A stretch of 64,000 bases of DNA from Candidatus Thiodiazotropha endoloripes (GTDB lineage: Bacteria > Pseudomonadota > Gammaproteobacteria > Chromatiales > Chromatiaceae). Shown in pieces: positions 1 through 64,000 of this stretch. The notes under the pieces were generated by a model. That model saw nothing but the letters and a program-made list of their open reading frames with translations, was not told the origin of the DNA and made no database searches. Position numbers and translations under genes: made by a program. Location: the NCBI RefSeq assembly GCF_001708965.1, contig NZ_LVJW01000008.1, positions 1-64,000 of the forward strand, in the 5' to 3' direction. Position 1 is the first letter of the stretch; each line of letters begins with the position of its first letter.

Positions 1-3000
1 ATTGATCTGGCAGAAGGTTCAGCTCTCTCCTTCTCCACCTCATCAGAAGTCGAAGGGCTGACTTTGAATGAGGATGGGTCCTACAGTTTCGATGCGTCAT
101 CTTATCAATCTCTCAGTGCGGGTGAAACTGAGACCATTGAAGTGCCAGTGGCGGTCGCAGATGATCACGGCGCTACGGCTGAAACCACACTGACGATTAC
201 CGTCACTGGCACGAATGATAATCCAGTTGCAGAGGCCCAAGAGATCTCGGCGGACGAAGGTGGTTTGGTTAACGGTCAGTTACAAGCCAGTGATGTTGAT
301 CTGGTAGAAGGAGGGTCTCTCAGTTTTTCCACTTCATCAGAAGTAGAAGGGCTGGCATTGAATGAGGATGGCTCGTACAGTTTCGATGCCTCATCTTATC
401 AATCCCTCAGTACGGGTGAAACTGAAACTATCGAAGTACCGGTAACCGTCACCGATGACCAGGGCGCCACAGCTGAAACCACACTGACGATTACCGTCAC
501 CGGTACTAATGATGCCCCAGTAGCAGAAGCGCAGCAGACAACTGTAGAAGAAGGTGCCTTTGCAAAGGGGCAGCTGAAAGCTGGTGATATTGATCTGGCA
601 GAAGGTTCAGCTCTCTCCTTCTCCACCTCATCAGAAGTCGAAGGGCTGACTTTGAATGAGGATGGGTCCTACAGTTTCGATGCCTCGTCATATCAAACCC
701 TAGGTGTGGGTGAAACTGAAATCATTGAAGTGCCAGTAATGGTCGCAGATGACCAGGGCGCCACAGCTGAAACCACACTGACGATTACCGTCACCGGTAC
801 TAATGATGCCCCAGTAGCAGAAGCGCAGCAGACAACTGTAGAAGAAGGTGCCTTTGCAAAGGGGCAGCTGAAAGCTGGTGATATTGATCTGGCAGAAGGT
901 TCAGCTCTCTCCTTCTCCACCTCATCAGAAGTCGAAGGGCTGACTTTGAATGAGGATGGGTCCTACAGTTTCGATGCGTCATCTTATCAATCTCTCAGTG
1001 CGGGTGAAACTGAGACCATTGAAGTGCCAGTGGCGGTCGCAGATGATCACGGCGCTACGGCTGAAACCACACTGACGATTACCGTCACTGGCACGAATGA
1101 TAATCCAGTTGCAGAGGCCCAAGAGATCTCGGCGGACGAAGGTGGTTTGGTTAACGGTCAGTTACAAGCCAGTGATGTTGATCTGGTAGAAGGTGGGTCT
1201 CTCAGTTTTTCCACTTCAGAAGAAGTTGATGGCCTTACTTTGAATGAAGATGGGTCCTACAGTTTTGATGCCTCATCTTATCAATCCCTCAGTACGGGTG
1301 AAACTGAAACTATCGAAGTACCGGTAACGGTCACAGATGACCAGGGTTCTACAGCTGAAACCACACTGACGATTACCGTCACTGGCACGAATGATAATCC
1401 AGTTGCAGAGGCCCAAGAGATCTCGGCGGACGAAGGTGGTTTGGTTAACGGTCAGTTACAAGCCAGTGATGTTGATCTGGTAGAAGGTTCAGCTCTCTCC
1501 TTCTCTACCTCATCGGAAGTCGAAGGGCTGACTTTAAATCAGGATGGCTCATACAGCTTCGATGCATCATCTTATCAATCACTTGGTGCGGGTGAAACTG
1601 AAACGCTTGAAGTCCCTGTGACGGTCACTGATGATCAGGGTGCCACAGCTGAAACCACTTTAACAATTACTGTCATAGGCACTAATGATGCTCCAATTGC
1701 CAATGCAGAGCAGGTTGCAGTAGATGAAGGTGCTCTAATACAGGGTAATCTGGAGGCAGGTGATATAGATCTAGCTGAGGGAGCTTCACTCAGTTTTACC
1801 ACATCATCAGAAGTTGATGGCCTGACTTTGAATGAGGATGGCTCTTACAATTTCGATGCATCATCTTATCAATCACTCGGTGCGGGTGAAACTGAAACTA
1901 TCGAAGTACCGGTAACGGTCACAGATGACCAGGGTTCTACAGCTGAAACCACACTGACGATTACCGTCACCGGTACTAATGATGCCCCAGTAGCAGAAGC
2001 GCAGCAGACAACTGTAGAAGAAGGTGCCTTTGCAAAGGGGCAGCTGAAAGCTGGTGATATTGATCTGGCAGAAGGTTCAGCTCTCTCCTTCTCTACCTCA
2101 TCGGAAGTCGAAGGGCTGACTTTAAATCAGGATGGCTCATACAGCTTCGATGCATCATCTTATCAATCACTTGGTGCGGGTGAAACTGAAACGCTTGAAG
2201 TCCCTGTGACGGTCACTGATGATCAGGGTGCCACAGCTGAAACCACTTTAACAATTACTGTCATAGGCACTAATGATGCTCCAATTGCCAATGCAGAGCA
2301 GGTTGCAGTAGATGAAGGTGCTCTAATACAGGGTAATCTGGAGGCAGGTGATATAGATCTAGCTGAGGGAGCTTCACTCAGTTTTACCACATCATCAGAA
2401 GTTGATGGCCTGACTTTGAATGAGGATGGCTCTTACAGTTTCGATGCATCATCTTATCAATCACTCGGTGCGGGTGAAACTGAAACGCTTGAAGTCCCTG
2501 TGACGGTCACCGATGACCAGGGCGCTACAGCTGAAACGATGCTGACGATTACCGTCACCGGCACTAATGATGCTCCAATTGCCAATGCAGAGCAGGTTGC
2601 AGTAGATGAAGGTGCTCTAATACAGGGTAATCTGGAGGCAGGTGATATAGATCTAGCTGAGGGAGCTTCACTCAGTTTTACCACATCATCAGAAGTTGAT
2701 GGCCTTACTTTGAATGAAGATGGGTCCTACAGTTTCGATGCTTCCTCTTATCAATCACTTGGAGAGGGTGAAACTGAAACTATCGAAGTACCGGTAACCG
2801 TCACTGATGACCAGGGCGCCATAGCTGAAACCACACTGACGATTACAGTAACCGGCACCAATGATGATCCAGTAGCAGAGGCCCAAGAGGTCTCAGCGGA
2901 AGAAGGCGGATTGGTTAGCGGTCAATTGCAAGCCAGTGATGTTGATCTGACAGAAGGTTCAGCTCTCTTCTTCTCTACCTCATCAGAAGTCGAAGGGCTG

Positions 3001-5220
3001 ACTTTGAATGAAGATGGGTCCTACAGTTTCGATGCCTCGTCATATCAAACCCTAGGTGTGGGTGAAACTGAAATCATTGAAGTGCCAGTAGTGGTCGCAG
3101 ATGACCAGGGCGCCACAGCTGAAACCACACTGACGATTACAGTCACCGGCACCAATGATGCCCCAGTAGCAGAGGCCCAAGAGATCTCGGCGGACGAAGG
3201 TGGTTTGGTTAACGGTCAGTTACAAGCCAGTGATGTTGATCTGGTAGAAGGTGGGTCTCTCAGTTTTTCCACTTCAGAAGAAGTTGATGGCCTTTCATTG
3301 AATGAAGATGGGTCCTACAGTTTCGATGCGTCATCTTATCAATCACTTGGTGCGGGTGAAACTGAAACGCTTGAAGTCCCTGTGACGGTCACTGATGATC
3401 AGGGTGCCACAGCTGAAACCACACTGACGATTACCGTCACTGGCACGAATGATGATCCAGTAGCAGAGGCCCAAGAGGTCTCAGCGGAAGAAGGCGGATT
3501 GGTTAGCGGTCAATTGCAAGCCAGTGATGTTGATCTGGCAGAAGGTTCAGTTCTCTCCTTCTCCACCTCATCAGAAGTCGAAGGTCTGACTTTGAATGAG
3601 GATGGTTCGTACAGTTTTGATGCTTCCTCTTATCAATCACTCGGTGCGGGTGAAACTGAAACGCTTGAAGTCCCTGTGACGGTCACTGATGACCAGGGCG
3701 CCACAGCTGAAACCACGCTGACGATTACCGTCACCGGTACTAATGATGCCCCAGTAGCAGAAGCGCAGCAGACAACTGTAGAAGAAGGTGCCTTTGCAAA
3801 GGGGCAGCTGAAAGCTGGTGATATTGATCTGGCAGAAGGTTCAGCTCTCTCCTTCTCCACCTCATCAGAAGTCGAAGGGCTGACTTTGAATGAGGATGGG
3901 TCCTACAGTTTCGATGCGTCATCTTATCAATCTCTCAGTGCGGGTGAAACTGAGACCATTGAAGTGCCAGTGGCGGTCGCAGATGATCACGGCGCTACGG
4001 CTGAAACCACACTGACGATTACCGTCACTGGCACGAATGATAATCCAGTTGCAGAGGCCCAAGAGATCTCGGCGGACGAAGGTGGTTTGGTTAACGGTCA
4101 GTTACAAGCCAGTGATGTTGATCTGGTAGAAGGTGGGTCTCTCAGTTTTTCCACTTCAGAAGAAGTTGATGGCCTTTCATTGAATGAAGATGGGTCCTAC
4201 AGTTTCGATGCGTCATCTTATCAATCACTTGGTGCGGGTGAAACTGAAACGCTTAAAGTCCCTGTGACGGTTACTGATGACCAGGGTGCTACAGCTGAAA
4301 CGATGCTGACGATTACCGTCACCGGCACTAATGATGCTCCAATTGCCAATGCAGAGCAGGTTGCAGTAGATGAAGGTGCTCTAATACAGGGTAATCTGGA
4401 GGCAGGTGATATAGATCTAGCTGAGGGAGCTTCACTCAGTTTTACCACATCATCAGAAGTTGATGGCCTGACTTTGAATGAGGATGGCTCTTACAATTTC
4501 GATGCATCTTCTTATCAATCCCTTGGTGTGGGTGAAACTGAAACTATCGAAGTACCGGTAACGGTCACAGATGACCAGGGCGCCACAGCTGAAACCACAC
4601 TGACGATTACCGTCACCGGCACCAATGATGCCCCAGTAGCAGAAGCGCAGCAGACAACTGTAGAAGAGGGTGCCTTAGCAAAGGGGCAGCTGAAAGCTGG
4701 TGACATTGATCTGGCAGAAGGTTCAGTTCTCTCCTTCTCCACCTCATCAGAAGTCGAAGGGCTGACTTTGAATGAGGATGGTTCGTACAGTTTCGATGCT
4801 TCCTTTTATCAATCACTTGGAGAGGGTCAAACTGAAACCATCGAAGTACCTGTGACGGTGGTTGATGATCAGGGTGGTTCATCCGATACCTATCTGACTA
4901 TCACGGTAACCGGAACCAACGATCTTCCAACGGTAGTTACCGAAGAGGTCGTGGTAGATGAGGGGAAAATCATTAAAGGACAATTAGAGGCTGATGATAT
5001 CGATTTACCGATTGGAGCCTCTTTGACCTTTTCAACAGATGCAAATGTCGATGGATTGACTCTCCATGCGGATGGTTCCTATAGCTTTGATGCAAGTGGT
5101 TATGAAGGATTGGATTCAGGTGAAACCGCAGTTATCGAAGTACCTGTGATAGTTGAAGATGATCATGGAGGGAAAGCCGAAACTATTTTGACCATAAATG
5201 TAGAGGGTATCGATAGTAAT
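1..5220 (+). repeat. 18 tandem 294-bp VCBS-like repeat units
   Basis: Strict 294-bp period: the motif encoding DGSYSFDAS recurs from base 64 to 5062 at exact multiples of 294 (17 intervals). Units fall into a few linker classes (AEAQQTTVEEGAF, AEAQEISADEGGL, ANAEQVAVDEGAL, AEAQEVSAEEGGL) that are shuffled along the array. The last two units (from about 4768) are the most diverged, as expected for the array edge. Bases 778-1236 and 3718-4176 are identical by eye, exactly ten units apart. Confidence 0.95.
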
Positions 5221-6951
5221 TCGGATTCATCTGGAGAACATACCGGTAGTGATCCTGACGAAAACGAGGAGAACCGTGGCAGAGGAGAGGAAGAGCGGGA
5301 AGAACACCGAGGTAGAGGCGGACGGGACGACCGTGAAGAGCACCGAGGACGAGGAGACCGGGACGACCGGGAAGAACACCGAGGACGAGGCGGACGGGAC
5401 GACCGTGAAGAGCACCGAGGACGAGGTGATCGGGAAGACCGTGAAGAACACCGCGGACGAGGTGATCGGGACGACCGTGAAGAACACCGAGGTAGAGGCG
5501 GACGGGACGACCGTGAAGAGCACCGAGGACGAGGCGGACGGGACGACCGTGAAGAGCACCGAGGACGAGGTGATCGGGACGACCGTGAAGAGCACCGAGG
5601 ACGAGGTGATCGGGACGACCGTGAAGAGCATCGAGGACGAGGAGACCGGGACGACCGTGAAGAGCACCGAGGACGAGGCGGACGGGACGACCGTGAAGAG
5701 CACCGAGGACGAGGAGACCGGGACGACCGGGAAGAACACCGCGGACGAGGCGATCGGGAAGACAGGGATGAACACCGAGGACGAGGAGACCGGGACGACC
5801 GGGAAGAACACCGAGGACGAGGCGATGGGGAAGACCGTGATGAGCACCGAGGACGAGGCGATCGGGAAGACCGTGAAGAACACCGCGGACGAGGTGATCG
5901 GGACGACCGGGAAGAACACCGAGGACGAGGAGACCGGGACGACCGGGAAGAACACCGAGGTAGAGGCGATCGGGAAGACAGGGATGAACACCGCGGACGA
6001 GGCGATCGGGACGACCGTGATGAGCACCGGGGTCGTGGCGACGATGATGACCGAGAACACCATAGAGGTTGGGAGCATCGTGATAATTGGGATGAACACC
6101 CTCGAAATGGTGAGCATGGCGAACGACATGAACATCGTGGTCATAGATTTCGTGAAGACAACGAAGAGTCCCAAGCCTCACCGACTGACATCCAGGTTCA
6201 GGGTGGAGTTGTAGAAGAGGGCTCTGCAAGCGGAACGGTTGTAGCAACCCTATCAGCCATCGATGAGGATAGTGGTGATCAGTTCAGCTACGATCTGATC
6301 CGGGATGATTCAGGACATTTTGATATCGTTGGTGATCAATTGGTTGTCACCCATGGTGCTGATATCGACTATGAAGATCGCAGTGCGCATCAGATATCGA
6401 TAAGAGTGACCGATTCGACAGGTAACACGTTCACAGAGACCATTGCGATTAATGTTGCAGACGTGCAGGAAGCCATGTCAGTTGCAGAAGAGGATTACTC
6501 AAACGCGGATGTCGACGATGATAGTGGCCTGTTGGAGGATTCAGATGATCTTGATCGCAGGGATGAATTGGATGAGGACTCGGGACTCTCTACAGACTCA
6601 GACTATGAGTTCAGTGAAGAGTCTTCAGAGTTGGCGGAAGGAAGTGATTTTGATGACAGTCAGGATCTTGACCATGAAGTCAGAGAGGATGAGGCGGATA
6701 ATCCATTCGATGGGGCAAATTATTTTGATGAAGGGCGGGCTGAAGGCTGGACTGATGTGGTGCAGCTGAATCCGGATGCAGATCCCAATGCCGATCCATC
6801 CAATCCATGGGAAATCTCGGTGGATGGTGAACAGGTTCAGTATGATATTGCAGACAATGCACTTTCCGTAAATCCAGAAACAAGTAGTCAGATTACATTT
6901 TCTGATGGTTCTGAGTTGACGATTGAGGGTGTGGAGCGTATTGAGTGGTAA
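1..6951 (+). CDS. Giant repetitive adhesin, VCBS-like/RTX-type, 5' end missing
   Basis: The reading frame is open from base 1, so the gene starts before the window; about 2,316 residues are visible. The order is 18 units (first one partial) of a 98-residue VCBS/cadherin-like repeat recognisable by NEDGSYSFDASSYQ and TITVTGTND, then a hydrophilic block of 21 x 12 residues (REEHRGRGDRDD type), a cadherin-like domain (bases about 6181-6470, ends in TETIAINV), an Asp/Ser/Glu-rich acidic stretch, and a C-terminus ending TIEGVERIEW. Such C-termini are known from large type I-secreted adhesins of gammaproteobacteria, so export by an outer-membrane ABC/TolC route and a role in surface attachment are inferred. 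No secretion genes are in the window. The next gene is a convergent diguanylate cyclase. N-terminal retention or anchoring domains cannot be judged because they are outside. Confidence 0.9.
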   Translation: MDLAEGSALSFSTSSEVEGLTLNEDGSYSFDASSYQSLSAGETETIEVPVAVADDHGATAETTLTITVTGTNDNPVAEAQEISADEGGLVNGQLQASDVDLVEGGSLSFSTSSEVEGLALNEDGSYSFDASSYQSLSTGETETIEVPVTVTDDQGATAETTLTITVTGTNDAPVAEAQQTTVEEGAFAKGQLKAGDIDLAEGSALSFSTSSEVEGLTLNEDGSYSFDASSYQTLGVGETEIIEVPVMVADDQGATAETTLTITVTGTNDAPVAEAQQTTVEEGAFAKGQLKAGDIDLAEGSALSFSTSSEVEGLTLNEDGSYSFDASSYQSLSAGETETIEVPVAVADDHGATAETTLTITVTGTNDNPVAEAQEISADEGGLVNGQLQASDVDLVEGGSLSFSTSEEVDGLTLNEDGSYSFDASSYQSLSTGETETIEVPVTVTDDQGSTAETTLTITVTGTNDNPVAEAQEISADEGGLVNGQLQASDVDLVEGSALSFSTSSEVEGLTLNQDGSYSFDASSYQSLGAGETETLEVPVTVTDDQGATAETTLTITVIGTNDAPIANAEQVAVDEGALIQGNLEAGDIDLAEGASLSFTTSSEVDGLTLNEDGSYNFDASSYQSLGAGETETIEVPVTVTDDQGSTAETTLTITVTGTNDAPVAEAQQTTVEEGAFAKGQLKAGDIDLAEGSALSFSTSSEVEGLTLNQDGSYSFDASSYQSLGAGETETLEVPVTVTDDQGATAETTLTITVIGTNDAPIANAEQVAVDEGALIQGNLEAGDIDLAEGASLSFTTSSEVDGLTLNEDGSYSFDASSYQSLGAGETETLEVPVTVTDDQGATAETMLTITVTGTNDAPIANAEQVAVDEGALIQGNLEAGDIDLAEGASLSFTTSSEVDGLTLNEDGSYSFDASSYQSLGEGETETIEVPVTVTDDQGAIAETTLTITVTGTNDDPVAEAQEVSAEEGGLVSGQLQASDVDLTEGSALFFSTSSEVEGLTLNEDGSYSFDASSYQTLGVGETEIIEVPVVVADDQGATAETTLTITVTGTNDAPVAEAQEISADEGGLVNGQLQASDVDLVEGGSLSFSTSEEVDGLSLNEDGSYSFDASSYQSLGAGETETLEVPVTVTDDQGATAETTLTITVTGTNDDPVAEAQEVSAEEGGLVSGQLQASDVDLAEGSVLSFSTSSEVEGLTLNEDGSYSFDASSYQSLGAGETETLEVPVTVTDDQGATAETTLTITVTGTNDAPVAEAQQTTVEEGAFAKGQLKAGDIDLAEGSALSFSTSSEVEGLTLNEDGSYSFDASSYQSLSAGETETIEVPVAVADDHGATAETTLTITVTGTNDNPVAEAQEISADEGGLVNGQLQASDVDLVEGGSLSFSTSEEVDGLSLNEDGSYSFDASSYQSLGAGETETLKVPVTVTDDQGATAETMLTITVTGTNDAPIANAEQVAVDEGALIQGNLEAGDIDLAEGASLSFTTSSEVDGLTLNEDGSYNFDASSYQSLGVGETETIEVPVTVTDDQGATAETTLTITVTGTNDAPVAEAQQTTVEEGALAKGQLKAGDIDLAEGSVLSFSTSSEVEGLTLNEDGSYSFDASFYQSLGEGQTETIEVPVTVVDDQGGSSDTYLTITVTGTNDLPTVVTEEVVVDEGKIIKGQLEADDIDLPIGASLTFSTDANVDGLTLHADGSYSFDASGYEGLDSGETAVIEVPVIVEDDHGGKAETILTINVEGIDSNSDSSGEHTGSDPDENEENRGRGEEEREEHRGRGGRDDREEHRGRGDRDDREEHRGRGGRDDREEHRGRGDREDREEHRGRGDRDDREEHRGRGGRDDREEHRGRGGRDDREEHRGRGDRDDREEHRGRGDRDDREEHRGRGDRDDREEHRGRGGRDDREEHRGRGDRDDREEHRGRGDREDRDEHRGRGDRDDREEHRGRGDGEDRDEHRGRGDREDREEHRGRGDRDDREEHRGRGDRDDREEHRGRGDREDRDEHRGRGDRDDRDEHRGRGDDDDREHHRGWEHRDNWDEHPRNGEHGERHEHRGHRFREDNEESQASPTDIQVQGGVVEEGSASGTVVATLSAIDEDSGDQFSYDLIRDDSGHFDIVGDQLVVTHGADIDYEDRSAHQISIRVTDSTGNTFTETIAINVADVQEAMSVAEEDYSNADVDDDSGLLEDSDDLDRRDELDEDSGLSTDSDYEFSEESSELAEGSDFDDSQDLDHEVREDEADNPFDGANYFDEGRAEGWTDVVQLNPDADPNADPSNPWEISVDGEQVQYDIADNALSVNPETSSQITFSDGSELTIEGVERIEW
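5296..6051 (+). repeat. 21 tandem 36-bp units encoding an Arg/Asp/Glu/His 12-mer
   Basis: In frame with the adhesin, each 36-bp unit encodes R(E/D)EHRGRG(D/G)R(D/E)D. Twenty-one units run without interruption and then decay into diverged His/Arg-rich copies (to about 6160). The block is highly charged with roughly balanced acid and base, lacks hydrophobic residues and is probably disordered. It separates the folded repeats from the cadherin-like and C-terminal export parts. Because the DNA lacks stop codons in other frames, long overlapping open frames appear on both strands; I regard those as by-products. Confidence 0.95.
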
Positions 6952-7221
6952 GCAGAGTTATTACACTTTGTTTTTCGGTAGTAGTTCTGAATTGAAAATC
7001 TTCAGTTCAAGGGGTACTAAAAGCGATTAACGAAGGCATAGATTTAATACTACCTGATCCAGATAATGGATTTTATAAGTTTCTTGATCTGGGAATACGT
7101 TTTACCACGTCTGATAGGATTGGTGAAGAAGTGTTGAATTTTGCCTGTTTATTCGATTTATTGTAGTTATCTTTATTCTCAGTATGTGATGACTGGTGTG
7201 TATAAGCCTGAGTTCTCTATA

Positions 7222-8859
7222 CTAGATAGCCTCTACCCTGTTTTTACCTGTGCGCTTGGCCATATATAGTGCAATATCTGAACGCTCAAGAATGTCTGTG
7301 TAACTTTCATCGTTCTGATCTATCTGGCTGATTCCAATGCTTACAGTTGTAGCAATGTTTTCATGACTTGAATCGAATGGTTTACTTCTGACATCATCAC
7401 ATATTCGTTGTGCTAAAAGCCTCGCTCCCTCGATGTCAGTCTCTGGTAGTAGCATGACAAATTCCTCGCCACCATAACGTGCTAAAAGATCCTCCGATCT
7501 GGTTGAATCCAGAAAAATATTGGCATTATGCTGAAGTATTTGATCGCCTATAGTGTGGCCATATGTGTCATTCACTTTTTTAAAATTATCAAGATCGATA
7601 ATAAGAATGGAATAATCTCGATTAAACCGCTTGGCGCGTTTGAACTCAATTCCGGCAATTTTATTGAGTTCCCGGCGGTTATAGAGACCGGTCAGTTCAT
7701 CAGTATTTGCCTCCTGTAACAGCTTGAGTGAAGCTGTTTTTTTCTGTATGCCATTCGTGGCTATAAATCCACTCGTGAGACTGATTACTATGAATATTAA
7801 AACATATAGAATCGTTGACATATACACAGGAATTGACGATTGTTGGCTGATTGTTTCGTTTGATAAATAGGAAATATAGACCCAATATCGATCACCGTTT
7901 TTCCGTATAAATGCATCTGCCCCGAGTTGTATATTTTCGAGTGTGCCTATCGTGTGTCTGTTGAGTGGATAAGCCCTTTGAAATATATAAACTCCTGTGC
8001 TTGTGGTTATTAAGCCGCTGTTACTACCATGTTTTATTTCCTTCCATACCTCAGGCTCTTCGCTTTCAAAAGTTACCTTACTGCTATACATAAAACCCCA
8101 GAGCTTTTCTTTTTCTGCCCCCATTAACCAATATCCATCGCTGTTATGCATAGTGACTTTCCCGCGTAGAGATTTGAAGATATCCTTTATCTTCTGAAGC
8201 AGTTCAATGGGGGTGTAATTGATGATGAGAACGCCGCGTTTTTTTCCATAGCCGTCGTAAACGGGGGTGGCAAACCGAATGGTGGGGACGATAGGTTTTT
8301 CGATCTTACCTTGTTCCATATTCAGGTCTAACGGCGATATATAGATCTCTCCCTGAGCTAGTGTTATTGCGTTTTGATAATAGTATCGATCACTTTTATC
8401 CTGTAGTTCTGTCTTTGGTACTATCTCTGGATCTCCCGATGTTTTGTTAACCCTTGTTACCTCTTTACCATTTGCATTAATTAAGCGAATTTGGTCATAG
8501 TAAGGTTTTCGCCTCACAAAAAGTGAAAAAGCCCGATTGAGTTCAATCCAATTCAATAAACTGTCATTCTGTAGATACTTTCTGAGAATTTCACCTTCAG
8601 AGAGCACAAACAGGTCAGAAAGTTTATCCTTGAACAGGGTTGAGGTGAAATCACCTGCGCTCTTCAACGCAGATTGCTCGCGAGCCACTATTATTTGTTT
8701 ATCCTGAGATTGTGTTTGTTGGATTATATAAAAAAGAGTGCCATATAATGTTATGGTGGCAGGAATAAATATCTTCAAGAAGAAGATAATAAACGATGGT
8801 TTCTTTACCAGTTTTTTGTCCAATGAGGTCTCGGTATTAATCACAGACTGGTTCCTCAT
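7222..8859 (-). CDS. Membrane-bound diguanylate cyclase with periplasmic sensor domain
   Basis: 545 residues. A transmembrane segment at about 21-47, a periplasmic domain of about 290 residues (Cache-like, PDC family pattern), a second transmembrane segment at about 343-367, then a C-terminal GGDEF domain. The active-site motif is YGGEEF at 462-467, so the enzyme should make cyclic di-GMP from two GTP. RSED sits five residues before GGEEF, the RxxD product-inhibition site, so feedback control is likely. The gene is convergent with the giant adhesin, and c-di-GMP commonly controls retention of such adhesins; the link here is inference from position only. Start ATG at 8859 lacks an obvious ribosome binding site. 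Confidence 0.92.
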   Translation of the reverse strand: MRNQSVINTETSLDKKLVKKPSFIIFFLKIFIPATITLYGTLFYIIQQTQSQDKQIIVAREQSALKSAGDFTSTLFKDKLSDLFVLSEGEILRKYLQNDSLLNWIELNRAFSLFVRRKPYYDQIRLINANGKEVTRVNKTSGDPEIVPKTELQDKSDRYYYQNAITLAQGEIYISPLDLNMEQGKIEKPIVPTIRFATPVYDGYGKKRGVLIINYTPIELLQKIKDIFKSLRGKVTMHNSDGYWLMGAEKEKLWGFMYSSKVTFESEEPEVWKEIKHGSNSGLITTSTGVYIFQRAYPLNRHTIGTLENIQLGADAFIRKNGDRYWVYISYLSNETISQQSSIPVYMSTILYVLIFIVISLTSGFIATNGIQKKTASLKLLQEANTDELTGLYNRRELNKIAGIEFKRAKRFNRDYSILIIDLDNFKKVNDTYGHTIGDQILQHNANIFLDSTRSEDLLARYGGEEFVMLLPETDIEGARLLAQRICDDVRSKPFDSSHENIATTVSIGISQIDQNDESYTDILERSDIALYMAKRTGKNRVEAI

Positions 8860-9257
8860 TGCGCTTACGCTTTCTACAGTATCGCATAGGAGTGCATCTA
8901 TAACGGTTCCCTGTTATTTAATGAAAACGCTATTAGCGTATTCAGTAATATGATTGCAAGCATAGTTTTGAGTTGCTTAATCTTCAGGAAAATGACGCAC
9001 GCTAAATAGGTAGTGACTTTAATGACAATCAGTAGTGAGCTACTGTTTTTCGAGAAGTTATTTAAACTAATTCTATTAGCAGTCATATTTATAATCCTCT
9101 GATTAACACCTCCTTATGTGGTTACTAAACCTGATTTAATATCGCGCATGAACTAGCATATCGATAGATGCATCCAGCCTTATTCAGAGCCGATCTTTCT
9201 AACGAAACAGCAGGTTTAGTTCTGGTGTGAAAGTTGAAACAGACTAGGTAAACATTC
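8860..9257. other. 398-bp intergenic region, AT-rich, no convincing gene
   Basis: Separates two minus-strand genes. A 62-codon open frame at 8898-9086 (minus) is hydrophobic, with an AGAGG about 12 bases before its ATG, and could encode a tiny membrane peptide, but nothing else supports it. No terminator hairpin or RNA gene seen. Confidence 0.4.
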
Positions 9258-10118
9258 TTATGCCTGTTTTTGATCTATCGGAGATAGAATCGTCTTCAAA
9301 GTGTCCAGGGACATCATTAACATCTTATCGACGTGAGGAGTGATGTTTTCTGGACTAAGTCCTGTCTCTTCCCATATTGATGGATCAATCGCCCATATCA
9401 TCTCTTCAACAGATAGTCCAGTCATCTGGCCTCGGGCAATCGCTAGTGCTATATGAACAAGGGATACGTCGAATTTATGGTCGGTTGCCCCCTTCGGTGT
9501 ATGGTGATTCTGAATGACGGATATAATACTGTCTGGCAGTTGCCAGGATTTCATCAGTGCGGCACCCACATCCATATGATTGAACCCTAAATAGTGGTCT
9601 TCCTCTTCGGCGAGAATCCACTCGTCGCCAGCTGTGATATTTAAGATTTCAGTCGCTTTATCCGGTATTCTCAGGTAGATAACCAAACGTCCAACATCAT
9701 GTAGCATACCGGCAACAAATAGACGCTCACTATGCAGTACATTACATTGCTGGGCCAATATCTTTGCTATTACGCCGGTTGTTACACCATGGCGCCAATA
9801 GTCCTCCATATTGATCAAGTGCTCTGGTATACCAGTAAAAGACCTGACAGCACAGGTTGCAGTCACGAGATTTCGTAACTCCTCGGTACCGGCAATGGTG
9901 ACTGCTCTGGAAATCGTGTCTATTCTTGATCTGAGTCCATACATAGAGCTGTTAACCAGTCTTAACAGTCTGGAGGAGATGTCTGTATCGGCTGAAATTA
10001 TTTCGGCAAGCTTGGCTGATGAACAGTTGGGCTGTTCCATCATGTGATTGACTTGTATGAAAACTTCGGGGAGAGCAACCAGCTGGTCGATATCTCTCAC
10101 AAGTTCATCTGGTGACAT
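9258..10118 (-). CDS. HDOD domain signalling protein
   Basis: 286 residues from ATG 10118; a TTG six codons upstream is possible. A single HDOD domain covers most of the chain: the pattern SSRLLRLVNSSMYGL, the ISRAVTIAGTEELRNLV helix pair, and an HD-like MLHDVGRLV motif. HDOD proteins are degenerate HD phosphohydrolase relatives found in bacterial signalling, often beside GGDEF/EAL proteins, and mostly lack demonstrated catalysis. It is on the same strand as the diguanylate cyclase, 400 bp upstream, so a related signalling role is plausible but not shown. GGGG lies about 11 bases before the chosen ATG. Confidence 0.85.
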   Translation of the reverse strand: MSPDELVRDIDQLVALPEVFIQVNHMMEQPNCSSAKLAEIISADTDISSRLLRLVNSSMYGLRSRIDTISRAVTIAGTEELRNLVTATCAVRSFTGIPEHLINMEDYWRHGVTTGVIAKILAQQCNVLHSERLFVAGMLHDVGRLVIYLRIPDKATEILNITAGDEWILAEEEDHYLGFNHMDVGAALMKSWQLPDSIISVIQNHHTPKGATDHKFDVSLVHIALAIARGQMTGLSVEEMIWAIDPSIWEETGLSPENITPHVDKMLMMSLDTLKTILSPIDQKQA

Positions 10119-10136
10119 GGCAATAACAAACCCCAA

Positions 10137-10697
10137 TAAATTACACCACGGCTAATATAACCAATGGTTCTATGATCCAAATAAGTCGTTTATTGGTATC
10201 ACTGATACGTGATTACCTATCCATGGGGTTTGATATTTGTATTCCGTAAGAGGCCGCTAATCTAACAAAAGAGACAAAAGATACCTACAAATAAGTACTC
10301 CTTCGCTGAGGATATTTGAACTGGTTCTCACTTTTTTGTGCCATTTAACAATTAGATTTATTCTAAATAAAAGCCGCATATAGATACGGAATTCGATAAA
10401 GAGTGCTTGGATCAACAAGCGTTCTATCTCTTTCCGTTTGTTGGATTCCTAAGATAAAAAAAATAAGTATGGCTTTGTTGACATAGATCAATAGAAAGAT
10501 TCTGTGTGCTGGTAAGTTTGGCGACTTTGATTGAATTGGCGCCACATGTCAGTAATAAGCCTCTTAACACTTTTGCTGGTATCACGTGGAATATTTAAGT
10601 AAAGAATTATTTATTATGACTTGTATGTAACACGATGGAACTGTTGTGATCGCGCTTGCCATAAACAAGTATGAATATCCTATAGATTAAGATCGAT
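10137..10697. other. 561-bp intergenic region, AT-rich, no gene seen
   Basis: Lies between the divergent HDOD gene and the small gene at 10698. It is AT-rich with no coding pattern. The only recognisable item is an FNR-like dyad at 10478-10491, listed separately. Confidence 0.5.
10478..10491. promoter_or_regulatory. FNR/ANR-like dyad TTGAC-N4-ATCAA
   Basis: Nine of ten positions match the TTGAT-N4-ATCAA consensus for FNR-family regulators. Reading leftwards, a TATCTT hexamer lies at a usable distance for a promoter towards the HDOD gene, but 300 bp of leader would follow. Which gene it serves, if any, is unclear. Confidence 0.4.
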
Positions 10698-10982
10698 ATG
10701 TCGGTAAGCAAAGAGCAGATCAGAAAGTACTGTAGGATAAAGTATGTAGAGCATGCCCGTTCTCAAGGTGATACTCATGTAACGATTATATCTTCAGAAG
10801 TCACACAAGCATTCCAACTCGATCCCGATGATCCAATTGTATGTGAATCGCTATGGTCGAATGAGTTTGAGTATGAGAATTATCTATTTAGAGTTTCTAA
10901 CAGTTGTCGAGGGGAGCATGGCGTCTCAATCATGGTCTATCGAATTCTCACTATAAATGAGGAGGAAGATGCGGATAATTGA
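10698..10982 (+). CDS. Small hypothetical protein, 94 residues
   Basis: ATG start, 94 residues, acidic overall with a basic N-terminal stretch (KEQIRKYCRIKYVEHAR). No signal peptide, no transmembrane segment, and I recognise no family. It contains two cysteines (in KYCRIKY and NSCRGEHG) and ends EEEDADN. The gene stands alone between long AT-rich spacers, and its base composition is lower in GC than the metabolic genes downstream, matching the 7-11 kb stretch generally. It could be a recently acquired gene. Coding status is supported by a protein-like amino-acid mix but not by homology. Confidence 0.5.
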   Translation: MSVSKEQIRKYCRIKYVEHARSQGDTHVTIISSEVTQAFQLDPDDPIVCESLWSNEFEYENYLFRVSNSCRGEHGVSIMVYRILTINEEEDADN

Positions 10983-11200
10983 ATTATTCTTATACTAACT
11001 TATAGAGCAAATAGCTTTTATTCGATTATCGATGAAAAAATAGTTACCTTGACGCTAATTGACTGGATGGCCAGGATGGCACTCTAAATCTGCTTTCAAA
11101 TGATCCACTCTATTCTGGAAGTAAAAATAAAGTTTAATCCTTGTGGATGTGTTATCTAGATGGACTTAAATAACACCACATTGCTTCAGTAAACCTTTTT

Positions 11201-11509
11201 TTAAATATGGTTAGAGTTGGTTTGGCACGTCTCCTCATAAAGCCGTGTCAATTTCTGCTCCATCTCCTGCATACGCCATTTAAGCCATAACGCGTTCTGT
11301 TTCATCCCTCTTACTGAAAAACTGCTGATACTATCGTGATGAGTGGCAATATGATCGAATGCTCTACAGAGTTGTTCACAACGTAAATTGAACTCTGAAA
11401 ACTCATCACAATAAATTTTCAGTCTGTCTGAATAAGAGGGCGCTGCTTTAATCTTTCCATGAAACAATACTCGATACCTTTTTGTTTTGTGAAAATTCAG
11501 GAGGAACAT
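11201..11509 (-). CDS. Small hypothetical protein downstream of Cro-like gene
   Basis: 102 residues, ATG 11509. No recognised family. The sequence is basic and helical, with conserved-looking W/R-rich NALWLKWRMQEMEQKL near the C-terminus. No signal peptide or membrane segment. Its start overlaps the end of the Cro-like gene by 13 bases, so the two are translationally coupled and transcribed as one unit from the 11.76-kb divergent promoter region. Such a position is common for an accessory or toxin-like partner of a YdaS/Cro-type regulator, but there is no direct evidence for a toxin. Confidence 0.55.
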   Translation of the reverse strand: MFLLNFHKTKRYRVLFHGKIKAAPSYSDRLKIYCDEFSEFNLRCEQLCRAFDHIATHHDSISSFSVRGMKQNALWLKWRMQEMEQKLTRLYEETCQTNSNHI

Positions 11510-11757
11510 TTCGAGATCTGTTGTTCACTCTGTGCCTTGGGGTAGAGGTCAGGTCGTAGTTCATATCGGCTCAATTTACCCTCGGAATGGCGCTCGAGTA
11601 AGAGGGTTAACCTTCCACTGGGCTTTCTGAAGCCAGAGGCGATCTGAGTCAGGTAGATATATTTGGTACCGCACTTTGCTGCCAGACGGGTGGCTGCCTC
11701 GCGACCTTCCGTTGAAATAAATGTCTTCATATCCATATTGAGGATGAACATTAGCAT
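11497..11757 (-). CDS. Cro/YdaS-like helix-turn-helix protein
   Basis: 86 residues from the most upstream ATG. Internal ATGs at 11736 and 11730 are equally possible because no start has a clear Shine-Dalgarno, and the 11757 start lies inside a candidate operator. The region AATRLAAKCGTKYIYLTQIASGFRKPS fits the YdaS/Cro-like helix-turn-helix, in which a single small domain recognises phage-type operators. Divergently transcribed from a CI-like gene 65-90 bp away. I infer a lambda-like mutual-repression switch. No phage structural or integrase genes are nearby, so this may be a relic or a domesticated regulator. Confidence 0.65.
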   Translation of the reverse strand: MLMFILNMDMKTFISTEGREAATRLAAKCGTKYIYLTQIASGFRKPSGRLTLLLERHSEGKLSRYELRPDLYPKAQSEQQISKCSS

Positions 11758-11810
11758 AGAGCTAAACGAATAGCAATATGTACATGGCCACTAATATAGC
11801 AATTAGCTAT
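11751..11810. promoter_or_regulatory. Divergent Cro/CI-like operator region
   Basis: Two 15-bp dyads of the same design lie between the divergent regulators: TTAGC-ATAGA-GCTAA at 11751-11765 and ATAGC-AATTA-GCTAT at 11796-11810, both TAGC-N5-GCTA. A weaker copy with one good half-site (TAGC at 11771-11774) lies between them. The layout of repeated dyads resembles a phage OR region. Confidence 0.6.
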
Positions 11811-11821
11811 TATTTTTGACC

Positions 11822-12265
11822 ATGAATATCAAGACGATACGCAAAGCCAATCTACTGGATCAGATCGACCGTTTTCATTCCCAGCGGGAGTTCTCCGAAA
11901 AGGTTGGGCTGACACCAGCTCACGTGAGCCAGATGGTCACAGGAAGACGCAATATGGGTGATGTGGTTGCCAGGCGGATCGAAACCGGTCTTGATCTACC
12001 TGAAGGTTATATGGATGTTCAGCATCCGGTGGTTGGGGTGGAGTATCAATATCCGAAGAACAAAGGGAGCAGGCAACCAGCCGTCTCGGATGGGGATAAT
12101 CTGGAGACCCTGCTGATGTCAGTGCGTCAGATGAATCAACGACTCTCACCGAAAACCAGAGAGGTGGTGGCAAAAATTGAGCGGGCTGCGCTGAATGGCA
12201 AGTTGACGGATGAGGAGTGGACTACCCTGGAACGCTTGCTCAACTGTTTTGAAAAGGGGTGCTGA
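11822..12265 (+). CDS. CI-like helix-turn-helix transcriptional regulator
   Basis: 147 residues from ATG 11822; a TTG two codons earlier (11816) is possible. The N-terminal half has a classic helix-turn-helix (SEKVGLTPAHVSQMVTGRRNMGDVVARRIE), typical of XRE/Cro-CI proteins. The C-terminal half (KTREVVAKIERAALNGKLTDEEWTTL) is a short helical segment, not a LexA-like peptidase domain, so RecA-induced self-cleavage is not expected. It starts 11 bp from the operator dyad at 11796-11810, consistent with autoregulation. It faces moeA convergently. Confidence 0.75.
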   Translation: MNIKTIRKANLLDQIDRFHSQREFSEKVGLTPAHVSQMVTGRRNMGDVVARRIETGLDLPEGYMDVQHPVVGVEYQYPKNKGSRQPAVSDGDNLETLLMSVRQMNQRLSPKTREVVAKIERAALNGKLTDEEWTTLERLLNCFEKGC

Positions 12266-12307
12266 ACACCCTTATCAACTCGTCAGTAAGATCCTCAACG
12301 TGACTGT

Positions 12308-13585
12308 TCACTCAAGACTTAACGATGCGAAGGGTTGAATCTCAACCCGGTCTCCTTCACTGACCCCGGCGCAACTTTCCGGCAGTAGGATAAAGCAGTT
12401 TCCACGACTCATTGAAGTGAGAATTCCCGAGCCCTGTTGGCCGACGGATTCGACGCTGAGTTGGCCATCGTCACCGGTTGAAAAAACACCCCGTATAAAT
12501 TCATATCGCCCAGGCCGTTTACGGAGTGCGTCATGACAGACTGCCGTCAGGATAAAGGGTTGATAGGGCTTGCCAGTGGCCATGTAGTGTATGGCCGGCA
12601 GAACGAACTGATAGAAAGTGACCATGACCGCCACCGGATTGCCGGGCAGGCCAAAGAAGCGGGTTTGCCCCAGTTCGCCGAATGCCAGGGGACGTCCAGG
12701 TTTCATGGCGATTTTCCAGAAGTGGATTTCACCCAGCTGCTGCAGGATCTTTTTGGTGTAGTCGGCCTCTCCAACTGAAACACCGCCGGATGAGATTACC
12801 ATATCCGCCTCTTCAGCGGCTGCCTGGAAGGCCTGACGCAAGGCTTCCGGGTCATCTTTGATTACTCCCATATCGAGCAGATGCACGCCACAGTTTTTCA
12901 GCATGCCGTAGAGACTGTAACGGTTACTGTCGTAGACATCCCCCTCTCTCAGGGATTCACCGATACCGCGCAATTCATCGCCGGTGGAGAAGAAGGCGAC
13001 ACGGGGCCTGCGCCTGACACTGACCTCTCCAAAGCCGAGTGATGCCATGACCCCCAGGTCGGCAGCCGTCAGGCGCCTGCCCGGTTCCAGCACACGGCTG
13101 CCTTTGGCGATATCCTCACCGGCATGGCGCACATTCTGTCCCTGTTTGTGTTGTGAGGTGAATGAGACCATTTGCGTCTCATCCAGCTTCGCCTGCTCCT
13201 GCATGATGACCGTGTCCGCGCCTTCAGGCATCGGCGCGCCGGTCATGATGCGAATACATTCACCGGATTGGCAATGACCTGGAAAGGGTTGACCGGCCAC
13301 GCTAGTGCCGATCAGTTTGAAACTTGTAATAGAGGAGGATTGCAGATCTGAGCCCTTCAGAGCATAGCCATCCATCGCGGAGTTGGTATGGCCGGGAACA
13401 TCGAGTGGGGAGATGATTGGTTGTGCCAGCACCCGGCCCAGAGCATCGCGCAGTGCCAGCCGTTCAGTGGTCAGGATCGGCTTGATACCACTCTGGATAG
13501 CCTCTCTGGCTGCAGCAACCCGGAGGGTGCTGGATGGTTCAGGGTCAGCGCAACTGGTTTGAGGATTGGTGGCTTGCAGGGTCAT
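12308..13585 (-). CDS. moeA: Molybdopterin molybdenumtransferase MoeA
   Basis: 425 residues from ATG 13585, preceded by GGAG about 11 bases upstream. A frame extension to 13714 is rejected because it lies inside mobB and is not MoeA-like. Family hallmarks: SSGGVSVGEADYTKK in the MoCF domain and FFGLPGNPVAVMVTF near the C-terminal third. MoeA inserts molybdate, or tungstate, into adenylylated molybdopterin in the cytosol. Last gene of the tupABC-mobA-mobB-moeA operon and overlapping the end of mobB by 41 bp. Placing MoeA with a tungstate importer suggests the cofactor made here may be tungsten-loaded; MoeA sequence alone does not tell which metal. Confidence 0.95.
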   Translation of the reverse strand: MTLQATNPQTSCADPEPSSTLRVAAAREAIQSGIKPILTTERLALRDALGRVLAQPIISPLDVPGHTNSAMDGYALKGSDLQSSSITSFKLIGTSVAGQPFPGHCQSGECIRIMTGAPMPEGADTVIMQEQAKLDETQMVSFTSQHKQGQNVRHAGEDIAKGSRVLEPGRRLTAADLGVMASLGFGEVSVRRRPRVAFFSTGDELRGIGESLREGDVYDSNRYSLYGMLKNCGVHLLDMGVIKDDPEALRQAFQAAAEEADMVISSGGVSVGEADYTKKILQQLGEIHFWKIAMKPGRPLAFGELGQTRFFGLPGNPVAVMVTFYQFVLPAIHYMATGKPYQPFILTAVCHDALRKRPGRYEFIRGVFSTGDDGQLSVESVGQQGSGILTSMSRGNCFILLPESCAGVSEGDRVEIQPFASLSLE

Positions 13586-14123
13586 GGATGGGGCGTTCTC
13601 CGAATCGATAGAGCTGTTGACGAATGAAGTTTGCAATAGCTTCCGGTTGGTTGAGATCCAAGACCGGTAAACCCTCCGGTAGAGAGCATATCGCCTCATC
13701 CGTGGCGATGGCAATAACGTTTGAGTCCGTCTGGCAGATCAACGGCTTGCCCAGTTTAGGTCGGTGCAGCTCAATTTTTTGTATGGGAGCGTGTTTGAAT
13801 CCCTCCACCAGCACCAGGTCGAGGGCGTGATGGTCGAGATGAGGTAGGGTGGACTGCAGATCCGGTTCATTCCGGTCATCGGTTTCGGCAATCAGTGCCA
13901 TCCGTCCTCTGGAGGCGACCAGCATCTGGCTCGCACCGGATTTACGCAGTTCATAACTGTCTTTATGGGGGTGATCGATCTCAAACTGGTGTTGTGCATG
14001 TTTCACCACCGCGATCCTCAGGCCTGCCGCTTTGAGGATCGGCAGCAGTCTGGTCAACAGGGTGGTTTTACCGGTGCCACTGTAGGCTATGATGCCGAGC
14101 AGGGGGATCGGGTAATCGATCAT
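13545..14123 (-). CDS. mobB: Molybdopterin-guanine dinucleotide biosynthesis adaptor MobB
   Basis: 192 residues from ATG 14123, chosen because GGTGGAAGG precedes it and the protein then begins IDYPIPLLGIIAYSGTGKTT as MobB proteins do; a start at 14168 would overlap mobA by 35 bp. P-loop (AYSGTGKTTLLTRL) near the N-terminus and the VKHAQHQFEIDHPHKDSYELRKSGA block typical of MobB. MobB is a GTP-binding partner of MobA that aids attachment of GMP to the pterin, giving the bis-MGD cofactor used by FdhA in this window. Immediately downstream of mobA in the same operon. Confidence 0.93.
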   Translation of the reverse strand: MIDYPIPLLGIIAYSGTGKTTLLTRLLPILKAAGLRIAVVKHAQHQFEIDHPHKDSYELRKSGASQMLVASRGRMALIAETDDRNEPDLQSTLPHLDHHALDLVLVEGFKHAPIQKIELHRPKLGKPLICQTDSNVIAIATDEAICSLPEGLPVLDLNQPEAIANFIRQQLYRFGERPIHDPASHQSSNQLR

Positions 14124-14133
14124 CCTTCCACCC

Positions 14134-14736
14134 TTAACGTTCAGCGGTTTGGGGTTGTTCGAATTCATTCCTTTCCTCTGGCGTATTGATGTTCAGAAAG
14201 GTTTCAGGAATATCGGAAAAGTCGGTTGTAACCATTTTATGTTGCGCGTACCAGAGATCGATTTTCCGATCGCCGCCGTCCAGGTAAGCCTTCAGGCTTG
14301 GCCGCAGTTTTTTCCCGATCAGGGCATACACCGGTTGCAGGCGCTTGCCGTCGTGAGCCACCGCAATATCCGCATCTGCGTCTTCACGGGCGCTTGCCAG
14401 CCGGGCTACCAGATCTTTTGGTAATCTGGGACCGTCGCAGGGTACGGTGATCAGATTCGGGGTAGTGATCTGTTCCAAAGCGGAGTAGATCCCCGCCAAG
14501 GGTCCCTGGTAACCACTCAGTTCGTCACGAATCACCGGATAACCGAATCTCTGATAGTCCGTCATGTTTCGGTTGGCGTTGATTAGCAGATGCCCAACCT
14601 GGGGTGCGATGGTGTTGATGACATGTTCGATCAGTGGTTTACCATCAAGCAGGACCAGGCCTTTGTCATTGCCGCCCATGCGGCTACCCCGGCCACCGGC
14701 CAGGATGACTGCGGTGTAATCTGAACGGTCGTTCAC
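14134..14736 (-). CDS. mobA: Molybdenum cofactor guanylyltransferase MobA
   Basis: 200 residues, GTG start at 14736 overlapping the stop of the upstream ABC ATPase gene (GTGA arrangement). Nucleotidyltransferase fold with N-terminal AVILAGGRGSRMGGNDKGLV, the GTP-binding signature, and VPCDGPRLP as the metal-binding segment. It transfers GMP from GTP to molybdopterin to form the MGD cofactor of DMSO-reductase-family enzymes such as FdhA. Length is normal for the family. Fourth gene of the tup-mob-moe operon. Confidence 0.95.
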   Translation of the reverse strand: MNDRSDYTAVILAGGRGSRMGGNDKGLVLLDGKPLIEHVINTIAPQVGHLLINANRNMTDYQRFGYPVIRDELSGYQGPLAGIYSALEQITTPNLITVPCDGPRLPKDLVARLASAREDADADIAVAHDGKRLQPVYALIGKKLRPSLKAYLDGGDRKIDLWYAQHKMVTTDFSDIPETFLNINTPEERNEFEQPQTAER

Positions 14737-15446
14737 GCCGTGCTCCTGAAGTTTGGGTGAGTCTGATCGAATTCGATCAGTTTCTGATCATCGATGCGTA
14801 TCAGTTTACCCTGATCCAGGCGTAAGTGCTGGTCTATCAGAGTGGGGAAGTGCATGGGATCGTGGCTGGCCAGCAGCATGGCTGTGCCATCGCTTTTGAA
14901 GGCTTCCAGCAGACTGAGTGTTCGATGTCTCGATTCCTGATCGAGGTTGGAGGTCGGTTCATCCAGCAACAGGATGGACGGCCTCTTCAACCAGGCCCGT
15001 GCCAGGGAGACCCGTTGTTTCTCGCCACCGGATAGTGATTTGGCTGGCGCGTGGGACAACTGCTGGAGATCGGCCCACTCCAGGGCTTTATCGATCTGTT
15101 GTTGACGCTCCCGTTTGGTCAGTTTCACGCCGATGGCATAGTCCAGATTGTAGCTTACTGTGCCGTCAAACATATACGGGTGTTGATGAAGATAGAGGGC
15201 ATGGTGTTGCAGGGTTTTTTTGACATGACGCCAGTTGAGTGGCCCCTTTCCCAGGTCGATCCGGATGCTGTCCGGTTTCTCCAGTCCAGCCAGAATACGT
15301 AACAGGGTGGTTTTCCCCGCCCCATTGTCGCCACTCAACAGGTGGGTCTGTCCAGCTTGAAGGGAGAAGGTGACCTCGTTCAGCACTTGCCTTTTGGCAT
15401 AGTGTTTTTTCAGGCAATGGACATTGAATTGATCTGTTGTAGTCAT
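14733..15446 (-). CDS. tupC: Tungstate ABC transporter ATPase (TupC-like)
   Basis: 237 residues. Walker A GDNGAGKTTLL, ABC signature LSGGEKQRVSLARAW, Walker B ILLLDEPTSNLD, followed by a switch His in LLASHDP. No C-terminal TOBE/MOP domain, which separates TupC from ModC-type molybdate ATPases. Start ATG overlaps the permease stop (ATGA), indicating translational coupling. With TupA and TupB it forms an inner-membrane tungstate importer. Assignment as tungstate rather than another oxyanion rests mainly on the TupA sequence and the cofactor-gene context. Confidence 0.88.
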   Translation of the reverse strand: MTTTDQFNVHCLKKHYAKRQVLNEVTFSLQAGQTHLLSGDNGAGKTTLLRILAGLEKPDSIRIDLGKGPLNWRHVKKTLQHHALYLHQHPYMFDGTVSYNLDYAIGVKLTKRERQQQIDKALEWADLQQLSHAPAKSLSGGEKQRVSLARAWLKRPSILLLDEPTSNLDQESRHRTLSLLEAFKSDGTAMLLASHDPMHFPTLIDQHLRLDQGKLIRIDDQKLIEFDQTHPNFRSTA

Positions 15447-16144
15447 CAGGCTGGTTGCCCCTTACCTTGAAAGTGCTGCAGGAAGGCGTTCAGAGTGAAT
15501 GCCAGAATCAGTAGAACCAGACCCAGGGCGATGCCCTGAGCGAATTCACCCTTACTCGATTCCAAAGCGATGGCGGTTGGAATGTTGCGGGTATAGTGGA
15601 GGATATTGCCGCCAAGCATCATTGATGCCCCGACCTCGGCAATAATCCGGCCGAATGCTGCAAGCAGCGCAGCCATCAGCCCAAAACGCGCTTCCCGCAT
15701 GATGGTGATCAACGCCCTTAGCGGTGTCGCGCCCAGGGTGCGTGCTGTCTCCCAGGCTCTGCGGTCACAGGCTTGCAGTGCCGAGTGTCCCATGGCAACA
15801 AGTATCGGAAAGGCAAGTGCGATCTGACCAAGCACCATCGCCGTCTGGGTGAACAGTAACTTCCACTCCCCAAGCGGACCCTGTCTGGAGAGTAGTATGA
15901 AAAGGGTCAGGCCTACGACCACGGCAGGCACTGAGAGCAGAGTGCTGTTGATGGAGATCAGCAGACGCCTGCCGGGGAAGTGGTAGTAGGCGAGTATAAA
16001 AGCGATCAGCAAGGCCGGTGGTGACGCCACCAGTATGGCAACCCCCGATACCCTGAAGGAGATGGCAATGATCTCCCAGAGTTCAGGGTTACCGCTGAAC
16101 AGTAACTCCAGGGCTGCCAGCGTTGTGGTTGTTAATGATTCCAT
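15446..16144 (-). CDS. tupB: Tungstate ABC transporter permease (TupB-like)
   Basis: 232 residues from ATG 16144, four bases after the tupA stop; an upstream start at 16213 would run into tupA. Five to six hydrophobic segments and the permease EAA-type loop (ETARTLGATPLRALITIMREARFGL) that contacts the ATPase. Overall pattern (MLGGNILHYTRNIPTAIALE near the C-terminus) matches TupB/WtpB-like permeases. Coupled to tupC by ATGA overlap. Confidence 0.9.
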   Translation of the reverse strand: MESLTTTTLAALELLFSGNPELWEIIAISFRVSGVAILVASPPALLIAFILAYYHFPGRRLLISINSTLLSVPAVVVGLTLFILLSRQGPLGEWKLLFTQTAMVLGQIALAFPILVAMGHSALQACDRRAWETARTLGATPLRALITIMREARFGLMAALLAAFGRIIAEVGASMMLGGNILHYTRNIPTAIALESSKGEFAQGIALGLVLLILAFTLNAFLQHFQGKGQPA

Positions 16145-16148
16145 GTGA

Positions 16149-16997
16149 TTAATGTTCTGCGGCGGCAAACTCTCCAGCATCGGCGGATGGGGTAAAGAGA
16201 CGGTTACTGCCAATGCGGAAATTATTGATGCGCTCCTGACCCTCTGGTGAGATCAGCCATTGGATCAGTGCCTGGGCACCAAAATGGTTGGTGTCGGGGT
16301 AACGCTGTGGATTCACCGCGATGATGCCATACGGGTTGAACAGCAGGGGATCGCCCTCAAAGCCGATTTTCAGTGGAGACTTCTTCTCATAGGCAAGCCA
16401 TGTACCCCGATCAGTCAAGGTGTAGGCATCCATTTCTGCTGCGATCTGCAGCACTTTACCCATTCCCTGGCCGGCTTCACGATACCAGCGCCCATGTGGG
16501 TCGACTGCCGCCTTCTTCCATAGACCCAACTCTTTTTTGTGGGTGCCGGAATCATCCCCGCGAGAGACGAAGGTCGCCTGATGCTCAGCGATGAGTTGCA
16601 GGGCCGTGGTGGCATCCTTGGCTTTTGATAATCCGGCAGGGTCTGATTGTGGACCGACGATCACAAAGTCGTTGTACATCACACCGTATCGCTTTTCACC
16701 ATGACCCTGTGTGACAAATTCATCTTCCGCAGACCTGGCATGTACCAGAATCACATCCACATCGCCGTCACGTCCCATACGCAGTGCTTTGCCTGTGCCG
16801 ACCGCAATCACATGTACGTTATAACCGGTGTCGGCTTGAAATTCCGGTAACAGTTCTTTAAGCAGTCCTGAATTGTCGGTACTGGTTGTGGTGGCCAGTC
16901 TGATGATTTTGTTGGTGTCTGCATTGGCTGCATTCAAAGGGATAAGCAGTGTCATCAACAGGAGTGTGAATAAGTGTTTCACCATATTTTTATTCAT
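16149..16997 (-). CDS. tupA: Tungstate-binding periplasmic protein TupA
   Basis: 282 residues from ATG 16997, which has GAGG about 12 bases upstream; a frame extension to 17024 adds nine residues. N-terminal signal peptide (KHLFTLLLMTLLIPLNAANA). The mature start IIRLATTTSTDNSGLL carries the TTTST...SGLL signature of TupA tungstate-binding proteins, absent from ModA. Other family blocks: HVIAVGTGKALRMGRDGDVDVILVHA and ATFVSRGDDSGTHKKE. It captures tungstate in the periplasm for TupBC. First gene of a six-gene operon with about 200 bp of leader behind a sigma-54 promoter. Confidence 0.93.
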   Translation of the reverse strand: MNKNMVKHLFTLLLMTLLIPLNAANADTNKIIRLATTTSTDNSGLLKELLPEFQADTGYNVHVIAVGTGKALRMGRDGDVDVILVHARSAEDEFVTQGHGEKRYGVMYNDFVIVGPQSDPAGLSKAKDATTALQLIAEHQATFVSRGDDSGTHKKELGLWKKAAVDPHGRWYREAGQGMGKVLQIAAEMDAYTLTDRGTWLAYEKKSPLKIGFEGDPLLFNPYGIIAVNPQRYPDTNHFGAQALIQWLISPEGQERINNFRIGSNRLFTPSADAGEFAAAEH

Positions 16998-17205
16998 TGG
17001 GAATTGCCTCATTGCGGTAACCATTTCAGTATCACTGAATCGTCCATATAAAGTGTGGGTACAGCGATTGATCGGGATGAGTTGTTAAGTAAAAACATAA
17101 TTAAATTGTGTTTTATTTCTTTTGTGCAGACTTAAACAGTAGTGTGCAACCATTGAACAAATGGCTAAAAAGCCAGTCGTTATCTATGGGTGCGATAGAT
17201 TTAAT

Positions 17206-17221
17206 TGCAAGAGTGGTGCCA
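17206..17221 (-). promoter_or_regulatory. Sigma-54 promoter of the tup-mob-moe operon
   Basis: On the minus strand the bases read TGGCACC-ACTC-TTGCA, 11 of 12 positions of the TGGCACG-N4-TTGCA consensus, with exact GG-N10-GC spacing. Transcription would start near 17195 and reach tupA after about 200 bp. An NtrC-family activator gene lies directly divergent. Confidence 0.85.
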
Positions 17222-17412
17222 CTCTTATACTAAGCAGAGAACAACGATGAATACTTAAGGTCTGATGAGTATTCGTGGGAGTTGTCATGGTATTTGCAAT
17301 AGCAAATGAACCTGTATTGTCTACTATGTAGATAATGGCAGGATAATAAACACAATTTCTGCATTCTTTAGCTGTCGGTTTCTCCCTTTGCTGTTCAAGG
17401 GAGTCCAAAATT

Positions 17413-17461
17413 GAGACAAATGGTCCCAGATTGACACACTTTTTGTTGGACATTTTGTCTC
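17413..17461. promoter_or_regulatory. Candidate enhancer sites for the sigma-54 activator
   Basis: Two related 15-bp elements: GAGAC-AAATG-GTCCC at 17413-17427 (reverse complement GGGACCATTTGTCTC) and TGGACATTTTGTCTC at 17447-17461, agreeing at 12 of 15 positions, centres 34 bp apart. They lie about 210-250 bp upstream of the tup -12 element and 120-165 bp before the regulator gene. Similar elements occur at 26268-26314 before moaA and the fdh operon. Confidence 0.6.
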
Positions 17462-17579
17462 ACTCAGCCGTCGGTGGATTGCCTTGATAGAACAGTACTC
17501 AATGAATATTAAGACTGAAGAGCTCGTGGTGCGGGATGAGCCCACTAGCGTTTACCACAAGGAAGGTACAACCAACCGA

Positions 17580-18914
17580 ATGACCTCGGTGCTCATCGTG
17601 GACGATGAACCGGGTATCCTCAGCTTTTTGCAAAAAGGGCTGAGACGCTATTTCGGGCTGGTGGAGACAGCCAAGGATGTGGTCACTGCCGAAGAGCTGC
17701 GAAGACACTGCCATTTTGATCTGATTATCACGGACATACGCCTGCCAGGGCACCAGGGTGGGGTCGAGTGGGTGAGAGAGTTGCGTGAGCAGGGTGGAAC
17801 CACCGGGGTTATCTTCATGACCGCCCATGCTGACCTGGAGACGGCCATCTCCGCACTCAGGGCGGGTGCCGAGGACTTCATTATGAAGCCCTTCCGTATG
17901 GAGCAGATGGTGGCATCCGTGGAGCGCTATCTGGATCGACAGAAGATGCAGCGTGAGAATTTTGTGTTGCGACGACAGGTCGATCAGATCTATGACAGCT
18001 CCGGCATCGTTGGCGAATGCCAGCAGATGCACGCCTTGTGTGAAGTGGTCAAACGTGTGGCTCCAATGCCGTCCACAGTGTTGATCGAAGGTGAATCGGG
18101 TACCGGAAAAGAGTTGGCTGCCCGAGCGATACACGACTTAAGCAACCGCTCAGGCAGTTTTGTACCGGTGAACTGTGGTGCGATGAGTGCCGAGTTACTG
18201 GAGAGTGAGTTGTTCGGGCATGTCAAAGGTGCCTTTACCGGTGCTCATCTCTCACGGGATGGACTGTTTACCTATGCCAATGGAGGGACCCTGTTCCTCG
18301 ATGAGATTGGTGAGATGCCTCTGTCGATGCAGGCCCACCTGTTGCGTTCCCTTGAAGAGCGCACCATCCGTCCTGTCGGCTCCAATCGGGAAGTCCCTGT
18401 CGATGTACGGATCATCGCCGCTACCAACCGGGATCTGGGGAATGAGGTGCAAAAAGGGGAGTTCCGTGAAGATCTCTACTATCGACTCAATGTATTGACG
18501 CTGCGCATGCCAGCCTTACGAGAACGAAGTGAGGATATACCGCTGCTGGCCAACCACTTCATGCATACACTGGCATCCGACCTGGGAATCGATGTCCCGG
18601 TTTTGGGTGAGAACGAGATAGAACTGCTGATGCACTACGACTGGCCCGGAAACGTACGGGAATTGAAGAATGTGATTGAGCGCTGTCTGTTGTTGAATCG
18701 CTCGCCGAGTCTTTGCATCACCGCCACAGAACAACAGGATGGTGAGACGATTTCTGAGCAATCGGAAGCTTCATTGCAACTCGAGGCAGTTGAGAAAAGG
18801 CATATCCTGAAGGTGCTGGAACTTCATAGCGGCAACAAGTCGGCGGCGGCCCGGGTACTGGGAATTTCACGCAAGACACTTGAGCGCAAAGCACAAGCCT
18901 GGGGAATCTCCTGA
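17580..18914 (+). CDS. NtrC-family sigma-54-dependent response regulator
   Basis: 444 residues from ATG 17580, chosen because the receiver domain begins there; starts at 17502 (ATG) or 17484 (TTG) would add 26 or 32 residues. Receiver domain with phospho-acceptor Asp52 (IITDIRLPG). AAA+ domain with Walker A GESGTGKE from about 171 and GAFTGA at 217-222, the sigma-54 contact loop. Fis-type helix-turn-helix at the end (NKSAAARVLGISRKTLERK). All parts for activating sigma-54 promoters are present. Directly divergent from tupA and followed by its histidine kinase. I infer that it drives the tup, moaA and fdh promoters described here. Confidence 0.93.
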   Translation: MTSVLIVDDEPGILSFLQKGLRRYFGLVETAKDVVTAEELRRHCHFDLIITDIRLPGHQGGVEWVRELREQGGTTGVIFMTAHADLETAISALRAGAEDFIMKPFRMEQMVASVERYLDRQKMQRENFVLRRQVDQIYDSSGIVGECQQMHALCEVVKRVAPMPSTVLIEGESGTGKELAARAIHDLSNRSGSFVPVNCGAMSAELLESELFGHVKGAFTGAHLSRDGLFTYANGGTLFLDEIGEMPLSMQAHLLRSLEERTIRPVGSNREVPVDVRIIAATNRDLGNEVQKGEFREDLYYRLNVLTLRMPALRERSEDIPLLANHFMHTLASDLGIDVPVLGENEIELLMHYDWPGNVRELKNVIERCLLLNRSPSLCITATEQQDGETISEQSEASLQLEAVEKRHILKVLELHSGNKSAAARVLGISRKTLERKAQAWGIS

Positions 18915-18918
18915 TTCC

Positions 18919-20988
18919 GTGTTGAAACTAATCCGTACCATTCAGAGCACCCTGCGTTATAAAATGCTGGTGCTGGTACTGTTCCCAATTGTTCTGATCA
19001 TGCCGATTGCACTTGTGCTGGCCATCTACTGGGGCTCCCAGTTCAGTTATGAACAGCTGTTTATTAAGGTCAATACGGATCTATCCGTAGCTGAGGATAA
19101 CTTTCACCGTCTGCAGCAGGATTACCTCAATACCCTGGCCCGCCTGGCGGAATCCTATACCTTCAATACCGCACTGGAATCGAAAAGTGGCGGAGTGATT
19201 CATCAACAGCTGGAGAAGATCCGACAGCAGAACGATTTCTCCTATCTGCATCTGCTGGGACTGGGTGGCAGGATCACTTTTTCCACAGATGCTGATCTGC
19301 CTCAGCGAGCCCACCCCTCTCCCTCACTCTTGATTGCCCTGCAGGGAGCGCCGAAAGTTGAGATTGAGATCTTCTCTGCTGAAGCACTTGAAGCCCAATC
19401 CCCGGGATTGGCGAACCGGGTTGCACTGCCATTGCTCGAAACCCCCAGAGCCACACCGACCGATCAGCAAGTGGAGGAGCGGGGGATGATGATCAGGGCC
19501 CTCTATCCGGTGAAGAACTCCAGGGGAGAGGTGGTGGCGATACTCGATGGCGGGGTGTTGCTGAATGGGAATTTCAAATTCGTCGATACCATCAGGGATC
19601 TCGTCTATGGTCCGGGCAGTCTGCCCGAGGGCAGCATCGGAACCGTGACGGTGTTTCTTGATGATGTGCGGATCACAACCAATGTGCCACGCGCCGTGAA
19701 TGAAAGGGCGCTGGGTACCCGGGTTTCTGATGAGGTGCGAACCCAGGTACTGGAGCATGGTGAAAAATGGATCGATCGTGCGTTTGTGGTAAATGATTGG
19801 TATATCTCAGCTTACCAGCCGATTGTCGATGTGAATGGTGAACGGGTCGGCATGCTGTATGCCGGTTTTCTTGAAGCGCCGTCACGTAATGCACTGTGGC
19901 AGGCCTTGGTGGTGCTGATCCTGCTTTTTCTGGCGTTGATGTTGTTATCCTCGCTACTCTCCATCCGGGGAGCAAAATCGATCTTCAAACCCCTGGAGAT
20001 GATGATGAGCGTGGTTCGCGCTACCCGTGAAGGCTATACCAGGCGTATCGGTCAGGTCTCGTCCACCGACGAGATTGGCGTTCTGGCGAAAGAGTTTGAT
20101 CTGTTGCTGGATCTTCTGCAGCAGCGTAACCGGCAGATGCAGGAGTGGACAGATCAGCTTGAGGAGAAGGTGGAGGAGCGAACAACGGAACTGAAGTTGA
20201 AGAATGAGCGATTACTGAGCATGATTCAAACCCTCAAGGAGACCAGAGCACAGCTGATCAATGCGGAAAAACTGGCTGCACTCGGTGAGCTGACGGCAGG
20301 GGTTGCCCATGAGATCAACAACCCGACGGCGGTGATGCTTGGAAACCTGGATCTGCTGGTAGCTGAGTTGGGTAAGGATGCCGAGCCGGTAAAAGAGGAG
20401 ATCGATCTGGTGATTGAGCAGATCTTCCGCATCAAGGATATCATCAACAGTCTGCTACAGTATGCCCGCACCGATCAGATGAGCGGTGAGGCTGCCTATA
20501 CCGATGTCAACAGTGTGATCGAGCACACTTTGGTTTTGGTGCGCCATCTGCGCAGCAAGAGCGATTTTGAAATCAATCTGGATCTGCAGGCAACCAGACA
20601 GGTGAAGATCAATTCCCAGGAGCTGCAACAGGTGTTGGTCAATCTGGTGGTGAATGGGGTCCATGCTCTGCACCAGCGGGATGGGGAGATACGCCTGCGC
20701 AGTTCCGACTGGGAGAGTAAAGGCGTGGTGATTGAAGTGATCGATAATGGCAGTGGCATTGCACCGGAACGACTGGGTTCCATATTCAATCCATTCAACA
20801 GCGGTAAGCCGACCGGTGAGGGCACCGGCCTTGGGCTTTCGGTCAGTTACAGTCTGATCAAAAAATATGGTGGTGATATCAGGGTCAAGTCTGAGTTGGG
20901 TAAAGGTTCCGTTTTTACCATCTGGCTCTATCGGGAGGCCGATATGGTTGATGATGAGAAGAGCTTGTTTGAGCACTATAATTATTAG
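18919..20988 (+). CDS. Membrane sensor histidine kinase partner of the NtrC-type regulator
   Basis: 689 residues from GTG 18919, four bases after the regulator stop; TTG 18880 or ATG 18964 are alternatives. A transmembrane segment right after the start (MLVLVLFPIVLIMPIALVLAIYW), a periplasmic domain of about 300 residues (Cache-like, with GMLYAGFLEAP before the second membrane segment), a second membrane segment (ALVVLILLFLALMLLSSLL), HAMP, a coiled coil (LEEKVEERTTELKLKNERL), a dimerisation domain with phospho-His464 (GVAHEINNP) and an ATPase domain with N, G1 and G2 boxes (NGVHAL, DNGSGI, GTGLGLS). The ligand is unknown; formate, or an oxyanion in the periplasm, would fit the regulated genes but is speculation. 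Confidence 0.92.
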   Translation: MLKLIRTIQSTLRYKMLVLVLFPIVLIMPIALVLAIYWGSQFSYEQLFIKVNTDLSVAEDNFHRLQQDYLNTLARLAESYTFNTALESKSGGVIHQQLEKIRQQNDFSYLHLLGLGGRITFSTDADLPQRAHPSPSLLIALQGAPKVEIEIFSAEALEAQSPGLANRVALPLLETPRATPTDQQVEERGMMIRALYPVKNSRGEVVAILDGGVLLNGNFKFVDTIRDLVYGPGSLPEGSIGTVTVFLDDVRITTNVPRAVNERALGTRVSDEVRTQVLEHGEKWIDRAFVVNDWYISAYQPIVDVNGERVGMLYAGFLEAPSRNALWQALVVLILLFLALMLLSSLLSIRGAKSIFKPLEMMMSVVRATREGYTRRIGQVSSTDEIGVLAKEFDLLLDLLQQRNRQMQEWTDQLEEKVEERTTELKLKNERLLSMIQTLKETRAQLINAEKLAALGELTAGVAHEINNPTAVMLGNLDLLVAELGKDAEPVKEEIDLVIEQIFRIKDIINSLLQYARTDQMSGEAAYTDVNSVIEHTLVLVRHLRSKSDFEINLDLQATRQVKINSQELQQVLVNLVVNGVHALHQRDGEIRLRSSDWESKGVVIEVIDNGSGIAPERLGSIFNPFNSGKPTGEGTGLGLSVSYSLIKKYGGDIRVKSELGKGSVFTIWLYREADMVDDEKSLFEHYNY

Positions 20989-20998
20989 AGCCTGTTAA
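20982..20998 (-). repeat. Diverged copy of a dispersed TTAACAGGCCCTGATAACA element
   Basis: Minus strand reads TTAACAGGCTCTAATAA and overlaps the histidine kinase stop codon. Related copies sit at 42434, 54510 and 60056. Confidence 0.45.
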
Positions 20999-21094
20999 CA
21001 CCAGTCCGGTCCTAAGTGTGAGCGAAGTGAATAATCCAGGTTGCTTAAACGCGCTTCTATAGAAACCTTTCAAAGCAAAAACCTATAACTGTCT

Positions 21095-21628
21095 ATGAAT
21101 AACAACCTACTGCAATTGATCGTCAAAGCCTTGGCGTTTTCCGCCCAAAAGCATCGGGACCAACGACGTAAGGATGTCCAGCAGACACCCTATGTCAATC
21201 ACCCCATCACCTTGATGGATATCCTGGTGAATGAAGGGGAGGTGTATGACACAGAGACACTGATAACCGCCTTGTTGCATGATACGATCGAGGATACGGA
21301 GACCACCTTTGAAGAGATCGAAACCGAGTTCGGATTGGTGATCGCCAGCCTGGTGATGGAGGTGTCTGATGATGCATCCCTCTCCAAGCTTGAGCGTAAG
21401 GCAATGCAGATACACCATGCCCCCAATCTCTCGGAAAAGGCCAAGCTGGTTAAGCTGGCCGACAAAATCGCCAATCTGCGGGACATCGCCCATAGTCCTC
21501 CGAAAGGCTGGGACCTGTCCCGACGACAGGCCTATTTCGATTGGGCCAAGGACGTTATCGATGGCTTGAGAGGCGCCCATCAGGGCCTTGAATTGTTATT
21601 CGATGACGCCTACAGCAAGCGACCCTGA
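21095..21628 (+). CDS. HD-domain (p)ppGpp hydrolase-like protein (MESH1/SpoT-like)
   Basis: 177 residues, ATG 21095. The pattern AFSAQKHRDQRRKD...PYVNHPITLMDIL, then LLHDTIEDT (HD with ED), and KLVKLADKIANLRD matches the hydrolase half of RelA/SpoT proteins and the stand-alone MESH1 family. It lacks the synthetase and TGS domains. The likely reaction is Mn-dependent removal of 3' pyrophosphate from ppGpp, though stand-alone family members may prefer other nucleotides such as NADPH. It stands between the two-component genes and moaB with its own spacers, so co-transcription is uncertain. Confidence 0.88.
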   Translation: MNNNLLQLIVKALAFSAQKHRDQRRKDVQQTPYVNHPITLMDILVNEGEVYDTETLITALLHDTIEDTETTFEEIETEFGLVIASLVMEVSDDASLSKLERKAMQIHHAPNLSEKAKLVKLADKIANLRDIAHSPPKGWDLSRRQAYFDWAKDVIDGLRGAHQGLELLFDDAYSKRP

Positions 21629-21676
21629 TGAATTTGCCCGTCAATCAGGATCTGGGACACAAGCGACGCTTGAGTT

Positions 21677-21690
21677 CTGATCTTGATCAA
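21677..21690 (+). promoter_or_regulatory. FNR-like activation site before moaB
   Basis: CTGAT-CTTG-ATCAA matches nine of ten positions of the TTGAT-N4-ATCAA consensus. A -10-like TGCTAT at 21714-21719 places a start near 21725, with the dyad centred close to -41.5, the class II FNR geometry. This would give anaerobic induction of moaB. Confidence 0.6.
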
Positions 21691-21766
21691 GGAACTGCGC
21701 CTTGCAACTGGCATGCTATCCACTGTTTTTCCTGATGAATAGAATGAGATCCACGGAGCCTATAAC

Positions 21767-22288
21767 ATGAGTGACGAACGTCAGTTTATCCCTTTGAATA
21801 TCAGCGTAATGACTGTATCGGACAGTCGAACGGAAGAGAATGACAAATCGGGCCAAAAGCTCAAGAGCATGCTGGAAGAGGCTGGGCATCAGCTGGCCGA
21901 CAAGCGCATCGTGAAGGATGATCGCTATCGGATCAGAGCGGTGATGTCCGAGTGGATTGCCAATCCGGATGTGCAGGTGATTATCACCACCGGTGGTACG
22001 GGGCTGACAGGAAGGGATGGCACACCGGAGGCGGTTGAACCCCTGCTGGATAAGATTATCAACGGTTTCGGTGAGATGTTCCGCTCCCTCTCATACGAGA
22101 TCATCGGCACATCGACTATGCAGTCCCGTGCAATCGCCGGTGTCGCCAATGGCACTTTTGTCTTCTGTCTGCCGGGTTCAACCGGCGCCTGTAAGGATGG
22201 TTGGAGTAAATTGATCTCCGCGCAACTCGATTACCGGACACGCCCCTGTAATCTGGTGGAGCTGATGCCCAGATTACTGGAGAAATAG
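21767..22288 (+). CDS. moaB: Molybdenum cofactor biosynthesis protein MoaB
   Basis: 173 residues, ATG 21767. MogA/MoaB fold with SVMTVSDSRTEENDKSG at the N-terminus, IITTGGTGLTGRDGTPEAVEPLLDK in the middle and FCLPGSTGACKDGWSKL near the end. The family adenylylates molybdopterin before metal insertion by MoeA. No mogA is in this window, so MoaB may fill that step. Not in an operon with the other cofactor genes; it has its own FNR-like promoter, which would link cofactor supply to low oxygen. Confidence 0.93.
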   Translation: MSDERQFIPLNISVMTVSDSRTEENDKSGQKLKSMLEEAGHQLADKRIVKDDRYRIRAVMSEWIANPDVQVIITTGGTGLTGRDGTPEAVEPLLDKIINGFGEMFRSLSYEIIGTSTMQSRAIAGVANGTFVFCLPGSTGACKDGWSKLISAQLDYRTRPCNLVELMPRLLEK

Positions 22289-22672
22289 TTTTTCGATAGC
22301 AACTTAACTTTGGTCGATCTATTACTAACGGGTTCATTTCAGTTGGTTTCTCCAGCCTATCGAGATTGGTGACATAAAAAGAGATAACCAAACAGAAGAT
22401 GAAGGTTAAAAATTACCAATCATCAGAGTGCCAAACAGATGGAGTGAGTAGCTCCCCTCTCCCCTTGCGGGAGAGGGGCTTTAATGCATCTCTTCGGCTG
22501 ATATTGAGTTAACCAGACAGCAGTCACTGGGGATATTGAATTATGAGTTCAAACCATCCCCAGAGACTATTTCTATTCGCGTTCATTTGCGGACTGATTC
22601 TTCCTATCCATTTGCGGCCAATAGCAGAAGAGAGCTATGGTTTATGCGTGTGTCTCTACAGGCCTTGGCAGA
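22289..22672. other. 384-bp intergenic region containing a palindromic repeat
   Basis: Between moaB and the convergent small membrane gene. Apart from the hairpin at 22454-22478, I see no gene, RNA or promoter here. Confidence 0.5.
22454..22478. repeat. Palindromic hairpin element, 10-bp perfect arms
   Basis: CCCCTCTCCC at 22454-22463, five-base loop, GGGAGAGGGG at 22469-22478. Elements of this sequence type are scattered between genes in many proteobacteria. It could double as a bidirectional terminator for moaB and the convergent gene, though the T-run is short. Confidence 0.65.
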
Positions 22673-23104
22673 CTACACTCCACTGATGAAATTGAGGAAC
22701 AAAAACAGCAGCACAAAAAAGCCGCCGACGATCATCCAGGTTCGGTTCCAGATGGCGTGGCGACGTTTGAGTTGTGCTGTTTCCGCGTCGATTACGGCCC
22801 TTGTCTGAGTGTCTATGGTGGGATCGATCCACACCTGTTGATGGCGCAGATCATCCGATTCCACCGCAGAGATGGCATGGGAAACTTCGGTTTTGTAGAG
22901 TCGGCTGTCCAGATCGACCAGTCTGTTGTGAAGCTGATTATGCAAGTGCATCAGACCCGCTTCGATATCATCGAAACGGGCGATGTATCGAATCTCGGAG
23001 CCCGCTTCAGATTCCTGGGTATTCGGCAGCTCATCTCTGATTCTGGCTCTGATCATGCCTGCGTGATCAGGGTGGGTTTCCAGTACCAGATAACCTGTTT
23101 TCAT
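22673..23104 (-). CDS. Hypothetical protein with C-terminal membrane anchor
   Basis: 143 residues, ATG 23104. Cytosolic helical part with a coiled-coil-like stretch (AGLMHLHNQLHNRLVDLDSRL) and one C-terminal transmembrane segment (MIVGGFFVLLFLFLNFI), so a tail-anchored topology is likely. I recognise no family. Sits between moaB (convergent) and the minus-strand moaA operon, 210 bp downstream of it, so it might be read through from that operon. Function unknown. Confidence 0.65.
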   Translation of the reverse strand: MKTGYLVLETHPDHAGMIRARIRDELPNTQESEAGSEIRYIARFDDIEAGLMHLHNQLHNRLVDLDSRLYKTEVSHAISAVESDDLRHQQVWIDPTIDTQTRAVIDAETAQLKRRHAIWNRTWMIVGGFFVLLFLFLNFISGV

Positions 23105-23313
23105 ATTACGGCCTGCCGATTGTATAAGCTGCGACGATAAGTGGATGAATCCATCATACCACTGAGTGTTTTTTTAGGTGAAGTAGTGAGTCGCCAGACC
23201 ATGAAGAGTGGGATTTATCTCTACATATCCAAGTTTACAATTGTGAGCGTTTGCTGTGAGTGGCGTCCATGTGCGGACTTCTTCATTCTTGACAACAATG
23301 AGAAACAGACGGG

Positions 23314-24228
23314 CTATTCATCCCCCCAAACCAGCTCACCCGCTTCACTCAAATCATAGCCCCCAAGACGCTCCCCCATGGCCTGGCAGTCGGCCGAGCG
23401 AAGACGATTGATCAGATCCTGAAACAAGCGACGGAACCAGATGTTTCTCGGCAGTGCCAGGTCGAAGGACTCCCAACCGAAAGGTATGAAGTCGAGTCCA
23501 TACTCTTGTGCGGCCGCGCGCGCTCCCGGTGCGGCATCGGCCTGATCCATGGCGATACTGGCGGCCGCTTCCCGCTCCGACAGAGCGGTGCAGACCGAGT
23601 TCAACTGCTCGATATTGACGCTGTGTTGGCTGAGTACTTCGAGCAGAAAACGTTGTGCGCCGGCACCGCTTTGTCGCATCGCCCAGCGATGGTTGCCTTC
23701 CAGCAGGGTTTTGGTATCCGGCCTGAGTTCACCCAGTGTGCGATTGACCATCAACCCCTGTTCCCGGCGAAACAGACGAATCAGCACCCATTGCCTGAAC
23801 TGGGGATATTGGCGTAACAGGGCCGGGTGGCGCGTGTTGCTCTCCTGGTTGGGTCCCCAGTGTATCCCGCAGGCATCAATCCGGTTCGCCTGGAGTAGAT
23901 CAAGACCGAGTCGGGTACCTGTCGGCGAGTAGCTGATCAGGGCATGGGCACCGGTCTCCTGGGCAAAGTTCATGATCAGTCGATAGAGCAGGGGATCGTC
24001 ACTGCCGGCAATCACCAGTCGGTTGGTCATCAGTCCGCCATGGGCGGAATCGAGCATCCAGCGATCCACCAGCTCTCTGGGAAACAGCCATTTGCCGGTG
24101 ATCTTGGTTGCCGGAATACGCTCCTCGTTGACCAGAGAGTAGATCTTCTTCTCGTTAAGGTGCAGGTATTCGGCAACCTGTTTAACGTTCATGAATACAT
24201 GCTGGTCCTGTGAGATCACTGCGGCCAT
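23314..24228 (-). CDS. Excisionase-type helix-turn-helix plus PBP-like domain regulator
   Basis: 304 residues, ATG 24228 with a strong AGGAGAGG before it. The N-terminus is a MerR/excisionase-type helix-turn-helix (MNVKQVAEYLHLNEKKIYSLVNEERIPATKITGKWLFPRELVDRW). The rest resembles the cytosolic periplasmic-binding-protein-like domain (PF12727 type) found fused to DNA-binding or MoeA domains in molybdenum metabolism (GSDDPLLYRLIMNF, SYSPTGTRLGLDLLQANRIDACGIHW). Probably a sensor of an oxyanion or cofactor intermediate. Third gene of moaA-fdhD-regulator, 15 bp after fdhD. Confidence 0.8.
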   Translation of the reverse strand: MAAVISQDQHVFMNVKQVAEYLHLNEKKIYSLVNEERIPATKITGKWLFPRELVDRWMLDSAHGGLMTNRLVIAGSDDPLLYRLIMNFAQETGAHALISYSPTGTRLGLDLLQANRIDACGIHWGPNQESNTRHPALLRQYPQFRQWVLIRLFRREQGLMVNRTLGELRPDTKTLLEGNHRWAMRQSGAGAQRFLLEVLSQHSVNIEQLNSVCTALSEREAAASIAMDQADAAPGARAAAQEYGLDFIPFGWESFDLALPRNIWFRRLFQDLINRLRSADCQAMGERLGGYDLSEAGELVWGDE

Positions 24229-24243
24229 ATCCTCTCCTAATAA

Positions 24244-25128
24244 TCAGCTCTTGGCGTGTTCCACCGGTTTCTTTTGATTGCTTTGGTAGCGCACCGGTGG
24301 AATGGCGTCAAAGGAAATATTCTCTGCACCGTTATAGATTAAAAAGTGCTTTCCCTTGGCCCGTGCGATCAGTGTCACGCCGATTCGCTGGGCCAGTTCC
24401 ACGCCCATCTGTGTGGCGCCCGAGCGGGATAGCAGTAAGGGAATGCCCATCTGCGCGACTTTGATCACCATCTCAGAAGTGAGTCTGCCGGTGGTATAGA
24501 AGAGTTTGTCTCTGCCGTGAATATCATCAAGCAGCATATTTCCGGCAATCGCGTCCACCGCATTGTGTCGTCCCACATCCTCGATGAACAGCAGGATCTC
24601 GGCACCCCGGCAGAGGGCGCAGCCATGCACAGCTCCGGCGCGTTGGTAGACTTCGTTGTAGCTGCTGAGATTCTTCAGCAGGGCATAGATACCGGATTGC
24701 CGATGGGTGCATTGCGGCAGTTCGATTTTATCCAGATCCTCCATCAGATCACCGAAAACCGTACCCTGGCCGCAGCCGGTGGTAACCGTCTTGCGGGCGG
24801 TTTTCTGTTGCAGATCGGGAATGCCGTCAAAGGTGGTGACGGCAGCTGATTCGGTCTCCCAGTCCACCTGGACGGCCTTGACCTGATCGATCGTCTTGAT
24901 CAGTCTCTGGTTGTGCAGCCAGCCCAATACCAGCATCTCCGGACGGGTGCCCAGGGTCATCAGTGTCACGATCTCCTGTTTATCCAGATAGACGGTCAGC
25001 GCCCGTTCCGCGGCTACCCGGCCGCGGCGTATCTCACCATACTCATCCACGGCTGTGGCGGGGTGGGCGGCACTCAGGCCCGCATCGGTAAGCTGGGGGC
25101 GATGAGTGTACTCATTTGCCTTGTTCAT
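24244..25128 (-). CDS. fdhD: Formate dehydrogenase sulfurtransferase FdhD
   Basis: 294 residues from ATG 25128, which has AGGTGACC just before it; 25155 would overlap moaA. FdhD hallmarks: TTGCGQGTVFG, GCALCRGAEILLFIEDVGRHNAVDAIAG and KVAQMGIPLLLSRSGAT. FdhD carries sulfur from a cysteine desulfurase to the bis-MGD cofactor, giving the Mo/W=S ligand that formate dehydrogenases need. The CxxC pair that relays sulfur is CALC. Ten bases after moaA; its client is surely the FdhA encoded divergently. Confidence 0.95.
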   Translation of the reverse strand: MNKANEYTHRPQLTDAGLSAAHPATAVDEYGEIRRGRVAAERALTVYLDKQEIVTLMTLGTRPEMLVLGWLHNQRLIKTIDQVKAVQVDWETESAAVTTFDGIPDLQQKTARKTVTTGCGQGTVFGDLMEDLDKIELPQCTHRQSGIYALLKNLSSYNEVYQRAGAVHGCALCRGAEILLFIEDVGRHNAVDAIAGNMLLDDIHGRDKLFYTTGRLTSEMVIKVAQMGIPLLLSRSGATQMGVELAQRIGVTLIARAKGKHFLIYNGAENISFDAIPPVRYQSNQKKPVEHAKS

Positions 25129-25138
25129 TGCGGTCACC

Positions 25139-26161
25139 TCATCCTCCGGTAACATTCATATGCCGGAACAGCACCGGTTGGCTGCTGAGGTCAAACTCAT
25201 GTCCCTTGGGTTTGATCTCCATGGCATCGATGATGGCTTGACGTAAGGGGGCCTCATCAAGTGGATTGGCGCGTACCACACGACGCAGATCCATGGAGTG
25301 CTCCTGGCCCAGGCAGAGCAGTAGCCGGCCTTCTGCGGTCAAGCGCACCCGGTTGCAGTGTTCGCAGAAATTGTGGCTGTGGGGCGAGATGAATCCCACC
25401 CGGCTTTGCGAACCGTTGAGACGATAGTAGCGGGCCGGTCCACCGGTGGTTTCTGTGGTTGGAATCGTTTCGTAGTATTGCTGGATATCCTGTAGAACCT
25501 GGTCACTTGAATAGAATACCTGTTGCCGATCGTGATCGCTGATCACGCCAAGTGGCATCTCTTCAATGAAGCTGATGTCCATACCGCGAGCTTCTGCGAA
25601 ACGGACCAGGTCGACCACTTCATCATGATTGCGATCCTTGAGAATCACCGTATTGATCTTCAGCCGTTTGAAACCGGCCTCCAGGGCGGCATCAATACCG
25701 TTCAGGGTGCGTTGAATGTCGCCAACCCGGGTCATCTCGTGAAAACGATCCGCCTGCAAGGTATCCAGACTGATGTTGATCCGGGTAACACCGGCGGTCT
25801 TCAGGGCCTCGGCATAGCGGGTCAGCTGGGTTCCGTTGGTGGTCAGGGTCAGGTCATTCAGGCCGGGAAGTCTGCCGAGTGCCTGAAACAGTTGCATGAT
25901 GCCGCGACGGGTCAGGGGTTCACCACCGGTAATGCGGATCTTGTTGACCCCCATCTCGACAAAACTTTTGGCCACCCGGTAGAGCTCTTCCAGGGTCAGC
26001 AGCTGCGACCTGGGGACAAACTTCATATCCTCAGACATGCAGTAGACACAGCGTAAATCACAACGATCGGTGACTGAGATACGCAGATAGGTGATCTGAC
26101 GATTGAATCGGTCAGTCAGACGATGGGTTTCCGGTGCCGGTTTATTGTTTGTTTCAGGCAT
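25139..26161 (-). CDS. moaA: GTP 3',8-cyclase MoaA
   Basis: 340 residues, ATG 26161. Radical-SAM cluster CDLRCVYCMSE (CxxxCxxC), the glycine-rich RITGGEPLTR, and a C-terminal second 4Fe-4S cluster (FCEHCNRVRLTAEGRLLLCLG). The chain ends in Gly-Gly (VTGG), the conserved tail needed for activity. It converts GTP to 3',8-cyclo-GTP, the first step of pterin cofactor synthesis. First gene of moaA-fdhD-regulator, divergent from the fdh operon, with a sigma-54-like promoter at 26200. No MoaC/D/E in the window. Confidence 0.96.
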   Translation of the reverse strand: MPETNNKPAPETHRLTDRFNRQITYLRISVTDRCDLRCVYCMSEDMKFVPRSQLLTLEELYRVAKSFVEMGVNKIRITGGEPLTRRGIMQLFQALGRLPGLNDLTLTTNGTQLTRYAEALKTAGVTRINISLDTLQADRFHEMTRVGDIQRTLNGIDAALEAGFKRLKINTVILKDRNHDEVVDLVRFAEARGMDISFIEEMPLGVISDHDRQQVFYSSDQVLQDIQQYYETIPTTETTGGPARYYRLNGSQSRVGFISPHSHNFCEHCNRVRLTAEGRLLLCLGQEHSMDLRRVVRANPLDEAPLRQAIIDAMEIKPKGHEFDLSSQPVLFRHMNVTGG

Positions 26162-26199
26162 TGATCATGATCTCTCCAACAAGCGCTTGTTCTCTACAG

Positions 26200-26213
26200 G
26201 CAAGAGTCATACC
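26200..26213 (-). promoter_or_regulatory. Sigma-54-like promoter for moaA-fdhD
   Basis: Minus strand reads CGGTATGACTCTTGCC: exact GG-N10-GC spacing and a good TTGC, but a weak -24 half. It lies 39 bp from the moaA ATG. Credibility comes from the stronger divergent site at 26390 and the shared elements between them. Confidence 0.55.
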
Positions 26214-26267
26214 GAATTACTATTTCCCGTTTGATGCCCATGCTACGTATGCTCAGCGCAGGGTGGT

Positions 26268-26314
26268 GGTATGAAATGTCTCACCCTGTGAATAAGAACG
26301 GGACATTTTGCCCT
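26268..26314. promoter_or_regulatory. Candidate activator sites between divergent moaA and fdh promoters
   Basis: GGGACATTTTGCCCT at 26300-26314 matches TGGACATTTTGTCTC (17447) at 11 of 15 positions. A second weaker element, GGTATGAAATGTCTC at 26268-26282, has its centre 32 bp away, close to the 34-bp spacing before tupA. They sit 70-135 bp from each -12 element, a usual enhancer distance. Confidence 0.5.
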
Positions 26315-26389
26315 GTTTTGCCACAGCTCCTTTTTTCGGATTATTTTCCGGCGCCGTGAATTCTCTGACGCTTTTCCACATCGGCTTTC

Positions 26390-26405
26390 TGGTACATAAC
26401 TTGCG
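26390..26405 (+). promoter_or_regulatory. Sigma-54 promoter of the formate dehydrogenase operon
   Basis: TGGTACA-TAAC-TTGCG: nine of twelve consensus positions, exact GG-N10-GC spacing. It would start transcription near 26415, about 28 bp before the ATG at 26443, which has AGGAGG. Confidence 0.75.
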
Positions 26406-26442
26406 AATCACACCTGAAGGTTCCAATCAGGAGGTGTCGAGC

Positions 26443-26967
26443 ATGTCTGCATCACAGAAGAGAATCGGCGACGACCTGCCCCGGGAGTTCTCGCTATCGG
26501 TGATTATGCAAAAGTCACCCAGCGCCAATCGGTGGCAGTCCTTTCAATGGGAAGCCGTAGGTGTGCTGGCAGCCGCTAAAGCGAATGCGGCCAATCCTCA
26601 ACATGCGGAGATGATTTACCAACAGCAGGAGACCAGCCGATACCTCCACGCCGGTTTCAAGCTCAGGCTGCATGAGGATGAGTGCGAAAGCTATTACCAC
26701 AATCTGCTCTCTGCAAATCCCTGCTGTTATGTGGTTGCCGATATGTCGGATGATGGTACACCGACACCGTTCATGGTGAGTTTCAGTTTTGATGAGGCTC
26801 ACGCCTATCTGGAGGGTGATGAGGCAATCTACGCCGTTCCGGTTCCTGCCGAGATCTATCAATGGGCTGAGGCCTTCGTACTGGCCCACTATGTGCCAAC
26901 CAAGCGCAGCAAGCGCAAACGGGCGGATTGGCGCAAGCCTGAGGGGGGGTCCCATGGAGCGCGATGA
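26443..26967 (+). CDS. DUF3305 domain protein of formate dehydrogenase cluster
   Basis: 174 residues from ATG 26443, preceded by AGGAGGTG; frames further upstream cross the promoter. Begins with SLSVIMQKSPSANRWQSFQWEAVGVL, typical of DUF3305, a small cytosolic family found beside fdh genes in proteobacteria. No metal-binding motif beyond a CC pair (NPCCYVVAD). The function is not established; a maturation or assembly role for formate dehydrogenase is assumed from constant linkage. Overlaps the DUF3306 gene by 14 bp. Confidence 0.85.
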   Translation: MSASQKRIGDDLPREFSLSVIMQKSPSANRWQSFQWEAVGVLAAAKANAANPQHAEMIYQQQETSRYLHAGFKLRLHEDECESYYHNLLSANPCCYVVADMSDDGTPTPFMVSFSFDEAHAYLEGDEAIYAVPVPAEIYQWAEAFVLAHYVPTKRSKRKRADWRKPEGGSHGAR

Positions 26968-27487
26968 AAAAAAGCCTCTGGATGAGCTGCGAAGCCACCG
27001 TGATGAGGGTTTTATCCGGCGCTGGTCGGATCGAAAACTGGCCTCTCAGCAACCTCTGGTTGAACAGGTCGAAGTGGAACATCCGGCGGAACAACCCTGT
27101 GATGAGGATATGCCACCCCTGGAGTCGCTCAACGACTCCTCCGACTACAGCGGTTTTCTCTCTCCCAAAGTCTCAGAACCGTTACGCAAGATGGCCTTGC
27201 GCAAACTCTTCCACGGCACGGATTTCAATCTCTGTGACGGCCTGGATGACTATGCGGAGGACTTTACCACGTTCGAAGCCCTTGGGGATGTGATTACCGC
27301 CGATCTGAGGCATCAGCTTGAGTTGCAAGAGCAGAAAGAGGCGGAGCAGCAGGCGCTGGCCGAGGCGGAACCGGTTGAATCCGCAACAGCTGCAGTGGAG
27401 AGCAAGGATGAAAACTCACCAGAGGATCCGCGTCCGCTTGCTGAACAACAACCATCCGATGATGACAATCGAGAGAGCCCCGCATGA
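26954..27487 (+). CDS. DUF3306 domain protein of formate dehydrogenase cluster
   Basis: 177 residues from ATG 26954 with a G-rich ribosome binding site (GAGGGGGGG). Core FIRRWSDRKL, then SLNDSSDYSGFLSPKVSEPLRKMALRKLFHGTDFN, then DGLDDYAEDFTTFEALGDVITADLRHQL: the DUF3306 pattern. The C-terminal 50 residues are acidic and low-complexity. Function unknown; always near DUF3305 and fdh genes. Its stop overlaps the next ATG by four bases. Confidence 0.85.
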   Translation: MERDEKKPLDELRSHRDEGFIRRWSDRKLASQQPLVEQVEVEHPAEQPCDEDMPPLESLNDSSDYSGFLSPKVSEPLRKMALRKLFHGTDFNLCDGLDDYAEDFTTFEALGDVITADLRHQLELQEQKEAEQQALAEAEPVESATAAVESKDENSPEDPRPLAEQQPSDDDNRESPA

Positions 27488-29094
27488 ACGAGACGAACAA
27501 CAACACCATTCAACAGATTAATCATCAGGCCCGGCGAGAGGCCCAGGCCGCCATGGGGCGGGTGAGAATTGAAGCCACAGGGCTGGTCAATTACCAGAGT
27601 CGCGGACGCTTGGCAGTGATCGGTGATCATCGGGCGATGGAGATTGCCCCGAGTCTGGGTGATCGTCTGCACCCCATGGTCATTCTCACCGCCGGTGCCG
27701 AAGAGCCGGGTGTTCCGCTGCTGCCGCTGGGAGGGCGGTCGATTGAGATCGATGGTTATCTGGGGGATTTCAAGATCCATCTCGGTGAGGCGGGGCAGGC
27801 CAATTATGAGCTTCTGGCGGTGGATCTGGTCCTTGATCTGTCAACTGAGCCCCTGTTGGATCGGGCCATGACACCGCCTGGTTATTTCCACTGTGCCGGG
27901 GATGATGCTGAACTGGATCAGGTGATTGGTGCGTTGGGAGAGATGAAAGGGCAGTTCGAAAAGCCCCGCTATTTCGATTACGACCCGCAGATCTGCGCCC
28001 ATGGTCGATCGGGAAAAACCGCCTGTAGCCGCTGTCTCGATGTCTGTCCCGCAGAAGCTATCACCAGCCTGTCTGAGACCATCGAGGTGAATGCCTATCT
28101 CTGTCAAGGCGGGGGTGCCTGTGCCACGGTCTGCCCGAGCGGTGCAATACGCTATGTCTACCCCAGCGTAAAGGACACCCTGGAGCGATTGCGAAAACTG
28201 CTCACCGTTTACCGTGATGCAGGCGGGATGGATCCACTGCTGCTGATCACCGGGGAGAGCGATCAACCCTTTACAGAACCGGCGACGGGCAATCACCTGG
28301 TGATGCAGGTGGAAGAGCTGGCCAGTGTGGGGCTGGAGGTCTGGCTCTCGGCCCTGGCCTATGGCGCCAGGGCGGTCTGGCTGGTGGATCGTCAGGAGAT
28401 GTCAGCCGGGGTGAGTGATGCCCTGCAGCAGCAATTGACCACCGCTGAAGAGATTCTGACTGCCATGGGCTATCCTGCCGGGGTGATCAGACTGACCCAG
28501 GCGGACCAGGTTGAAGACCTTTCGCTGATGCCTGAGCTGGAAACAGCCGGTTTTTCCGGACTTGGGGATAAACGTCAGACCGCCTTTCTGGCGATCGATC
28601 ACCTCTACAGTCAGGCAACACAAGCCAAACCTGTGGCCAGTCTGAGTCAGGGCGCTCCCTTTGGCAGTGTCACGGTATCCAGCCACGCCTGCACCCTCTG
28701 TCTCTCCTGTGTCGGTGTCTGCCCGGGGAAAGCGCTGCAGAGCGGTTCGGGGGAGCAGCCGCAACTTCGTTTTGTCGAGGCCAACTGCCTGCAGTGTGGT
28801 CTCTGCACCAGCACCTGCCCCGAGGATGCGATCCAAATTACCCCCAGACTGTTGTTCGATGCTGAGAGCAGAAAGCTGCCGCATACCCTGCACGAAGAGC
28901 AGCCATTTCACTGCGTCTCCTGTGGCAAACCCTTCGCGACCCGCTCGGTGATCGAGAAGATGCGCAGCCGACTCAGTGACCACTACATGTTTCAAAATGA
29001 ACGGGCAATCAGGCGTCTGAGTCTCTGTGATGAGTGCCGTGTGGTTGATATTGCCCAAGACCCGGACGCGATGGATGGACAGATTCGCCAATAA
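27484..29094 (+). CDS. Polyferredoxin-like 4Fe-4S protein of formate dehydrogenase cluster
   Basis: 536 residues, ATG overlapping the DUF3306 stop. Four 4Fe-4S motifs: CSRCLDVCPAEAI and CQGGGACATVCPSGAI in the middle, CTLCLSCVGVCPGKAL and CLQCGLCTSTCPEDAI in the last third, then an extra CVSCGKPF...CDECR zinc-ribbon-like pair near the C-terminus. No signal peptide, so cytosolic. The family accompanies DUF3305/3306 and fdhA in proteobacteria; an electron-transfer or Fe-S/cofactor maturation role is presumed. It is not the FdhB subunit, which is encoded at 33060. Confidence 0.88.
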   Translation: MNETNNNTIQQINHQARREAQAAMGRVRIEATGLVNYQSRGRLAVIGDHRAMEIAPSLGDRLHPMVILTAGAEEPGVPLLPLGGRSIEIDGYLGDFKIHLGEAGQANYELLAVDLVLDLSTEPLLDRAMTPPGYFHCAGDDAELDQVIGALGEMKGQFEKPRYFDYDPQICAHGRSGKTACSRCLDVCPAEAITSLSETIEVNAYLCQGGGACATVCPSGAIRYVYPSVKDTLERLRKLLTVYRDAGGMDPLLLITGESDQPFTEPATGNHLVMQVEELASVGLEVWLSALAYGARAVWLVDRQEMSAGVSDALQQQLTTAEEILTAMGYPAGVIRLTQADQVEDLSLMPELETAGFSGLGDKRQTAFLAIDHLYSQATQAKPVASLSQGAPFGSVTVSSHACTLCLSCVGVCPGKALQSGSGEQPQLRFVEANCLQCGLCTSTCPEDAIQITPRLLFDAESRKLPHTLHEEQPFHCVSCGKPFATRSVIEKMRSRLSDHYMFQNERAIRRLSLCDECRVVDIAQDPDAMDGQIRQ

Positions 29095-29141
29095 AATCGC
29101 CAATGCTTCACCATTCGATTCCCCTTTTGTCATTTTTTTAC

Positions 29142-29160
29142 CCGTGGATCTGGTCCACGG
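29142..29160. repeat. Inverted repeat overlapping the internal sigma-54 promoter
   Basis: CCGTGGA at 29142-29148 and TCCACGG at 29154-29160 with a five-base loop. No T-run follows, so it is a poor terminator; the right arm overlaps the -24 element. Confidence 0.5.
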
Positions 29161-29166
29161 CTTGCA
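29151..29166 (+). promoter_or_regulatory. Internal sigma-54-like promoter before torD-like gene
   Basis: TGGTCCA-CGGC-TTGCA: perfect -12 half, TGG in the -24 half, exact GG-N10-GC spacing, 25 bp before the ATG. It would boost the chaperone, fdhA and downstream genes over the three upstream accessory genes. Confidence 0.65.
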
Positions 29167-29190
29167 ATTGCTATCTCCGAGGAGCGTGTG

Positions 29191-29856
29191 ATGAATGACC
29201 TGAGCCACAGGACGCAAAACAACTCAACAAACAACCAGTGGACATCTGAAGAGGCAGCCTATGCCGGTGAGGCGATCTGCCTGGATGAAGAGCAGCAGTG
29301 TCGGGTCGGTGCCTATGGCATGTTGGCTCAACTGCTCAGGAATCCACCGGATCAGCAGGTGCTGAGTCAGGTTTCGGCATTCACCGGGCTGACTTCGGAG
29401 GTTGATGAGTTGGCTCTGTCGATGACCATGTTGGGACTCTCGGCTGCCAGCTCAAACTGTGGAGCGGTTGACGATGAGTTTCACAATCTGTTTATCGGTA
29501 TGGGTCGGGGAGAGCTTGTGCCATACGGATCCTGGTATCAGACCGGTTTTCTGATGGAGAGGCCATTGGGACGCCTGCGTGATGACCTGGTCCGTTTGGG
29601 CTTTCAACGCCAGCAGGGTGTTACCGAACCGGAAGATCATGTGGCGGCACTGTGTGAAGTGATGGCTATTCTGATTCAGGAATCACAACCCTTTCAGTTG
29701 CAGGCAGAGTTTTTCGAAACCCATATGGCCGGTTGGCTGGAGCGGTTTTTTACGGATTTGAGTGAAGCCAGGTCAGCTGTCTTCTATAAGGCCGTGGGAC
29801 GCTTCGGATCCGCCTATATGGCATTGGAAAAACGATACCTGAATATGACCGTATGA
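29191..29856 (+). CDS. TorD/DmsD-family chaperone
   Basis: 221 residues from ATG 29191 (a GTG directly before it is possible), with GAGGAG upstream. All-helical TorD-family pattern: DDEFHNLFIGMGRGELVPYGSWYQTGFLMERPLGRLRDDL and the EPEDHVAALCEVMAIL signature. These cytosolic chaperones hold the catalytic subunit of DMSO-reductase-family enzymes until the cofactor is inserted and protect its Tat signal. Its client is inferred to be FdhA, whose gene lies 280 bp downstream. Confidence 0.92.
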   Translation: MNDLSHRTQNNSTNNQWTSEEAAYAGEAICLDEEQQCRVGAYGMLAQLLRNPPDQQVLSQVSAFTGLTSEVDELALSMTMLGLSAASSNCGAVDDEFHNLFIGMGRGELVPYGSWYQTGFLMERPLGRLRDDLVRLGFQRQQGVTEPEDHVAALCEVMAILIQESQPFQLQAEFFETHMAGWLERFFTDLSEARSAVFYKAVGRFGSAYMALEKRYLNMTV

Positions 29857-29903
29857 AGTGAAACCAGTAATGATCGAATGACCACCCAACGGAGGAAGAG
29901 TCG

Positions 29904-30116
29904 ATGAAAAAGAAGTCCAGACAAACACCGGATAACCAACGCAGGGCCTTTCTGCAGGGTACCGCCGGAGCTGGTGTCGGTGTGGCCGCCATAGCCGCTC
30001 TTCCCGGTCTGACTGCAGCCTCTCTGGAAGAGGCCAGCGAGGATCAGTCTGAGCATCAGAAAGGATACCGACTGACACCTCATATTGCTGCCTACTACAA
30101 GACCACGATCCGTTGA
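29904..30116 (+). CDS. Formate dehydrogenase region Tat-signal small protein
   Basis: 70 residues with a twin-arginine leader (NQRRAFLQGTAGAGVGVAAIAAL). The mature part is only about 35 residues and ends in HIAAYYKTTIR. Matches the small Tat-associated proteins (TIGR02811 type) that precede fdhA in many proteobacteria. Probably a tiny extra subunit or assembly factor of the periplasmic enzyme; its role is not established. Eighteen bases before fdhA. Confidence 0.88.
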   Translation: MKKKSRQTPDNQRRAFLQGTAGAGVGVAAIAALPGLTAASLEEASEDQSEHQKGYRLTPHIAAYYKTTIR

Positions 30117-30134
30117 GTCATCGAGGGTACCGGA

Positions 30135-33032
30135 ATGAAACTACACAAGATCTCTGACTCTGTAACCGATATCAACAAAGACCCGGCACCATCGAAGCGG
30201 ACGGCCGCTGGTATGACGATGAGTCGTCGCAGTTTTCTGCGCAATTCAGGTTTGATGGCTGGCGGTGCCGCGCTGGCCACAGGTTTTACCCCTGGGATGA
30301 TCAAACGGGCCAAAGCCGCGACGGATGCCGTAGGCGGCCAGGTTGAGTTGAAGAAGACCATCTGTACTCACTGTTCTGTGGGTTGCGGCATCATAGCCGA
30401 GGTGCAGAACGGTGTCTGGACCGGCCAGGAGCCGGCCTTCGATCACCCCTTCAATCTCGGCGCCCATTGCGCCAAAGGGGCCTCGGTCAGAGAGCACGGT
30501 CATGGCGAACGTCGACTGAAATATCCTACCAAGCTGGTCGATGGTAAATGGAAAAGAGTCTCCTGGGAGCAGGCGATCAACGAGATCGGCGACAAGATGC
30601 AGGAGATTCGTGAGCAGTCCGGACCCGATTCGGTCTACTGGTTGGGATCGGCCAAACACAATAACGAACAGGCTTATCTGTTCCGTAAGTTTGCCGCCTT
30701 CTGGGGCACCAACAATGTGGATCATCAGGCACGCATCTGTCACTCCACCACCGTAGCCGGTGTTGCCAACACCTGGGGTTACGGCGCGATGACCAACTCC
30801 TACAACGATATTCATAATTCCCAGGCAATTCTTATTATCGGTGGTAATCCTGCCGAGGCTCATCCGGTCTCCCTGCAACATGTCTTCAAGGCCAAAGAGG
30901 AGAACAACGCACCGCTGATCGTTATCGATCCACGCTTCACCCGTACCGCAGCCCATGCGGATCTGTTTCTGCGTTTGCGTCCGGGTACCGATGTGCCGTT
31001 GATCTGGGGCATGCTCTATCACATCTTCAAAAACGGCTGGGAGGATAGAGAGTTCATCCGTCAGCGTGTCTACGGCCTGGAAGAGGTGAAAAAAGAGGTG
31101 GCCAAGTGGACACCCGATGAAGTGGAACGGGTAACCGGTGTGCCTGAGAACCAGGTCTATGCTGCGGCAAAGACCATGTCGGACAACCGACCGGGTACCT
31201 TCATCTGGTGTATGGGTGGCACCCAGCACACCATCGGTAACAACAACACACGCGCCTACTGCACCTTCCAGCTGGCCCTGGGCAATATGGGAGTTTCCGG
31301 CGGTGGTACCAACATCTTTCGTGGACACGACAATGTTCAGGGTGCCACTGACTTCGGTGTGCTCTCCCACACACTGCCCGGTTACTACGGACTCTCAAAA
31401 GGGGCCTGGGGCCACTGGTCCAAAGTGTGGGATGTGGATTATGACTACATCGCAGGGCGCTTCGATCAGGGAAGTTATGAGCAGTCCAAGGGTAAGGATG
31501 TTCCCGTGATGAACACCAAGGGGATACCGGTATCCCGCTGGATCGACGGTGTTCTGGAAGAGAAGGGTAACATTGCACAGAAGGATAATGTGCGGGCGAT
31601 GGTGCTCTGGGGACATGCACCGAACAGTCAGACCCGCGGTCCGGAGATGAAGAAGGCGATGGAGAAGCTGGACATGATGGTGATCATTGATCCCTATCCC
31701 ACCGTCTCTGCCGTGATGCATGATCGAACCGACGGTGTCTATCTGCTGCCGGCGGCAACCCAGTTCGAAACCTATGGTTCGGTGACCGCTTCAAACCGTT
31801 CCCTGCAGTGGCGGGACAAAGTGATCGAGCCAATGTTCGAGTCTTTGCCTGACCATACCATCATGTATCGGATGGCGAACAAACTTGGCTTTGCCAACGA
31901 ACTGTTCAAGAACATCAAGGTGACCAACGATGAACCGCTGATCGAGGATATCACCCGGGAGTTCAACAAAGGCATGTGGACCATCGGCTATACCGGCCAG
32001 AGTCCTGAGCGGATGAAGAAACAACAGCAGTACTGGGGCACCTTCGACTATACCTCACTGCTCGCTGAGGGTGGTCCCTGTGATGGTGAATTCTACGGTC
32101 TGCCCTGGCCCTGTTGGGGAACCGCTGAGATGGGACATCCTGGAACACCGAATCTCTATGACACCAGTAAACCGGTGGCAAAGGGCGGCCTGACTTTCAG
32201 GGCCAGGTTCGGAGTGGAGCGCAACGGGGTCAGCCTGCTGGCGGACGGTGCCTATTCCAGAGGCTCGGAGATCAAGGACGGCTATCCGGAATTTACCGAC
32301 AAACTGCTGAAGAAGCTTGGTTGGTGGAACGATCTGACTCCTGAGGAGCAAGCTCTTGCTGAGGGCAAGAACTGGAAGACCGACCGCTCCGGCGGCATCC
32401 AGCGGGTCGCGATCAAACATGGCTGTGCACCCTTCGGAAACGCCAAGGCCCGTACCGTGGTCTGGACCTTCCCCGATCCGGTACCGATTCATCGGGAGCC
32501 ACTCTATACCAGCCGCAGGGATCTGGTTGAGAAGTATCCCACCTATGAAGACCGCAAGTCCTTCTATCGTCTGCCGGTACGTTACGGATCGATCCAGGCG
32601 AAGGACTACTCGAAGGACTACCCGATCATTCTCACCTCGGGGCGTCTGGTTGAGTATGAAGGTGGCGGCGATGAAACCCGCTCCAACGCCTGGCTGGCCG
32701 AACTGCAGCAGGATATGTTTGTCGAGATGCATCCGAGGGATGCCAACAACGCCGGGGTCAAGGATGGCGATGATGTCTGGCTGGAAGGTGCCGAAGGCGC
32801 AAAGATCAAGGTTAAAGCCATGGTAACCCGCAGAGTTGGCTCCGGTGTGGCCTTCATGCCGTTCCATTTCGGTGGCCATTTCCTGGGCAAGGATCTGCGC
32901 GACAAGTATCCCGAAGGGGCCGATCCCTATGTGCTGGGCGAAGCCTGTAACACGGCCATGACCTACGGCTACGACTCCGTTACACAGATGCAGGAAACCA
33001 AGTGCAGCCTGTGTCGCATCACGAAAGCCTGA
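30135..33032 (+). CDS. fdhA: Formate dehydrogenase catalytic subunit, cysteine type
   Basis: 965 residues. Twin-arginine signal (SRRSFLRNSG, Arg31-Arg32), so the enzyme faces the periplasm. One 4Fe-4S cluster from Cys77, Cys80, Cys84 and Cys112. The metal ligand is Cys202 followed by His203 (ARICHSTTVAG), encoded by TGT, so this is a cysteine rather than selenocysteine enzyme. Bis-MGD domains follow, ending in a MopB C-terminal domain (EYEGGGDETRSNAWLAELQ). Oxidises formate to CO2 and passes electrons to the Fe-S subunit. Whether the metal is Mo or W is not readable, but the linked tup operon favours tungsten capability. Confidence 0.96.
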   Translation: MKLHKISDSVTDINKDPAPSKRTAAGMTMSRRSFLRNSGLMAGGAALATGFTPGMIKRAKAATDAVGGQVELKKTICTHCSVGCGIIAEVQNGVWTGQEPAFDHPFNLGAHCAKGASVREHGHGERRLKYPTKLVDGKWKRVSWEQAINEIGDKMQEIREQSGPDSVYWLGSAKHNNEQAYLFRKFAAFWGTNNVDHQARICHSTTVAGVANTWGYGAMTNSYNDIHNSQAILIIGGNPAEAHPVSLQHVFKAKEENNAPLIVIDPRFTRTAAHADLFLRLRPGTDVPLIWGMLYHIFKNGWEDREFIRQRVYGLEEVKKEVAKWTPDEVERVTGVPENQVYAAAKTMSDNRPGTFIWCMGGTQHTIGNNNTRAYCTFQLALGNMGVSGGGTNIFRGHDNVQGATDFGVLSHTLPGYYGLSKGAWGHWSKVWDVDYDYIAGRFDQGSYEQSKGKDVPVMNTKGIPVSRWIDGVLEEKGNIAQKDNVRAMVLWGHAPNSQTRGPEMKKAMEKLDMMVIIDPYPTVSAVMHDRTDGVYLLPAATQFETYGSVTASNRSLQWRDKVIEPMFESLPDHTIMYRMANKLGFANELFKNIKVTNDEPLIEDITREFNKGMWTIGYTGQSPERMKKQQQYWGTFDYTSLLAEGGPCDGEFYGLPWPCWGTAEMGHPGTPNLYDTSKPVAKGGLTFRARFGVERNGVSLLADGAYSRGSEIKDGYPEFTDKLLKKLGWWNDLTPEEQALAEGKNWKTDRSGGIQRVAIKHGCAPFGNAKARTVVWTFPDPVPIHREPLYTSRRDLVEKYPTYEDRKSFYRLPVRYGSIQAKDYSKDYPIILTSGRLVEYEGGGDETRSNAWLAELQQDMFVEMHPRDANNAGVKDGDDVWLEGAEGAKIKVKAMVTRRVGSGVAFMPFHFGGHFLGKDLRDKYPEGADPYVLGEACNTAMTYGYDSVTQMQETKCSLCRITKA

Positions 33033-33059
33033 GCGCGGGTTTAACAGAGGATATACGAC

Positions 33060-33689
33060 ATGGCACGAATGAAATTCTATTGTGATCCTGAACGTTGCAT
33101 CGAATGTAACGCCTGTGTGACTGCCTGTAAAAATGAAAACGAGGTTCCCTGGGGAGTCAATCGTCGTCGGGTAGTGACCATCAACGACGGGGATGAGGGA
33201 GAGCGTTCCCTCTCGGTTGCCTGCATGCACTGTTCCGACGCACCCTGTGCAACTGTCTGTCCGGTGGATTGTTTCTATACCACCCAGGATGGTGTGGTGC
33301 TGCACGATAAAGACATCTGTATCGGTTGCGGTTACTGCTTCTACGCCTGTCCTTTCGGCGCACCTCAATTTCCGGAAGATGGCGCCTTCGCCACCCGTGG
33401 CAAGATGGACAAATGCACCTTCTGCGCCGGTGGTCCGGAGTCGGACAACAGCTCGGATGAGCATCGTAAATATGGCTCGAACCGACTTGCTGAAGGTAAG
33501 TTGCCACTGTGTGCAGAGATGTGTTCCACCAAAGCCCTGCTTGCCGGTGATGCGGATGTGATCTCCGACGTCTATCGCAGTCGCATCATCAACCGCAGTG
33601 CCAGTGTGATGGCCCGGGGTGTCTCCTATCGGGAGTCCTCATTCAGGGCACCGAAAAACATGAGCGGTAAAAGCAGCTCAAAAGAGTGA
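33060..33689 (+). CDS. fdhB: Formate dehydrogenase Fe-S subunit
   Basis: 209 residues, ATG 33060 after GAGGATATACGAC. Four ferredoxin-type clusters: CIECNACVTACK, CMHCSDAPCATVCPVDC, CIGCGYCFYACP and the split CTFC...CAEMC. This is the DMSO reductase/FDH beta-type electron conduit. No own Tat signal; it should ride with FdhA. Lies 27 bp after fdhA. No C-terminal transmembrane anchor, unlike E. coli FdnH, so membrane contact must come from the cytochrome subunit. Confidence 0.95.
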   Translation: MARMKFYCDPERCIECNACVTACKNENEVPWGVNRRRVVTINDGDEGERSLSVACMHCSDAPCATVCPVDCFYTTQDGVVLHDKDICIGCGYCFYACPFGAPQFPEDGAFATRGKMDKCTFCAGGPESDNSSDEHRKYGSNRLAEGKLPLCAEMCSTKALLAGDADVISDVYRSRIINRSASVMARGVSYRESSFRAPKNMSGKSSSKE

Positions 33690-33998
33690 TAAGGATAAAG
33701 TTCTCAATAAATCGTAGGGTGCGGCCTCGCCGCACCTTGCAGTATTGAGTGACCTGGCAGGGTTTAATCGTCAATTTGTTGCTTTTAAAACGCAGGCTCC
33801 AGGAGGTTCTGATTGATCTGAAGAGAGTTACCCCAAGCTAGGCCGGAATCGGGAAAATCGATCAGATGGATTCGGCGCTCTTTACTATGACCGATTTTCA
33901 AGAGACCACATAAACGGTTTTATTTAAAAATAACTGATGGGTGCAGGCTGGAGATATCACTTCAATCACCTGCTTACCAACCATCAGTAAAAACAGAT
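33690..33998. other. 309-bp gap between fdhB and the cytochrome b gene
   Basis: Contains the hairpin at 33718-33736 and otherwise nothing recognisable. A separate promoter for the cytochrome genes may exist here, but I see no clear sigma-54 or FNR site. Confidence 0.45.
33718..33736. repeat. Hairpin GGTGCGGC-CTC-GCCGCACC after fdhB
   Basis: Eight-base perfect arms with a three-base loop. The flanks GTAGGGTGCGGC resemble a common intergenic repeat of gammaproteobacteria. No T-run follows, so it may attenuate rather than terminate. Confidence 0.6.
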
Positions 33999-35150
33999 AT
34001 GCGTTTATTCACATTGATGAGCGGACTAAACAAAAACCAGGCCACCAGGATGAGGTTAATGATTAATAACAGTGAGAGGACAAGTCGCTATATGGGGCGC
34101 ATCTCATTTACCGGGTTACTGGTATTCCTGCTGCTCTACAGCCTGCCTCTCGAGATCATTGCAGAGACCAAGAGCAGCCGGGAAATGCCTTCCGTGATGG
34201 TACTTAACCCTGCTTCAGAGTTATGGCGGGATGTACGTCAGAGAGAGGGGAGTAATATCGGTAACTCCCAGGTGCGGGGTGTCGATAGCGGTGTTTTGAT
34301 CAATGCCTATGGGGATACCTGGCGTAAGTTCCGTATGCAGCAATTGATACCGATCGGCGGTTCGATACTGGCTGGTGTGTTTATCCTGTTGGGTATCTTC
34401 TACATGATCAGAGGCAAGGTGCCAATCGAAGGCGGCCCATCGGATCGTAAACTGTTTCGATATACCACCTATGAACGGATGATCCACTGGTTTGTGGCCT
34501 CGATTTTTCTGTTTCTTGCAATCAGTGGACTGATTCTTCTGTTTGGCAGACCGGTGCTGATTCCGCTGATGGGCAAGGAGGCGTTTTCTATCTTGGCATC
34601 GGCCTGCAAAGAGGGACACAACCTGATGGGACCCCTGTTTCTAATCGCCGTGGTACTGATCTTTTTCCGCTTCGTCAGACGCAATATCTACCAACGAGGC
34701 GATCTGAGTTGGTTGCTGCGGGGCGGGGGGATCATCGGTAGCAAACATGTGCCGTCCAATTTTTTCAATATGGGCGAAAAAAGCATGTTCTGGTTGCTGA
34801 TCCTAGTCGGTGGTCTGATCATCGCTTCAGGCCTTGTATTGGTGTTTCCACTGTTTGGTCAGGGAAGAGAGTGGATGGAACTCGCTCATGTGGCCCATGC
34901 ACTTGGGGCACTGTTGATGATTGTGGTGATCATGGGACACATCTATATCGGTTCAGTAGGCATGGAGGGCGCATTGGAAGGCATGACTACCGGTTATTGT
35001 GATCTTAACTGGGCCAAGGAGCATCATGACCATTGGGCAACCGAAGTGATCGAGCGGGGAGAGGATCTCTCCAATGATGAGGTGGAGAGACTAAGACGCA
35101 GTGAGCCGCCGGGCCGTATCCAGCTGGACCTTCAGGAGCATGGCAAATGA
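33999..35150 (+). CDS. fdhC: Formate dehydrogenase cytochrome b556 subunit
   Basis: 383 residues from the first ATG; starts at 34017, 34050 or 34092 are possible. N-terminal hydrophobic signal/anchor (FTGLLVFLLLYSLPLEIIAE), a periplasmic stretch of about 55 residues, then a four-helix cytochrome b domain with haem-ligand pattern YERMIHWFVASIFLFLAISG, a histidine in CKEGHNLMGPLFL and later histidines in HVAHALGALLMIVVIMGH. The FdnI/FdoI-type gamma subunit passes electrons from the Fe-S subunit to quinone. The long N-terminal extension is common in non-enteric forms. ATG of the next gene overlaps its stop. Confidence 0.92.
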   Translation: MRLFTLMSGLNKNQATRMRLMINNSERTSRYMGRISFTGLLVFLLLYSLPLEIIAETKSSREMPSVMVLNPASELWRDVRQREGSNIGNSQVRGVDSGVLINAYGDTWRKFRMQQLIPIGGSILAGVFILLGIFYMIRGKVPIEGGPSDRKLFRYTTYERMIHWFVASIFLFLAISGLILLFGRPVLIPLMGKEAFSILASACKEGHNLMGPLFLIAVVLIFFRFVRRNIYQRGDLSWLLRGGGIIGSKHVPSNFFNMGEKSMFWLLILVGGLIIASGLVLVFPLFGQGREWMELAHVAHALGALLMIVVIMGHIYIGSVGMEGALEGMTTGYCDLNWAKEHHDHWATEVIERGEDLSNDEVERLRRSEPPGRIQLDLQEHGK

Positions 35151-35788
35151 TTGGAGAATTCATCGACGGGCCACTTTGGATTTTTGCACTCACCGTATTT
35201 ATCATTGGTGTGATCTGGCGAGTTGGATCCATCGTCTTGAGTGGTGTCAGAACCGATCTTGCTGAACCAAAAGGCAGTGCAGGCAGTGGTGCTTTTCGCA
35301 CTTTGTTCAGTCGATTTATTCCGCAACGTACGGTAACCAAACGAGGCAAGCTGCAACTGATAGCCGGTTACTCCTTTCATCTTGGCTTGTTTGCCTTGCT
35401 GTTTTTCGCTCAACCCCATATCGATTTTTTTGCCCAACGGATTACCGGTTTCTCCTGGATTGCAATGCCCTATTGGGCATTCATCGTATCTGCAGAACTG
35501 GCGTTCGCTGGATTGATCTTTTTGTGGCTTTATCGATTGCTCAATCCGGTAACGCGATTGCTCTCGGATCTGGATGATCACATCGGAGCGATATTGGTGT
35601 TTCTGGTGATGCTGAGCGGTTGTCTGGCACTGGCTCAATCTTTTGAGGCATTGCGTCTTCTGCATCTGCTGCTGGCTGAACTGCTGCTGCTCTACTTTCC
35701 TTTCAGCAAGTTGATGCACGCCTTTACCTTTGTCATGAGCCGGGGCTATACCGGTGCGACCATGGGACGCAAAGGTGTGAATGCTTAG
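35147..35788 (+). CDS. NarI/DsrM-like membrane cytochrome b subunit
   Basis: 213 residues, ATG overlapping the fdhC stop by four bases. Five hydrophobic segments, with histidines suited to b-haem binding in YSFHLGLFALLFF and LRLLHLLLAELLLLYFPFSKLMHAFTF. The latter block resembles NarI, DsrM and TmcC quinol-oxidising subunits. Such proteins normally pair with a cytosolic CCG-domain Fe-S protein, exactly what the next gene encodes. Having this pair inside a formate dehydrogenase operon is not part of the standard FdnGHI layout. Confidence 0.8.
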   Translation: MIGEFIDGPLWIFALTVFIIGVIWRVGSIVLSGVRTDLAEPKGSAGSGAFRTLFSRFIPQRTVTKRGKLQLIAGYSFHLGLFALLFFAQPHIDFFAQRITGFSWIAMPYWAFIVSAELAFAGLIFLWLYRLLNPVTRLLSDLDDHIGAILVFLVMLSGCLALAQSFEALRLLHLLLAELLLLYFPFSKLMHAFTFVMSRGYTGATMGRKGVNA

Positions 35789-35806
35789 AATTTTGGAGGC
35801 TTGTCG

Positions 35807-37063
35807 ATGAGTGAAACCTTTGACCTTGGTGTGGAAGCAATGAAGGCGCAACTCGATGCGAAAGTCGCTTCCTACTTCTCCAGTTGTGTCCATTGCGGGC
35901 TGTGTGCCGAGGCCTGCCTTTTCTATACAGAGACCGGGGATCCCCACTATACGCCGATCTATAAACTGGAACCGATGAAGAAAATCTGGCGTCGTGAAAA
36001 GACTTTCTGGGGTAAGCTCGGTGCTACATTAGGCATGGGGGATGAACTTACCGAGCAGGATTTTGCCGACTGGGAAACCCTGGTCTATGACAGTTGTACC
36101 CTGTGTGGGCGCTGTTCCATGGTCTGTCCGGTGGGTAACGATATCACCTATATGATTCGTAAGCAGCGTGAGGCATTCTCTGTCGCAGGTTATGCGCCGG
36201 AAGGGATGAAAGAGGCTTCCAGGCGTGCCCTGAAGTTTGGCAGCCCAATGGGCGTTACCTTCAAGACCCTACAGGCCACCCTGTCTCATGTGGAGAAGGA
36301 TACCGGACTGACCATTCCGGTCGACAAACAGGGTGCCGATTACATGACTCTCTTCTCCTCTATGGAGATTGTCAATTTTCCGGAGTACATCGAAAGCATC
36401 GCGAAAATATTCAAGCGTGCCGGTGTCTCCTGGACCATCAGCAGTAAAGCCTATGAAGCGACCAACAGTGGTATTCAGATTGGCAATAAAGAGATTGCAG
36501 CTGAACTGGTTGGCAGAGTGGTGGAGGCGGCAGAAGATCTTGGTGTGAAATATGTGGTCAGCCCGGAGTGTGGACATGCCTATACCGCGATTCGTTGGGA
36601 AGGACCAAACCTGATCGGCAGGGCCTTCAATTTTGAAGTTGTACATATCCTGGAACTGCTGGAGCAGTTGCAATCGGAGGGGCGGTTGAAGTTGAAGTCA
36701 ACCGAGCAGACCCCGATGACACTGCATGATCCCTGTCAGATCGTTCGTCGGGGTGGTGTGGTGGATCAGCCCAGGGTGTTACTCAATAGTGTGGCAGACA
36801 ATTTCAAAGAGATGCCGGATCACGGAGTGATGAATTGGTGTTGCGGTGGTGGTGGTGGAGTGAGTGCCAATGAGAGAGCCGAAACGCTCAGGCTGGAGGT
36901 TTTCACCCGTAAAAAGAGACAGCTCGATCAGACCGGGGTGGATACCATGGTTACAGCTTGCGCCAACTGCAGGATCATCCTGGAGGAGGGTATCGAACAC
37001 TATGAAATGGATGCCGAGGTGATCAGTCTGACCGAACTTTTGGCCGAGCACCTTGAAGAGTGA
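35807..37063 (+). CDS. HdrD/DsrK-like Fe-S protein with CCG domain
   Basis: 418 residues from ATG 35807 with GGAGG eight bases before it. Two 4Fe-4S motifs (CVHCGLCAEACLF, CTLCGRCSMVCPVG), then CCG-type cysteine clusters: HDPCQI...WCCGGGGG...ACANCRIIL is complete; an earlier copy (SPECGHAYTA) is degenerate. The family includes HdrD, DsrK and TmcB, which handle thiol/disulfide or quinol electrons. Cytosolic (no signal). Together with the NarI-like protein it could form a membrane module exchanging electrons between quinone and a cytosolic acceptor, extending the formate dehydrogenase. The acceptor is unknown. Confidence 0.85.
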   Translation: MSETFDLGVEAMKAQLDAKVASYFSSCVHCGLCAEACLFYTETGDPHYTPIYKLEPMKKIWRREKTFWGKLGATLGMGDELTEQDFADWETLVYDSCTLCGRCSMVCPVGNDITYMIRKQREAFSVAGYAPEGMKEASRRALKFGSPMGVTFKTLQATLSHVEKDTGLTIPVDKQGADYMTLFSSMEIVNFPEYIESIAKIFKRAGVSWTISSKAYEATNSGIQIGNKEIAAELVGRVVEAAEDLGVKYVVSPECGHAYTAIRWEGPNLIGRAFNFEVVHILELLEQLQSEGRLKLKSTEQTPMTLHDPCQIVRRGGVVDQPRVLLNSVADNFKEMPDHGVMNWCCGGGGGVSANERAETLRLEVFTRKKRQLDQTGVDTMVTACANCRIILEEGIEHYEMDAEVISLTELLAEHLEE

Positions 37064-37484
37064 ACAGTACCCAATTCGTGGAGAGCCTAAGATCGAAGCG
37101 CCATTGCAGTGAGTATCGGTAACATTTCATCGATTCTCATCAGTCCTGGCCTTTGTCGGGTGGAAGAGTTGCAGCTGTGTGATAGCTGACTGATCTATAT
37201 GATGCAGAGATCCAAGGCCAAATATTTACCTAATTCTCAAGGGTTATCCTCACTCAACCATTAAGCTGAGTGACTGTCTTAATATCAGCCCGGGTAAACT
37301 CGAATCTCTACCTGGTGTGGGCTGGATGGGGCTGCTGAAGTTTGGTGATCAATGGGCTTGGATCCGACTCATTGATGAGATCCCAGCAACAACAAACTTA
37401 GAAGTAGGACTGTTAGGATCAAGCGTGCAAACATTAACAGGTCCTCAATATAAGGTACTAAAAAAATTATCCGAGGAGGAAACC
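37064..37484. other. 421-bp intergenic region, mild coding flavour, no assignable gene
   Basis: An open frame in phase with the DUF4399 gene extends back to 37317 and reads protein-like around GWMGLLKFGDQWAWIRLIDE, but it matches nothing I know, and the strong GAGGAGGA site fixes the start at 37485. Could be a degraded gene end. Confidence 0.35.
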
Positions 37485-37913
37485 ATGATTTCAATTCTGA
37501 CAAAAGTGTTCTCAGGACTCATTCTCATGCTGGTGGGGATGCCGCTTCTGTTGGCTGGTACACCGGCCCCTGAAGGCGCCCATCTCTATATCATTTCACC
37601 CAAGAATGGTGAAACCCTTTCCGGACCGGTGACTGTTACCTTCGGTTTGAAAGGTATGGGAGTTGCTCCAGCGGGGATAGACAAAGCCAAGACCGGTCAT
37701 CACCATCTGTTGATCAATGTGGATAAGATGCCGGCGATGGATAAACCACTGCCATCTGATGACAAGCATCGCCACTTCGGTGGTGGACAGACCGAGGTCA
37801 CCCTGGATCTGCCTAAGGGTGAGCACAGTCTGCAACTGGTGTTGGGCGATATGAACCATGTACCGTTTAATCCACCGGTTATCTCTGAAAAAATCATGAT
37901 TATGGTGAAATAG
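37485..37913 (+). CDS. Exported DUF4399 domain protein
   Basis: 142 residues from ATG 37485 with an excellent ribosome binding site (GAGGAGGAAACC). Signal peptide ILTKVFSGLILMLVGMPLLLAG. The mature part (IISPKNGETLSGPVTVTFGLKGMGVAPAG, HHHLLIN, HRHFGGGQTE, LVLGDMNHVPFNPP) is the DUF4399 pattern, an Ig-like fold rich in His and Met. That composition would suit periplasmic copper or other soft-metal binding, but no function is established. Stands alone after the fdh operon. Confidence 0.8.
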   Translation: MISILTKVFSGLILMLVGMPLLLAGTPAPEGAHLYIISPKNGETLSGPVTVTFGLKGMGVAPAGIDKAKTGHHHLLINVDKMPAMDKPLPSDDKHRHFGGGQTEVTLDLPKGEHSLQLVLGDMNHVPFNPPVISEKIMIMVK

Positions 37914-38274
37914 GAATCATAGAGGATGATTGGTGTTGAAGAATCGCACTCGCCATTTGTGAAATGTTATTTGAAACTCTGGTCATCCTCTTTGTACGGA
38001 CTCTAACCAGTTCATTATCGAAACCGAAAAAAATAACCCGGTCCCTATAGGCGTGGCCGATAACGTCTGTTGGTGATAAAACCGCTCTATTTCCTGATTA
38101 CTTGCCTAGTCGACACTAGGGTGCCACAGACTCTATTGGATTCCCTTTCATACGTTATGTTGCCAAAGCCGTTCACCGGTATACCTCGGCAGCTGTCGTT
38201 CACGCCTCCCTGATTCTCCATCAACCTCCAGGTCCCTTGAACCGATGCTTCAATGATCTGCAGATCAAGTGGTG
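37914..38274. other. 361-bp intergenic region, no gene assigned
   Basis: Between the convergent DUF4399 and MOT1-like genes. A 63-codon minus-strand frame at 38087-38278 overlaps the transporter stop but has no recognisable features. No strong terminator seen. Confidence 0.4.
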
Positions 38275-39438
38275 TCACTCTGTTCTATTCTTATTTGGGA
38301 ATAGAGATCTGCCGAGCAGAAACCAGCCCCAGCCAATCAGTAGACCGACAGCCACATTGAGTGTTGCGCAGCAGATTCCGGTCAGCAGTATGACGCTCAG
38401 ATCGAGTGGCGGAGAGGAGGTGAGTGATTTGTGCCAGGCGAGATCGAGTCCCGCATAGATCAGCAATGCGCCAACCGCTGCCAGGGGGATCAGCAGGAGA
38501 ATCTGCAGTGCCTGTGGACCAAACAGTACCCCCAGGGTGATCATGGTGATGCCGAAAAGCACTGGTGCCAGCCAACTGCGGGCACCAAAGCGGTGTTGTA
38601 CCACCAATCCTCCGGCGCCATGGCACATGGGGAAGGCACCGAAAGGCGCCAGCAGCATATTCATCGCACCAGTGGTGAGACCGAGCCTGGTTGGAGAGAT
38701 GCGTTGTTTATCCTTGGGGAAATAGTGACCGGCGATGGCTGCTGTGGCCAGGATCGCATTGGTCAGTGTCAAGCTGAGTTGGGGTAGTAGAATAGTTTGT
38801 GCCGAGAGACCAAGTTGAGGCCAGCCGAAAGTTGTCCAGTCAGGGGTGTGCAGAGCCAGGCTTAAGTCTGTCAGCGAATTTTGCGTGGTCGACAGGCTCC
38901 ATAGGCAGGCGCCGATGACAATCGCCACGGCAGCAAAGGGCTTCAGGGGAGTGGCCAGCAGGAGAAACAGTATTCCTGTAGAGACTATCCCGGTCCAGGG
39001 GTCGGTAATCACCAGTCCGATACCAGCCCATGCGAGCATCAACCCGACGCCGAGCTGGATCCCGGTCATAACCGGTGTGGGTATTTTTCGTGCCAGCAGA
39101 TCGAGAACGCCGAACAGAGAGATCAGAACAACGGTAAAGCCCAATAGAAAACCGGTGGCAGCGATCGTCTGGGCATCCAGGCTCTGGGTGATGACGATGG
39201 CGGCAACCACCTTCATCGGTTGTATTGGAATTGGCCGACGATAGACCGCAGCCACAACCAGGGCAAACAGACCAAAGCCGATCAACAACCCGGTGGGATC
39301 GACCTTTTGTAAGGTTAAAACGCCGATGACAATCGGTAGAAAGGTGCCAAGATCGGCAAATGCCCCGGACAGGTCCCCAAGATACCGATGTTTTGATTGC
39401 GACTTGAAAGATTGAAACACTCCCCGAGTATAGGACAC
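38275..39438 (-). CDS. MOT1-family molybdate transporter
   Basis: 387 residues, about ten transmembrane helices. Signature blocks of the SulP-like MOT1 family: GDLSGAFADLGTFLPIVIG, PIPIQPMKVVAAIVITQ and GAFPMCHGAGGLVVQHRFGARS. MOT1 proteins carry molybdate in plants and bacteria, so this inner-membrane protein probably supplies molybdate in parallel with the tungstate-specific TupABC. Single gene on the minus strand, divergent from the arsenic genes. Sulfate is an alternative substrate but the P.QPMK and FPMCHGAGG motifs favour molybdate. Confidence 0.85.
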   Translation of the reverse strand: MSYTRGVFQSFKSQSKHRYLGDLSGAFADLGTFLPIVIGVLTLQKVDPTGLLIGFGLFALVVAAVYRRPIPIQPMKVVAAIVITQSLDAQTIAATGFLLGFTVVLISLFGVLDLLARKIPTPVMTGIQLGVGLMLAWAGIGLVITDPWTGIVSTGILFLLLATPLKPFAAVAIVIGACLWSLSTTQNSLTDLSLALHTPDWTTFGWPQLGLSAQTILLPQLSLTLTNAILATAAIAGHYFPKDKQRISPTRLGLTTGAMNMLLAPFGAFPMCHGAGGLVVQHRFGARSWLAPVLFGITMITLGVLFGPQALQILLLIPLAAVGALLIYAGLDLAWHKSLTSSPPLDLSVILLTGICCATLNVAVGLLIGWGWFLLGRSLFPNKNRTE

Positions 39439-39649
39439 ATATCAAACCGGTGAGCAAACCGTTAGCATAGCCTTGTCATGGACCACAATGGTGTAGAAGA
39501 TCCTGATTGTCGACGGATAGAACCGGGGTTGTAAGTCCGGCTCCACTCGAACATTCGGGGTGTTTGTCATCAGATTGCAATAAAGTCACGGCACAATCTG
39601 CCCGGTTCTGTAGATTTGTCTATATTCATGCTTAGTTGGGGGGCATATT

Positions 39650-40648
39650 TTGAAAGCACGCATCGGTATCAATGGTTTTGGGCGTATGGGTCGTTTGGGC
39701 CTCAGAGCAGGCTGGAACGACGCGAATCTGGCGTTCTGCCAGATCAATGAGATTGCCGGTGATGCCGGCTGTTCCGCCCATCTGTTGCAATTTGACTCTG
39801 TGCATGGGATCTGGGATCACCAATGCCAGGGTGAAGGGGCAGCGCTGACGGTCGATGAGAGCAGTCTCAGTTACTCTTCGAATCCGACGATCGATGAGAC
39901 CGATTGGTCCAGTTGCGATATTGTTATTGAGGCCACAGGCAAACATCACAAGAAACCGGAGCGGCTTCAATCCTATTTTGATCAGGGAGTGAAGAAGGTC
40001 GTCGTGGCTGCACCCACCGAAGGCGCCTTGAATCTGGTGTATGGGGTGAATGACCATCTCTACGATCCGCAGGTCAACCATTTGATCACCGCAGCCTCCT
40101 GTACCACTAACTGTCTGGCGCCTCTGGTGAAGGTGCTGCATGAGAAGATCGGAATCGTGCACGGCTGCATGACCACCATTCACGACATCACCAATACCCA
40201 GACCATTGTCGATCGAGGGCATAAGGATCTTCGTCGGGCCCGTGCCTGCGGCCAGTCATTGATTCCCACCACGACCGGTTCGGCCAAGGCGATCACCAAG
40301 ATCTTTCCTGAACTGGAGGGGCGTCTCGATGGTCATGCCGTACGGGTGCCGTTGCTGAATGGTTCCTTGACCGATTTTGTCTTCGAGGCACCCAGGGCAG
40401 TTACGGCTGAAGAGGTGAATGGTTATCTTCGTGAGGCTGCGGATGGGGAGTTGAAAGGTATATTGGGTTACGAGGAGCGTCCACTGGTCTCGGTTGACTA
40501 TGTCAACGATCCTCGCTCCTCGATTGTGGATGCCCCATCCACCCTGGTGATCGATGATCGCCAGGTCAAGATCTACGCCTGGTATGACAACGAGTGGGGT
40601 TATGCCAATCGACTGATCGATATCGTGCGAAAAGTGGCTGCGGGATAA
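39650..40648 (+). CDS. ArsJ-associated glyceraldehyde-3-phosphate dehydrogenase
   Basis: 332 residues, starting with TTG at 39650 because no ATG or GTG precedes the nucleotide-binding motif [10 protein letters not shown]; a G-rich site (TTGGGGGGC) lies just upstream. Catalytic Cys in [16 protein letters not shown]. This GAPDH branch pairs with ArsJ: it makes 1-arseno-3-phosphoglycerate from glyceraldehyde 3-phosphate and arsenate, which ArsJ exports. The ArsJ gene begins two bases after its stop. The pairing, rather than the sequence alone, separates it from the glycolytic enzyme. Confidence 0.93.
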
Positions 40649-40649
40649 G

Positions 40650-41882
40650 ATGGATCAAGGTGTACGTAACTACCTGGTGGTGACCGGAGGCTATTGGGCC
40701 TTCACCATCACCGATGGGGCAATCCGCATGCTGGTGGTGCTCTACTTCCACCTGCTTGGCTACTCACCGTTTGAAGTGGCGATGCTGTTTCTCTTCTATG
40801 AGTTTTTTGGCATCGTCACCAATCTGGTAGGCGGTTGGTTGGGTGCGCGCATCGGCCTCAATCTGACCATGCACATCGGCATGGGGCTGCAGGTGGTTGC
40901 TCTGATGGCATTGACCGTACCCGATGCCTGGCTCTCGGTAGTCTATGTGATGATCGCCCAGGCACTCTCCGGGATTGCCAAGGATCTGAATAAAATGTCT
41001 GCCAAAGCCTCGGTCAAAACGATGGTGCGTGACGGTGGCGAATCCAAACTGTTCAAGTGGGTGGCTCTGCTCACCGGTTCAAAGAATGCCTTGAAAGGGG
41101 CCGGTTATTTCATTGGAGCGGCGCTGCTTGAATGGATCGGTTTTCGCGGTGCACTGGCTGTTTTGGCCGGGATGCTGTTGCTGGTTTTGATTGCGACTTC
41201 ATTGATGCTTCCTGCCGGACTTGGGAAGATGAAATCGAAGCCGAAGTTTTCCCAGGTCTTCTCCAAAGTGGCAGCAATCAACTGGCTCTCCGCGGCGCGT
41301 TTTTTTCTGTTTGGCTCCCGGGATGTCTGGTTTGTGGTCGGTTTACCGGTGTTTCTCTACGAAGTGCTGGATTGGAGTTTTACTCAGGTTGGTGGATTTC
41401 TGGCACTCTGGATTATCGGCTACGGCTTTGTTCAGGCCAGTGTTCCCAAACTGCTTGGGCGTGTTCACCAGGGGCAGGGGCCAGGTGGGGGAACGGCGCG
41501 CCTGTGGGCTTTTCTACTGGCACTGTTACCTGCTGCCATAGCCATGGCACTGAATCAGGGTTGGCCGGCCGAACAGGTATTGGTCGTGGGTCTGATTCTG
41601 TTCGGGATTGTCTTCGCCATCAACTCAGCGGTTCACTCCTATCTGATCCTGGCTTACTCGGATCATGAAAAGGTCTCCATGAACGTGGGTTTCTACTATA
41701 TGGCCAATGCCGGAGGTAGACTGATAGGTACTGTGCTGTCCGGCCTGATCTATCAGACTTACGGTCTTCAGGGGTGTCTCTGGTGGTCGGCGCTGTTTGT
41801 GATTCTGGCCGCTTTGCTCTCCTTCGGTTTACCCGAGGTCGGGGCGGATGAAAAACAACCGTTGAAAGCTGACAGTCACTGA
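40650..41882 (+). CDS. arsJ: Organoarsenical efflux transporter ArsJ
   Basis: 410 residues, about twelve membrane helices, major-facilitator type. N-terminus NYLVVTGGYWAFTITDGAIRMLVVLYFHLLGYSPF, and KDLNKMSAKASVKTMV in the central loop, are typical of ArsJ. Exports 1-arseno-3-phosphoglycerate, which falls apart outside to release arsenate, giving arsenate resistance without reduction. Two bases after the GAPDH gene, clearly co-transcribed. No ArsR repressor gene lies in the window beside it. Confidence 0.94.
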   Translation: MDQGVRNYLVVTGGYWAFTITDGAIRMLVVLYFHLLGYSPFEVAMLFLFYEFFGIVTNLVGGWLGARIGLNLTMHIGMGLQVVALMALTVPDAWLSVVYVMIAQALSGIAKDLNKMSAKASVKTMVRDGGESKLFKWVALLTGSKNALKGAGYFIGAALLEWIGFRGALAVLAGMLLLVLIATSLMLPAGLGKMKSKPKFSQVFSKVAAINWLSAARFFLFGSRDVWFVVGLPVFLYEVLDWSFTQVGGFLALWIIGYGFVQASVPKLLGRVHQGQGPGGGTARLWAFLLALLPAAIAMALNQGWPAEQVLVVGLILFGIVFAINSAVHSYLILAYSDHEKVSMNVGFYYMANAGGRLIGTVLSGLIYQTYGLQGCLWWSALFVILAALLSFGLPEVGADEKQPLKADSH

Positions 41883-41899
41883 TTCACCGGTGCGCAGGT

Positions 41900-42322
41900 T
41901 CAACCCATCAACAGTTGCAATAGCAACCGAATCCAGATAATAAATATCAACAAATAGCTGACAATAAAGGCATTCTTTCGATGCAGTACATTGTTGCTTC
42001 CCAGGTGTATCCAGCTGTGGATCATGCGTGAAGCGAGGTAGCACCATGCCAGCCCCAGATAGATGGGATCTGATTTCTCCAATAGCAGAATAACAATCGT
42101 ACTCAGATAGAAAAGCTGTGGTGTTTCCAGCAGGTTCTGAAAATGGTGGCTGATTTTGATCAGATATTCCGGTGGTCGGCCACCCCGGTTGTATTTGAAG
42201 TAGGCAATGCTCAACGAGCCCTCTCTTACGGCCTTGTAGCGAGCAGCGATCAGGGCGATCCCCATGCCTCCGGTTATCACTACCAGGCAGATCATTGGAA
42301 ACAGAATTTGTGAATGATTCAT
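41900..42322 (-). CDS. MAPEG family membrane protein
   Basis: 140 residues, four hydrophobic helices. The block FQNLLETPQLFYLSTIVILLLEKSDPIYLGLAWCYLASRMIHSWIHLGSNNVLHR is the MAPEG (microsomal glutathione transferase-like) signature. Bacterial members are poorly understood; glutathione-dependent detoxification or peroxide reduction is the usual guess. Divergent from a TetR regulator 130 bp away, which may control it. Convergent with arsJ. Confidence 0.85.
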   Translation of the reverse strand: MNHSQILFPMICLVVITGGMGIALIAARYKAVREGSLSIAYFKYNRGGRPPEYLIKISHHFQNLLETPQLFYLSTIVILLLEKSDPIYLGLAWCYLASRMIHSWIHLGSNNVLHRKNAFIVSYLLIFIIWIRLLLQLLMG

Positions 42323-42384
42323 GACTATCCTTGGTTTTGCACTGAAGTCGCACCAAAGATCCTAAAATTCCTAAATATGATCAA

Positions 42385-42396
42385 GATAATATTATC
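42385..42396. promoter_or_regulatory. Palindrome GATAATATTATC, candidate TetR operator
   Basis: Perfect 12-bp palindrome in the 130-bp divergent spacer between the MAPEG and TetR genes. Position and symmetry suit a TetR operator controlling both; sequence alone does not prove it. Confidence 0.45.
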
Positions 42397-42433
42397 GGCC
42401 TATGCTATTTTCATTTCATGATCCAGCCACTGT

Positions 42434-42449
42434 TTAACAGGCCCTGACA
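42434..42449 (+). repeat. Copy of dispersed TTAACAGGCCCTGA element before tetR
   Basis: Reads TTAACAGGCCCTGACA and ends three bases before the ATG at 42453. Matches the element at 54510 over its first 14 bases. Confidence 0.5.
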
Positions 42450-42452
42450 GCC

Positions 42453-43031
42453 ATGCCCTATCCAGCTGAGCACAAACAGCAGAGTCGTCAACGTATTCTC
42501 GATAGTGCGGTACGATATTTTCTCCAGCAGGGCTATGAAAAGACCGGGATCAGCGAGATCATGCAGGATGCCGGTCTGACTCATGGAGGCTTCTATGCCC
42601 ATTTCAGCAGCAAAGGTGAGCTCTATATCGAAGCGATGACCCATGCTGCGAAAAACGGTCGTTTTACAGCCCATCTGAAAAACGGCAAACAGGGGCAGGC
42701 GTGGTTTCAGGGGGTGCTGGAGGGTTATCTGAATCTGGACCATGTAGAAGGTGAAGAGCATCCCTGTCCACTGGCTTTTCTGGTTACCGATATCGCCACT
42801 CGTGAATCTGACGTGAGACATGCCTACACCCGCATATACAAGAGCATGAATCGTTACATCAGTCGTCAGGCTATGGAGGAGCCAAACAGACCCAGTGATG
42901 ATATCTATGCAGTAACCGCCATGATGATTGGTGGGGTGGCGATCAGTCGAGCAATCGATGACCCGAAGTTGGCCAAACGTCTGTTGCACAGTTGCAAGCA
43001 GATCGCAGAGAAATTGATAGCCGGTGACTGA
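42453..43031 (+). CDS. TetR/AcrR family transcriptional regulator
   Basis: 192 residues. N-terminal helix-turn-helix QRILDSAVRYFLQQGYEKTGISEIMQDAGLTHGGFYAHFSSKGELYIEAM, typical of TetR proteins of the YxaF/TetR_C_16-like group. The C-terminal ligand domain contains CPLAFLVTDIATRESDVRHAY. Probable autorepressor that also controls the divergent MAPEG gene through the palindrome at 42385; the ligand is unknown. Its stop overlaps the GTG start of the acetyltransferase gene, so the two are co-translated. Confidence 0.88.
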   Translation: MPYPAEHKQQSRQRILDSAVRYFLQQGYEKTGISEIMQDAGLTHGGFYAHFSSKGELYIEAMTHAAKNGRFTAHLKNGKQGQAWFQGVLEGYLNLDHVEGEEHPCPLAFLVTDIATRESDVRHAYTRIYKSMNRYISRQAMEEPNRPSDDIYAVTAMMIGGVAISRAIDDPKLAKRLLHSCKQIAEKLIAGD

Positions 43032-43569
43032 TTCCATTCCAGCCATTGAATTTGTCATGAATAACGGCATCCAGTGTCGGGTGCAACCCTGTGTGGAACC
43101 CAATACCCGACACACCACCGAATTTCTGAAAAAGCAGATCGAGATCGGCTTCCGGCATATGTCCGCACGTTCCCGTTTCAGCCGCTTTGCGGCTGCTCTG
43201 GATCATTTGACCGATCAACAGCTTGACTATCTGACTGATCTGGATGGTAAGGACCGGGTGGCCTGGTGCGCCTCAATAACCCGTGAGGATGAGGAGAGTG
43301 GTATTGGCATCGCCCGATATATCAATATACCCAATGAAGCGAAGATGGCTGAATTTGCCATCACGATCGTTGACGACTATCAGGGGCAGGGGGTTGGCTA
43401 TCAATTGCTGAATAAACTGCTCGAAACGGCAAAACTGAATGGTTTTCAGATATTGCGCGGATATGTACTGATGAGTAATTCAGCGATGCTGGCACTCTGC
43501 AAGCGATTCGAAAGTAAAAAGTCTTCGGTTGATGGACCTTTTGTGATTGTGGATATAATAGTGCAGTAA
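43024..43569 (+). CDS. GNAT family N-acetyltransferase
   Basis: 181 residues, GTG start at 43024 inside the end of the tetR gene. GNAT fold: DRVAWCASIT, then EFAITIVDDYQGQGVGYQLLNKLLETAKLNG with the acetyl-CoA pyrophosphate loop QGQGVG. The N-terminal part (HMSARSRFSRFAAALDHLTDQQLDYLTDLDGKDRVA) is found in stand-alone relatives of the GNAT domain of Pat-like acetyltransferases. Substrate unknown; protein-lysine acetylation is one option. Confidence 0.85.
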   Translation: MTDSIPAIEFVMNNGIQCRVQPCVEPNTRHTTEFLKKQIEIGFRHMSARSRFSRFAAALDHLTDQQLDYLTDLDGKDRVAWCASITREDEESGIGIARYINIPNEAKMAEFAITIVDDYQGQGVGYQLLNKLLETAKLNGFQILRGYVLMSNSAMLALCKRFESKKSSVDGPFVIVDIIVQ

Positions 43570-43631
43570 ATAATCGATATTTCTCTTGCTGTGAATAAAG
43601 GAGAAGACAATCAGTTCGGGAGCATAGTCTG

Positions 43632-44024
43632 ATGAGCGCAACACTTAAATTTATCGGCCATATCAATACCCCATACAGGACATTGGAGGATTGCCCTAAC
43701 AATGTGGATCTGAATGGCCCGCTGTGCCAACTGGTGATTCATGATGCCTACATAGACGGCCTGTTTGGTTTGAAGAAGGGGCAGAAGATCCTGATTCTCT
43801 ACTGGTTTGAGAATACTGACAGAAGCGCGATACAGCAGCAGAGCAACCAGGGTGGCGAGTTGATCGGCAGCTTTGCCTTGCGTTCACCCCACAGGCCTAA
43901 CCCTATCGGGGCAGCACTCCTGCCGATCAAGGGTATTGAGGATGGTGTGGTCTTTGTGAAGGGGCTGGATTGTCTGAATGGCACCCATCTGCTTGATATC
44001 AAACCCGCAATATTGTCCGAATAG
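43632..44024 (+). CDS. TrmO-like tRNA methyltransferase (TsaA domain)
   Basis: 130 residues, ATG 43632. TsaA/TrmO N-terminal barrel: IGHINTPYRTLEDCPNN, GLFGLKKGQKILILYWF, then FALRSPHRPNPIGAALLPI, the SAM-binding RSPHRPNPIG motif. TrmO adds a methyl group to t6A37 in threonyl-tRNA using SAM. The protein is only the core domain and lacks the C-terminal extension of E. coli TrmO (235 residues), so it may act on another substrate. Follows the GNAT gene by 60 bp. Confidence 0.85.
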   Translation: MSATLKFIGHINTPYRTLEDCPNNVDLNGPLCQLVIHDAYIDGLFGLKKGQKILILYWFENTDRSAIQQQSNQGGELIGSFALRSPHRPNPIGAALLPIKGIEDGVVFVKGLDCLNGTHLLDIKPAILSE

Positions 44025-44155
44025 CCTCCCATAAATTGTGGGATTATAGGCCGACTTCAGTTTGTGAATCACAACATACAACATTCATTGATCGCATTCT
44101 GAAAACAGGATATGGAGGATCATATCCTGTTTTTACTTTAAATGGTCGTGACGTC

Positions 44156-45142
44156 TTACCGATTGACATCGACGATTCTTCTGCCCCGGATCTTTCTGGC
44201 CAGCAGATTGTCTGCTGTTTCGATCACCTCGGACAGACCAACTTCTTCAGCAATATGGCTCAACTTGCTGAGATCCAGGTCCTGCTCCAGTCGGTCCCAT
44301 GCCTGCTGGCGGATCTCTTTGGGACACATCACGCTGTCGATACCGACCAGGGAGACGCCTCTCAAGATGAAGGGAGCTACCGTTGCCGGAAAGTCCATAC
44401 CGCCAGCCAGACCACAGGCGGTGACTACGCCACCATAGTGGGTGCTGGCACAGGCATTGGCGAGTACATGGGAGCCAACCACATCGACCACCCCGATCCA
44501 GCGCTCTTTGGCCAGCGGTTTCCCTGGTTGGGCGAGTTCTTCGCTTGGGATGATTTCAGCCGCGCCCAATTCCGTCAGAAAAGCGGACTCCGCTTCAGCT
44601 TTACCACTCAGAGCAATCACTGAGTAACCCAGTTTGGCCAGTATCGCAATCGTGACACTGCCAACACCGCCGGAGGCCCCGGTCACCAGGATATCCCCCT
44701 TGTCCGGTGTGATGCCGTTTCTTTCCAATGCGAGGATACAGAGCATCGCGGTATAGCCGGCTGTACCGATTGCCATGGCCTCTTTCGGCTGTAAAGACTT
44801 CGGTAGTCGAACCAGCCAGTCGCCGTTCACTCTGGCTTTCTGTGCCAGTCCACCCCAGTGTTTTTCACCCACACCCCAGCCATTCAGGATCACCTGATCG
44901 CCTGTTTGGTAATCCCCGTGTGTGGTGCTGCTGACGGTTCCCACCAGATCGATACCAGGCACCATGGGAAAGCGTCTTACAACCGGTGATTGGCCAGTGA
45001 TCGCCAGGGCGTCTTTATAGTTGATGGATGAGTAGTGCACATCGATGGTGACATCACCTTCCGGGAGCATTGCTTCATCGATATCTGAAATCGTGGCTGA
45101 GTAATTCCCATCTTGCTTGTCAATCAGAACGCCTTTGAACAT
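44156..45142 (-). CDS. acuI: Acrylyl-CoA reductase AcuI (YhdH-type)
   Basis: 328 residues, medium-chain dehydrogenase/reductase fold without zinc ligands. Nucleotide-binding VTGASGGVGSVTIAIL; N-terminal YKDALAITGQSPVVRRFPMVPGIDLVGTV and C-terminal RGRRIVDVNR are typical of AcuI. It reduces acrylyl-CoA to propionyl-CoA with NADPH, detoxifying acrylate made from DMSP. Second gene of acuR-acuI on the minus strand, with a candidate AcuR box in the 49-bp gap. No DMSP lyase gene is nearby, so acrylate may come from uptake or other metabolism. Confidence 0.93.
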   Translation of the reverse strand: MFKGVLIDKQDGNYSATISDIDEAMLPEGDVTIDVHYSSINYKDALAITGQSPVVRRFPMVPGIDLVGTVSSTTHGDYQTGDQVILNGWGVGEKHWGGLAQKARVNGDWLVRLPKSLQPKEAMAIGTAGYTAMLCILALERNGITPDKGDILVTGASGGVGSVTIAILAKLGYSVIALSGKAEAESAFLTELGAAEIIPSEELAQPGKPLAKERWIGVVDVVGSHVLANACASTHYGGVVTACGLAGGMDFPATVAPFILRGVSLVGIDSVMCPKEIRQQAWDRLEQDLDLSKLSHIAEEVGLSEVIETADNLLARKIRGRRIVDVNR

Positions 45143-45159
45143 ATCTGTGCCTCATTGGT

Positions 45160-45173
45160 TAGACAAACGTCTA
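45160..45173. promoter_or_regulatory. TAGAC-N4-GTCTA box before acuI
   Basis: Perfect 5-bp arms (TAGAC at 45160-45164, GTCTA at 45169-45173), 18 bp before the acuI start. The same arms recur upstream of acuR, so both are likely sites of the TetR-type AcuR. Confidence 0.65.
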
Positions 45174-45191
45174 TTAAAAAATGAAAAAAAA

Positions 45192-45824
45192 TTACTTCAG
45201 ACTGTTTACGAAAAAATCTGCGTAACTTTGCAGTGCCCTGGGACTGCGTTCGAGTTTTGCACGCAAAACCGCGCCCTCCCAGCCAGTCCAGAACAGATAG
45301 GCAGACTCCTTGCAATCTTTGTTGGCGGATATATCGCCGGTCGCTTTGGCTTCCTCCAGGCAGGCTTCCAGCCGCTGCTGCCAGGCTTCGAAGACCTCAA
45401 TCAGTTGTGTGCGGAATGATTCGGGCAGGGCGCCCATCTCCTGGCCAAGGTTGCCAACCAGACAGCCACGCTTGAACCGATGCCGGGCCATGCCATCTGT
45501 CGCATCCTGCATGAATGCAATCAGACGTTGCAGAGGCGGGAGAGATCGATTGCCCAGGGATTTATCCAGCTTGTGCTCGAAAAATTTGGCGTAGTTGCTG
45601 ATCAGTTCCGAGCCGAAGGCATCCTTGTTTTTGAAGTAGTGATAGAAAGAGCCCTTCGGCACCCCGACGCGTCGCAGAATCTCGTCAATGCCGGTGGCGC
45701 TGTAGCCTTTTTCGGTGAGCACCTCCATACCTGAACGAATCAGTTCAGCTTTGGTTTGACTGAATCCGGCCTGGTCTTTGGGGGGGCGGCCGCGACGTCG
45801 TTTCAGGGGGATGGCAGAGCTCAT
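45192..45824 (-). CDS. acuR: TetR-family regulator AcuR
   Basis: 210 residues. N-terminal KRRRGRPPKDQ tail, helix-turn-helix GYSATGIDEILRRVGVPKGSFYHYFKNKDAFG, then MARHRFKRGCLVGNLGQEMGALPESFR and FWTGWEGAVLRAKLERSPRALQSYADFF. This strongly resembles AcuR of Rhodobacter, the acrylate-responsive repressor of acuI and DMSP lyase genes, and the NemR group. Expected to release DNA when a conserved cysteine (in RGCLVGN) or the ligand pocket senses acrylate or other electrophiles. Upstream of acuI in one operon, with two TAGAC...GTCTA boxes. Confidence 0.9.
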   Translation of the reverse strand: MSSAIPLKRRRGRPPKDQAGFSQTKAELIRSGMEVLTEKGYSATGIDEILRRVGVPKGSFYHYFKNKDAFGSELISNYAKFFEHKLDKSLGNRSLPPLQRLIAFMQDATDGMARHRFKRGCLVGNLGQEMGALPESFRTQLIEVFEAWQQRLEACLEEAKATGDISANKDCKESAYLFWTGWEGAVLRAKLERSPRALQSYADFFVNSLK

Positions 45825-45834
45825 GGGGGAATAT

Positions 45835-45849
45835 TAGACCGATCGTCTA
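45835..45849. promoter_or_regulatory. TAGAC-N5-GTCTA box before acuR
   Basis: TAGACCGATCGTCTA lies 11 bp before the acuR start, consistent with autorepression. Its arms match the box at 45160-45173; spacers differ by one base. Confidence 0.65.
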
Positions 45850-46194
45850 CAAAAATCAAACGGTAGCCTCTTCGGTGACAGGATCGGTAGCTCGTCTCAG
45901 CTTATCGATGACAAATCGCCACGCTCTTCTGTGGAGAAATGAATGGATGATCCAAGCATCGCTGTGGCCCTGGTTCGCTTTCCTAGAACCAGATATCTGA
46001 AATTTTTTTTGGTTGTAGATCTCGATCTCTTGATATCGAGTGAAATGCCCTGGTTTTCAAGCTCTGAATTGGGTCATATGACCTAAAAAAACGGTGAAAT
46101 AGCGATCAATGATTGATGTCAATGAGAGATGGAAAGCGGGCCGGCTAGACTCTTGGCGGTCTCTGTTTTTTTACACCGTTCTGTCATTGATTAG
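45850..46194. other. 345-bp intergenic region before the NosL/ABC cluster
   Basis: No gene. Holds the divergent acuR promoter area and a possible promoter for the copper/redox cluster: a weak FNR-like half-dyad at 46113-46126 and a TAGACT -10-like hexamer at 46146-46151. Confidence 0.45.
46113..46126 (+). promoter_or_regulatory. Weak FNR/Dnr-like site before the NosL/ABC cluster
   Basis: TTGAT-GTCA-ATGAG: perfect left half, poor right half. Its centre lies about 39 bp before a start inferred from the TAGACT hexamer at 46146. Suggestive only; it would tie the cluster to low oxygen or nitrogen oxides. Confidence 0.3.
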
Positions 46195-46485
46195 ATGAAA
46201 AGATCCAACACCTTTTTTGTCTGTCTGCTGATATTGCTGACAGGCTTTATTGCAAGCCTTGTGGATGTTGCGATAGAGAGTGGGCAAGGTTTCCCGCAAG
46301 CAGTGGCGTCCGCTGACCTGGTCAGCAGGCTGGGCCTGACCGACCTGGCGCTGTTCACCGAGGCCCGTTATACCAGACACCCCTCTCAGACCGATATCCA
46401 CTCAGCTTTCCAGGATCATCCCGTCGCATTGGAGCATTTCCCCACAGGTTCTTTACTGCAACCTCCGATCGATTCCTTACCATGA
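46195..46485 (+). CDS. Small exported protein heading the NosL/ABC cluster
   Basis: 96 residues with an N-terminal hydrophobic signal or anchor (NTFFVCLLILLTGFIASLVDVAI). The mature part has no cysteine and no known motif (TDLALFTEARYTRHPSQTDIHSAFQDHPVALEHFPTGSLLQPP). I recognise no family. Its stop overlaps the ABC permease ATG (ATGA), so it belongs to the same transcript and probably the same complex, perhaps as a periplasmic adaptor peptide. Confidence 0.65.
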   Translation: MKRSNTFFVCLLILLTGFIASLVDVAIESGQGFPQAVASADLVSRLGLTDLALFTEARYTRHPSQTDIHSAFQDHPVALEHFPTGSLLQPPIDSLP

Positions 46486-47615
46486 TTACCATACTGCGCA
46501 AACAACGTTATTTTATCGACTTTACCCTGGGCACAATGATGCGCCACAAGGGGAAGAGTCTTGGTCTGCTGACAGTCTACTCACTGATCATATTCATGCT
46601 GGCTTCAGTGATGTTGTTCAGTCATGCCATGCGCAGCGAAGCTGTTGCTCTGCTGGCCGACTCTCCGGAAATCATTGTGCAACGGATCGAGGCGGGACGA
46701 AGTGTCATGGTGCCGGCAGAGTATCTGCAGAGAATCGGTAGGCTGCGCGGTGTCACTGAAAAACGTGGCCGCTTGTGGGGCTACTACTACGATCCTGCGG
46801 TCAAGGCCAACTATACGGTGATGACCAGTGAACAGGATCAGCTATCGATCAACGATATTGTGATTGGTGAGGGGATAGCCCGAACCAGAGGTTTGTCGAT
46901 TGGTGACTATCTGACACTGCGGTCACATGAAGGCAAGGCATTCTCTTTTAGAGTTTTGAGGCTGCTGGAGAGTGAGTCGGAACTGATCAGTAGTGATCTG
47001 TTACTGATGAATTCTGAGGGCTATCGGCGACTGTTCGGTATTGACGAGTCTGTTTACACCGATCTGGTGTTGTCTGTGAGAAACCCCCGGGAGATTCAAA
47101 AAATCGCAGAAAAGCTGACGCTGTTATTGCCGGACAGTCGGCCAATTCTCAGAGCGGAGATCCTGCGTACCTATGAGAGTCTCTTCTCCTGGCGGCAGGG
47201 TGTGATGTTGATTCTATTGCTTGGTTCTGTGCTCGCTTTTGTCATATTCGCCTGGGACAAAGCCTCCGGGTTGAGTGCCGAGGAGCGTAAGGAGATCGGC
47301 ATCCTGAAAGCGGTTGGCTGGGAGACCGGGGAAGTGATGCGGATGAAGTTCTGGGAGGGGATGATCATCTCCCTGACGGCTTTTCTTATCGGTTATCTGG
47401 CCGCCTACTTACATGTGTTCTATACCTCGGCCGGTCTGTTTGAGCCTGTGCTGAAAGGCTGGTCTGTTCTCTATCCCAGTTTTCAGCTAACCCCTTCAGT
47501 GGATGGTCTGCAACTCGCGACGCTGTTTTTCTTTACGGTGTTGCCCTATACCCTGGCGACCATCGTACCTGTCTGGCGGACCTCCATAACAGACCCTGAT
47601 CTGGTAATGCGGTAG
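46482..47615 (+). CDS. FtsX/MacB-type ABC transporter permease
   Basis: 377 residues. One membrane segment near the N-terminus (SLGLLTVYSLIIFMLASVMLFSHAM), a periplasmic domain of about 190 residues, then three segments with the FtsX-type coupling motif AEERKEIGILKAVGWETGEVMRMKFWEGMI. This is the type VII ABC architecture, which drives periplasmic mechanics or lipoprotein/peptide export rather than cytosolic substrate import. Differs from NosY, the permease of standard nos clusters. Partner ATPase is the next gene. Confidence 0.88.
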   Translation: MITILRKQRYFIDFTLGTMMRHKGKSLGLLTVYSLIIFMLASVMLFSHAMRSEAVALLADSPEIIVQRIEAGRSVMVPAEYLQRIGRLRGVTEKRGRLWGYYYDPAVKANYTVMTSEQDQLSINDIVIGEGIARTRGLSIGDYLTLRSHEGKAFSFRVLRLLESESELISSDLLLMNSEGYRRLFGIDESVYTDLVLSVRNPREIQKIAEKLTLLLPDSRPILRAEILRTYESLFSWRQGVMLILLLGSVLAFVIFAWDKASGLSAEERKEIGILKAVGWETGEVMRMKFWEGMIISLTAFLIGYLAAYLHVFYTSAGLFEPVLKGWSVLYPSFQLTPSVDGLQLATLFFFTVLPYTLATIVPVWRTSITDPDLVMR

Positions 47616-47621
47616 TCAGTG

Positions 47622-48305
47622 ATGTTGATTGAATTGACAGATGTACGCAAGGCCTTCAATCAGGGCAAACCGAATGAGTTTTGGGCGATACAGGGAATCA
47701 CCACCCAGTTTGAGGTTAACCGGATCAGTTGTCTTAAGGGGGCCAGTGGATCAGGTAAAACCACCCTGATGTCGATGATCGGCTGCCTGTCCCGGCCTAC
47801 CAGTGGACGTATACGTCTGCAGGATCGCACCATCTCCTCCCTGCCTGAACGGTTTCTTACTCAAGTCCGTCGGCATACCTTCGGTTTCATTTTTCAGCGC
47901 TTTAACCTCATTCCTGGACTTAGTGTGGTGGAGAACATCATGCTGCCGGCCTACCCGCTGGGTTTGAAAGCCAGCAGCTTGAGAAGCAGGGCGGATCGTC
48001 TGCTCGAACAGTTCCTGCTGGCCGATAAAACGGATAATCCTGTTGAGTGGCTGTCCGGTGGTGAAGCTCAACGGGTGGCGATCTGCCGGGCACTGATCAA
48101 TGACCCGAAAATCCTGATCGCCGATGAGCCTACTGCCAATCTGGATAGCCGGCTCTCCCGAGAGTTCATGGCTCTGCTCGATGAGTTGTCGAAAGCCGGC
48201 AAGACGGTGCTGATCAGCAGCCATGATCCGGTTGTCTTCGATTCGCCGGTTGTCGACCGGGTGGTGGAGCTTGAGGATGGTGTCATGGTCCCAGGGGAGA
48301 GATAG
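47622..48305 (+). CDS. LolD/MacB-type ABC transporter ATPase
   Basis: 227 residues from ATG 47622 (a GTG one codon earlier is possible). Walker A KGASGSGKTTLMSMIG, Q-loop FGFIFQRFNLIPGLSVVENI, signature WLSGGEAQRVAICRAL, Walker B ILIADEPTANLDSR, His switch ISSHDP. The MacB/LolD subclass pairs with FtsX-type permeases. Six bases separate it from the permease gene. Confidence 0.93.
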   Translation: MLIELTDVRKAFNQGKPNEFWAIQGITTQFEVNRISCLKGASGSGKTTLMSMIGCLSRPTSGRIRLQDRTISSLPERFLTQVRRHTFGFIFQRFNLIPGLSVVENIMLPAYPLGLKASSLRSRADRLLEQFLLADKTDNPVEWLSGGEAQRVAICRALINDPKILIADEPTANLDSRLSREFMALLDELSKAGKTVLISSHDPVVFDSPVVDRVVELEDGVMVPGER

Positions 48306-48311
48306 CCGGTG

Positions 48312-49316
48312 ATGTTGAATCCTGCCACTCTGGCACTGCTGCTGGTGTCGATACTGGTCTCCATGATGCTGTTGGTGGCAACCGCTTTTGCCTTCAGAAT
48401 CTTACACCACTGGGATATTCAGAGTGGCAGTGAGTTGCAGCTTCGACTGGAAAGAGGTACCTATCTGGTCTCAACCCTGTTGATCTGGGCTTTCCTGTTT
48501 GAGTTTCTCTCGCTGTTGCTGTTCATCTACAACGCAGAGGCCTTGTCGGGACAGTTTGTTGGCGCCATGTGTGCAACCGGGGTATTGAATCTGAATCCCT
48601 GGGGTTGGCCCACACTGTTTTTGAAGATCACGATGTTTTTTGTGGCAGTCATCTGGCTGGTGCTGAACTATCTCGACAACCAGGGCTATGACTATCCGCT
48701 GATCCGCTTCAAATATGCTTTGTTACTGTTGGCTCTGCCGCTGGTGATAGGCGAAACGATCGTGCAGTGGCTTCATTTCACTGAGATGGAGCCAAACCTG
48801 ATCACCTCCTGCTGCGGAACGCTCTTCTCCGCCGATGCACAGGGAGTTTCCGCTGAGGTAAGTGGTATAGCGCCGGCTCAATCGATAGTCACGCTGGCTA
48901 TCTCGGCCATCCTGGTAATCGCCGCTGGAGTATGGGTGGCATTGCGCGGATGGGGTGGCTGGCTGTTATCGATTGCGGCTATTGTCGCCTTTGTGGTTGC
49001 AATCCTGGCCATTATCTCTTCCATCTCGCTCTATATCTATGAGCACCCTCATCACCACTGCCCGTTCTGCATTCTCAAACAGGGGCACGGTTATGTGGGT
49101 TACTTTCTCTACATACCTCTGTTTCTGGCAACCTCACTCGCTTTGAGTGCCGGGTTTGTATCACCCTGGCGGAAGATCCTCAGTCTGAGTCATGCGGTGG
49201 CGGATCTGTTACCTGTACTAAGCTGGTTGTCGCAGTTCTTTTTTATACAGTTTTACCTTACCGCAGCCTGGTCGGTCTGGTTTTCCCGTCTTACCATGAT
49301 GGAGGTCTGGTGGTGA
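48312..49316 (+). CDS. Polytopic membrane protein with CC and HHHCPFC motifs
   Basis: About 334 residues (GTG 48309 possible), roughly eight transmembrane helices. Two exposed cysteine sites stand out: adjacent cysteines in LITSCCGTLF (near residue 168) and HPHHHCPFCILKQGHG (near residues 247-260). The CPFC pair equals the CPFC active site of the thioredoxin encoded next, and the four-cysteine layout recalls DsbB/VKOR-type thiol oxidoreductases; the His cluster would also bind copper. I do not recognise the family. Function as a membrane redox or metal partner of TlpA is inference. Confidence 0.7.
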   Translation: MLNPATLALLLVSILVSMMLLVATAFAFRILHHWDIQSGSELQLRLERGTYLVSTLLIWAFLFEFLSLLLFIYNAEALSGQFVGAMCATGVLNLNPWGWPTLFLKITMFFVAVIWLVLNYLDNQGYDYPLIRFKYALLLLALPLVIGETIVQWLHFTEMEPNLITSCCGTLFSADAQGVSAEVSGIAPAQSIVTLAISAILVIAAGVWVALRGWGGWLLSIAAIVAFVVAILAIISSISLYIYEHPHHHCPFCILKQGHGYVGYFLYIPLFLATSLALSAGFVSPWRKILSLSHAVADLLPVLSWLSQFFFIQFYLTAAWSVWFSRLTMMEVWW

Positions 49317-49813
49317 TTAAAAAGCCGATGTCCATCTTATTTGTTGTATTCAGCCTGACCATACTCAATGGCTGTCAGTCAGAGCATTCAGCCCTGACCA
49401 AAGGGGAGCCGCCACCCGCTTTTCAGTTACAGGATCTCAACGGCGATCGAGTGAATGTAACCAAGGATTTTGCGGGAAAGGTTGTTGTGATCCGCTTCTG
49501 GGCGGATTGGTGCCCCTTCTGTAAGTCGGAGATGCAGAGCATTGAGCCGGTCTACCAGGCATACCGTTCAAAAGGGTTGGTGATCCTTGCGGTGAATGTG
49601 CGGCAGGATCGTGAAACAGCATCAGCCTTCATAGATGAACTGAATATCAGCTATCCGGTACTGCTCGATCAGGAGGGGGCGGTGGCGAGAGAGTATGGGG
49701 TAATCGGTCTGCCCACCACCTTTATACTCGATCGCGACGGGCGCTTGCATACCCGTATCATCGGTGAGTCCACAGCGGAGCTGTTTGCCCGCATCGTGGA
49801 TGCTTTGATATGA
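49310..49813 (+). CDS. TlpA-family thioredoxin-like lipoprotein
   Basis: 167 residues, GTG 49310 with GGAGG before it, overlapping the upstream gene by seven bases. Lipoprotein signal with lipobox LNGC (lipidated Cys near residue 22). Thioredoxin fold with active site FWADWCPFCKSEM and cis-Pro VIGLPTTFILDRDG. TlpA/ResA-like proteins reduce disulfides outside the inner membrane, for instance keeping copper-site cysteines of oxidases or NosZ ready. Here it sits between a CPFC membrane protein and a DsbD_2-like protein. Confidence 0.92.
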   Translation: MVIKKPMSILFVVFSLTILNGCQSEHSALTKGEPPPAFQLQDLNGDRVNVTKDFAGKVVVIRFWADWCPFCKSEMQSIEPVYQAYRSKGLVILAVNVRQDRETASAFIDELNISYPVLLDQEGAVAREYGVIGLPTTFILDRDGRLHTRIIGESTAELFARIVDALI

Positions 49814-50487
49814 GTGCTGAGCTGACTCTCGGCGTGGCATTTCTAACCGGCATTCTCGGCAGCTTTCACTGCCTGGGAATGTGCAGTGGAATCAACACAG
49901 GATTCTTTATCCATTTTGCACCCAGGTTGCGATTAAGCCATCTGCTTACATACCACACACTACGGATTGCCGTTTATACATTACTCGGAATCGGTGGTGC
50001 TGTCGTTGGTCAGGTGTTGGTACAGAGTGGCATTGTTGGAAAAGCGCAGGGATTGCTGATGATTCTTGCCGGTGGTTTGGTTGTGTTACTGGGATTGAAT
50101 CTGTTGGGTGTTTCACTCAACAGGGCGGTGAAGGTAAGGCCGGTCACTCATGTCGTTTCATTAACCGGTCTGAACAAACCGATCTCGCTTCCAACCGTGA
50201 TGGCCGGTCTGCTCAATGGCCTGGTGCCATGCAGTCTGGTTTTCTCCGTTGCCGTGAAAGCGGTATCCACCGCCGATCCGTTAACTGCGGGATTGCTGAT
50301 GTTGAGTTTCGGTGCTGGAACCCTGCCTTCCATGGTGACAGCCAGTCTACTTGGCGGTTATGTCGGCAAGACCTTCCGTGGCGCGCTTGCACGGTTGGCT
50401 GGTGTGCTGGTGGTGGTGCTCGGGCTGTGGACAGTTTATGAAGGGGTGGTCTTTTACGACATTATGCGTGGGTTGGCCAATTGGTAG
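49810..50487 (+). CDS. TauE/SafE or DsbD_2-like membrane protein
   Basis: 225 residues, ATG overlapping the tlpA stop. About six helices. The N-terminal GILGSFHCLGMCSGINTGF is the GSxHCxxMC motif of the family annotated as sulfite exporter TauE/SafE or DsbD_2, whose members beside ccoS help copper reach cbb3 oxidases. A second conserved block is NGLVPCSLVFSVAVKA (PC motif). Cys/Met/His at these places suggests copper or electron transfer across the membrane. Confidence 0.85.
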   Translation: MSAELTLGVAFLTGILGSFHCLGMCSGINTGFFIHFAPRLRLSHLLTYHTLRIAVYTLLGIGGAVVGQVLVQSGIVGKAQGLLMILAGGLVVLLGLNLLGVSLNRAVKVRPVTHVVSLTGLNKPISLPTVMAGLLNGLVPCSLVFSVAVKAVSTADPLTAGLLMLSFGAGTLPSMVTASLLGGYVGKTFRGALARLAGVLVVVLGLWTVYEGVVFYDIMRGLANW

Positions 50488-50615
50488 ATCCACGCTTGGA
50501 TTCGTCCTGACAGGCTCTGATTCGGCACCCAAATTCAGGGATTGTTGTGCGGTTCAATCTCATCACATGTTTCAAACCGCCGTTTATGTTTGAGTAGAAG
50601 AGGAGTTGTAAAACG

Positions 50616-51299
50616 ATGAGTGAAACGAGTAACAAGGAACGCAGGAATCTGTTGAAGCTGTTATCGGCCGCAGGTTTGACCGGACTCTCCGGTGGTGTGT
50701 TGGCAGGCCAGGGTGTCGGGGCCATGGTGCCGGGTAAAGGCTGGGTCAAGGCAAGCGAGGCGAGTTGCGATGGAGATGGTACACCGCTGCAGTTTATTCC
50801 TAAAAAGGCGCCGGATAGTAATCCCTTGGAGAAAGAGCTGGAGAAATATGCCAAGTGTCCCTATTGCGGAATGGACCGCACCAAGTGGCACCACAGTCGT
50901 CATCTGGTCCACTACGATGATGACCTGGTGGATGCCACCTGTTCGATACACTGTCTGGCAATCAGCCTCTCGCTGAACATCGATCGTGGTCCAAAGGCGA
51001 TCTATGCTGCGGATTATGCGGCCGATGATGAGATCAAGCCGTTGATCAATGTGGATCAAGCAAGCTATCTGATCGGTGCCAAGCTGAAAGGTACCATGAC
51101 CACCCGAAGCAAGATGGCCTTCGGCTCAGTGGCGGCGGCAAAAGTGATTCAGGCGGAAAAAGGTGGTGCTCTTGCGAGTTTCGATGAGGCCTTGAGTGAG
51201 GCCTATGCCGGTATGGCGAAAGATACCTTGATGGTACGTAAGAAACGTTCGGAACGGCGCAGGAAAATGATGCAAAAGATGAAGCAGCAAAAGGGCTGA
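50616..51299 (+). CDS. NosL-family protein with Tat-like leader
   Basis: 227 residues. N-terminal ERRNLLKLLSAAGLTGLSGG looks like a twin-arginine signal. Core KCPYCGMDRTKWHHSRHLVHYDDD, then TCSIHCLAISLS, is the NosL copper-binding pattern (CxxCGM plus downstream Met/His). The C-terminal tail is very basic (KKRSERRRKMMQKMKQQKG). NosL proteins are periplasmic Cu(I) chaperones, known for loading nitrous oxide reductase. No nosZ is in the window. A hairpin terminator follows at 51310. Confidence 0.85.
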   Translation: MSETSNKERRNLLKLLSAAGLTGLSGGVLAGQGVGAMVPGKGWVKASEASCDGDGTPLQFIPKKAPDSNPLEKELEKYAKCPYCGMDRTKWHHSRHLVHYDDDLVDATCSIHCLAISLSLNIDRGPKAIYAADYAADDEIKPLINVDQASYLIGAKLKGTMTTRSKMAFGSVAAAKVIQAEKGGALASFDEALSEAYAGMAKDTLMVRKKRSERRRKMMQKMKQQKG

Positions 51300-51309
51300 T
51301 GGAGTGCCT

Positions 51310-51336
51310 GCAGTGTCAAGTGTTGCTTGACACTGC
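51310..51336 (+). terminator. Hairpin after the first nosL-like gene
   Basis: GCAGTGTCAAG (51310-51320), five-base loop, CTTGACACTGC (51326-51336): perfect 11-bp arms with a TTTT a few bases later. Good stem but a short, displaced T-run. Confidence 0.6.
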
Positions 51337-51433
51337 AATGCAGTTTTGTGGCTGTGGATTCACGACTCTCCGCTTGTTATCACTCAATCGGGTCGTCGTG
51401 AGAATGTTATCGCTTTCAGTGAATGACAGATAG

Positions 51434-51946
51434 ATGAGTATGAAAATAACCTGGTTGAAACGGCTGAGTGTGATGCCACTGATGTTGGCATATGGGTTGA
51501 CTCAGGTGTCCGGTCTGCAGGCGCAGGAGCTACCCGACCCTGGTCCGAAGGATACCTGTCCGGTTTGTGGCATGTTCGTCGCAAAGTATCCGGAATGGAT
51601 CGGCACGGTGCTGTACATGGATGGGCATGCGCACCATTTCGATGGCGCCAAAGATCTTTTTAAGTATCTCCATGATCTACAGAAATGGGCGCCCAACCAT
51701 CAGGCGAGTGAAATCGATCGTATCGCAGTGACCGAGTACTACAGTCTGGGCCGTATCGATGCCCGGAGTGCTTTTTATGTGATTGGCTCGGATGTATTGG
51801 GTCCCATGGGACATGAGTTGATCCCACTGGAGAGCCTGGCCGATGCGGAGGCTTTTCTGCAGGATCATCAGGGAGTGGCCATCCTGAAATTTGATCAGGT
51901 TGATAAAGCACTGTTGTTGAATCTTGATGTGGGTGTTTTTGAGTAG
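51434..51946 (+). CDS. nosL: NosL-family copper chaperone, secreted
   Basis: 170 residues, ATG 51434 (second ATG 51440). Signal peptide LSVMPLMLAYGLTQVSGLQA. NosL core: DTCPVCGMFVAKYPEWIGTVLYMDGHAHHFDGAKDLFKYL, with CxxCGM copper site, then RSAFYVIGSDVLGPMGHELIPLESLADAEAFLQDH. Delivers Cu(I) in the periplasm. Second NosL of this cluster, separated from the first by a hairpin, so it may have its own promoter. The target cuproenzyme is not encoded nearby. Confidence 0.92.
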   Translation: MSMKITWLKRLSVMPLMLAYGLTQVSGLQAQELPDPGPKDTCPVCGMFVAKYPEWIGTVLYMDGHAHHFDGAKDLFKYLHDLQKWAPNHQASEIDRIAVTEYYSLGRIDARSAFYVIGSDVLGPMGHELIPLESLADAEAFLQDHQGVAILKFDQVDKALLLNLDVGVFE

Positions 51947-52102
51947 TTCTGCACCACACTTGAAACCTTGGCTTTCAGCATGGTTTTACTCCGGGCTGCA
52001 AGCCTGGGAGGGAGAAGGCAACACGATTTTTTGCGCCTGTTCTGATATGATGATCTGACATGATGCAGGGTTGATACGGTTCCCAACCAGGACGATCCCA
52101 CT

Positions 52103-54232
52103 ATGTATATCTGTCTGATAAGTGTTCATGGTTTGATTCGCGGTCACGATCTCGAGCTGGGACGTGATGCCGATACCGGCGGGCAAACCAAGTATGTGGT
52201 GGATCTTGCCAAAGCGCTCGCTGAACGGGATGGGATCAGCCGGGTCGATCTGGTAACCAGACGCGTGGTCGATGCGGAAATCAGCGATGACTATGCAGAA
52301 CCCCTCGAACTGCTGTCAGAGAAGGCCAAGATCGTAAGGATCGATGCCGGTCCTGAAGGTTATCTGGCCAAGGAGACCCTGTGGGATCATCTCGACAGCT
52401 TCATGGACAACCTGCTCAACTGGCTGAAGTCCCAGCCGCGCATGCCCGATATCGTTCACACCCACTATGCGGATGCAGGATATGTCGGGGTAAGGCTTTC
52501 CCATCTGCTGGGTGTGCCGTTGGTACACACCGGCCACTCCCTGGGGCGGGATAAACAGCACCAATTACTGGCTAAAGGTTTCAGTCGAAAGGAGATCCGT
52601 GAGCGTTACAACATGGATCGTCGGGTGGAAGCGGAAGAGGAGGTCCTGGCCAATGCGGATCTGGTGATCACCAGTACCCATAATGAGATCGAAGAGCAGT
52701 ACAGCCTCTATAACCACTATCAGCCGGACAATATGGCGGTAATCCCGCCGGGCACCAACCTGACCCAGTTCCACCCCCCGTCCCGTGGGGCTAACATTCC
52801 TTTCCGTAAAACCCTGTCGCGATTTCTGCGCGATCCCGACAAGCCGATCATTCTCGCGCTCTCCAGGCCCGATGAGCGTAAGAACATTCTCACCCTGCTG
52901 GAAGTCTATGGTGAGTCGAGTCAGTTGCAGAGTGTAGCCAATCTGGTGATTGTTGCAGGGAACCGGGACGATATCCGGGATATGGAGAGCGGCCCCCAGT
53001 CGGTGATGACCGATATTCTGATGACCATCGATCTCTATGATCTGTATGGTCGGGTTGCCGTGCCGAAACGCCATCTGGCCAAGGAGGTGCCGGAGATCTA
53101 TCAGCTGACGGCACTCTCTGAAGGGGTGTTCGTCAATCCGGCGCTGACCGAGCCCTTTGGTTTGACCCTGCTTGAAGCGGCAGCCAGTGGATTGCCGCTG
53201 ATTGCAACGGAAAACGGTGGGCCGGTGGATATCATCGGCAACTGTAACAACGGATTACTGGTAGACCCGCTGAACAAGAAAGCGATCCGTCGCAGTCTGC
53301 TGAAGATATTGCATGATAACGAGTTGTGGCAGAAGTTTGCCCGCAATGGATTGAATGGTGTTCGCAAACACTACTCGTGGAAAGCGCACGCCAAGAAATA
53401 TCTGGCGATGATCAAACCGATGCCCGCAGAGCATGAGAGGTTGCCGACCAAGCCACTGAAACATGTCAAATATCGCTATCGGGACCGGGCCATATTTACC
53501 GACCTGGATCAGAACCTGCTGGGGAATCCCACCGGTCTGAAACGTTTCATAAAGGTGGTGCGCGATAACCGGAAATGTGCCACCTTCGGTATTGCTACCG
53601 GGCGTCGCCTCGACGATGCCCTCTCCATCATGAAGAAGTTCTCGATTCCGATTCCTGACGTACTGATCACCAGTCTGGGTACCAAGATCCACTATACACA
53701 GGGTCTTTCGATGGACGACTACTGGGGTGAACATATCGACCACCTATGGCAGCCGAAAGGCATACGCCGGGTGCTGGCGGATCTTCCCGGGATCAAACCT
53801 CAGCCCAAACAGGATCAGAGTTTTTTCAAAATCGGCTACCACTACGATCCCAACAAGGCGCCCTCCGTTGATGAGATCAATGCACTGCTGCGTAAGGAGG
53901 AGTTGACCTGCAATGTGATACACGCCTTCGGTCAGTTTCTCGATGTGTTGCCATCCCGGGCCTCGAAAGGGCAGGCGCTGCGTTATGTGGCGCAACGGCT
54001 GGACGTACCCCTCGAACATATCCTGGTCGCGGGAGGCTCCGGTTCTGACGAGGATATGATGCGCGGCAATACTCTGGCCGTGGTGGTGGCCAACCGGCAT
54101 CATGAAGAGCTCTCCCATATGATCGATCTTGAACGGATCTATTTTGCCGAGCAATCCCATGCGTTGGGAATTCTTGAGGCGATCGATCACTACGACTTCT
54201 TCAGAAGCTGTCATGTGCCTGAAGAGCCCTGA
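52103..54232 (+). CDS. Sucrose-phosphate synthase fused to a phosphatase-like domain
   Basis: 709 residues. Glycosyltransferase GT4 part (1 to about 455): N-terminal SVHGLIRGHDLELGRDADTGGQTKYVVDLAKAL and the NPALTEPFGLTLLEAAASGLPLIATENGGP nucleotide-sugar site. C-terminal HAD-IIB part (about 465-709) with FTDLDQNLLGN, in place of the usual DLDNT, keeping both aspartates, and AGGSGSDEDMMRGN. Makes sucrose-6-phosphate from UDP-/ADP-glucose and fructose-6-phosphate; the HAD part may remove the phosphate. First gene of a sucrose set with a sugar kinase and amylosucrase, as in halotolerant methanotrophs, where sucrose is an osmolyte. Confidence 0.92.
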   Translation: MYICLISVHGLIRGHDLELGRDADTGGQTKYVVDLAKALAERDGISRVDLVTRRVVDAEISDDYAEPLELLSEKAKIVRIDAGPEGYLAKETLWDHLDSFMDNLLNWLKSQPRMPDIVHTHYADAGYVGVRLSHLLGVPLVHTGHSLGRDKQHQLLAKGFSRKEIRERYNMDRRVEAEEEVLANADLVITSTHNEIEEQYSLYNHYQPDNMAVIPPGTNLTQFHPPSRGANIPFRKTLSRFLRDPDKPIILALSRPDERKNILTLLEVYGESSQLQSVANLVIVAGNRDDIRDMESGPQSVMTDILMTIDLYDLYGRVAVPKRHLAKEVPEIYQLTALSEGVFVNPALTEPFGLTLLEAAASGLPLIATENGGPVDIIGNCNNGLLVDPLNKKAIRRSLLKILHDNELWQKFARNGLNGVRKHYSWKAHAKKYLAMIKPMPAEHERLPTKPLKHVKYRYRDRAIFTDLDQNLLGNPTGLKRFIKVVRDNRKCATFGIATGRRLDDALSIMKKFSIPIPDVLITSLGTKIHYTQGLSMDDYWGEHIDHLWQPKGIRRVLADLPGIKPQPKQDQSFFKIGYHYDPNKAPSVDEINALLRKEELTCNVIHAFGQFLDVLPSRASKGQALRYVAQRLDVPLEHILVAGGSGSDEDMMRGNTLAVVVANRHHEELSHMIDLERIYFAEQSHALGILEAIDHYDFFRSCHVPEEP

Positions 54233-54323
54233 CGCTCAATCGGCTACTCTGAATAGACTTGGACAGAAGTCTGATAGTGCAACAAGCAGTCTGTCGTGAT
54301 TTGCTATCCTTAACACGAATGGC

Positions 54324-54394
54324 GCTTAATTAAGCACTAAAACCCATTGCATCCAGTTTTATCAATGGGTTTTGGTGGGGCATGGCCCCACCAA
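54324..54394. repeat. Block of three adjacent palindromes
   Basis: GCTTAATTAAGC at 54324-54335; AACCCATTG/CAATGGGTT at 54341-54349 and 54363-54371; TTGGTGGGGC-ATG-GCCCCACCAA at 54372-54394. All arms are perfect. There is no T-run, so this looks like a structured intergenic repeat rather than a simple terminator. Confidence 0.65.
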
Positions 54395-54509
54395 ATAACG
54401 CTAAAGTAAGTGTTATTCATCCTTAACCCCAATATGCTTATTCTTTAAGCAGTCGGGTTGATCAAGCTTTGTGTGATTGAAACTCAACTCGTTGTTCGAT
54501 GAATTCGTC

Positions 54510-54528
54510 TTAACAGGCCCTGATAACA
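54510..54528 (+). repeat. Dispersed element TTAACAGGCCCTGATAACA abutting an ATG
   Basis: Full 19-base form ending exactly one base before the sugar kinase ATG at 54529. Copies at 42434 and 60056 on the plus strand and a diverged inverted copy at 20982. No Shine-Dalgarno other than what the element supplies precedes this ATG. Confidence 0.55.
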
Positions 54529-55428
54529 ATGAATAATAAAAAACTGATCATCTATGGTGAAGTGCTCTACGACTGCTTTCCGAATGGGGAACAAGTACTC
54601 GGAGGGGCGCCGTTCAACGTCGCCTGGCATCTCCAGGCGTTTGGCCAGTCCCCCTATTTTGTCAGTCGTGTCGGTCGGGATGCGGAGGGGGAACGGATTC
54701 TCCAGGCCATGGCTGATTGGGGCATGGAGACCGCCGGCGTGCAACAGGATGACGAGCATCCCACAGGTCGGGTCGTGATCAGCCTCGAGCAGGGTGAGCC
54801 GAGCTATGAGATCATGGCCGACGCGGCCTATGACTTTATCGATTCGACAGCGTTGAACTCCCTCGGTTGTGAGATGCTCTATCACGGCAGTCTGGGGTTG
54901 AGAAACACGACCGCCCGTAGTGCCCTCGAGCGTCTGAAACAGAATGGTGCAGAGAGTGTATTCCTCGATGTCAATCTACGCCCGCCGTGGTGGCAGCGGG
55001 AATCGGTCATGCGCTGGATCAATCAGGCAGACTGGCTTAAATTGAATCAGCATGAACTCGATCAGCTGGATGGAGGTGCCGGGGATCTGCATGAGCAGGC
55101 GCTGGCATTCAAGCAGAAACATGACCTGACCGGCTTGATCGTCACAATGGGGGAGCAGGGTGCATTTGTACTGTCGGATCAACCATCACCCCTGCAAGTG
55201 ATCCCCGAAGCCAGTCAGGAGACCGTGGACAGTGTCGGTGCAGGTGATGCTTTCACGGCGGTGATGCTGCTTGGCCTGAACTCCCGATGGCCCCTGAAGC
55301 TTACCCTGCAAAGGGCGCAATCCTTTGCTTCAGCGATTGTAGGCAAGCGTGGTGCTACCGTATCATCTGCAAAATTCTATGCGGACTTCATTTCACGATG
55401 GGAGAGTCAGGGGAGTAATGCCGATTAG
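54529..55428 (+). CDS. PfkB-family carbohydrate kinase (fructokinase-like)
   Basis: 299 residues. PfkB signatures: GGAPFNVAWHLQAFGQSPYFVSRVGRDAEG at the N-terminus and DSVGAGDAFTAVMLLG near the C-terminus with the catalytic Asp in GAGDAF. In sucrose clusters of this type the enzyme phosphorylates fructose released by amylosucrase or sucrose turnover, feeding fructose-6-phosphate back to the synthase. Gene order synthase-kinase-amylosucrase supports fructokinase. 24 bp before the amylosucrase gene. Confidence 0.88.
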   Translation: MNNKKLIIYGEVLYDCFPNGEQVLGGAPFNVAWHLQAFGQSPYFVSRVGRDAEGERILQAMADWGMETAGVQQDDEHPTGRVVISLEQGEPSYEIMADAAYDFIDSTALNSLGCEMLYHGSLGLRNTTARSALERLKQNGAESVFLDVNLRPPWWQRESVMRWINQADWLKLNQHELDQLDGGAGDLHEQALAFKQKHDLTGLIVTMGEQGAFVLSDQPSPLQVIPEASQETVDSVGAGDAFTAVMLLGLNSRWPLKLTLQRAQSFASAIVGKRGATVSSAKFYADFISRWESQGSNAD

Positions 55429-55452
55429 TGCTATAGCTCCCGGTATCGCAAT

Positions 55453-57432
55453 ATGTATGAACAGGTTTCACATTCACTGCTGAATCATATCCTCGACGAA
55501 CTCAAAACCGAGATTCGTAAACGGGATCTGCGCCATTTCTATACCCGGCTCGGGGCCAATTTCTATGGTATTCATCTGCTGTTTCACCACCTCTACGGAA
55601 AACGGGACGATTTCAAGGAACAGATGATTCATCTGGTGGAGGTTATGGCGATCCGTTATGTACAACGCCATGTCACCCTCAAGCAGTTGGACAGCGAACG
55701 GGAGAAACATCACAACTGGTTCCTCAGTCAGGAGTGGGTAGGCATGGCCCTCTATGCGGATGGTTTTGCCGATAATCTCGAGGGGGTGGAGGAGCGTTTG
55801 CCCTATCTGCAGGAACTGGGCGTCAACATGCTGCATGTCATGCCGGTGATGGTCTGTCCCGACGGCGCCAGCGACGGGGGCTATGCGGTCAGTGATTTCC
55901 GCAATGTGGATGAGCGTTTCGGCAGCCTGGAGGATATCAACAGACTGGCCACCTCCACCCGTAAAAGGGGTATGCTGCTGGTGATGGATATGGTGCTCAA
56001 CCACACTTCGGATGAGCATGAGTGGGCGCAACGGGCCCGCGCCGGAGAGCAGAAGTACCAGGACTACTACTACACGTTCAACAATCGTGATATTCCGGAT
56101 ATGTTCGAAGAGACCATGCCGGAGATTTTTCCCGAGACCTCACCCGGTAACTTCACCTGGGACGAGCCGATGAACAAGTGGGTGATGACGGTCTTCAATC
56201 ACTACCAGTGGGACCTCAACTACAACAACCCGGCCGTGTTCATCGAGATGCTGGACAACACCCTGTTCTGGGCAAATCAGGGGGCGGATATTCTGCGTCT
56301 CGACGCGGTGGCCTTTCTCTGGAAGAAGATCGGCACCACCTCGCAGAATGAGCGTGAGGCCCATCTCCTGCTGCAATTGATGAAGGATTGTTGCCAGGTT
56401 ACCGCGCCGGGTGTGCTGTTCATTGCCGAAGCGATTGTTGCTCCGGTGGAGATTACCAAATATTTTGGTGAGGATGCGGTAATCGCCAAAGAGTGCGAGA
56501 TCGCCTACAACGCCACCTTCATGGCCTTGATCTGGGATGCGGTTGCCACCAAGAACACCAAGCTGCTGCGTCAGGGTATTCAGAGCCTGCCAACCAAGCT
56601 GGATCGGGCCACCTGGCTCAACTACTTACGCTGTCACGATGATATCGGTCTCGGTTTCGATGATGCGGATATCCAGCGGGCCGGTTACCAGCCGCTGGCC
56701 CATCGAAAGTTCCTGGTCGAATTTTTTACCGGTCAGTATGACGATTCCCCCGCCCGCGGCGCACCCTTCGGAGTGAATCTGAAAACCGGGGATGCCAGAA
56801 TCTCCGGATCTCTGGCCTCCCTGGTGGGTCTGGAGGCCGCGATTGAGCAGGGTGATGCGGAGGCGATTGAGCAGTCGGTCAAGGTGATCCTGTTACTGCA
56901 CAGTCTGATCTGCTCCTTTGGCGGTATGCCACTGCTCTACTATGGTGATGAGATCGGCACATTGAATGATCGGGAGTTCCTCAACGATAAGAACAAGGCT
57001 GGGGATAACCGCTGGATGCAGAGGCCGAAGATCGATTGGCAGCGGGCAGAACGCCGCCATCAGCACGGCACCCCTGAACAGCAGATCTTCGATGGCCTGA
57101 AAAAGATGATTGCCGCCAGAAAAGGGATTCCCGCGTTTGCCGATTTCAACAACCGGGAACTGATCGAAGTGGATAATCCTCATCTGTTTGTCTTCTGGCG
57201 CAGCGATCCATTCATGCCGCTGGGTTCCGTTCTGGTTGTCTGCAATTTCGACAGCAGCCCTCAGTTTATGGAGCTCAGCGCATTGGGCAACCGGGGGATG
57301 TTTGAGTATGGGAATCTGAAGGATCTCTATTCGGGGGAGAGCCCGCGACTGTTCAAACAGCAGTTGGTGGTGCCACCCTATCAGTTCTACTGGTTGACCG
57401 ATCAGCGGCCGGAAACAGGACTCACTCTGTAA
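55453..57432 (+). CDS. Amylosucrase (GH13)
   Basis: 659 residues, length typical of amylosucrase (about 630-650). The N-terminal helical domain is followed by a GH13 barrel with catalytic residues in ILRLDAVAFLWKK (nucleophile Asp), LFIAEAIV (acid/base Glu) and YLRCHDDIGLGFDD (transition-state Asp). Regions PVMVCPDGASDGGYAVSDFRNVDERFG and GGMPLLYYGDEIGTLND are also family-typical. It transfers glucose from sucrose onto alpha-glucan, releasing fructose, or hydrolyses sucrose. In this operon it probably turns stored sucrose into glycogen-like glucan. No signal peptide, so cytosolic. Confidence 0.93.
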   Translation: MYEQVSHSLLNHILDELKTEIRKRDLRHFYTRLGANFYGIHLLFHHLYGKRDDFKEQMIHLVEVMAIRYVQRHVTLKQLDSEREKHHNWFLSQEWVGMALYADGFADNLEGVEERLPYLQELGVNMLHVMPVMVCPDGASDGGYAVSDFRNVDERFGSLEDINRLATSTRKRGMLLVMDMVLNHTSDEHEWAQRARAGEQKYQDYYYTFNNRDIPDMFEETMPEIFPETSPGNFTWDEPMNKWVMTVFNHYQWDLNYNNPAVFIEMLDNTLFWANQGADILRLDAVAFLWKKIGTTSQNEREAHLLLQLMKDCCQVTAPGVLFIAEAIVAPVEITKYFGEDAVIAKECEIAYNATFMALIWDAVATKNTKLLRQGIQSLPTKLDRATWLNYLRCHDDIGLGFDDADIQRAGYQPLAHRKFLVEFFTGQYDDSPARGAPFGVNLKTGDARISGSLASLVGLEAAIEQGDAEAIEQSVKVILLLHSLICSFGGMPLLYYGDEIGTLNDREFLNDKNKAGDNRWMQRPKIDWQRAERRHQHGTPEQQIFDGLKKMIAARKGIPAFADFNNRELIEVDNPHLFVFWRSDPFMPLGSVLVVCNFDSSPQFMELSALGNRGMFEYGNLKDLYSGESPRLFKQQLVVPPYQFYWLTDQRPETGLTL

Positions 57433-57447
57433 AGTGTCGACTGCGGT

Positions 57448-57480
57448 CGTGATAGTTTCGTGATAATTGCGTGAAAGTAG
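57448..57480 (+). promoter_or_regulatory. Three 11-bp-spaced CGTGATA repeats before the OmpR-type operon
   Basis: CGTGATA at 57448 and 57459 and CGTGAAA at 57470, at exact 11-bp steps, then a -10-like TATAGA at about 57484. This is the geometry of PhoB/OmpR-class direct-repeat boxes replacing a -35, so autoactivation by the downstream regulator is likely. A second set sits at 59813. Confidence 0.65.
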
Positions 57481-57553
57481 CGCTATAGATTTTTGATTCA
57501 ATCCTCGTAAAGAAAAGACCAACCGAACCCTATGACTGGAATTGATCGATTCA

Positions 57554-58270
57554 ATGCAACGTAAGTTACTGATCGTCGAAGATGAGCCGGATATTGCCCA
57601 TCTGGTGCAAAAACATCTGCAGGATGCCGGATACGACGCGGATATCGCGAGTAATGGCGCAGCAGCCATGGAGCTGTTCAGAAAAAACAGCTATCAATTG
57701 GTGATACTCGATTTGATGCTGCCCGATACGGATGGTTTGACCCTGTGCCGCAAGATGCGCAGTACCGAAGAGTATGTGGCGATTCTGATGCTGACAGCCA
57801 AGTCGACCGAGCTCGACCGGGTGTTGGGTCTGGAGATGGGAGCGGATGACTATCTGACCAAGCCCTTCAGCGTGCCTGAACTGATGGCCCGTATCAAAGC
57901 GCTGTTTCGGCGTATCGATGCCTTGAAGGAAGGTGGTAATAACATCACCGAGCAGGAGAGTATCAAACGGGGCGGTCTCTATATCGATGTCAACAAACGC
58001 TCGGTTCAGGTCGAGGGCGAACTGGTGGACTTAACGGCAAGAGAGTTCGATCTGCTGCTGTTTTTCGCCCGCCATCCCGGCCGGGTATTCAGTCGCATTC
58101 AACTGCTCGACAAGGTTTGGGGCTACAACCATGATGGTTACGAGCACACGGTGAACTCCCATATCAATCGATTACGCTCAAAGATCGAGAAAGATCCGTC
58201 TGAACCGCAATATGTGTTGACGGTATGGGGTGTGGGATACAAGTTTCGTGATCAACGGAGTGAATCGTGA
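57554..58270 (+). CDS. OmpR/PhoB-family response regulator
   Basis: 238 residues from ATG 57554; a TTG four codons upstream is in frame. Receiver domain with Asp53 (VILDLMLPDTDG) and lysine in DYLTKPFSVPEL. C-terminal winged helix with ARHPGRVFSRIQLLDKVWGYNHDGYEHTVNSHINRLRSKIEKDPSEPQYVLTVWGVGYKF. Member of the OmpR group, close in flavour to BaeR/CpxR/PhoB. Its histidine kinase gene begins 51 bp downstream. Likely binds the 11-bp-spaced repeats before its own gene. Confidence 0.94.
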   Translation: MQRKLLIVEDEPDIAHLVQKHLQDAGYDADIASNGAAAMELFRKNSYQLVILDLMLPDTDGLTLCRKMRSTEEYVAILMLTAKSTELDRVLGLEMGADDYLTKPFSVPELMARIKALFRRIDALKEGGNNITEQESIKRGGLYIDVNKRSVQVEGELVDLTAREFDLLLFFARHPGRVFSRIQLLDKVWGYNHDGYEHTVNSHINRLRSKIEKDPSEPQYVLTVWGVGYKFRDQRSES

Positions 58271-58321
58271 CCAGTCGAGTCAAGCTTGAGGTCCGGCAGC
58301 AGCCGGGATCGTGAGGTGCAC

Positions 58322-59785
58322 ATGTTTCAATCCCTCTATGCCCGTCTCTCGCTTGCCCTGATCGGCCTGTTTCTGGTAATCGGGCTTCTCTATACCCTGA
58401 TCACCCTGGTCACCACCAATCGCTATATGCAGGAGATCACCCAGCACTTCAACCAGGATCTGGCGCAACGCATCGTGGCGGATCGCCGCCTGGTGATCGA
58501 TGGGGAGATGAACGATTTGGCGCTGAAGAAAACCTTCAGCGACTACATGGACATCAATCCGAGTATCGAGATCTATCTGCTGGACAAGCAGGGGACGATT
58601 CTCGCCTTCTCGGCCGATGCGGGAAAGGTAAAACGCAAGCAGGTCGACCTGGCGCCTATCGAAGCCTTTCTGCGGGGTGAAGGCTTTCCCCTGCTGGGGG
58701 ATGACCCCCGTTCCCATGAAAGGCGGAAAGCGTTCTCCGTGACAGAGGTACCGGCCGGCGATATGCCTGCCGGTTACCTCTATGTGGTGCTCAGGGGCGA
58801 AGAGTACGATAACGCTGAACAGGCGGTATTGGACAGCTATGCGTTACGCTACAGCGCCGGTTCCGTGGCGGTGAGTATGGGCTTTGGTCTGCTCACCGGA
58901 CTGTTGCTGTTTCACTGGCTGACACGTCGCCTGCAACGACTCTCCAGTGTGATGACGGCCTTCCAGCAGAGTGGTTTTACCAGTCATCAACAGTTCCCGG
59001 AGCGTTTTGATCCAGGCGGAGATGAAGTCGAACGACTGGGTGCTGCGTTCGAGGAGATGGCGCAGCGGATCGCCGATCAGTGGGGCCAGCTGAAGCAGCA
59101 GGACAAGCTGCGCCGGGAGTTGGTGGCTCAGGTATCCCATGATCTGAGAACCCCATTGGCGGTGCTTCACGGTTATCTCGAAACCCTGCATATGGAGCAG
59201 GGGGAGCGCGATGGCGAGTCGCAACAGGACTATCTGAGTATCGCCCTCAAACAGAGCGAACGCCTGAAGGGGATGCTTGAGGATCTGTTTGAGCTGGCCC
59301 AGCTGGAGGCGAGAGAGACCAAACCGGTGTGCGAACCGATGGCGTTGGCGGAGCTGGTTCAGGATGTGATTCAGAAGTTTCAGCTGCCGGCGCAGCAGCA
59401 TCAGGTGGAGGTGAAATGGCATCTGCCCCAGTCACCGCCTCAGGTGAAAGCGGATTTCGCCATGACCGAACGGGTGCTGGACAATCTGATCGGCAATGCG
59501 ATTGATCATTGTGAGGCGGGAGGCCGTGTCACGCTGAACATTTCTCAACAAGCCGATTTTGCCCTGGTTGAGGTCATGGATGATGGTCAGGGTATCGATG
59601 AAGCGGAACTGTCGCACCTGTTCGAGCCGTTTTTCCGTAAGCGCAAACAGGGTAAAGAGGGTGGACATGCCGGCCTCGGGCTTGCGATTGCCCGCCGCAT
59701 GGTGGAGTTACAGGGCGGCACCATCTCAGCGACCAATAACCCGCATGGCGGAGCCTGTTTCAGCTTCACCCTGCCGCTTGCCTGA
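58322..59785 (+). CDS. Sensor histidine kinase partner of the OmpR-type regulator
   Basis: 487 residues from ATG 58322, preceded by GAGG. Membrane segment (LSLALIGLFLVIGLLYTLITLV), a periplasmic domain of about 150 residues, second segment (SAGSVAVSMGFGLLTGLLLFHWL), HAMP, dimerisation domain with phospho-His273 (QVSHDLRTPL), then the ATPase domain (NLIGNAIDH, DDGQGID, HAGLGLAIARRMVELQGG). Signal unknown. Genes for periplasmic MsrB and DUF1223 follow, suggesting envelope or oxidative stress, but this is only position. Confidence 0.93.
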   Translation: MFQSLYARLSLALIGLFLVIGLLYTLITLVTTNRYMQEITQHFNQDLAQRIVADRRLVIDGEMNDLALKKTFSDYMDINPSIEIYLLDKQGTILAFSADAGKVKRKQVDLAPIEAFLRGEGFPLLGDDPRSHERRKAFSVTEVPAGDMPAGYLYVVLRGEEYDNAEQAVLDSYALRYSAGSVAVSMGFGLLTGLLLFHWLTRRLQRLSSVMTAFQQSGFTSHQQFPERFDPGGDEVERLGAAFEEMAQRIADQWGQLKQQDKLRRELVAQVSHDLRTPLAVLHGYLETLHMEQGERDGESQQDYLSIALKQSERLKGMLEDLFELAQLEARETKPVCEPMALAELVQDVIQKFQLPAQQHQVEVKWHLPQSPPQVKADFAMTERVLDNLIGNAIDHCEAGGRVTLNISQQADFALVEVMDDGQGIDEAELSHLFEPFFRKRKQGKEGGHAGLGLAIARRMVELQGGTISATNNPHGGACFSFTLPLA

Positions 59786-59812
59786 ACCAGCCACCGGCGA
59801 TGGAAAGCCGCT

Positions 59813-59840
59813 TGTGATTCATTTGTGATAATTGTGTGAA
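59813..59840 (+). promoter_or_regulatory. Second set of 11-bp-spaced TGTGAT repeats
   Basis: TGTGATT at 59813, TGTGATA at 59824 and TGTGAAC at 59835, again at exact 11-bp steps and matching the set at 57448 at most core positions. It lies just after the kinase gene and about 380 bp before msrB, so may drive msrB-DUF1223 or an unrecognised transcript. Confidence 0.55.
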
Positions 59841-60055
59841 CCTCTGTGGAGGCTTGACCGCTAAGCTCTCTTCATGCGTTGGCGAAAGCGAGGTTTTACT
59901 GCATAAAGCACCAAGTTATTCCGAGTGAATCTGCTGGGATAATTTGTGTCTTAAAAATCAGGGTCAATCGATTCAGGGAAGCTCAGAACAAACCGTTAAT
60001 CCGGCAGTTGTCGGGTTGATTTAATCTGAATTGGTCAGGTATTTCCCGGGTATCG

Positions 60056-60070
60056 CAGGCCCTGATAACA
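60056..60070 (+). repeat. Copy of dispersed CAGGCCCTGATAACA element
   Basis: Fifteen bases identical to the right part of the 54510 element. A second shared string, TCGGGTTGAT, occurs upstream of both copies (about 54450 and 60011). Confidence 0.5.
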
Positions 60071-60216
60071 GCAGATTTGCGGTGACGCTAAAGCCGGTTT
60101 TACCAGGAATGGCTGATCGGCCTGAAAGGTTTATTGCCGAGCGATGACGGACGCTATCAGCTATCCCACTCTGGACTCTCCAGCGCGTCCTTGGTCTATG
60201 TAACAGGAGATATTGT

Positions 60217-60711
60217 ATGAAGCGAAGAAGTTTGATCAAACTACTGGGCGTAGCAGCTGTGATGCCGGTCGTCGGTCATTCGGTGTTTGCCAGACAGGGT
60301 GAAGAGATGACGCAAATGAGTAAGCTTGAACTGAGCGAGGAGGAGTGGCGCAAGCGCCTGACCCCTGAGCAGTTCCGGATTTTACGAGAGGAGGGAACCG
60401 AGATGCCCGGCAGTAGCCCGCTGCTGCATGAAAAGCGCACAGGCACGTTCGTCTGTGCAGGCTGTGATTATCCCCTGTTTGCCTCCAGCACCAAATATGA
60501 GAGTGGTACCGGCTGGCCAAGTTTTTATGACCATCTGCCGAATGCCCTGGGTACCAAAAAGGACTTTAAACTCATCTGGCCTCGTACGGAGTACCACTGT
60601 GCCCGTTGTGGCGGTCATCATGGTCATGTCTTCAATGATGGGCCGAAACCCACCGGTCTGCGTTACTGTAACAATGGGGTTGCACTGAAGTTTGTGCCGG
60701 ATGTCGCATGA
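60217..60711 (+). CDS. msrB: Exported methionine-(R)-sulfoxide reductase MsrB
   Basis: 164 residues, ATG with AGGAG upstream. N-terminal MKRRSLIKLLGVAAVMPVVGHSVFA is a Tat-like signal, so the enzyme acts in the periplasm. Zinc cysteines in CAGCDYPLF and CARCGGHHGHVF; catalytic Cys in LRYCNNGVALKF, close to the RYCxNS form. TGTGWPSFYDH-like block present as SGTGWPSFYDH. Reduces R-methionine sulfoxide in oxidised envelope proteins. The DUF1223 gene overlaps its stop by four bases. Confidence 0.93.
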   Translation: MKRRSLIKLLGVAAVMPVVGHSVFARQGEEMTQMSKLELSEEEWRKRLTPEQFRILREEGTEMPGSSPLLHEKRTGTFVCAGCDYPLFASSTKYESGTGWPSFYDHLPNALGTKKDFKLIWPRTEYHCARCGGHHGHVFNDGPKPTGLRYCNNGVALKFVPDVA

Positions 60712-61457
60712 TCACCCGGCTTGGCGTGGCACTACTGCTGGGGATGACCCTGCCGATCAGTATGACGGCTCGCGCCCTGACCCTTGAAAGCCCGGTCGAA
60801 CAGGTACAGCTGGTCGAACTCTTTACCTCACACGGTTGCAGCAGTTGCCCGCCGGCAGACCGCTGGCTGGGAAAACTGGAGAGTCATCCCGGGCTTTGGC
60901 AGAAGCTGATTCCGATGGCGTTCCATGTGGACTACTGGGACTATCTGGGTTGGCAGGATCGATTTGCCTCCCCGGCCTATAGTCAACGGCAGCGGCAGTA
61001 TCGTCAATCGGGCGCCATCCGATCCGTCTATACACCGGGGTTCGTGGTTAACGGCAAGGAGTGGCGAGGCTGGTTTCGTCATCCGAAGCTTGAGCTTGGC
61101 GAGGCAAAAAAGGTCGGTCGGTTGACCTTGGATGTGCAGCCCGGTGTTGCTGTTAAGGCCGAATTTTCCCCCCAGGCCGGTATCGATCAACAGGGGCTGG
61201 AGGCGAATCTGGTCATTCTCGGCTTTGATCTGCAGAGTGAGATTGGCGCCGGTGAAAACCGCGGCAGGACCCTCAGTGAGCATTTTGTGGTGTTGAGCCA
61301 CGGCCGCTCCCGGGTGCAGACCCATGCTGGCCAGTGGTCTCTCCCCTGGCCTGAGTTTTCCCGATCGGGCAGCAAGCGCCTGGCGGTTGTGCTCTGGTTG
61401 AGCCATCCGGAGAGTGGTGAGCCGGTTCAAGCGGTGGGTGGATGGCTGCCTGGATAG
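60708..61457 (+). CDS. DUF1223 family secreted thioredoxin-like protein
   Basis: 249 residues, ATG overlapping the msrB stop. Signal peptide LGVALLLGMTLPISMTARA. Thioredoxin-like motif ELFTSHGCSSCPPADRWLGKL (CSSC) followed by PMAFHVDYWDYLGWQDRFASPAYSQRQRQY and YTPGFVVNGKEWRGW, standard for DUF1223. A periplasmic disulfide-active protein is likely; coupling to MsrB suggests that it could recycle MsrB, which is inference from the overlap. Confidence 0.9.
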   Translation: MITRLGVALLLGMTLPISMTARALTLESPVEQVQLVELFTSHGCSSCPPADRWLGKLESHPGLWQKLIPMAFHVDYWDYLGWQDRFASPAYSQRQRQYRQSGAIRSVYTPGFVVNGKEWRGWFRHPKLELGEAKKVGRLTLDVQPGVAVKAEFSPQAGIDQQGLEANLVILGFDLQSEIGAGENRGRTLSEHFVVLSHGRSRVQTHAGQWSLPWPEFSRSGSKRLAVVLWLSHPESGEPVQAVGGWLPG

Positions 61458-61608
61458 GCTCATTTCAGCCATATCCCCACAGGTTGATCGGATTATCGGA
61501 GCCGCCAACTCGATACTATCCTGAAATTGCGCGAAGTTGGGCGCTATGCTAGAATCCGCACCAGAATTTTGCGACAGCTGTCGGTTGTCAGCCGCAGTGC
61601 TTTATAAT

Positions 61609-61637
61609 AAAACCCCGATAGCGGGGTTTTTTTATTT
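61609..61637 (+). terminator. Rho-independent terminator AAAACCCCG/CGGGGTTTT
   Basis: Nine-base perfect arms (61609-61617 and 61622-61630), ATAG loop, followed by TTTATTTTT. Marks the end of transcription before rimP. Confidence 0.85.
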
Positions 61638-61639
61638 TT

Positions 61640-61741
61640 AGAAAATAGGTGGTTACCGAGGCGGCGGTGCGTCGCTTGGATTGCCCGTTTTCTGCTATGA
61701 CAGGATGGGCCGTGTGCCCATTTTTTATTGCGGTGGGAAAA
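61640..61741 (+). ncRNA. rimP leader with attenuator-like hairpin
   Basis: The 5' region of rimP holds ATGGGC-CGTGT-GCCCAT followed directly by six T's (about 61706-61730), a terminator-like hairpin just before the gene. A rimP leader RNA with such a hairpin is known in gammaproteobacteria; autogenous control of the rimP-nusA-infB operon is the usual idea. Confidence 0.6.
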
Positions 61742-62200
61742 ATGAGGTCTGCGCCAGAACAACTGAAAACGCTCATACGTCAGGAGGTCGAACTTCTGGG
61801 CTATGAGTTAGTGGGCCTGGAGCTGACCGGGCAGGGCAAGGGCGGGTCCCTGTTGCGGGTCTATATCGACCATGCGGAAGGCATCTTGCTGGATGATTGT
61901 GTACAGGTCAGTCATCAGATCAGTGGTGTGCTTGATGTGGAAGACCCAATCAAGGAGCGCTATCAACTTGAGGTCTCGTCACCAGGTATGGACAGGCCGC
62001 TGTTTGAAGAGGCGCACTTTGAACGATTCAAAGGCAGCAAGGTGCGCCTTAAAACCCGTACCAAGATTGATGGCCGACACCGATTCACTGGTGAATTGGG
62101 CGGTGTGGAAGATAGTCAGGTTTTAATTGAAGAAGACGGGACACTCTATCGAATACCGATCGAGATGATCGATTCGGCTCGAGTAATACCGGAATTTTGA
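61742..62200 (+). CDS. rimP: Ribosome maturation factor RimP
   Basis: 152 residues from ATG 61742; the frame is open further up to 61649 but that part lies in the leader hairpin and is not RimP-like. Pattern: [52 protein letters not shown] then [14 protein letters not shown], the family signature. Helps assemble the 30S subunit. First gene of rimP-nusA-infB. Confidence 0.96.
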
Positions 62201-62214
62201 ATTGGGAAACATTG

Positions 62215-63708
62215 ATGAGTAAAGAGATATTGCTGGTCGTAGACGCGGTCTCCAATGAAAAAGATGTGGGAAAGTCCATCATCTTTGAAGCCATTGAAGC
62301 GGCGTTGGCGTCTGCCACGAGAAAACGTAATGGAGATGACATTCTCGTTCGGGTTGCGATCGATCGTACTTCCGGAGATTACGATACTTACCGCCGCTGG
62401 GAAGTTGTCGAGAGCTATGCGGAAGATGAGCCGGACGCACCACTGAGGCAGATCATCTTGGATGCTGCCCGGGAAGAGGATCCGGATATACAGATTGGCG
62501 ATTTCGTTGAAGAACCGATCGAGTCCATTGAGTTCGGACGGATTGCCGCTCAGGCAGCAAAACAGGTGATCGTACAGAAGGTGCGTGAAGCTGAGCGTGC
62601 CAAAGTGGTCGAGGCCTTCAAAGGGCGTGAAGGTGAACTGGTCACCGGTGTGGTGAAACGCATCGACCGGGGTAACATCTTCATGGATCTGGGTGGTAAT
62701 GCGGAGGCCTTCATCGGACGTGAACACATGATCCCCAAGGAGTCGATCCGGGTAGGTGATCGGATTCGCGGCTATCTCTATGAAGTCAGATCGGAGCCCA
62801 GAGGACCGCAACTGTTTATCAGCCGGACCATGCCTGAACTGCTGATCGAGCTGTTCAAGCTGGAAGTGCCTGAAGTGGGTGAGGGTCTGATCGAGATTCG
62901 CAGTGCAGCGCGGGATCCCGGATTACGTGCCAAAATTGCTGTTAAAGCATTGGATCAGCGCATCGATCCGGTTGGTGCTTGTGTCGGCATGCGTGGCTCA
63001 CGGGTGCAGGCTGTCTCCAACGAGCTGAATGGTGAGCGGGTCGATATCATTCTGTGGAATGACAACCCTGCACAGTTTGTGATCAACGCCATGTCGCCGG
63101 CGGATGTGGTCTCCATCGTGGTTGATGAAGATACCCACGCCATGGACGTGGCGGTCAGCGAGGAGAATCTCTCCCAAGCGATCGGACGTGGTGGACAGAA
63201 TGTTCGACTGGCCAGTCAGCTGACCGGTTGGGAGCTGAATGTCATGGACGAGGCCCAGGCCTCCGAGAAGAGTGAATCGGAAGCGAAAGGCTATATGGAC
63301 TCCTTTATGGATCAGTTGGATGTGGATGAGGATGTAGCTGCGATCCTGGTACAGGAAGGCTTTACCAGTGTCGATGAAGTCGCCTACGTACCGATTGAAG
63401 AGATGCTCTCCGTTGAGGAGTTCGATGAGGAGCTGGTAGAAGAACTGCGCAACAGAGCTAAGGACTATTTGTTGACTCGCGCGATTGCCAATGAAGAGGC
63501 TTTCCGTGAACCGGCCGATGATCTGCTGAACATGGACGGCATGGATCAGCAGCTCGCCTTCACCCTGGCCGGCCGGGGTGTGGTGACCATGGAGGATCTG
63601 GCAGAACAATCCATCGATGAACTGATGGAGATTGACGGTATGGATGAAGAGCGGGCAGGCCAGCTGATCATGACAGCGCGTGCTCCCTGGTTTGAAGAGG
63701 CGGAATAG
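62215..63708 (+). CDS. nusA: Transcription termination/antitermination factor NusA
   Basis: 497 residues from ATG 62215, close to E. coli NusA (495). N-terminal RNA-polymerase-binding domain, S1 domain ([28 protein letters not shown]), two KH domains ([26 protein letters not shown] and [20 protein letters not shown]), and two acidic C-terminal repeats ([49 protein letters not shown]). Modulates pausing and termination. 14 bp after rimP. Confidence 0.97.
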
Positions 63709-63773
63709 GTCACTCCGGTTTCTGGGTGAAGAAAAAGCAACAGATGGAAAAGGCAAATTCGAGAGGCTGATGA

Positions 63774-64000
63774 ATGAGTGAAGTAACGGTAGCACAACTT
63801 GCAAATGTCGTTGGCATTCCTGCCGATCTGTTGATGGAACAGTTGGCGGACGCCGGCATTCAGGCGAAAAGCCCTGAAGATAGGATTTCCGATGATGAGA
63901 AGGCGAAACTGCTGCTGCATCTGCGTGAGAGTCATGGCAAAAAGAAGACCTCAACGGTTACCGCACCCAGCAAGGTCACACTCAGGCGTAAAACGGTCAG
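63774..64000 (+). CDS. infB: Translation initiation factor IF-2, N-terminal part
   Basis: 75 residues visible; the gene runs off the window. Starts MSEVTVAQLANVVGIPADLLMEQLADAGIQ, the conserved IF2 N-terminal domain, then SPEDRISDDEKAKLLLHLRESHG. Standard neighbour of nusA. The ATG is 65 bp after the nusA stop. Confidence 0.95.
   Translation, partial: MSEVTVAQLANVVGIPADLLMEQLADAGIQAKSPEDRISDDEKAKLLLHLRESHGKKKTSTVTAPSKVTLRRKTV

Follow-up and report, generated by a model that had tools for sequence, protein, structure and literature searches.

A candidate formate-sensing two-component system and its proposed sigma-54 regulon of tungstate uptake, cofactor synthesis and formate dehydrogenase genes in Candidatus Thiodiazotropha endoloripes

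Which regulator, and which signal, control the tungstate uptake, cofactor synthesis and formate dehydrogenase (FDH) genes that lie together in Candidatus Thiodiazotropha endoloripes? The window analysed here is a stretch of 64,000 nucleotides of its genome (Table 1). An earlier note on this DNA had assigned all three functions to an adjacent NtrC-type regulator acting with sigma-54, and this is supported, at the level of sequence comparison, by a common palindrome and by the linkage of orthologues. Gene linkage, orthology, conserved promoters and palindromes, a formate-type motif and the decay of the receiver in genomes where no kinase was found together make it probable that a local sigma-54 regulon is under the control of a two-component system sensing formate. 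We infer formate as the ligand, phosphotransfer, palindrome recognition by the regulator and activation, as follows: periplasmic formate would bind the kinase at its membrane-proximal Cache module, the kinase would then phosphorylate the NtrC-type regulator, and the latter would bind palindromes (consensus TGGGACAAATTGTCCCA) upstream of sigma-54 promoters and fire tupABC-mobAB-moeA and the DUF3305/fdh genes, probably also moaA-fdhD. Since one regulator would fire all of these, metal uptake, cofactor synthesis and the enzyme would rise together with the substrate, and a single circuit would join substrate sensing, metal supply, cofactor synthesis and enzyme.

Table 1 Features of the locus (positions in the window)
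Feature	Position	Strand	Remarks
mobA, mobB, moeA (cofactor synthesis)	12308..14736	-	
tupC	14733-15446	-	name rests on position
tupB	15446-16213	-	
tupA, tungstate-binding protein	16149..17024	-	family match 249.7 of 400 bits, under curated cut-off
Predicted sigma-54 promoter of tupABC-mobA-mobB-moeA	17207-17221	-	TGGCACCACTCTTGC, exact to TGGCAC-N5-TTGC
Enhancer-like (UAS) palindrome 1	17412..17428	.	TGAGACAAATGGTCCCA
Enhancer-like (UAS) palindrome 2	17446..17462	.	TTGGACATTTTGTCTCA, 34 bp from palindrome 1
NtrC-type response regulator	17484..18914	+	receiver, sigma-54 interaction domain, Fis-type HTH; start codon uncertain
Sensor histidine kinase	18880..20988	+	periplasmic sCache_3_3 sensor; phospho-acceptor His477
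Codons of formate-receptor-type motif	19669..19719	+	RITTNVPRAVNERALGT; R264, T267, T280 of kinase
HTH_17 + PBP-like regulator (PF12727)	23314..24228	-	
fdhD	24244..25155	-	
moaA	25139..26161	-	
Putative sigma-54 promoter of moaA-fdhD-HTH/PBP-like	26203-26217	-	CGGTATGACTCTTGC, 3 mismatches
Enhancer-like palindrome 3	26267..26283	.	TGGTATGAAATGTCTCA, 9.3 bits
Weak enhancer-like palindrome 4	26299..26315	.	CGGGACATTTTGCCCTG, 2.9 bits, 32 bp from palindrome 3
Predicted sigma-54 promoter of DUF3305-DUF3306-4Fe4S	26390-26404	+	TGGTACATAACTTGC, 1 mismatch to TGGCAC-N5-TTGC
DUF3305	26443-26967	+	
DUF3306	26954-27487	+	
4Fe-4S protein	27484-29094	+	
Conserved sigma-54-like promoter of torD-fdhA-fdhB	29151-29165	+	TGGTCCACGGCTTGC, 2 mismatches to TGGCAC-N5-TTGC
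torD-like chaperone	first gene of 29188..33689	+	
fdhA	30135-33032	+	
FDH3-type beta subunit (fdhB)	33060-33689	+	

Both the activator with GAFTGA and the sensor kinase, placed by the earlier note next to tupA, are present there. The regulator has the features of a sigma-54 activator, i.e. a receiver (phospho-acceptor D84), an AAA+ domain with GAFTGA (at 249) and a Fis-type HTH. In a phylogenetic tree, a branch with SH-aLRT 99 separates 28 linked gammaproteobacterial regulators and 2 rhizobial ones, the latter adjoining another FDH, from 67 others. Orthologues retain tup, cofactor or fdh genes alongside, in loci ranging from Vibrio to Thiothrix. Of 26 genomes that carry the regulator, 23 have this FdhA; of 343 that lack it, 21 do. 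An Rfam scan of positions 12000-38000 gave no match.

The four GG-N10-GC sites listed in the earlier note were all found on the strands assigned to them. The bare spacing was dropped as evidence for promoters because the consensus is not in excess in the window (68 matches with at most 2 mismatches, 66.8 expected); genome-wide there are 103 copies of TGGYMY-N5-TTGC and 69 of the reversed pattern. Given these counts, sequence alone is weak evidence for the sites. The same note had proposed a search of relatives for the regulator with -24/-12 elements before tup and fdh genes, and had named a lack of conservation as an outcome that would speak against it; the elements proved to be conserved. Removal of 11 near-duplicates from 39 rows left 28 non-redundant loci, and 25 of these have TGGYAY-N5-TTGC, a pattern picked after inspection of the regions, on the tup strand (shuffled 0.07; neither the reversed pattern nor the opposite strand gave a match). 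A wider pattern was found at DUF3305 in 21/23 regions (shuffled 0.38, opposite strand 4). Later loci, which serve as an independent test, have the tup-strand element, its pattern fixed beforehand, in 10 of 22 (shuffled 0.06) and the wider DUF3305 pattern in 8 of 10 (shuffled 0.17); one locus (L197) was left out, its upstream sequence being missing. Several of the 12 later loci without the tup-strand pattern had no tup gene found beside the regulator, or lie at a contig end, and two (L205 and L207) lack it although tup genes are present. With patterns likewise picked after inspection, the torD promoter is conserved in 7/11 regions (11/22 with a wider pattern), and on the moaA strand GGTA-N6-TTGC was found in 5/17 (shuffled 0.11, reversed pattern 1). 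Conservation thus argues strongly for predicted promoters at tupA and DUF3305 and moderately for the one at torD; the moaA site is the least well supported of the four. Conserved -24/-12 elements, together with the rpoN gene carried by the genome, are what is expected of sigma-54 promoters, and torD and moaA are the weaker cases. It is very improbable that the sites are chance matches, as the absence of an excess in the window might suggest, because conservation lies far above the shuffled controls, also in loci outside the training set, and for the tupA and DUF3305 sites the counts already speak against chance. A separate sigma-54 promoter for fdhA was rejected (1/11 regions, no enhancer).

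Between tupA and the regulator lies a palindromic enhancer-like site that is conserved as far as Vibrio; degenerate copies occur between moaA and DUF3305, and the palindromes are often paired, with a spacing of about 22-34 bp. A matrix trained on the tup|regulator regions found the palindrome in 22/28 of these same training regions and in 14/22 later ones (shuffled 0.4). It also matched 13/23 DUF3305 regions (shuffled 0.32), 6/10 later ones (shuffled 0.09) and, at 9 bits or more, 8/17 moaA/fdhD|fdh regions (shuffled 0.51). In two Vibrio genomes, nearly every match with 0 or 1 mismatch falls in one of the two regions of this locus; with 2 mismatches, matches in whole genomes are no commoner than those of the reversed pattern. 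The pattern for the genome scan was derived from the two sites of the window, so their ranking best in that scan proves nothing. Two kinds of further site in the source genome were discarded: the sole other 1-mismatch match (C7:123855, L003), which lies inside a decarboxylase-like reading frame, and the 2-mismatch matches, which do not exceed the reversed-pattern control. By their conserved placement, where an NtrC-type regulator would need them, the palindromes are putative enhancer sites.

The earlier claim that the regulator controls all four promoters is not supported: palindromes mark the tupA and moaA/DUF3305 regions, but not torD. There the promoter is conserved, yet the best palindrome score in this genome is 1.6 bits, although 4 of 22 other loci have a site at 11 bits or more. 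The regulator may therefore be limited to tup and moaA/DUF3305, with torD-fdhAB in this genus served by another activator or by read-through; we regard this as a serious contender but somewhat doubtful, since torD lies within the same gene cluster and, according to the accessible text of PMC9817140, the Vibrio orthologues of torD and fdhA drop along with the upstream gene in an rpoN mutant. In that V. parahaemolyticus mutant, VP1510-1515, VP1501 and VP1508 drop; RpoN gave no EMSA shift on VP1510, and the effect was termed indirect. The published VP1501 site falls between tupA and the regulator in 6/6 loci read, and VP1501 is most likely tupA. In the same accessible text VP1501 and VP1508 remain hypothetical proteins, and activator, enhancer site and signal are not named; for the RpoN regulon of V. 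cholerae it cites Dong and Mekalanos 2012. The novelty claimed in the earlier note is consequently reduced: RpoN dependence of the Vibrio fdh cluster and VP1501 was already in print, whereas regulator, site and signal were not found there. The literature searched, in part as excerpts, names no activator for tup/fdh in these bacteria and no formate-sensing kinase beside formate dehydrogenase. The proposed circuit would supply the RpoN-dependent Vibrio promoter set with candidates for its activator, its DNA site and its signal.

As to the signal, the outer domain of the kinase has a Cache fold (AF2 model, pLDDT 90.3), and Foldseek returned mostly Cache sensors among the matches listed (50 of 1731). 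A search of 177,635 distinct PDB sequences with the sensor domain gave only 8py1 (2.2e-5) and 8py0 (5.5e-5) below E 1e-3; both structure titles are of complexes with formate, and both share the pattern R-x2-T-x8-R-x2-G-T with the kinase. The spacing of R264/T267/T280 (+3/+16) equals that of R142/T145/T158 of PacF, changes of which affect formate binding (PMC12501870, accessible part), so the conserved R/T/T residues of formate-binding Cache domains are present. Formate binding by an sCache_3_3 chemoreceptor domain is also reported in the part of PMC12415202 available. The motif is kept in 47/49 linked kinases, many of them near-copies; the two lacking it are L210 and L077, the latter without a sensor domain. 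The PDB matches and the PacF-like spacing indicate that the signal is probably formate, rather than tungsten or molybdenum supply. Other sCache_3_3 domains, with different ligands, may lack solved structures.

Two other signals were weighed. Sensing of tungstate/molybdate supply or cofactor demand, with the enzyme co-regulated because it needs the metal, would suit a gene set that includes cofactor genes and whose tungstate transporter stands immediately next to the regulator in divergent orientation, but is improbable: the sensor domain matches formate-bound Cache domains with the motif kept, and at two rhizobial loci the same pair stands beside other FDH genes, with no tup match in the stretch read. 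That FDH is NADH-type by Pfam in one locus (L081), and the fdhA and fdhD matches of L081 recur in the other (L082); both also hold a carboxylate-type MFS transporter. The HTH_17 + PBP-like protein, a possible molybdate/tungstate or cofactor sensor, would also be the better candidate for metal sensing. Another small carboxylate (acetate, lactate or oxalate) is likewise an unlikely ligand. The Cache class includes binders of many carboxylates, and the rhizobial transporter scored best, just under the cut-off, against an L-lactate family; the conserved R/T/T residues, however, fit formate receptors as far as those sources describe them, and the linked enzyme is formate dehydrogenase. Formate thus remains the preferred signal.

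FhlA, of the E. coli formate hydrogenlyase regulon, is a single protein that senses cytoplasmic formate and activates an FDH system with sigma-54 from enhancer sites. The system proposed here would likewise couple formate induction to sigma-54 activation of FDH via enhancer sites, but with a periplasmic kinase and an NtrC-type regulator, a different enzyme, and metal-uptake and cofactor genes included. Because the regulator carries a receiver and the kinase is a protein of its own, the pair falls outside the one-component cytoplasmic FhlA family and may be regarded, by analogy, as a two-component counterpart of FhlA, not an FhlA. TunR and ModE control the uptake of tungstate or molybdate, along with related enzymes; the TupR/TunR and ModE types share this control of uptake with the pair and differ from it in being one-component, metal-responsive regulators that are not sigma-54 activators. 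A tupR regulator of tungstate uptake is cited in the accessible part of PMC10102598. The Vibrio RpoN regulon (PMC9817140, in part) resembles the locus in the RpoN dependence of an orthologous fdh cluster and of VP1501. As far as the available parts of PMC12501870 and PMC12415202 go, 8py0/8py1, PacF and Atu0526 have the R-x2-T ... G-T residues at the spacing of the kinase, but are chemotaxis receptors, whereas here they belong to a histidine kinase; in PacF formate sits in the membrane-distal module, and the motif described here lies in the membrane-proximal one.

On balance we favour, by a little, the view that this widespread formate-sensing pair is a master switch of W/Mo uptake, cofactor synthesis and FDH in many Gammaproteobacteria, and that in several lineages kinase loss and receiver decay have left a phosphorylation-independent activator. 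If so, nature would offer a graded set of lineages in which formate metabolism passes from inducible to constitutive. Each step can be tested through the candidate ligand residues and the palindromes, and genomes without the kinase are natural controls. The regulator is kept in at least 12 genomes in which scoring of 3 candidates per genome found no kinase of this type, so formate sensing is not required for its retention. In 10 of these 12, the receiver has lost at least one of five signature residues, and in 4 of 12 the phospho-Asp is changed to Ala, Ser or Glu. An independent-pairs sign test of kinase loss versus receiver decay had no power, with 2 pairs only. In the 51 other rows (G011, whose regulator is split into two matches, is outside the count) no Asp or Lys has been lost; a change of T to S occurs in 3, and 1 is partly unread. 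On the view favoured here, the AAA+ core, the DNA-binding domain and the enhancers would have been retained in those several lineages while the receiver decayed.

A conserved sigma-54 regulon combining tungstate uptake (tup), cofactor and formate dehydrogenase (fdh) genes is well supported, and so is its tie, through a common enhancer-like site, to the NtrC-type regulator encoded beside tupA. All four sites with GG-N10-GC spacing that the earlier note had placed before tupA, moaA, the DUF3305 gene and the torD-like gene are present in the window, as are the regulator and its kinase adjoining tupA, and RpoN is encoded in the genome. Only the tupA site matches the sigma-54 consensus exactly. As bare sequence, the four sites are weak evidence, because, with two mismatches or fewer allowed, the consensus occurs 68 times in the window (66.8 expected) and TGGYMY-N5-TTGC occurs 103 times genome-wide, against 69 for the reversed pattern.

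The -24/-12 elements recur in relatives, and so does the regulator beside tup genes with TGGYAY-N5-TTGC, a co-occurrence that the earlier note had suggested looking for with TGGCAC-N5-TTGC. Of 28 non-redundant loci, 25 have the TGGYAY pattern on the tup strand (mean after shuffling 0.07; reversed pattern and opposite strand, 0 each), as do 10 of 22 new loci, fetched after it was set (shuffled 0.06). For most of the 12 new loci without a tup-strand match, either tup genes were not detected next to the regulator or the upstream stretch is short; in two loci (L205 and L207) the pattern is missing although tup genes are present. With a wider pattern, the DUF3305 promoter was detected in 21/23 loci (shuffled 0.38, opposite strand 4), including 8/10 new ones (shuffled 0.17, opposite strand 1), the match lying >200 bases from the extrapolated start in L043 and L215. 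The candidate torD promoter was found in 7/11 regions (shuffled 0.03), or 11/22 with a wider pattern (shuffled 0.3), and the weak, putative moaA-strand promoter in 5/17 (shuffled 0.11, reversed 1). Before control genes the promoter pattern was absent (HD4 0/8, moaB 0/7, orf22637 0/7, moeA 0/23, PBP-like 0/4), and before fdhA it occurred in 1/11 regions.

Features of the window and their coordinates
Feature	Position	Remarks
Tandem array, 294-base unit	1-4859	about 16.5 copies
Tandem array, 36-base unit	5299-6041	about 20 copies
Palindrome 1	17412-17428	between tupA and regulator
Palindrome 2	17446-17462	between tupA and regulator, 34 bp from palindrome 1
Small HD_4 gene (HD4)	21095-21628	RelA/SpoT-like hydrolase; after kinase
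HTH_17 + PF12727 (PBP-like) gene	23314-24228	after fdhD

The matrix built from orthologous tup/regulator regions yields the palindromic consensus TGGGACAAATTGTCCCA, present in 22/28 regions of this training set. Scores of 9 bits or more, taken as matches elsewhere, were obtained in 14/22 new tup-regulator regions (shuffled 0.4), 8/17 moaA/fdhD-fdh regions (shuffled 0.51) and 13/23 DUF3305 regions (shuffled 0.32), including 6/10 new ones (shuffled 0.09). Before torD, 6/22 loci reach 9 bits and 4/22 reach 11 bits (shuffled 0.3 and 0.1); the window's own torD has no enhancer (best score 1.6 bits), and its moaA-DUF3305 copies are degenerate (9.3 and 2.9 bits). The simple palindrome pattern with 2 mismatches was rare before control genes (HD4 0/8, moaB 0/7, orf22637 0/7, fdhA 0/11, moeA 1/23, PBP-like 1/4), and the reversed pattern occurred before moeA in 6/23. 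Palindrome pairs spaced by 22-33 bp, with a sigma-54 element downstream, also precede the 4Fe-4S gene in two Vibrio, one Photobacterium and one Enterovibrio locus. Genome-wide, the only exact hits are this locus's two sites, from which the search pattern was built. At 0-1 mismatch, a near-consensus pattern marks the tup and fdh sites and one other place in one Vibrio genome (G056) and the tup and fdh sites only in another (G057); at 2 mismatches the totals in both are not above the reversed pattern. The adjacent regulator is predicted to bind these palindromes.

RpoN control of the orthologous Vibrio cluster is in print. The accessible part of a Vibrio study (PMC9817140) reports that in an rpoN mutant VP1510-VP1515 drop by 3 to 5 log2 and the hypothetical genes VP1501 and VP1508 by 1.5 and 1.8; V. 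cholerae ChIP-seq peaks are noted there for VP1501, VP1508 and VP1510, and the VP1510 promoter gave no RpoN shift in vitro, the effect being called indirect. The VP1501 site printed in that part was found in 14/196 Vibrio genomes. All six loci read have it in the tupA-regulator gap, which also holds the enhancer; VP1501 is therefore most probably tupA. Half of the sigma-54 idea was therefore already in the literature, unnamed; the activator is not named in that part of the study. In the open-access literature, which leaves most subscription papers outside, no paper was found that names the activator, the DNA site it would use or a formate-sensing kinase paired with it.

The periplasmic part of the kinase is modelled as a Cache sensor (20 rows, pLDDT 90.3). 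Among 177,635 distinct PDB sequences, a profile search gave seven matches with E no higher than 1, led by 8py1 (2.2e-5) and 8py0 (5.5e-5), with DcuS next (0.035). By their titles in the Foldseek results (ranks 8 and 23 on), 8py0 and 8py1 are chemoreceptor sensor domains complexed with formate; because other Cache sensors, e.g. LuxQ and DctB, fill the first rows, the ligand cannot be read from the fold by itself. The available portion of PMC12501870 reports formate binding by Atu0526 R115 and effects of R142, T145 and T158 on formate binding in PacF, and that of PMC12415202 reports a formate-binding sCache_3_3 chemoreceptor domain. In the window kinase, R264, T267 and T280 lie within RITTNVPRAVNERALGT, with the spacing (+3 and +16) of PacF and, by alignment, of 8py0/8py1; all three are invariant in 20/20 rows of one alignment (A1). 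The motif occurs in 47/49 linked kinases, many of them near-copies and some with longer loops (41 by pattern, four more later, L074 and L076 by alignment). It is missing from L077, which has no sensor domain, from L210, and from seven unlinked kinases, a weak control as these are distant. A point against formate is that the PacF site for it is in the membrane-distal module (PMC12501870, same portion), whereas the motif here lies in the membrane-proximal part. Formate is the likely signal of the two-component system. In L210 (genome G351) the kinase is present with the motif replaced, possibly for another ligand.

Twelve genomes whose regulator could be read yielded no such kinase (G017, G022, G024, G027, G029, G031, G048, G096, G103, G236, G287 and G345) in whole-genome searches at E 1e-40 or 1e-50, one of which scored three candidates per genome only; completeness is low in some (G022 83%, G029 88%). 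The sensor family PF17202 was absent from the six of them searched. At least one of five receiver signature residues is lost in 10/12, the phospho-acceptor Asp itself in four, and the receiver is intact in G017 and G048 despite no kinase being found. The 51 other receiver rows, which take in the window, a second G325 copy and near-copies, read DDDTK (47), DDDSK (3) or are partly unread (1). GAFTGA is exact in 37/40 rows, and in 20/23 of another set. These counts are not independent, because kinase absence requires about five changes on the tree, two of them forced by well-supported branches. The pattern fits a kinase that acts on this regulator and, once the kinase is lost, activation that has become independent of phosphate. 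The PBP-like protein, encoded at 8/12 kinase-less loci, could serve this gene set as a sensor of metal or cofactor. In G011 (L069) the regulator appears as two overlapping hits, and the genome search found no kinase; this system has possibly decayed recently.

Counting the window's genome, the regulator is present in 28/56 relatives and 26/369 genomes drawn from the class; this FdhA occurs in 23/26 genomes with it versus 21/343 without (Fisher p 2e-21, kinship ignored). The stretches read comprised the other 27 of the first relatives set, 80 loci of named records and 23 more. Divergence of moeA-mobB-mobA-tupC-tupB-tupA from regulator-kinase is seen in Thiothrix, Sedimenticola, Enterovibrio, Photobacterium, Shewanella, Aeromonas and Vibrio (L070-L076, L078-L080), and gene content 3' of the kinase differs among L070-L080. 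The kinase is followed by fdhD and fdh genes in L071, L072, L075 (with moaA), L079 and L080, by fdh genes but neither fdhD nor moaA in Thiothrix L070, by fdhD alone before the contig ends in Aeromonas L078, and, as far as the sequence was read, by no fdh gene in L073, L074 and L076. Thiocystis L077 combines regulator, sensor-less kinase and moaA. HD4 is found in 15/20 genus loci read (L043-L061, L069), and G325 carries two regulator copies (L208, L218) with near-identical promoter and enhancer.

In a quick-method tree of 97 regulators, 28 linked and two rhizobial ones split from 67 others (SH-aLRT 99). Next to the rhizobial regulator-kinase pair (L081, L082) lie fdhD and the genes of a different formate dehydrogenase, which is NADH-type according to Pfam in L081 and to matching hits in L082; an MFS transporter of lactate/oxalate-formate type follows, with scores below curated cut-offs. 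A sigma-54-like site precedes this transporter in both loci (13437-13651), with an enhancer match in L081 only (L081:13372).
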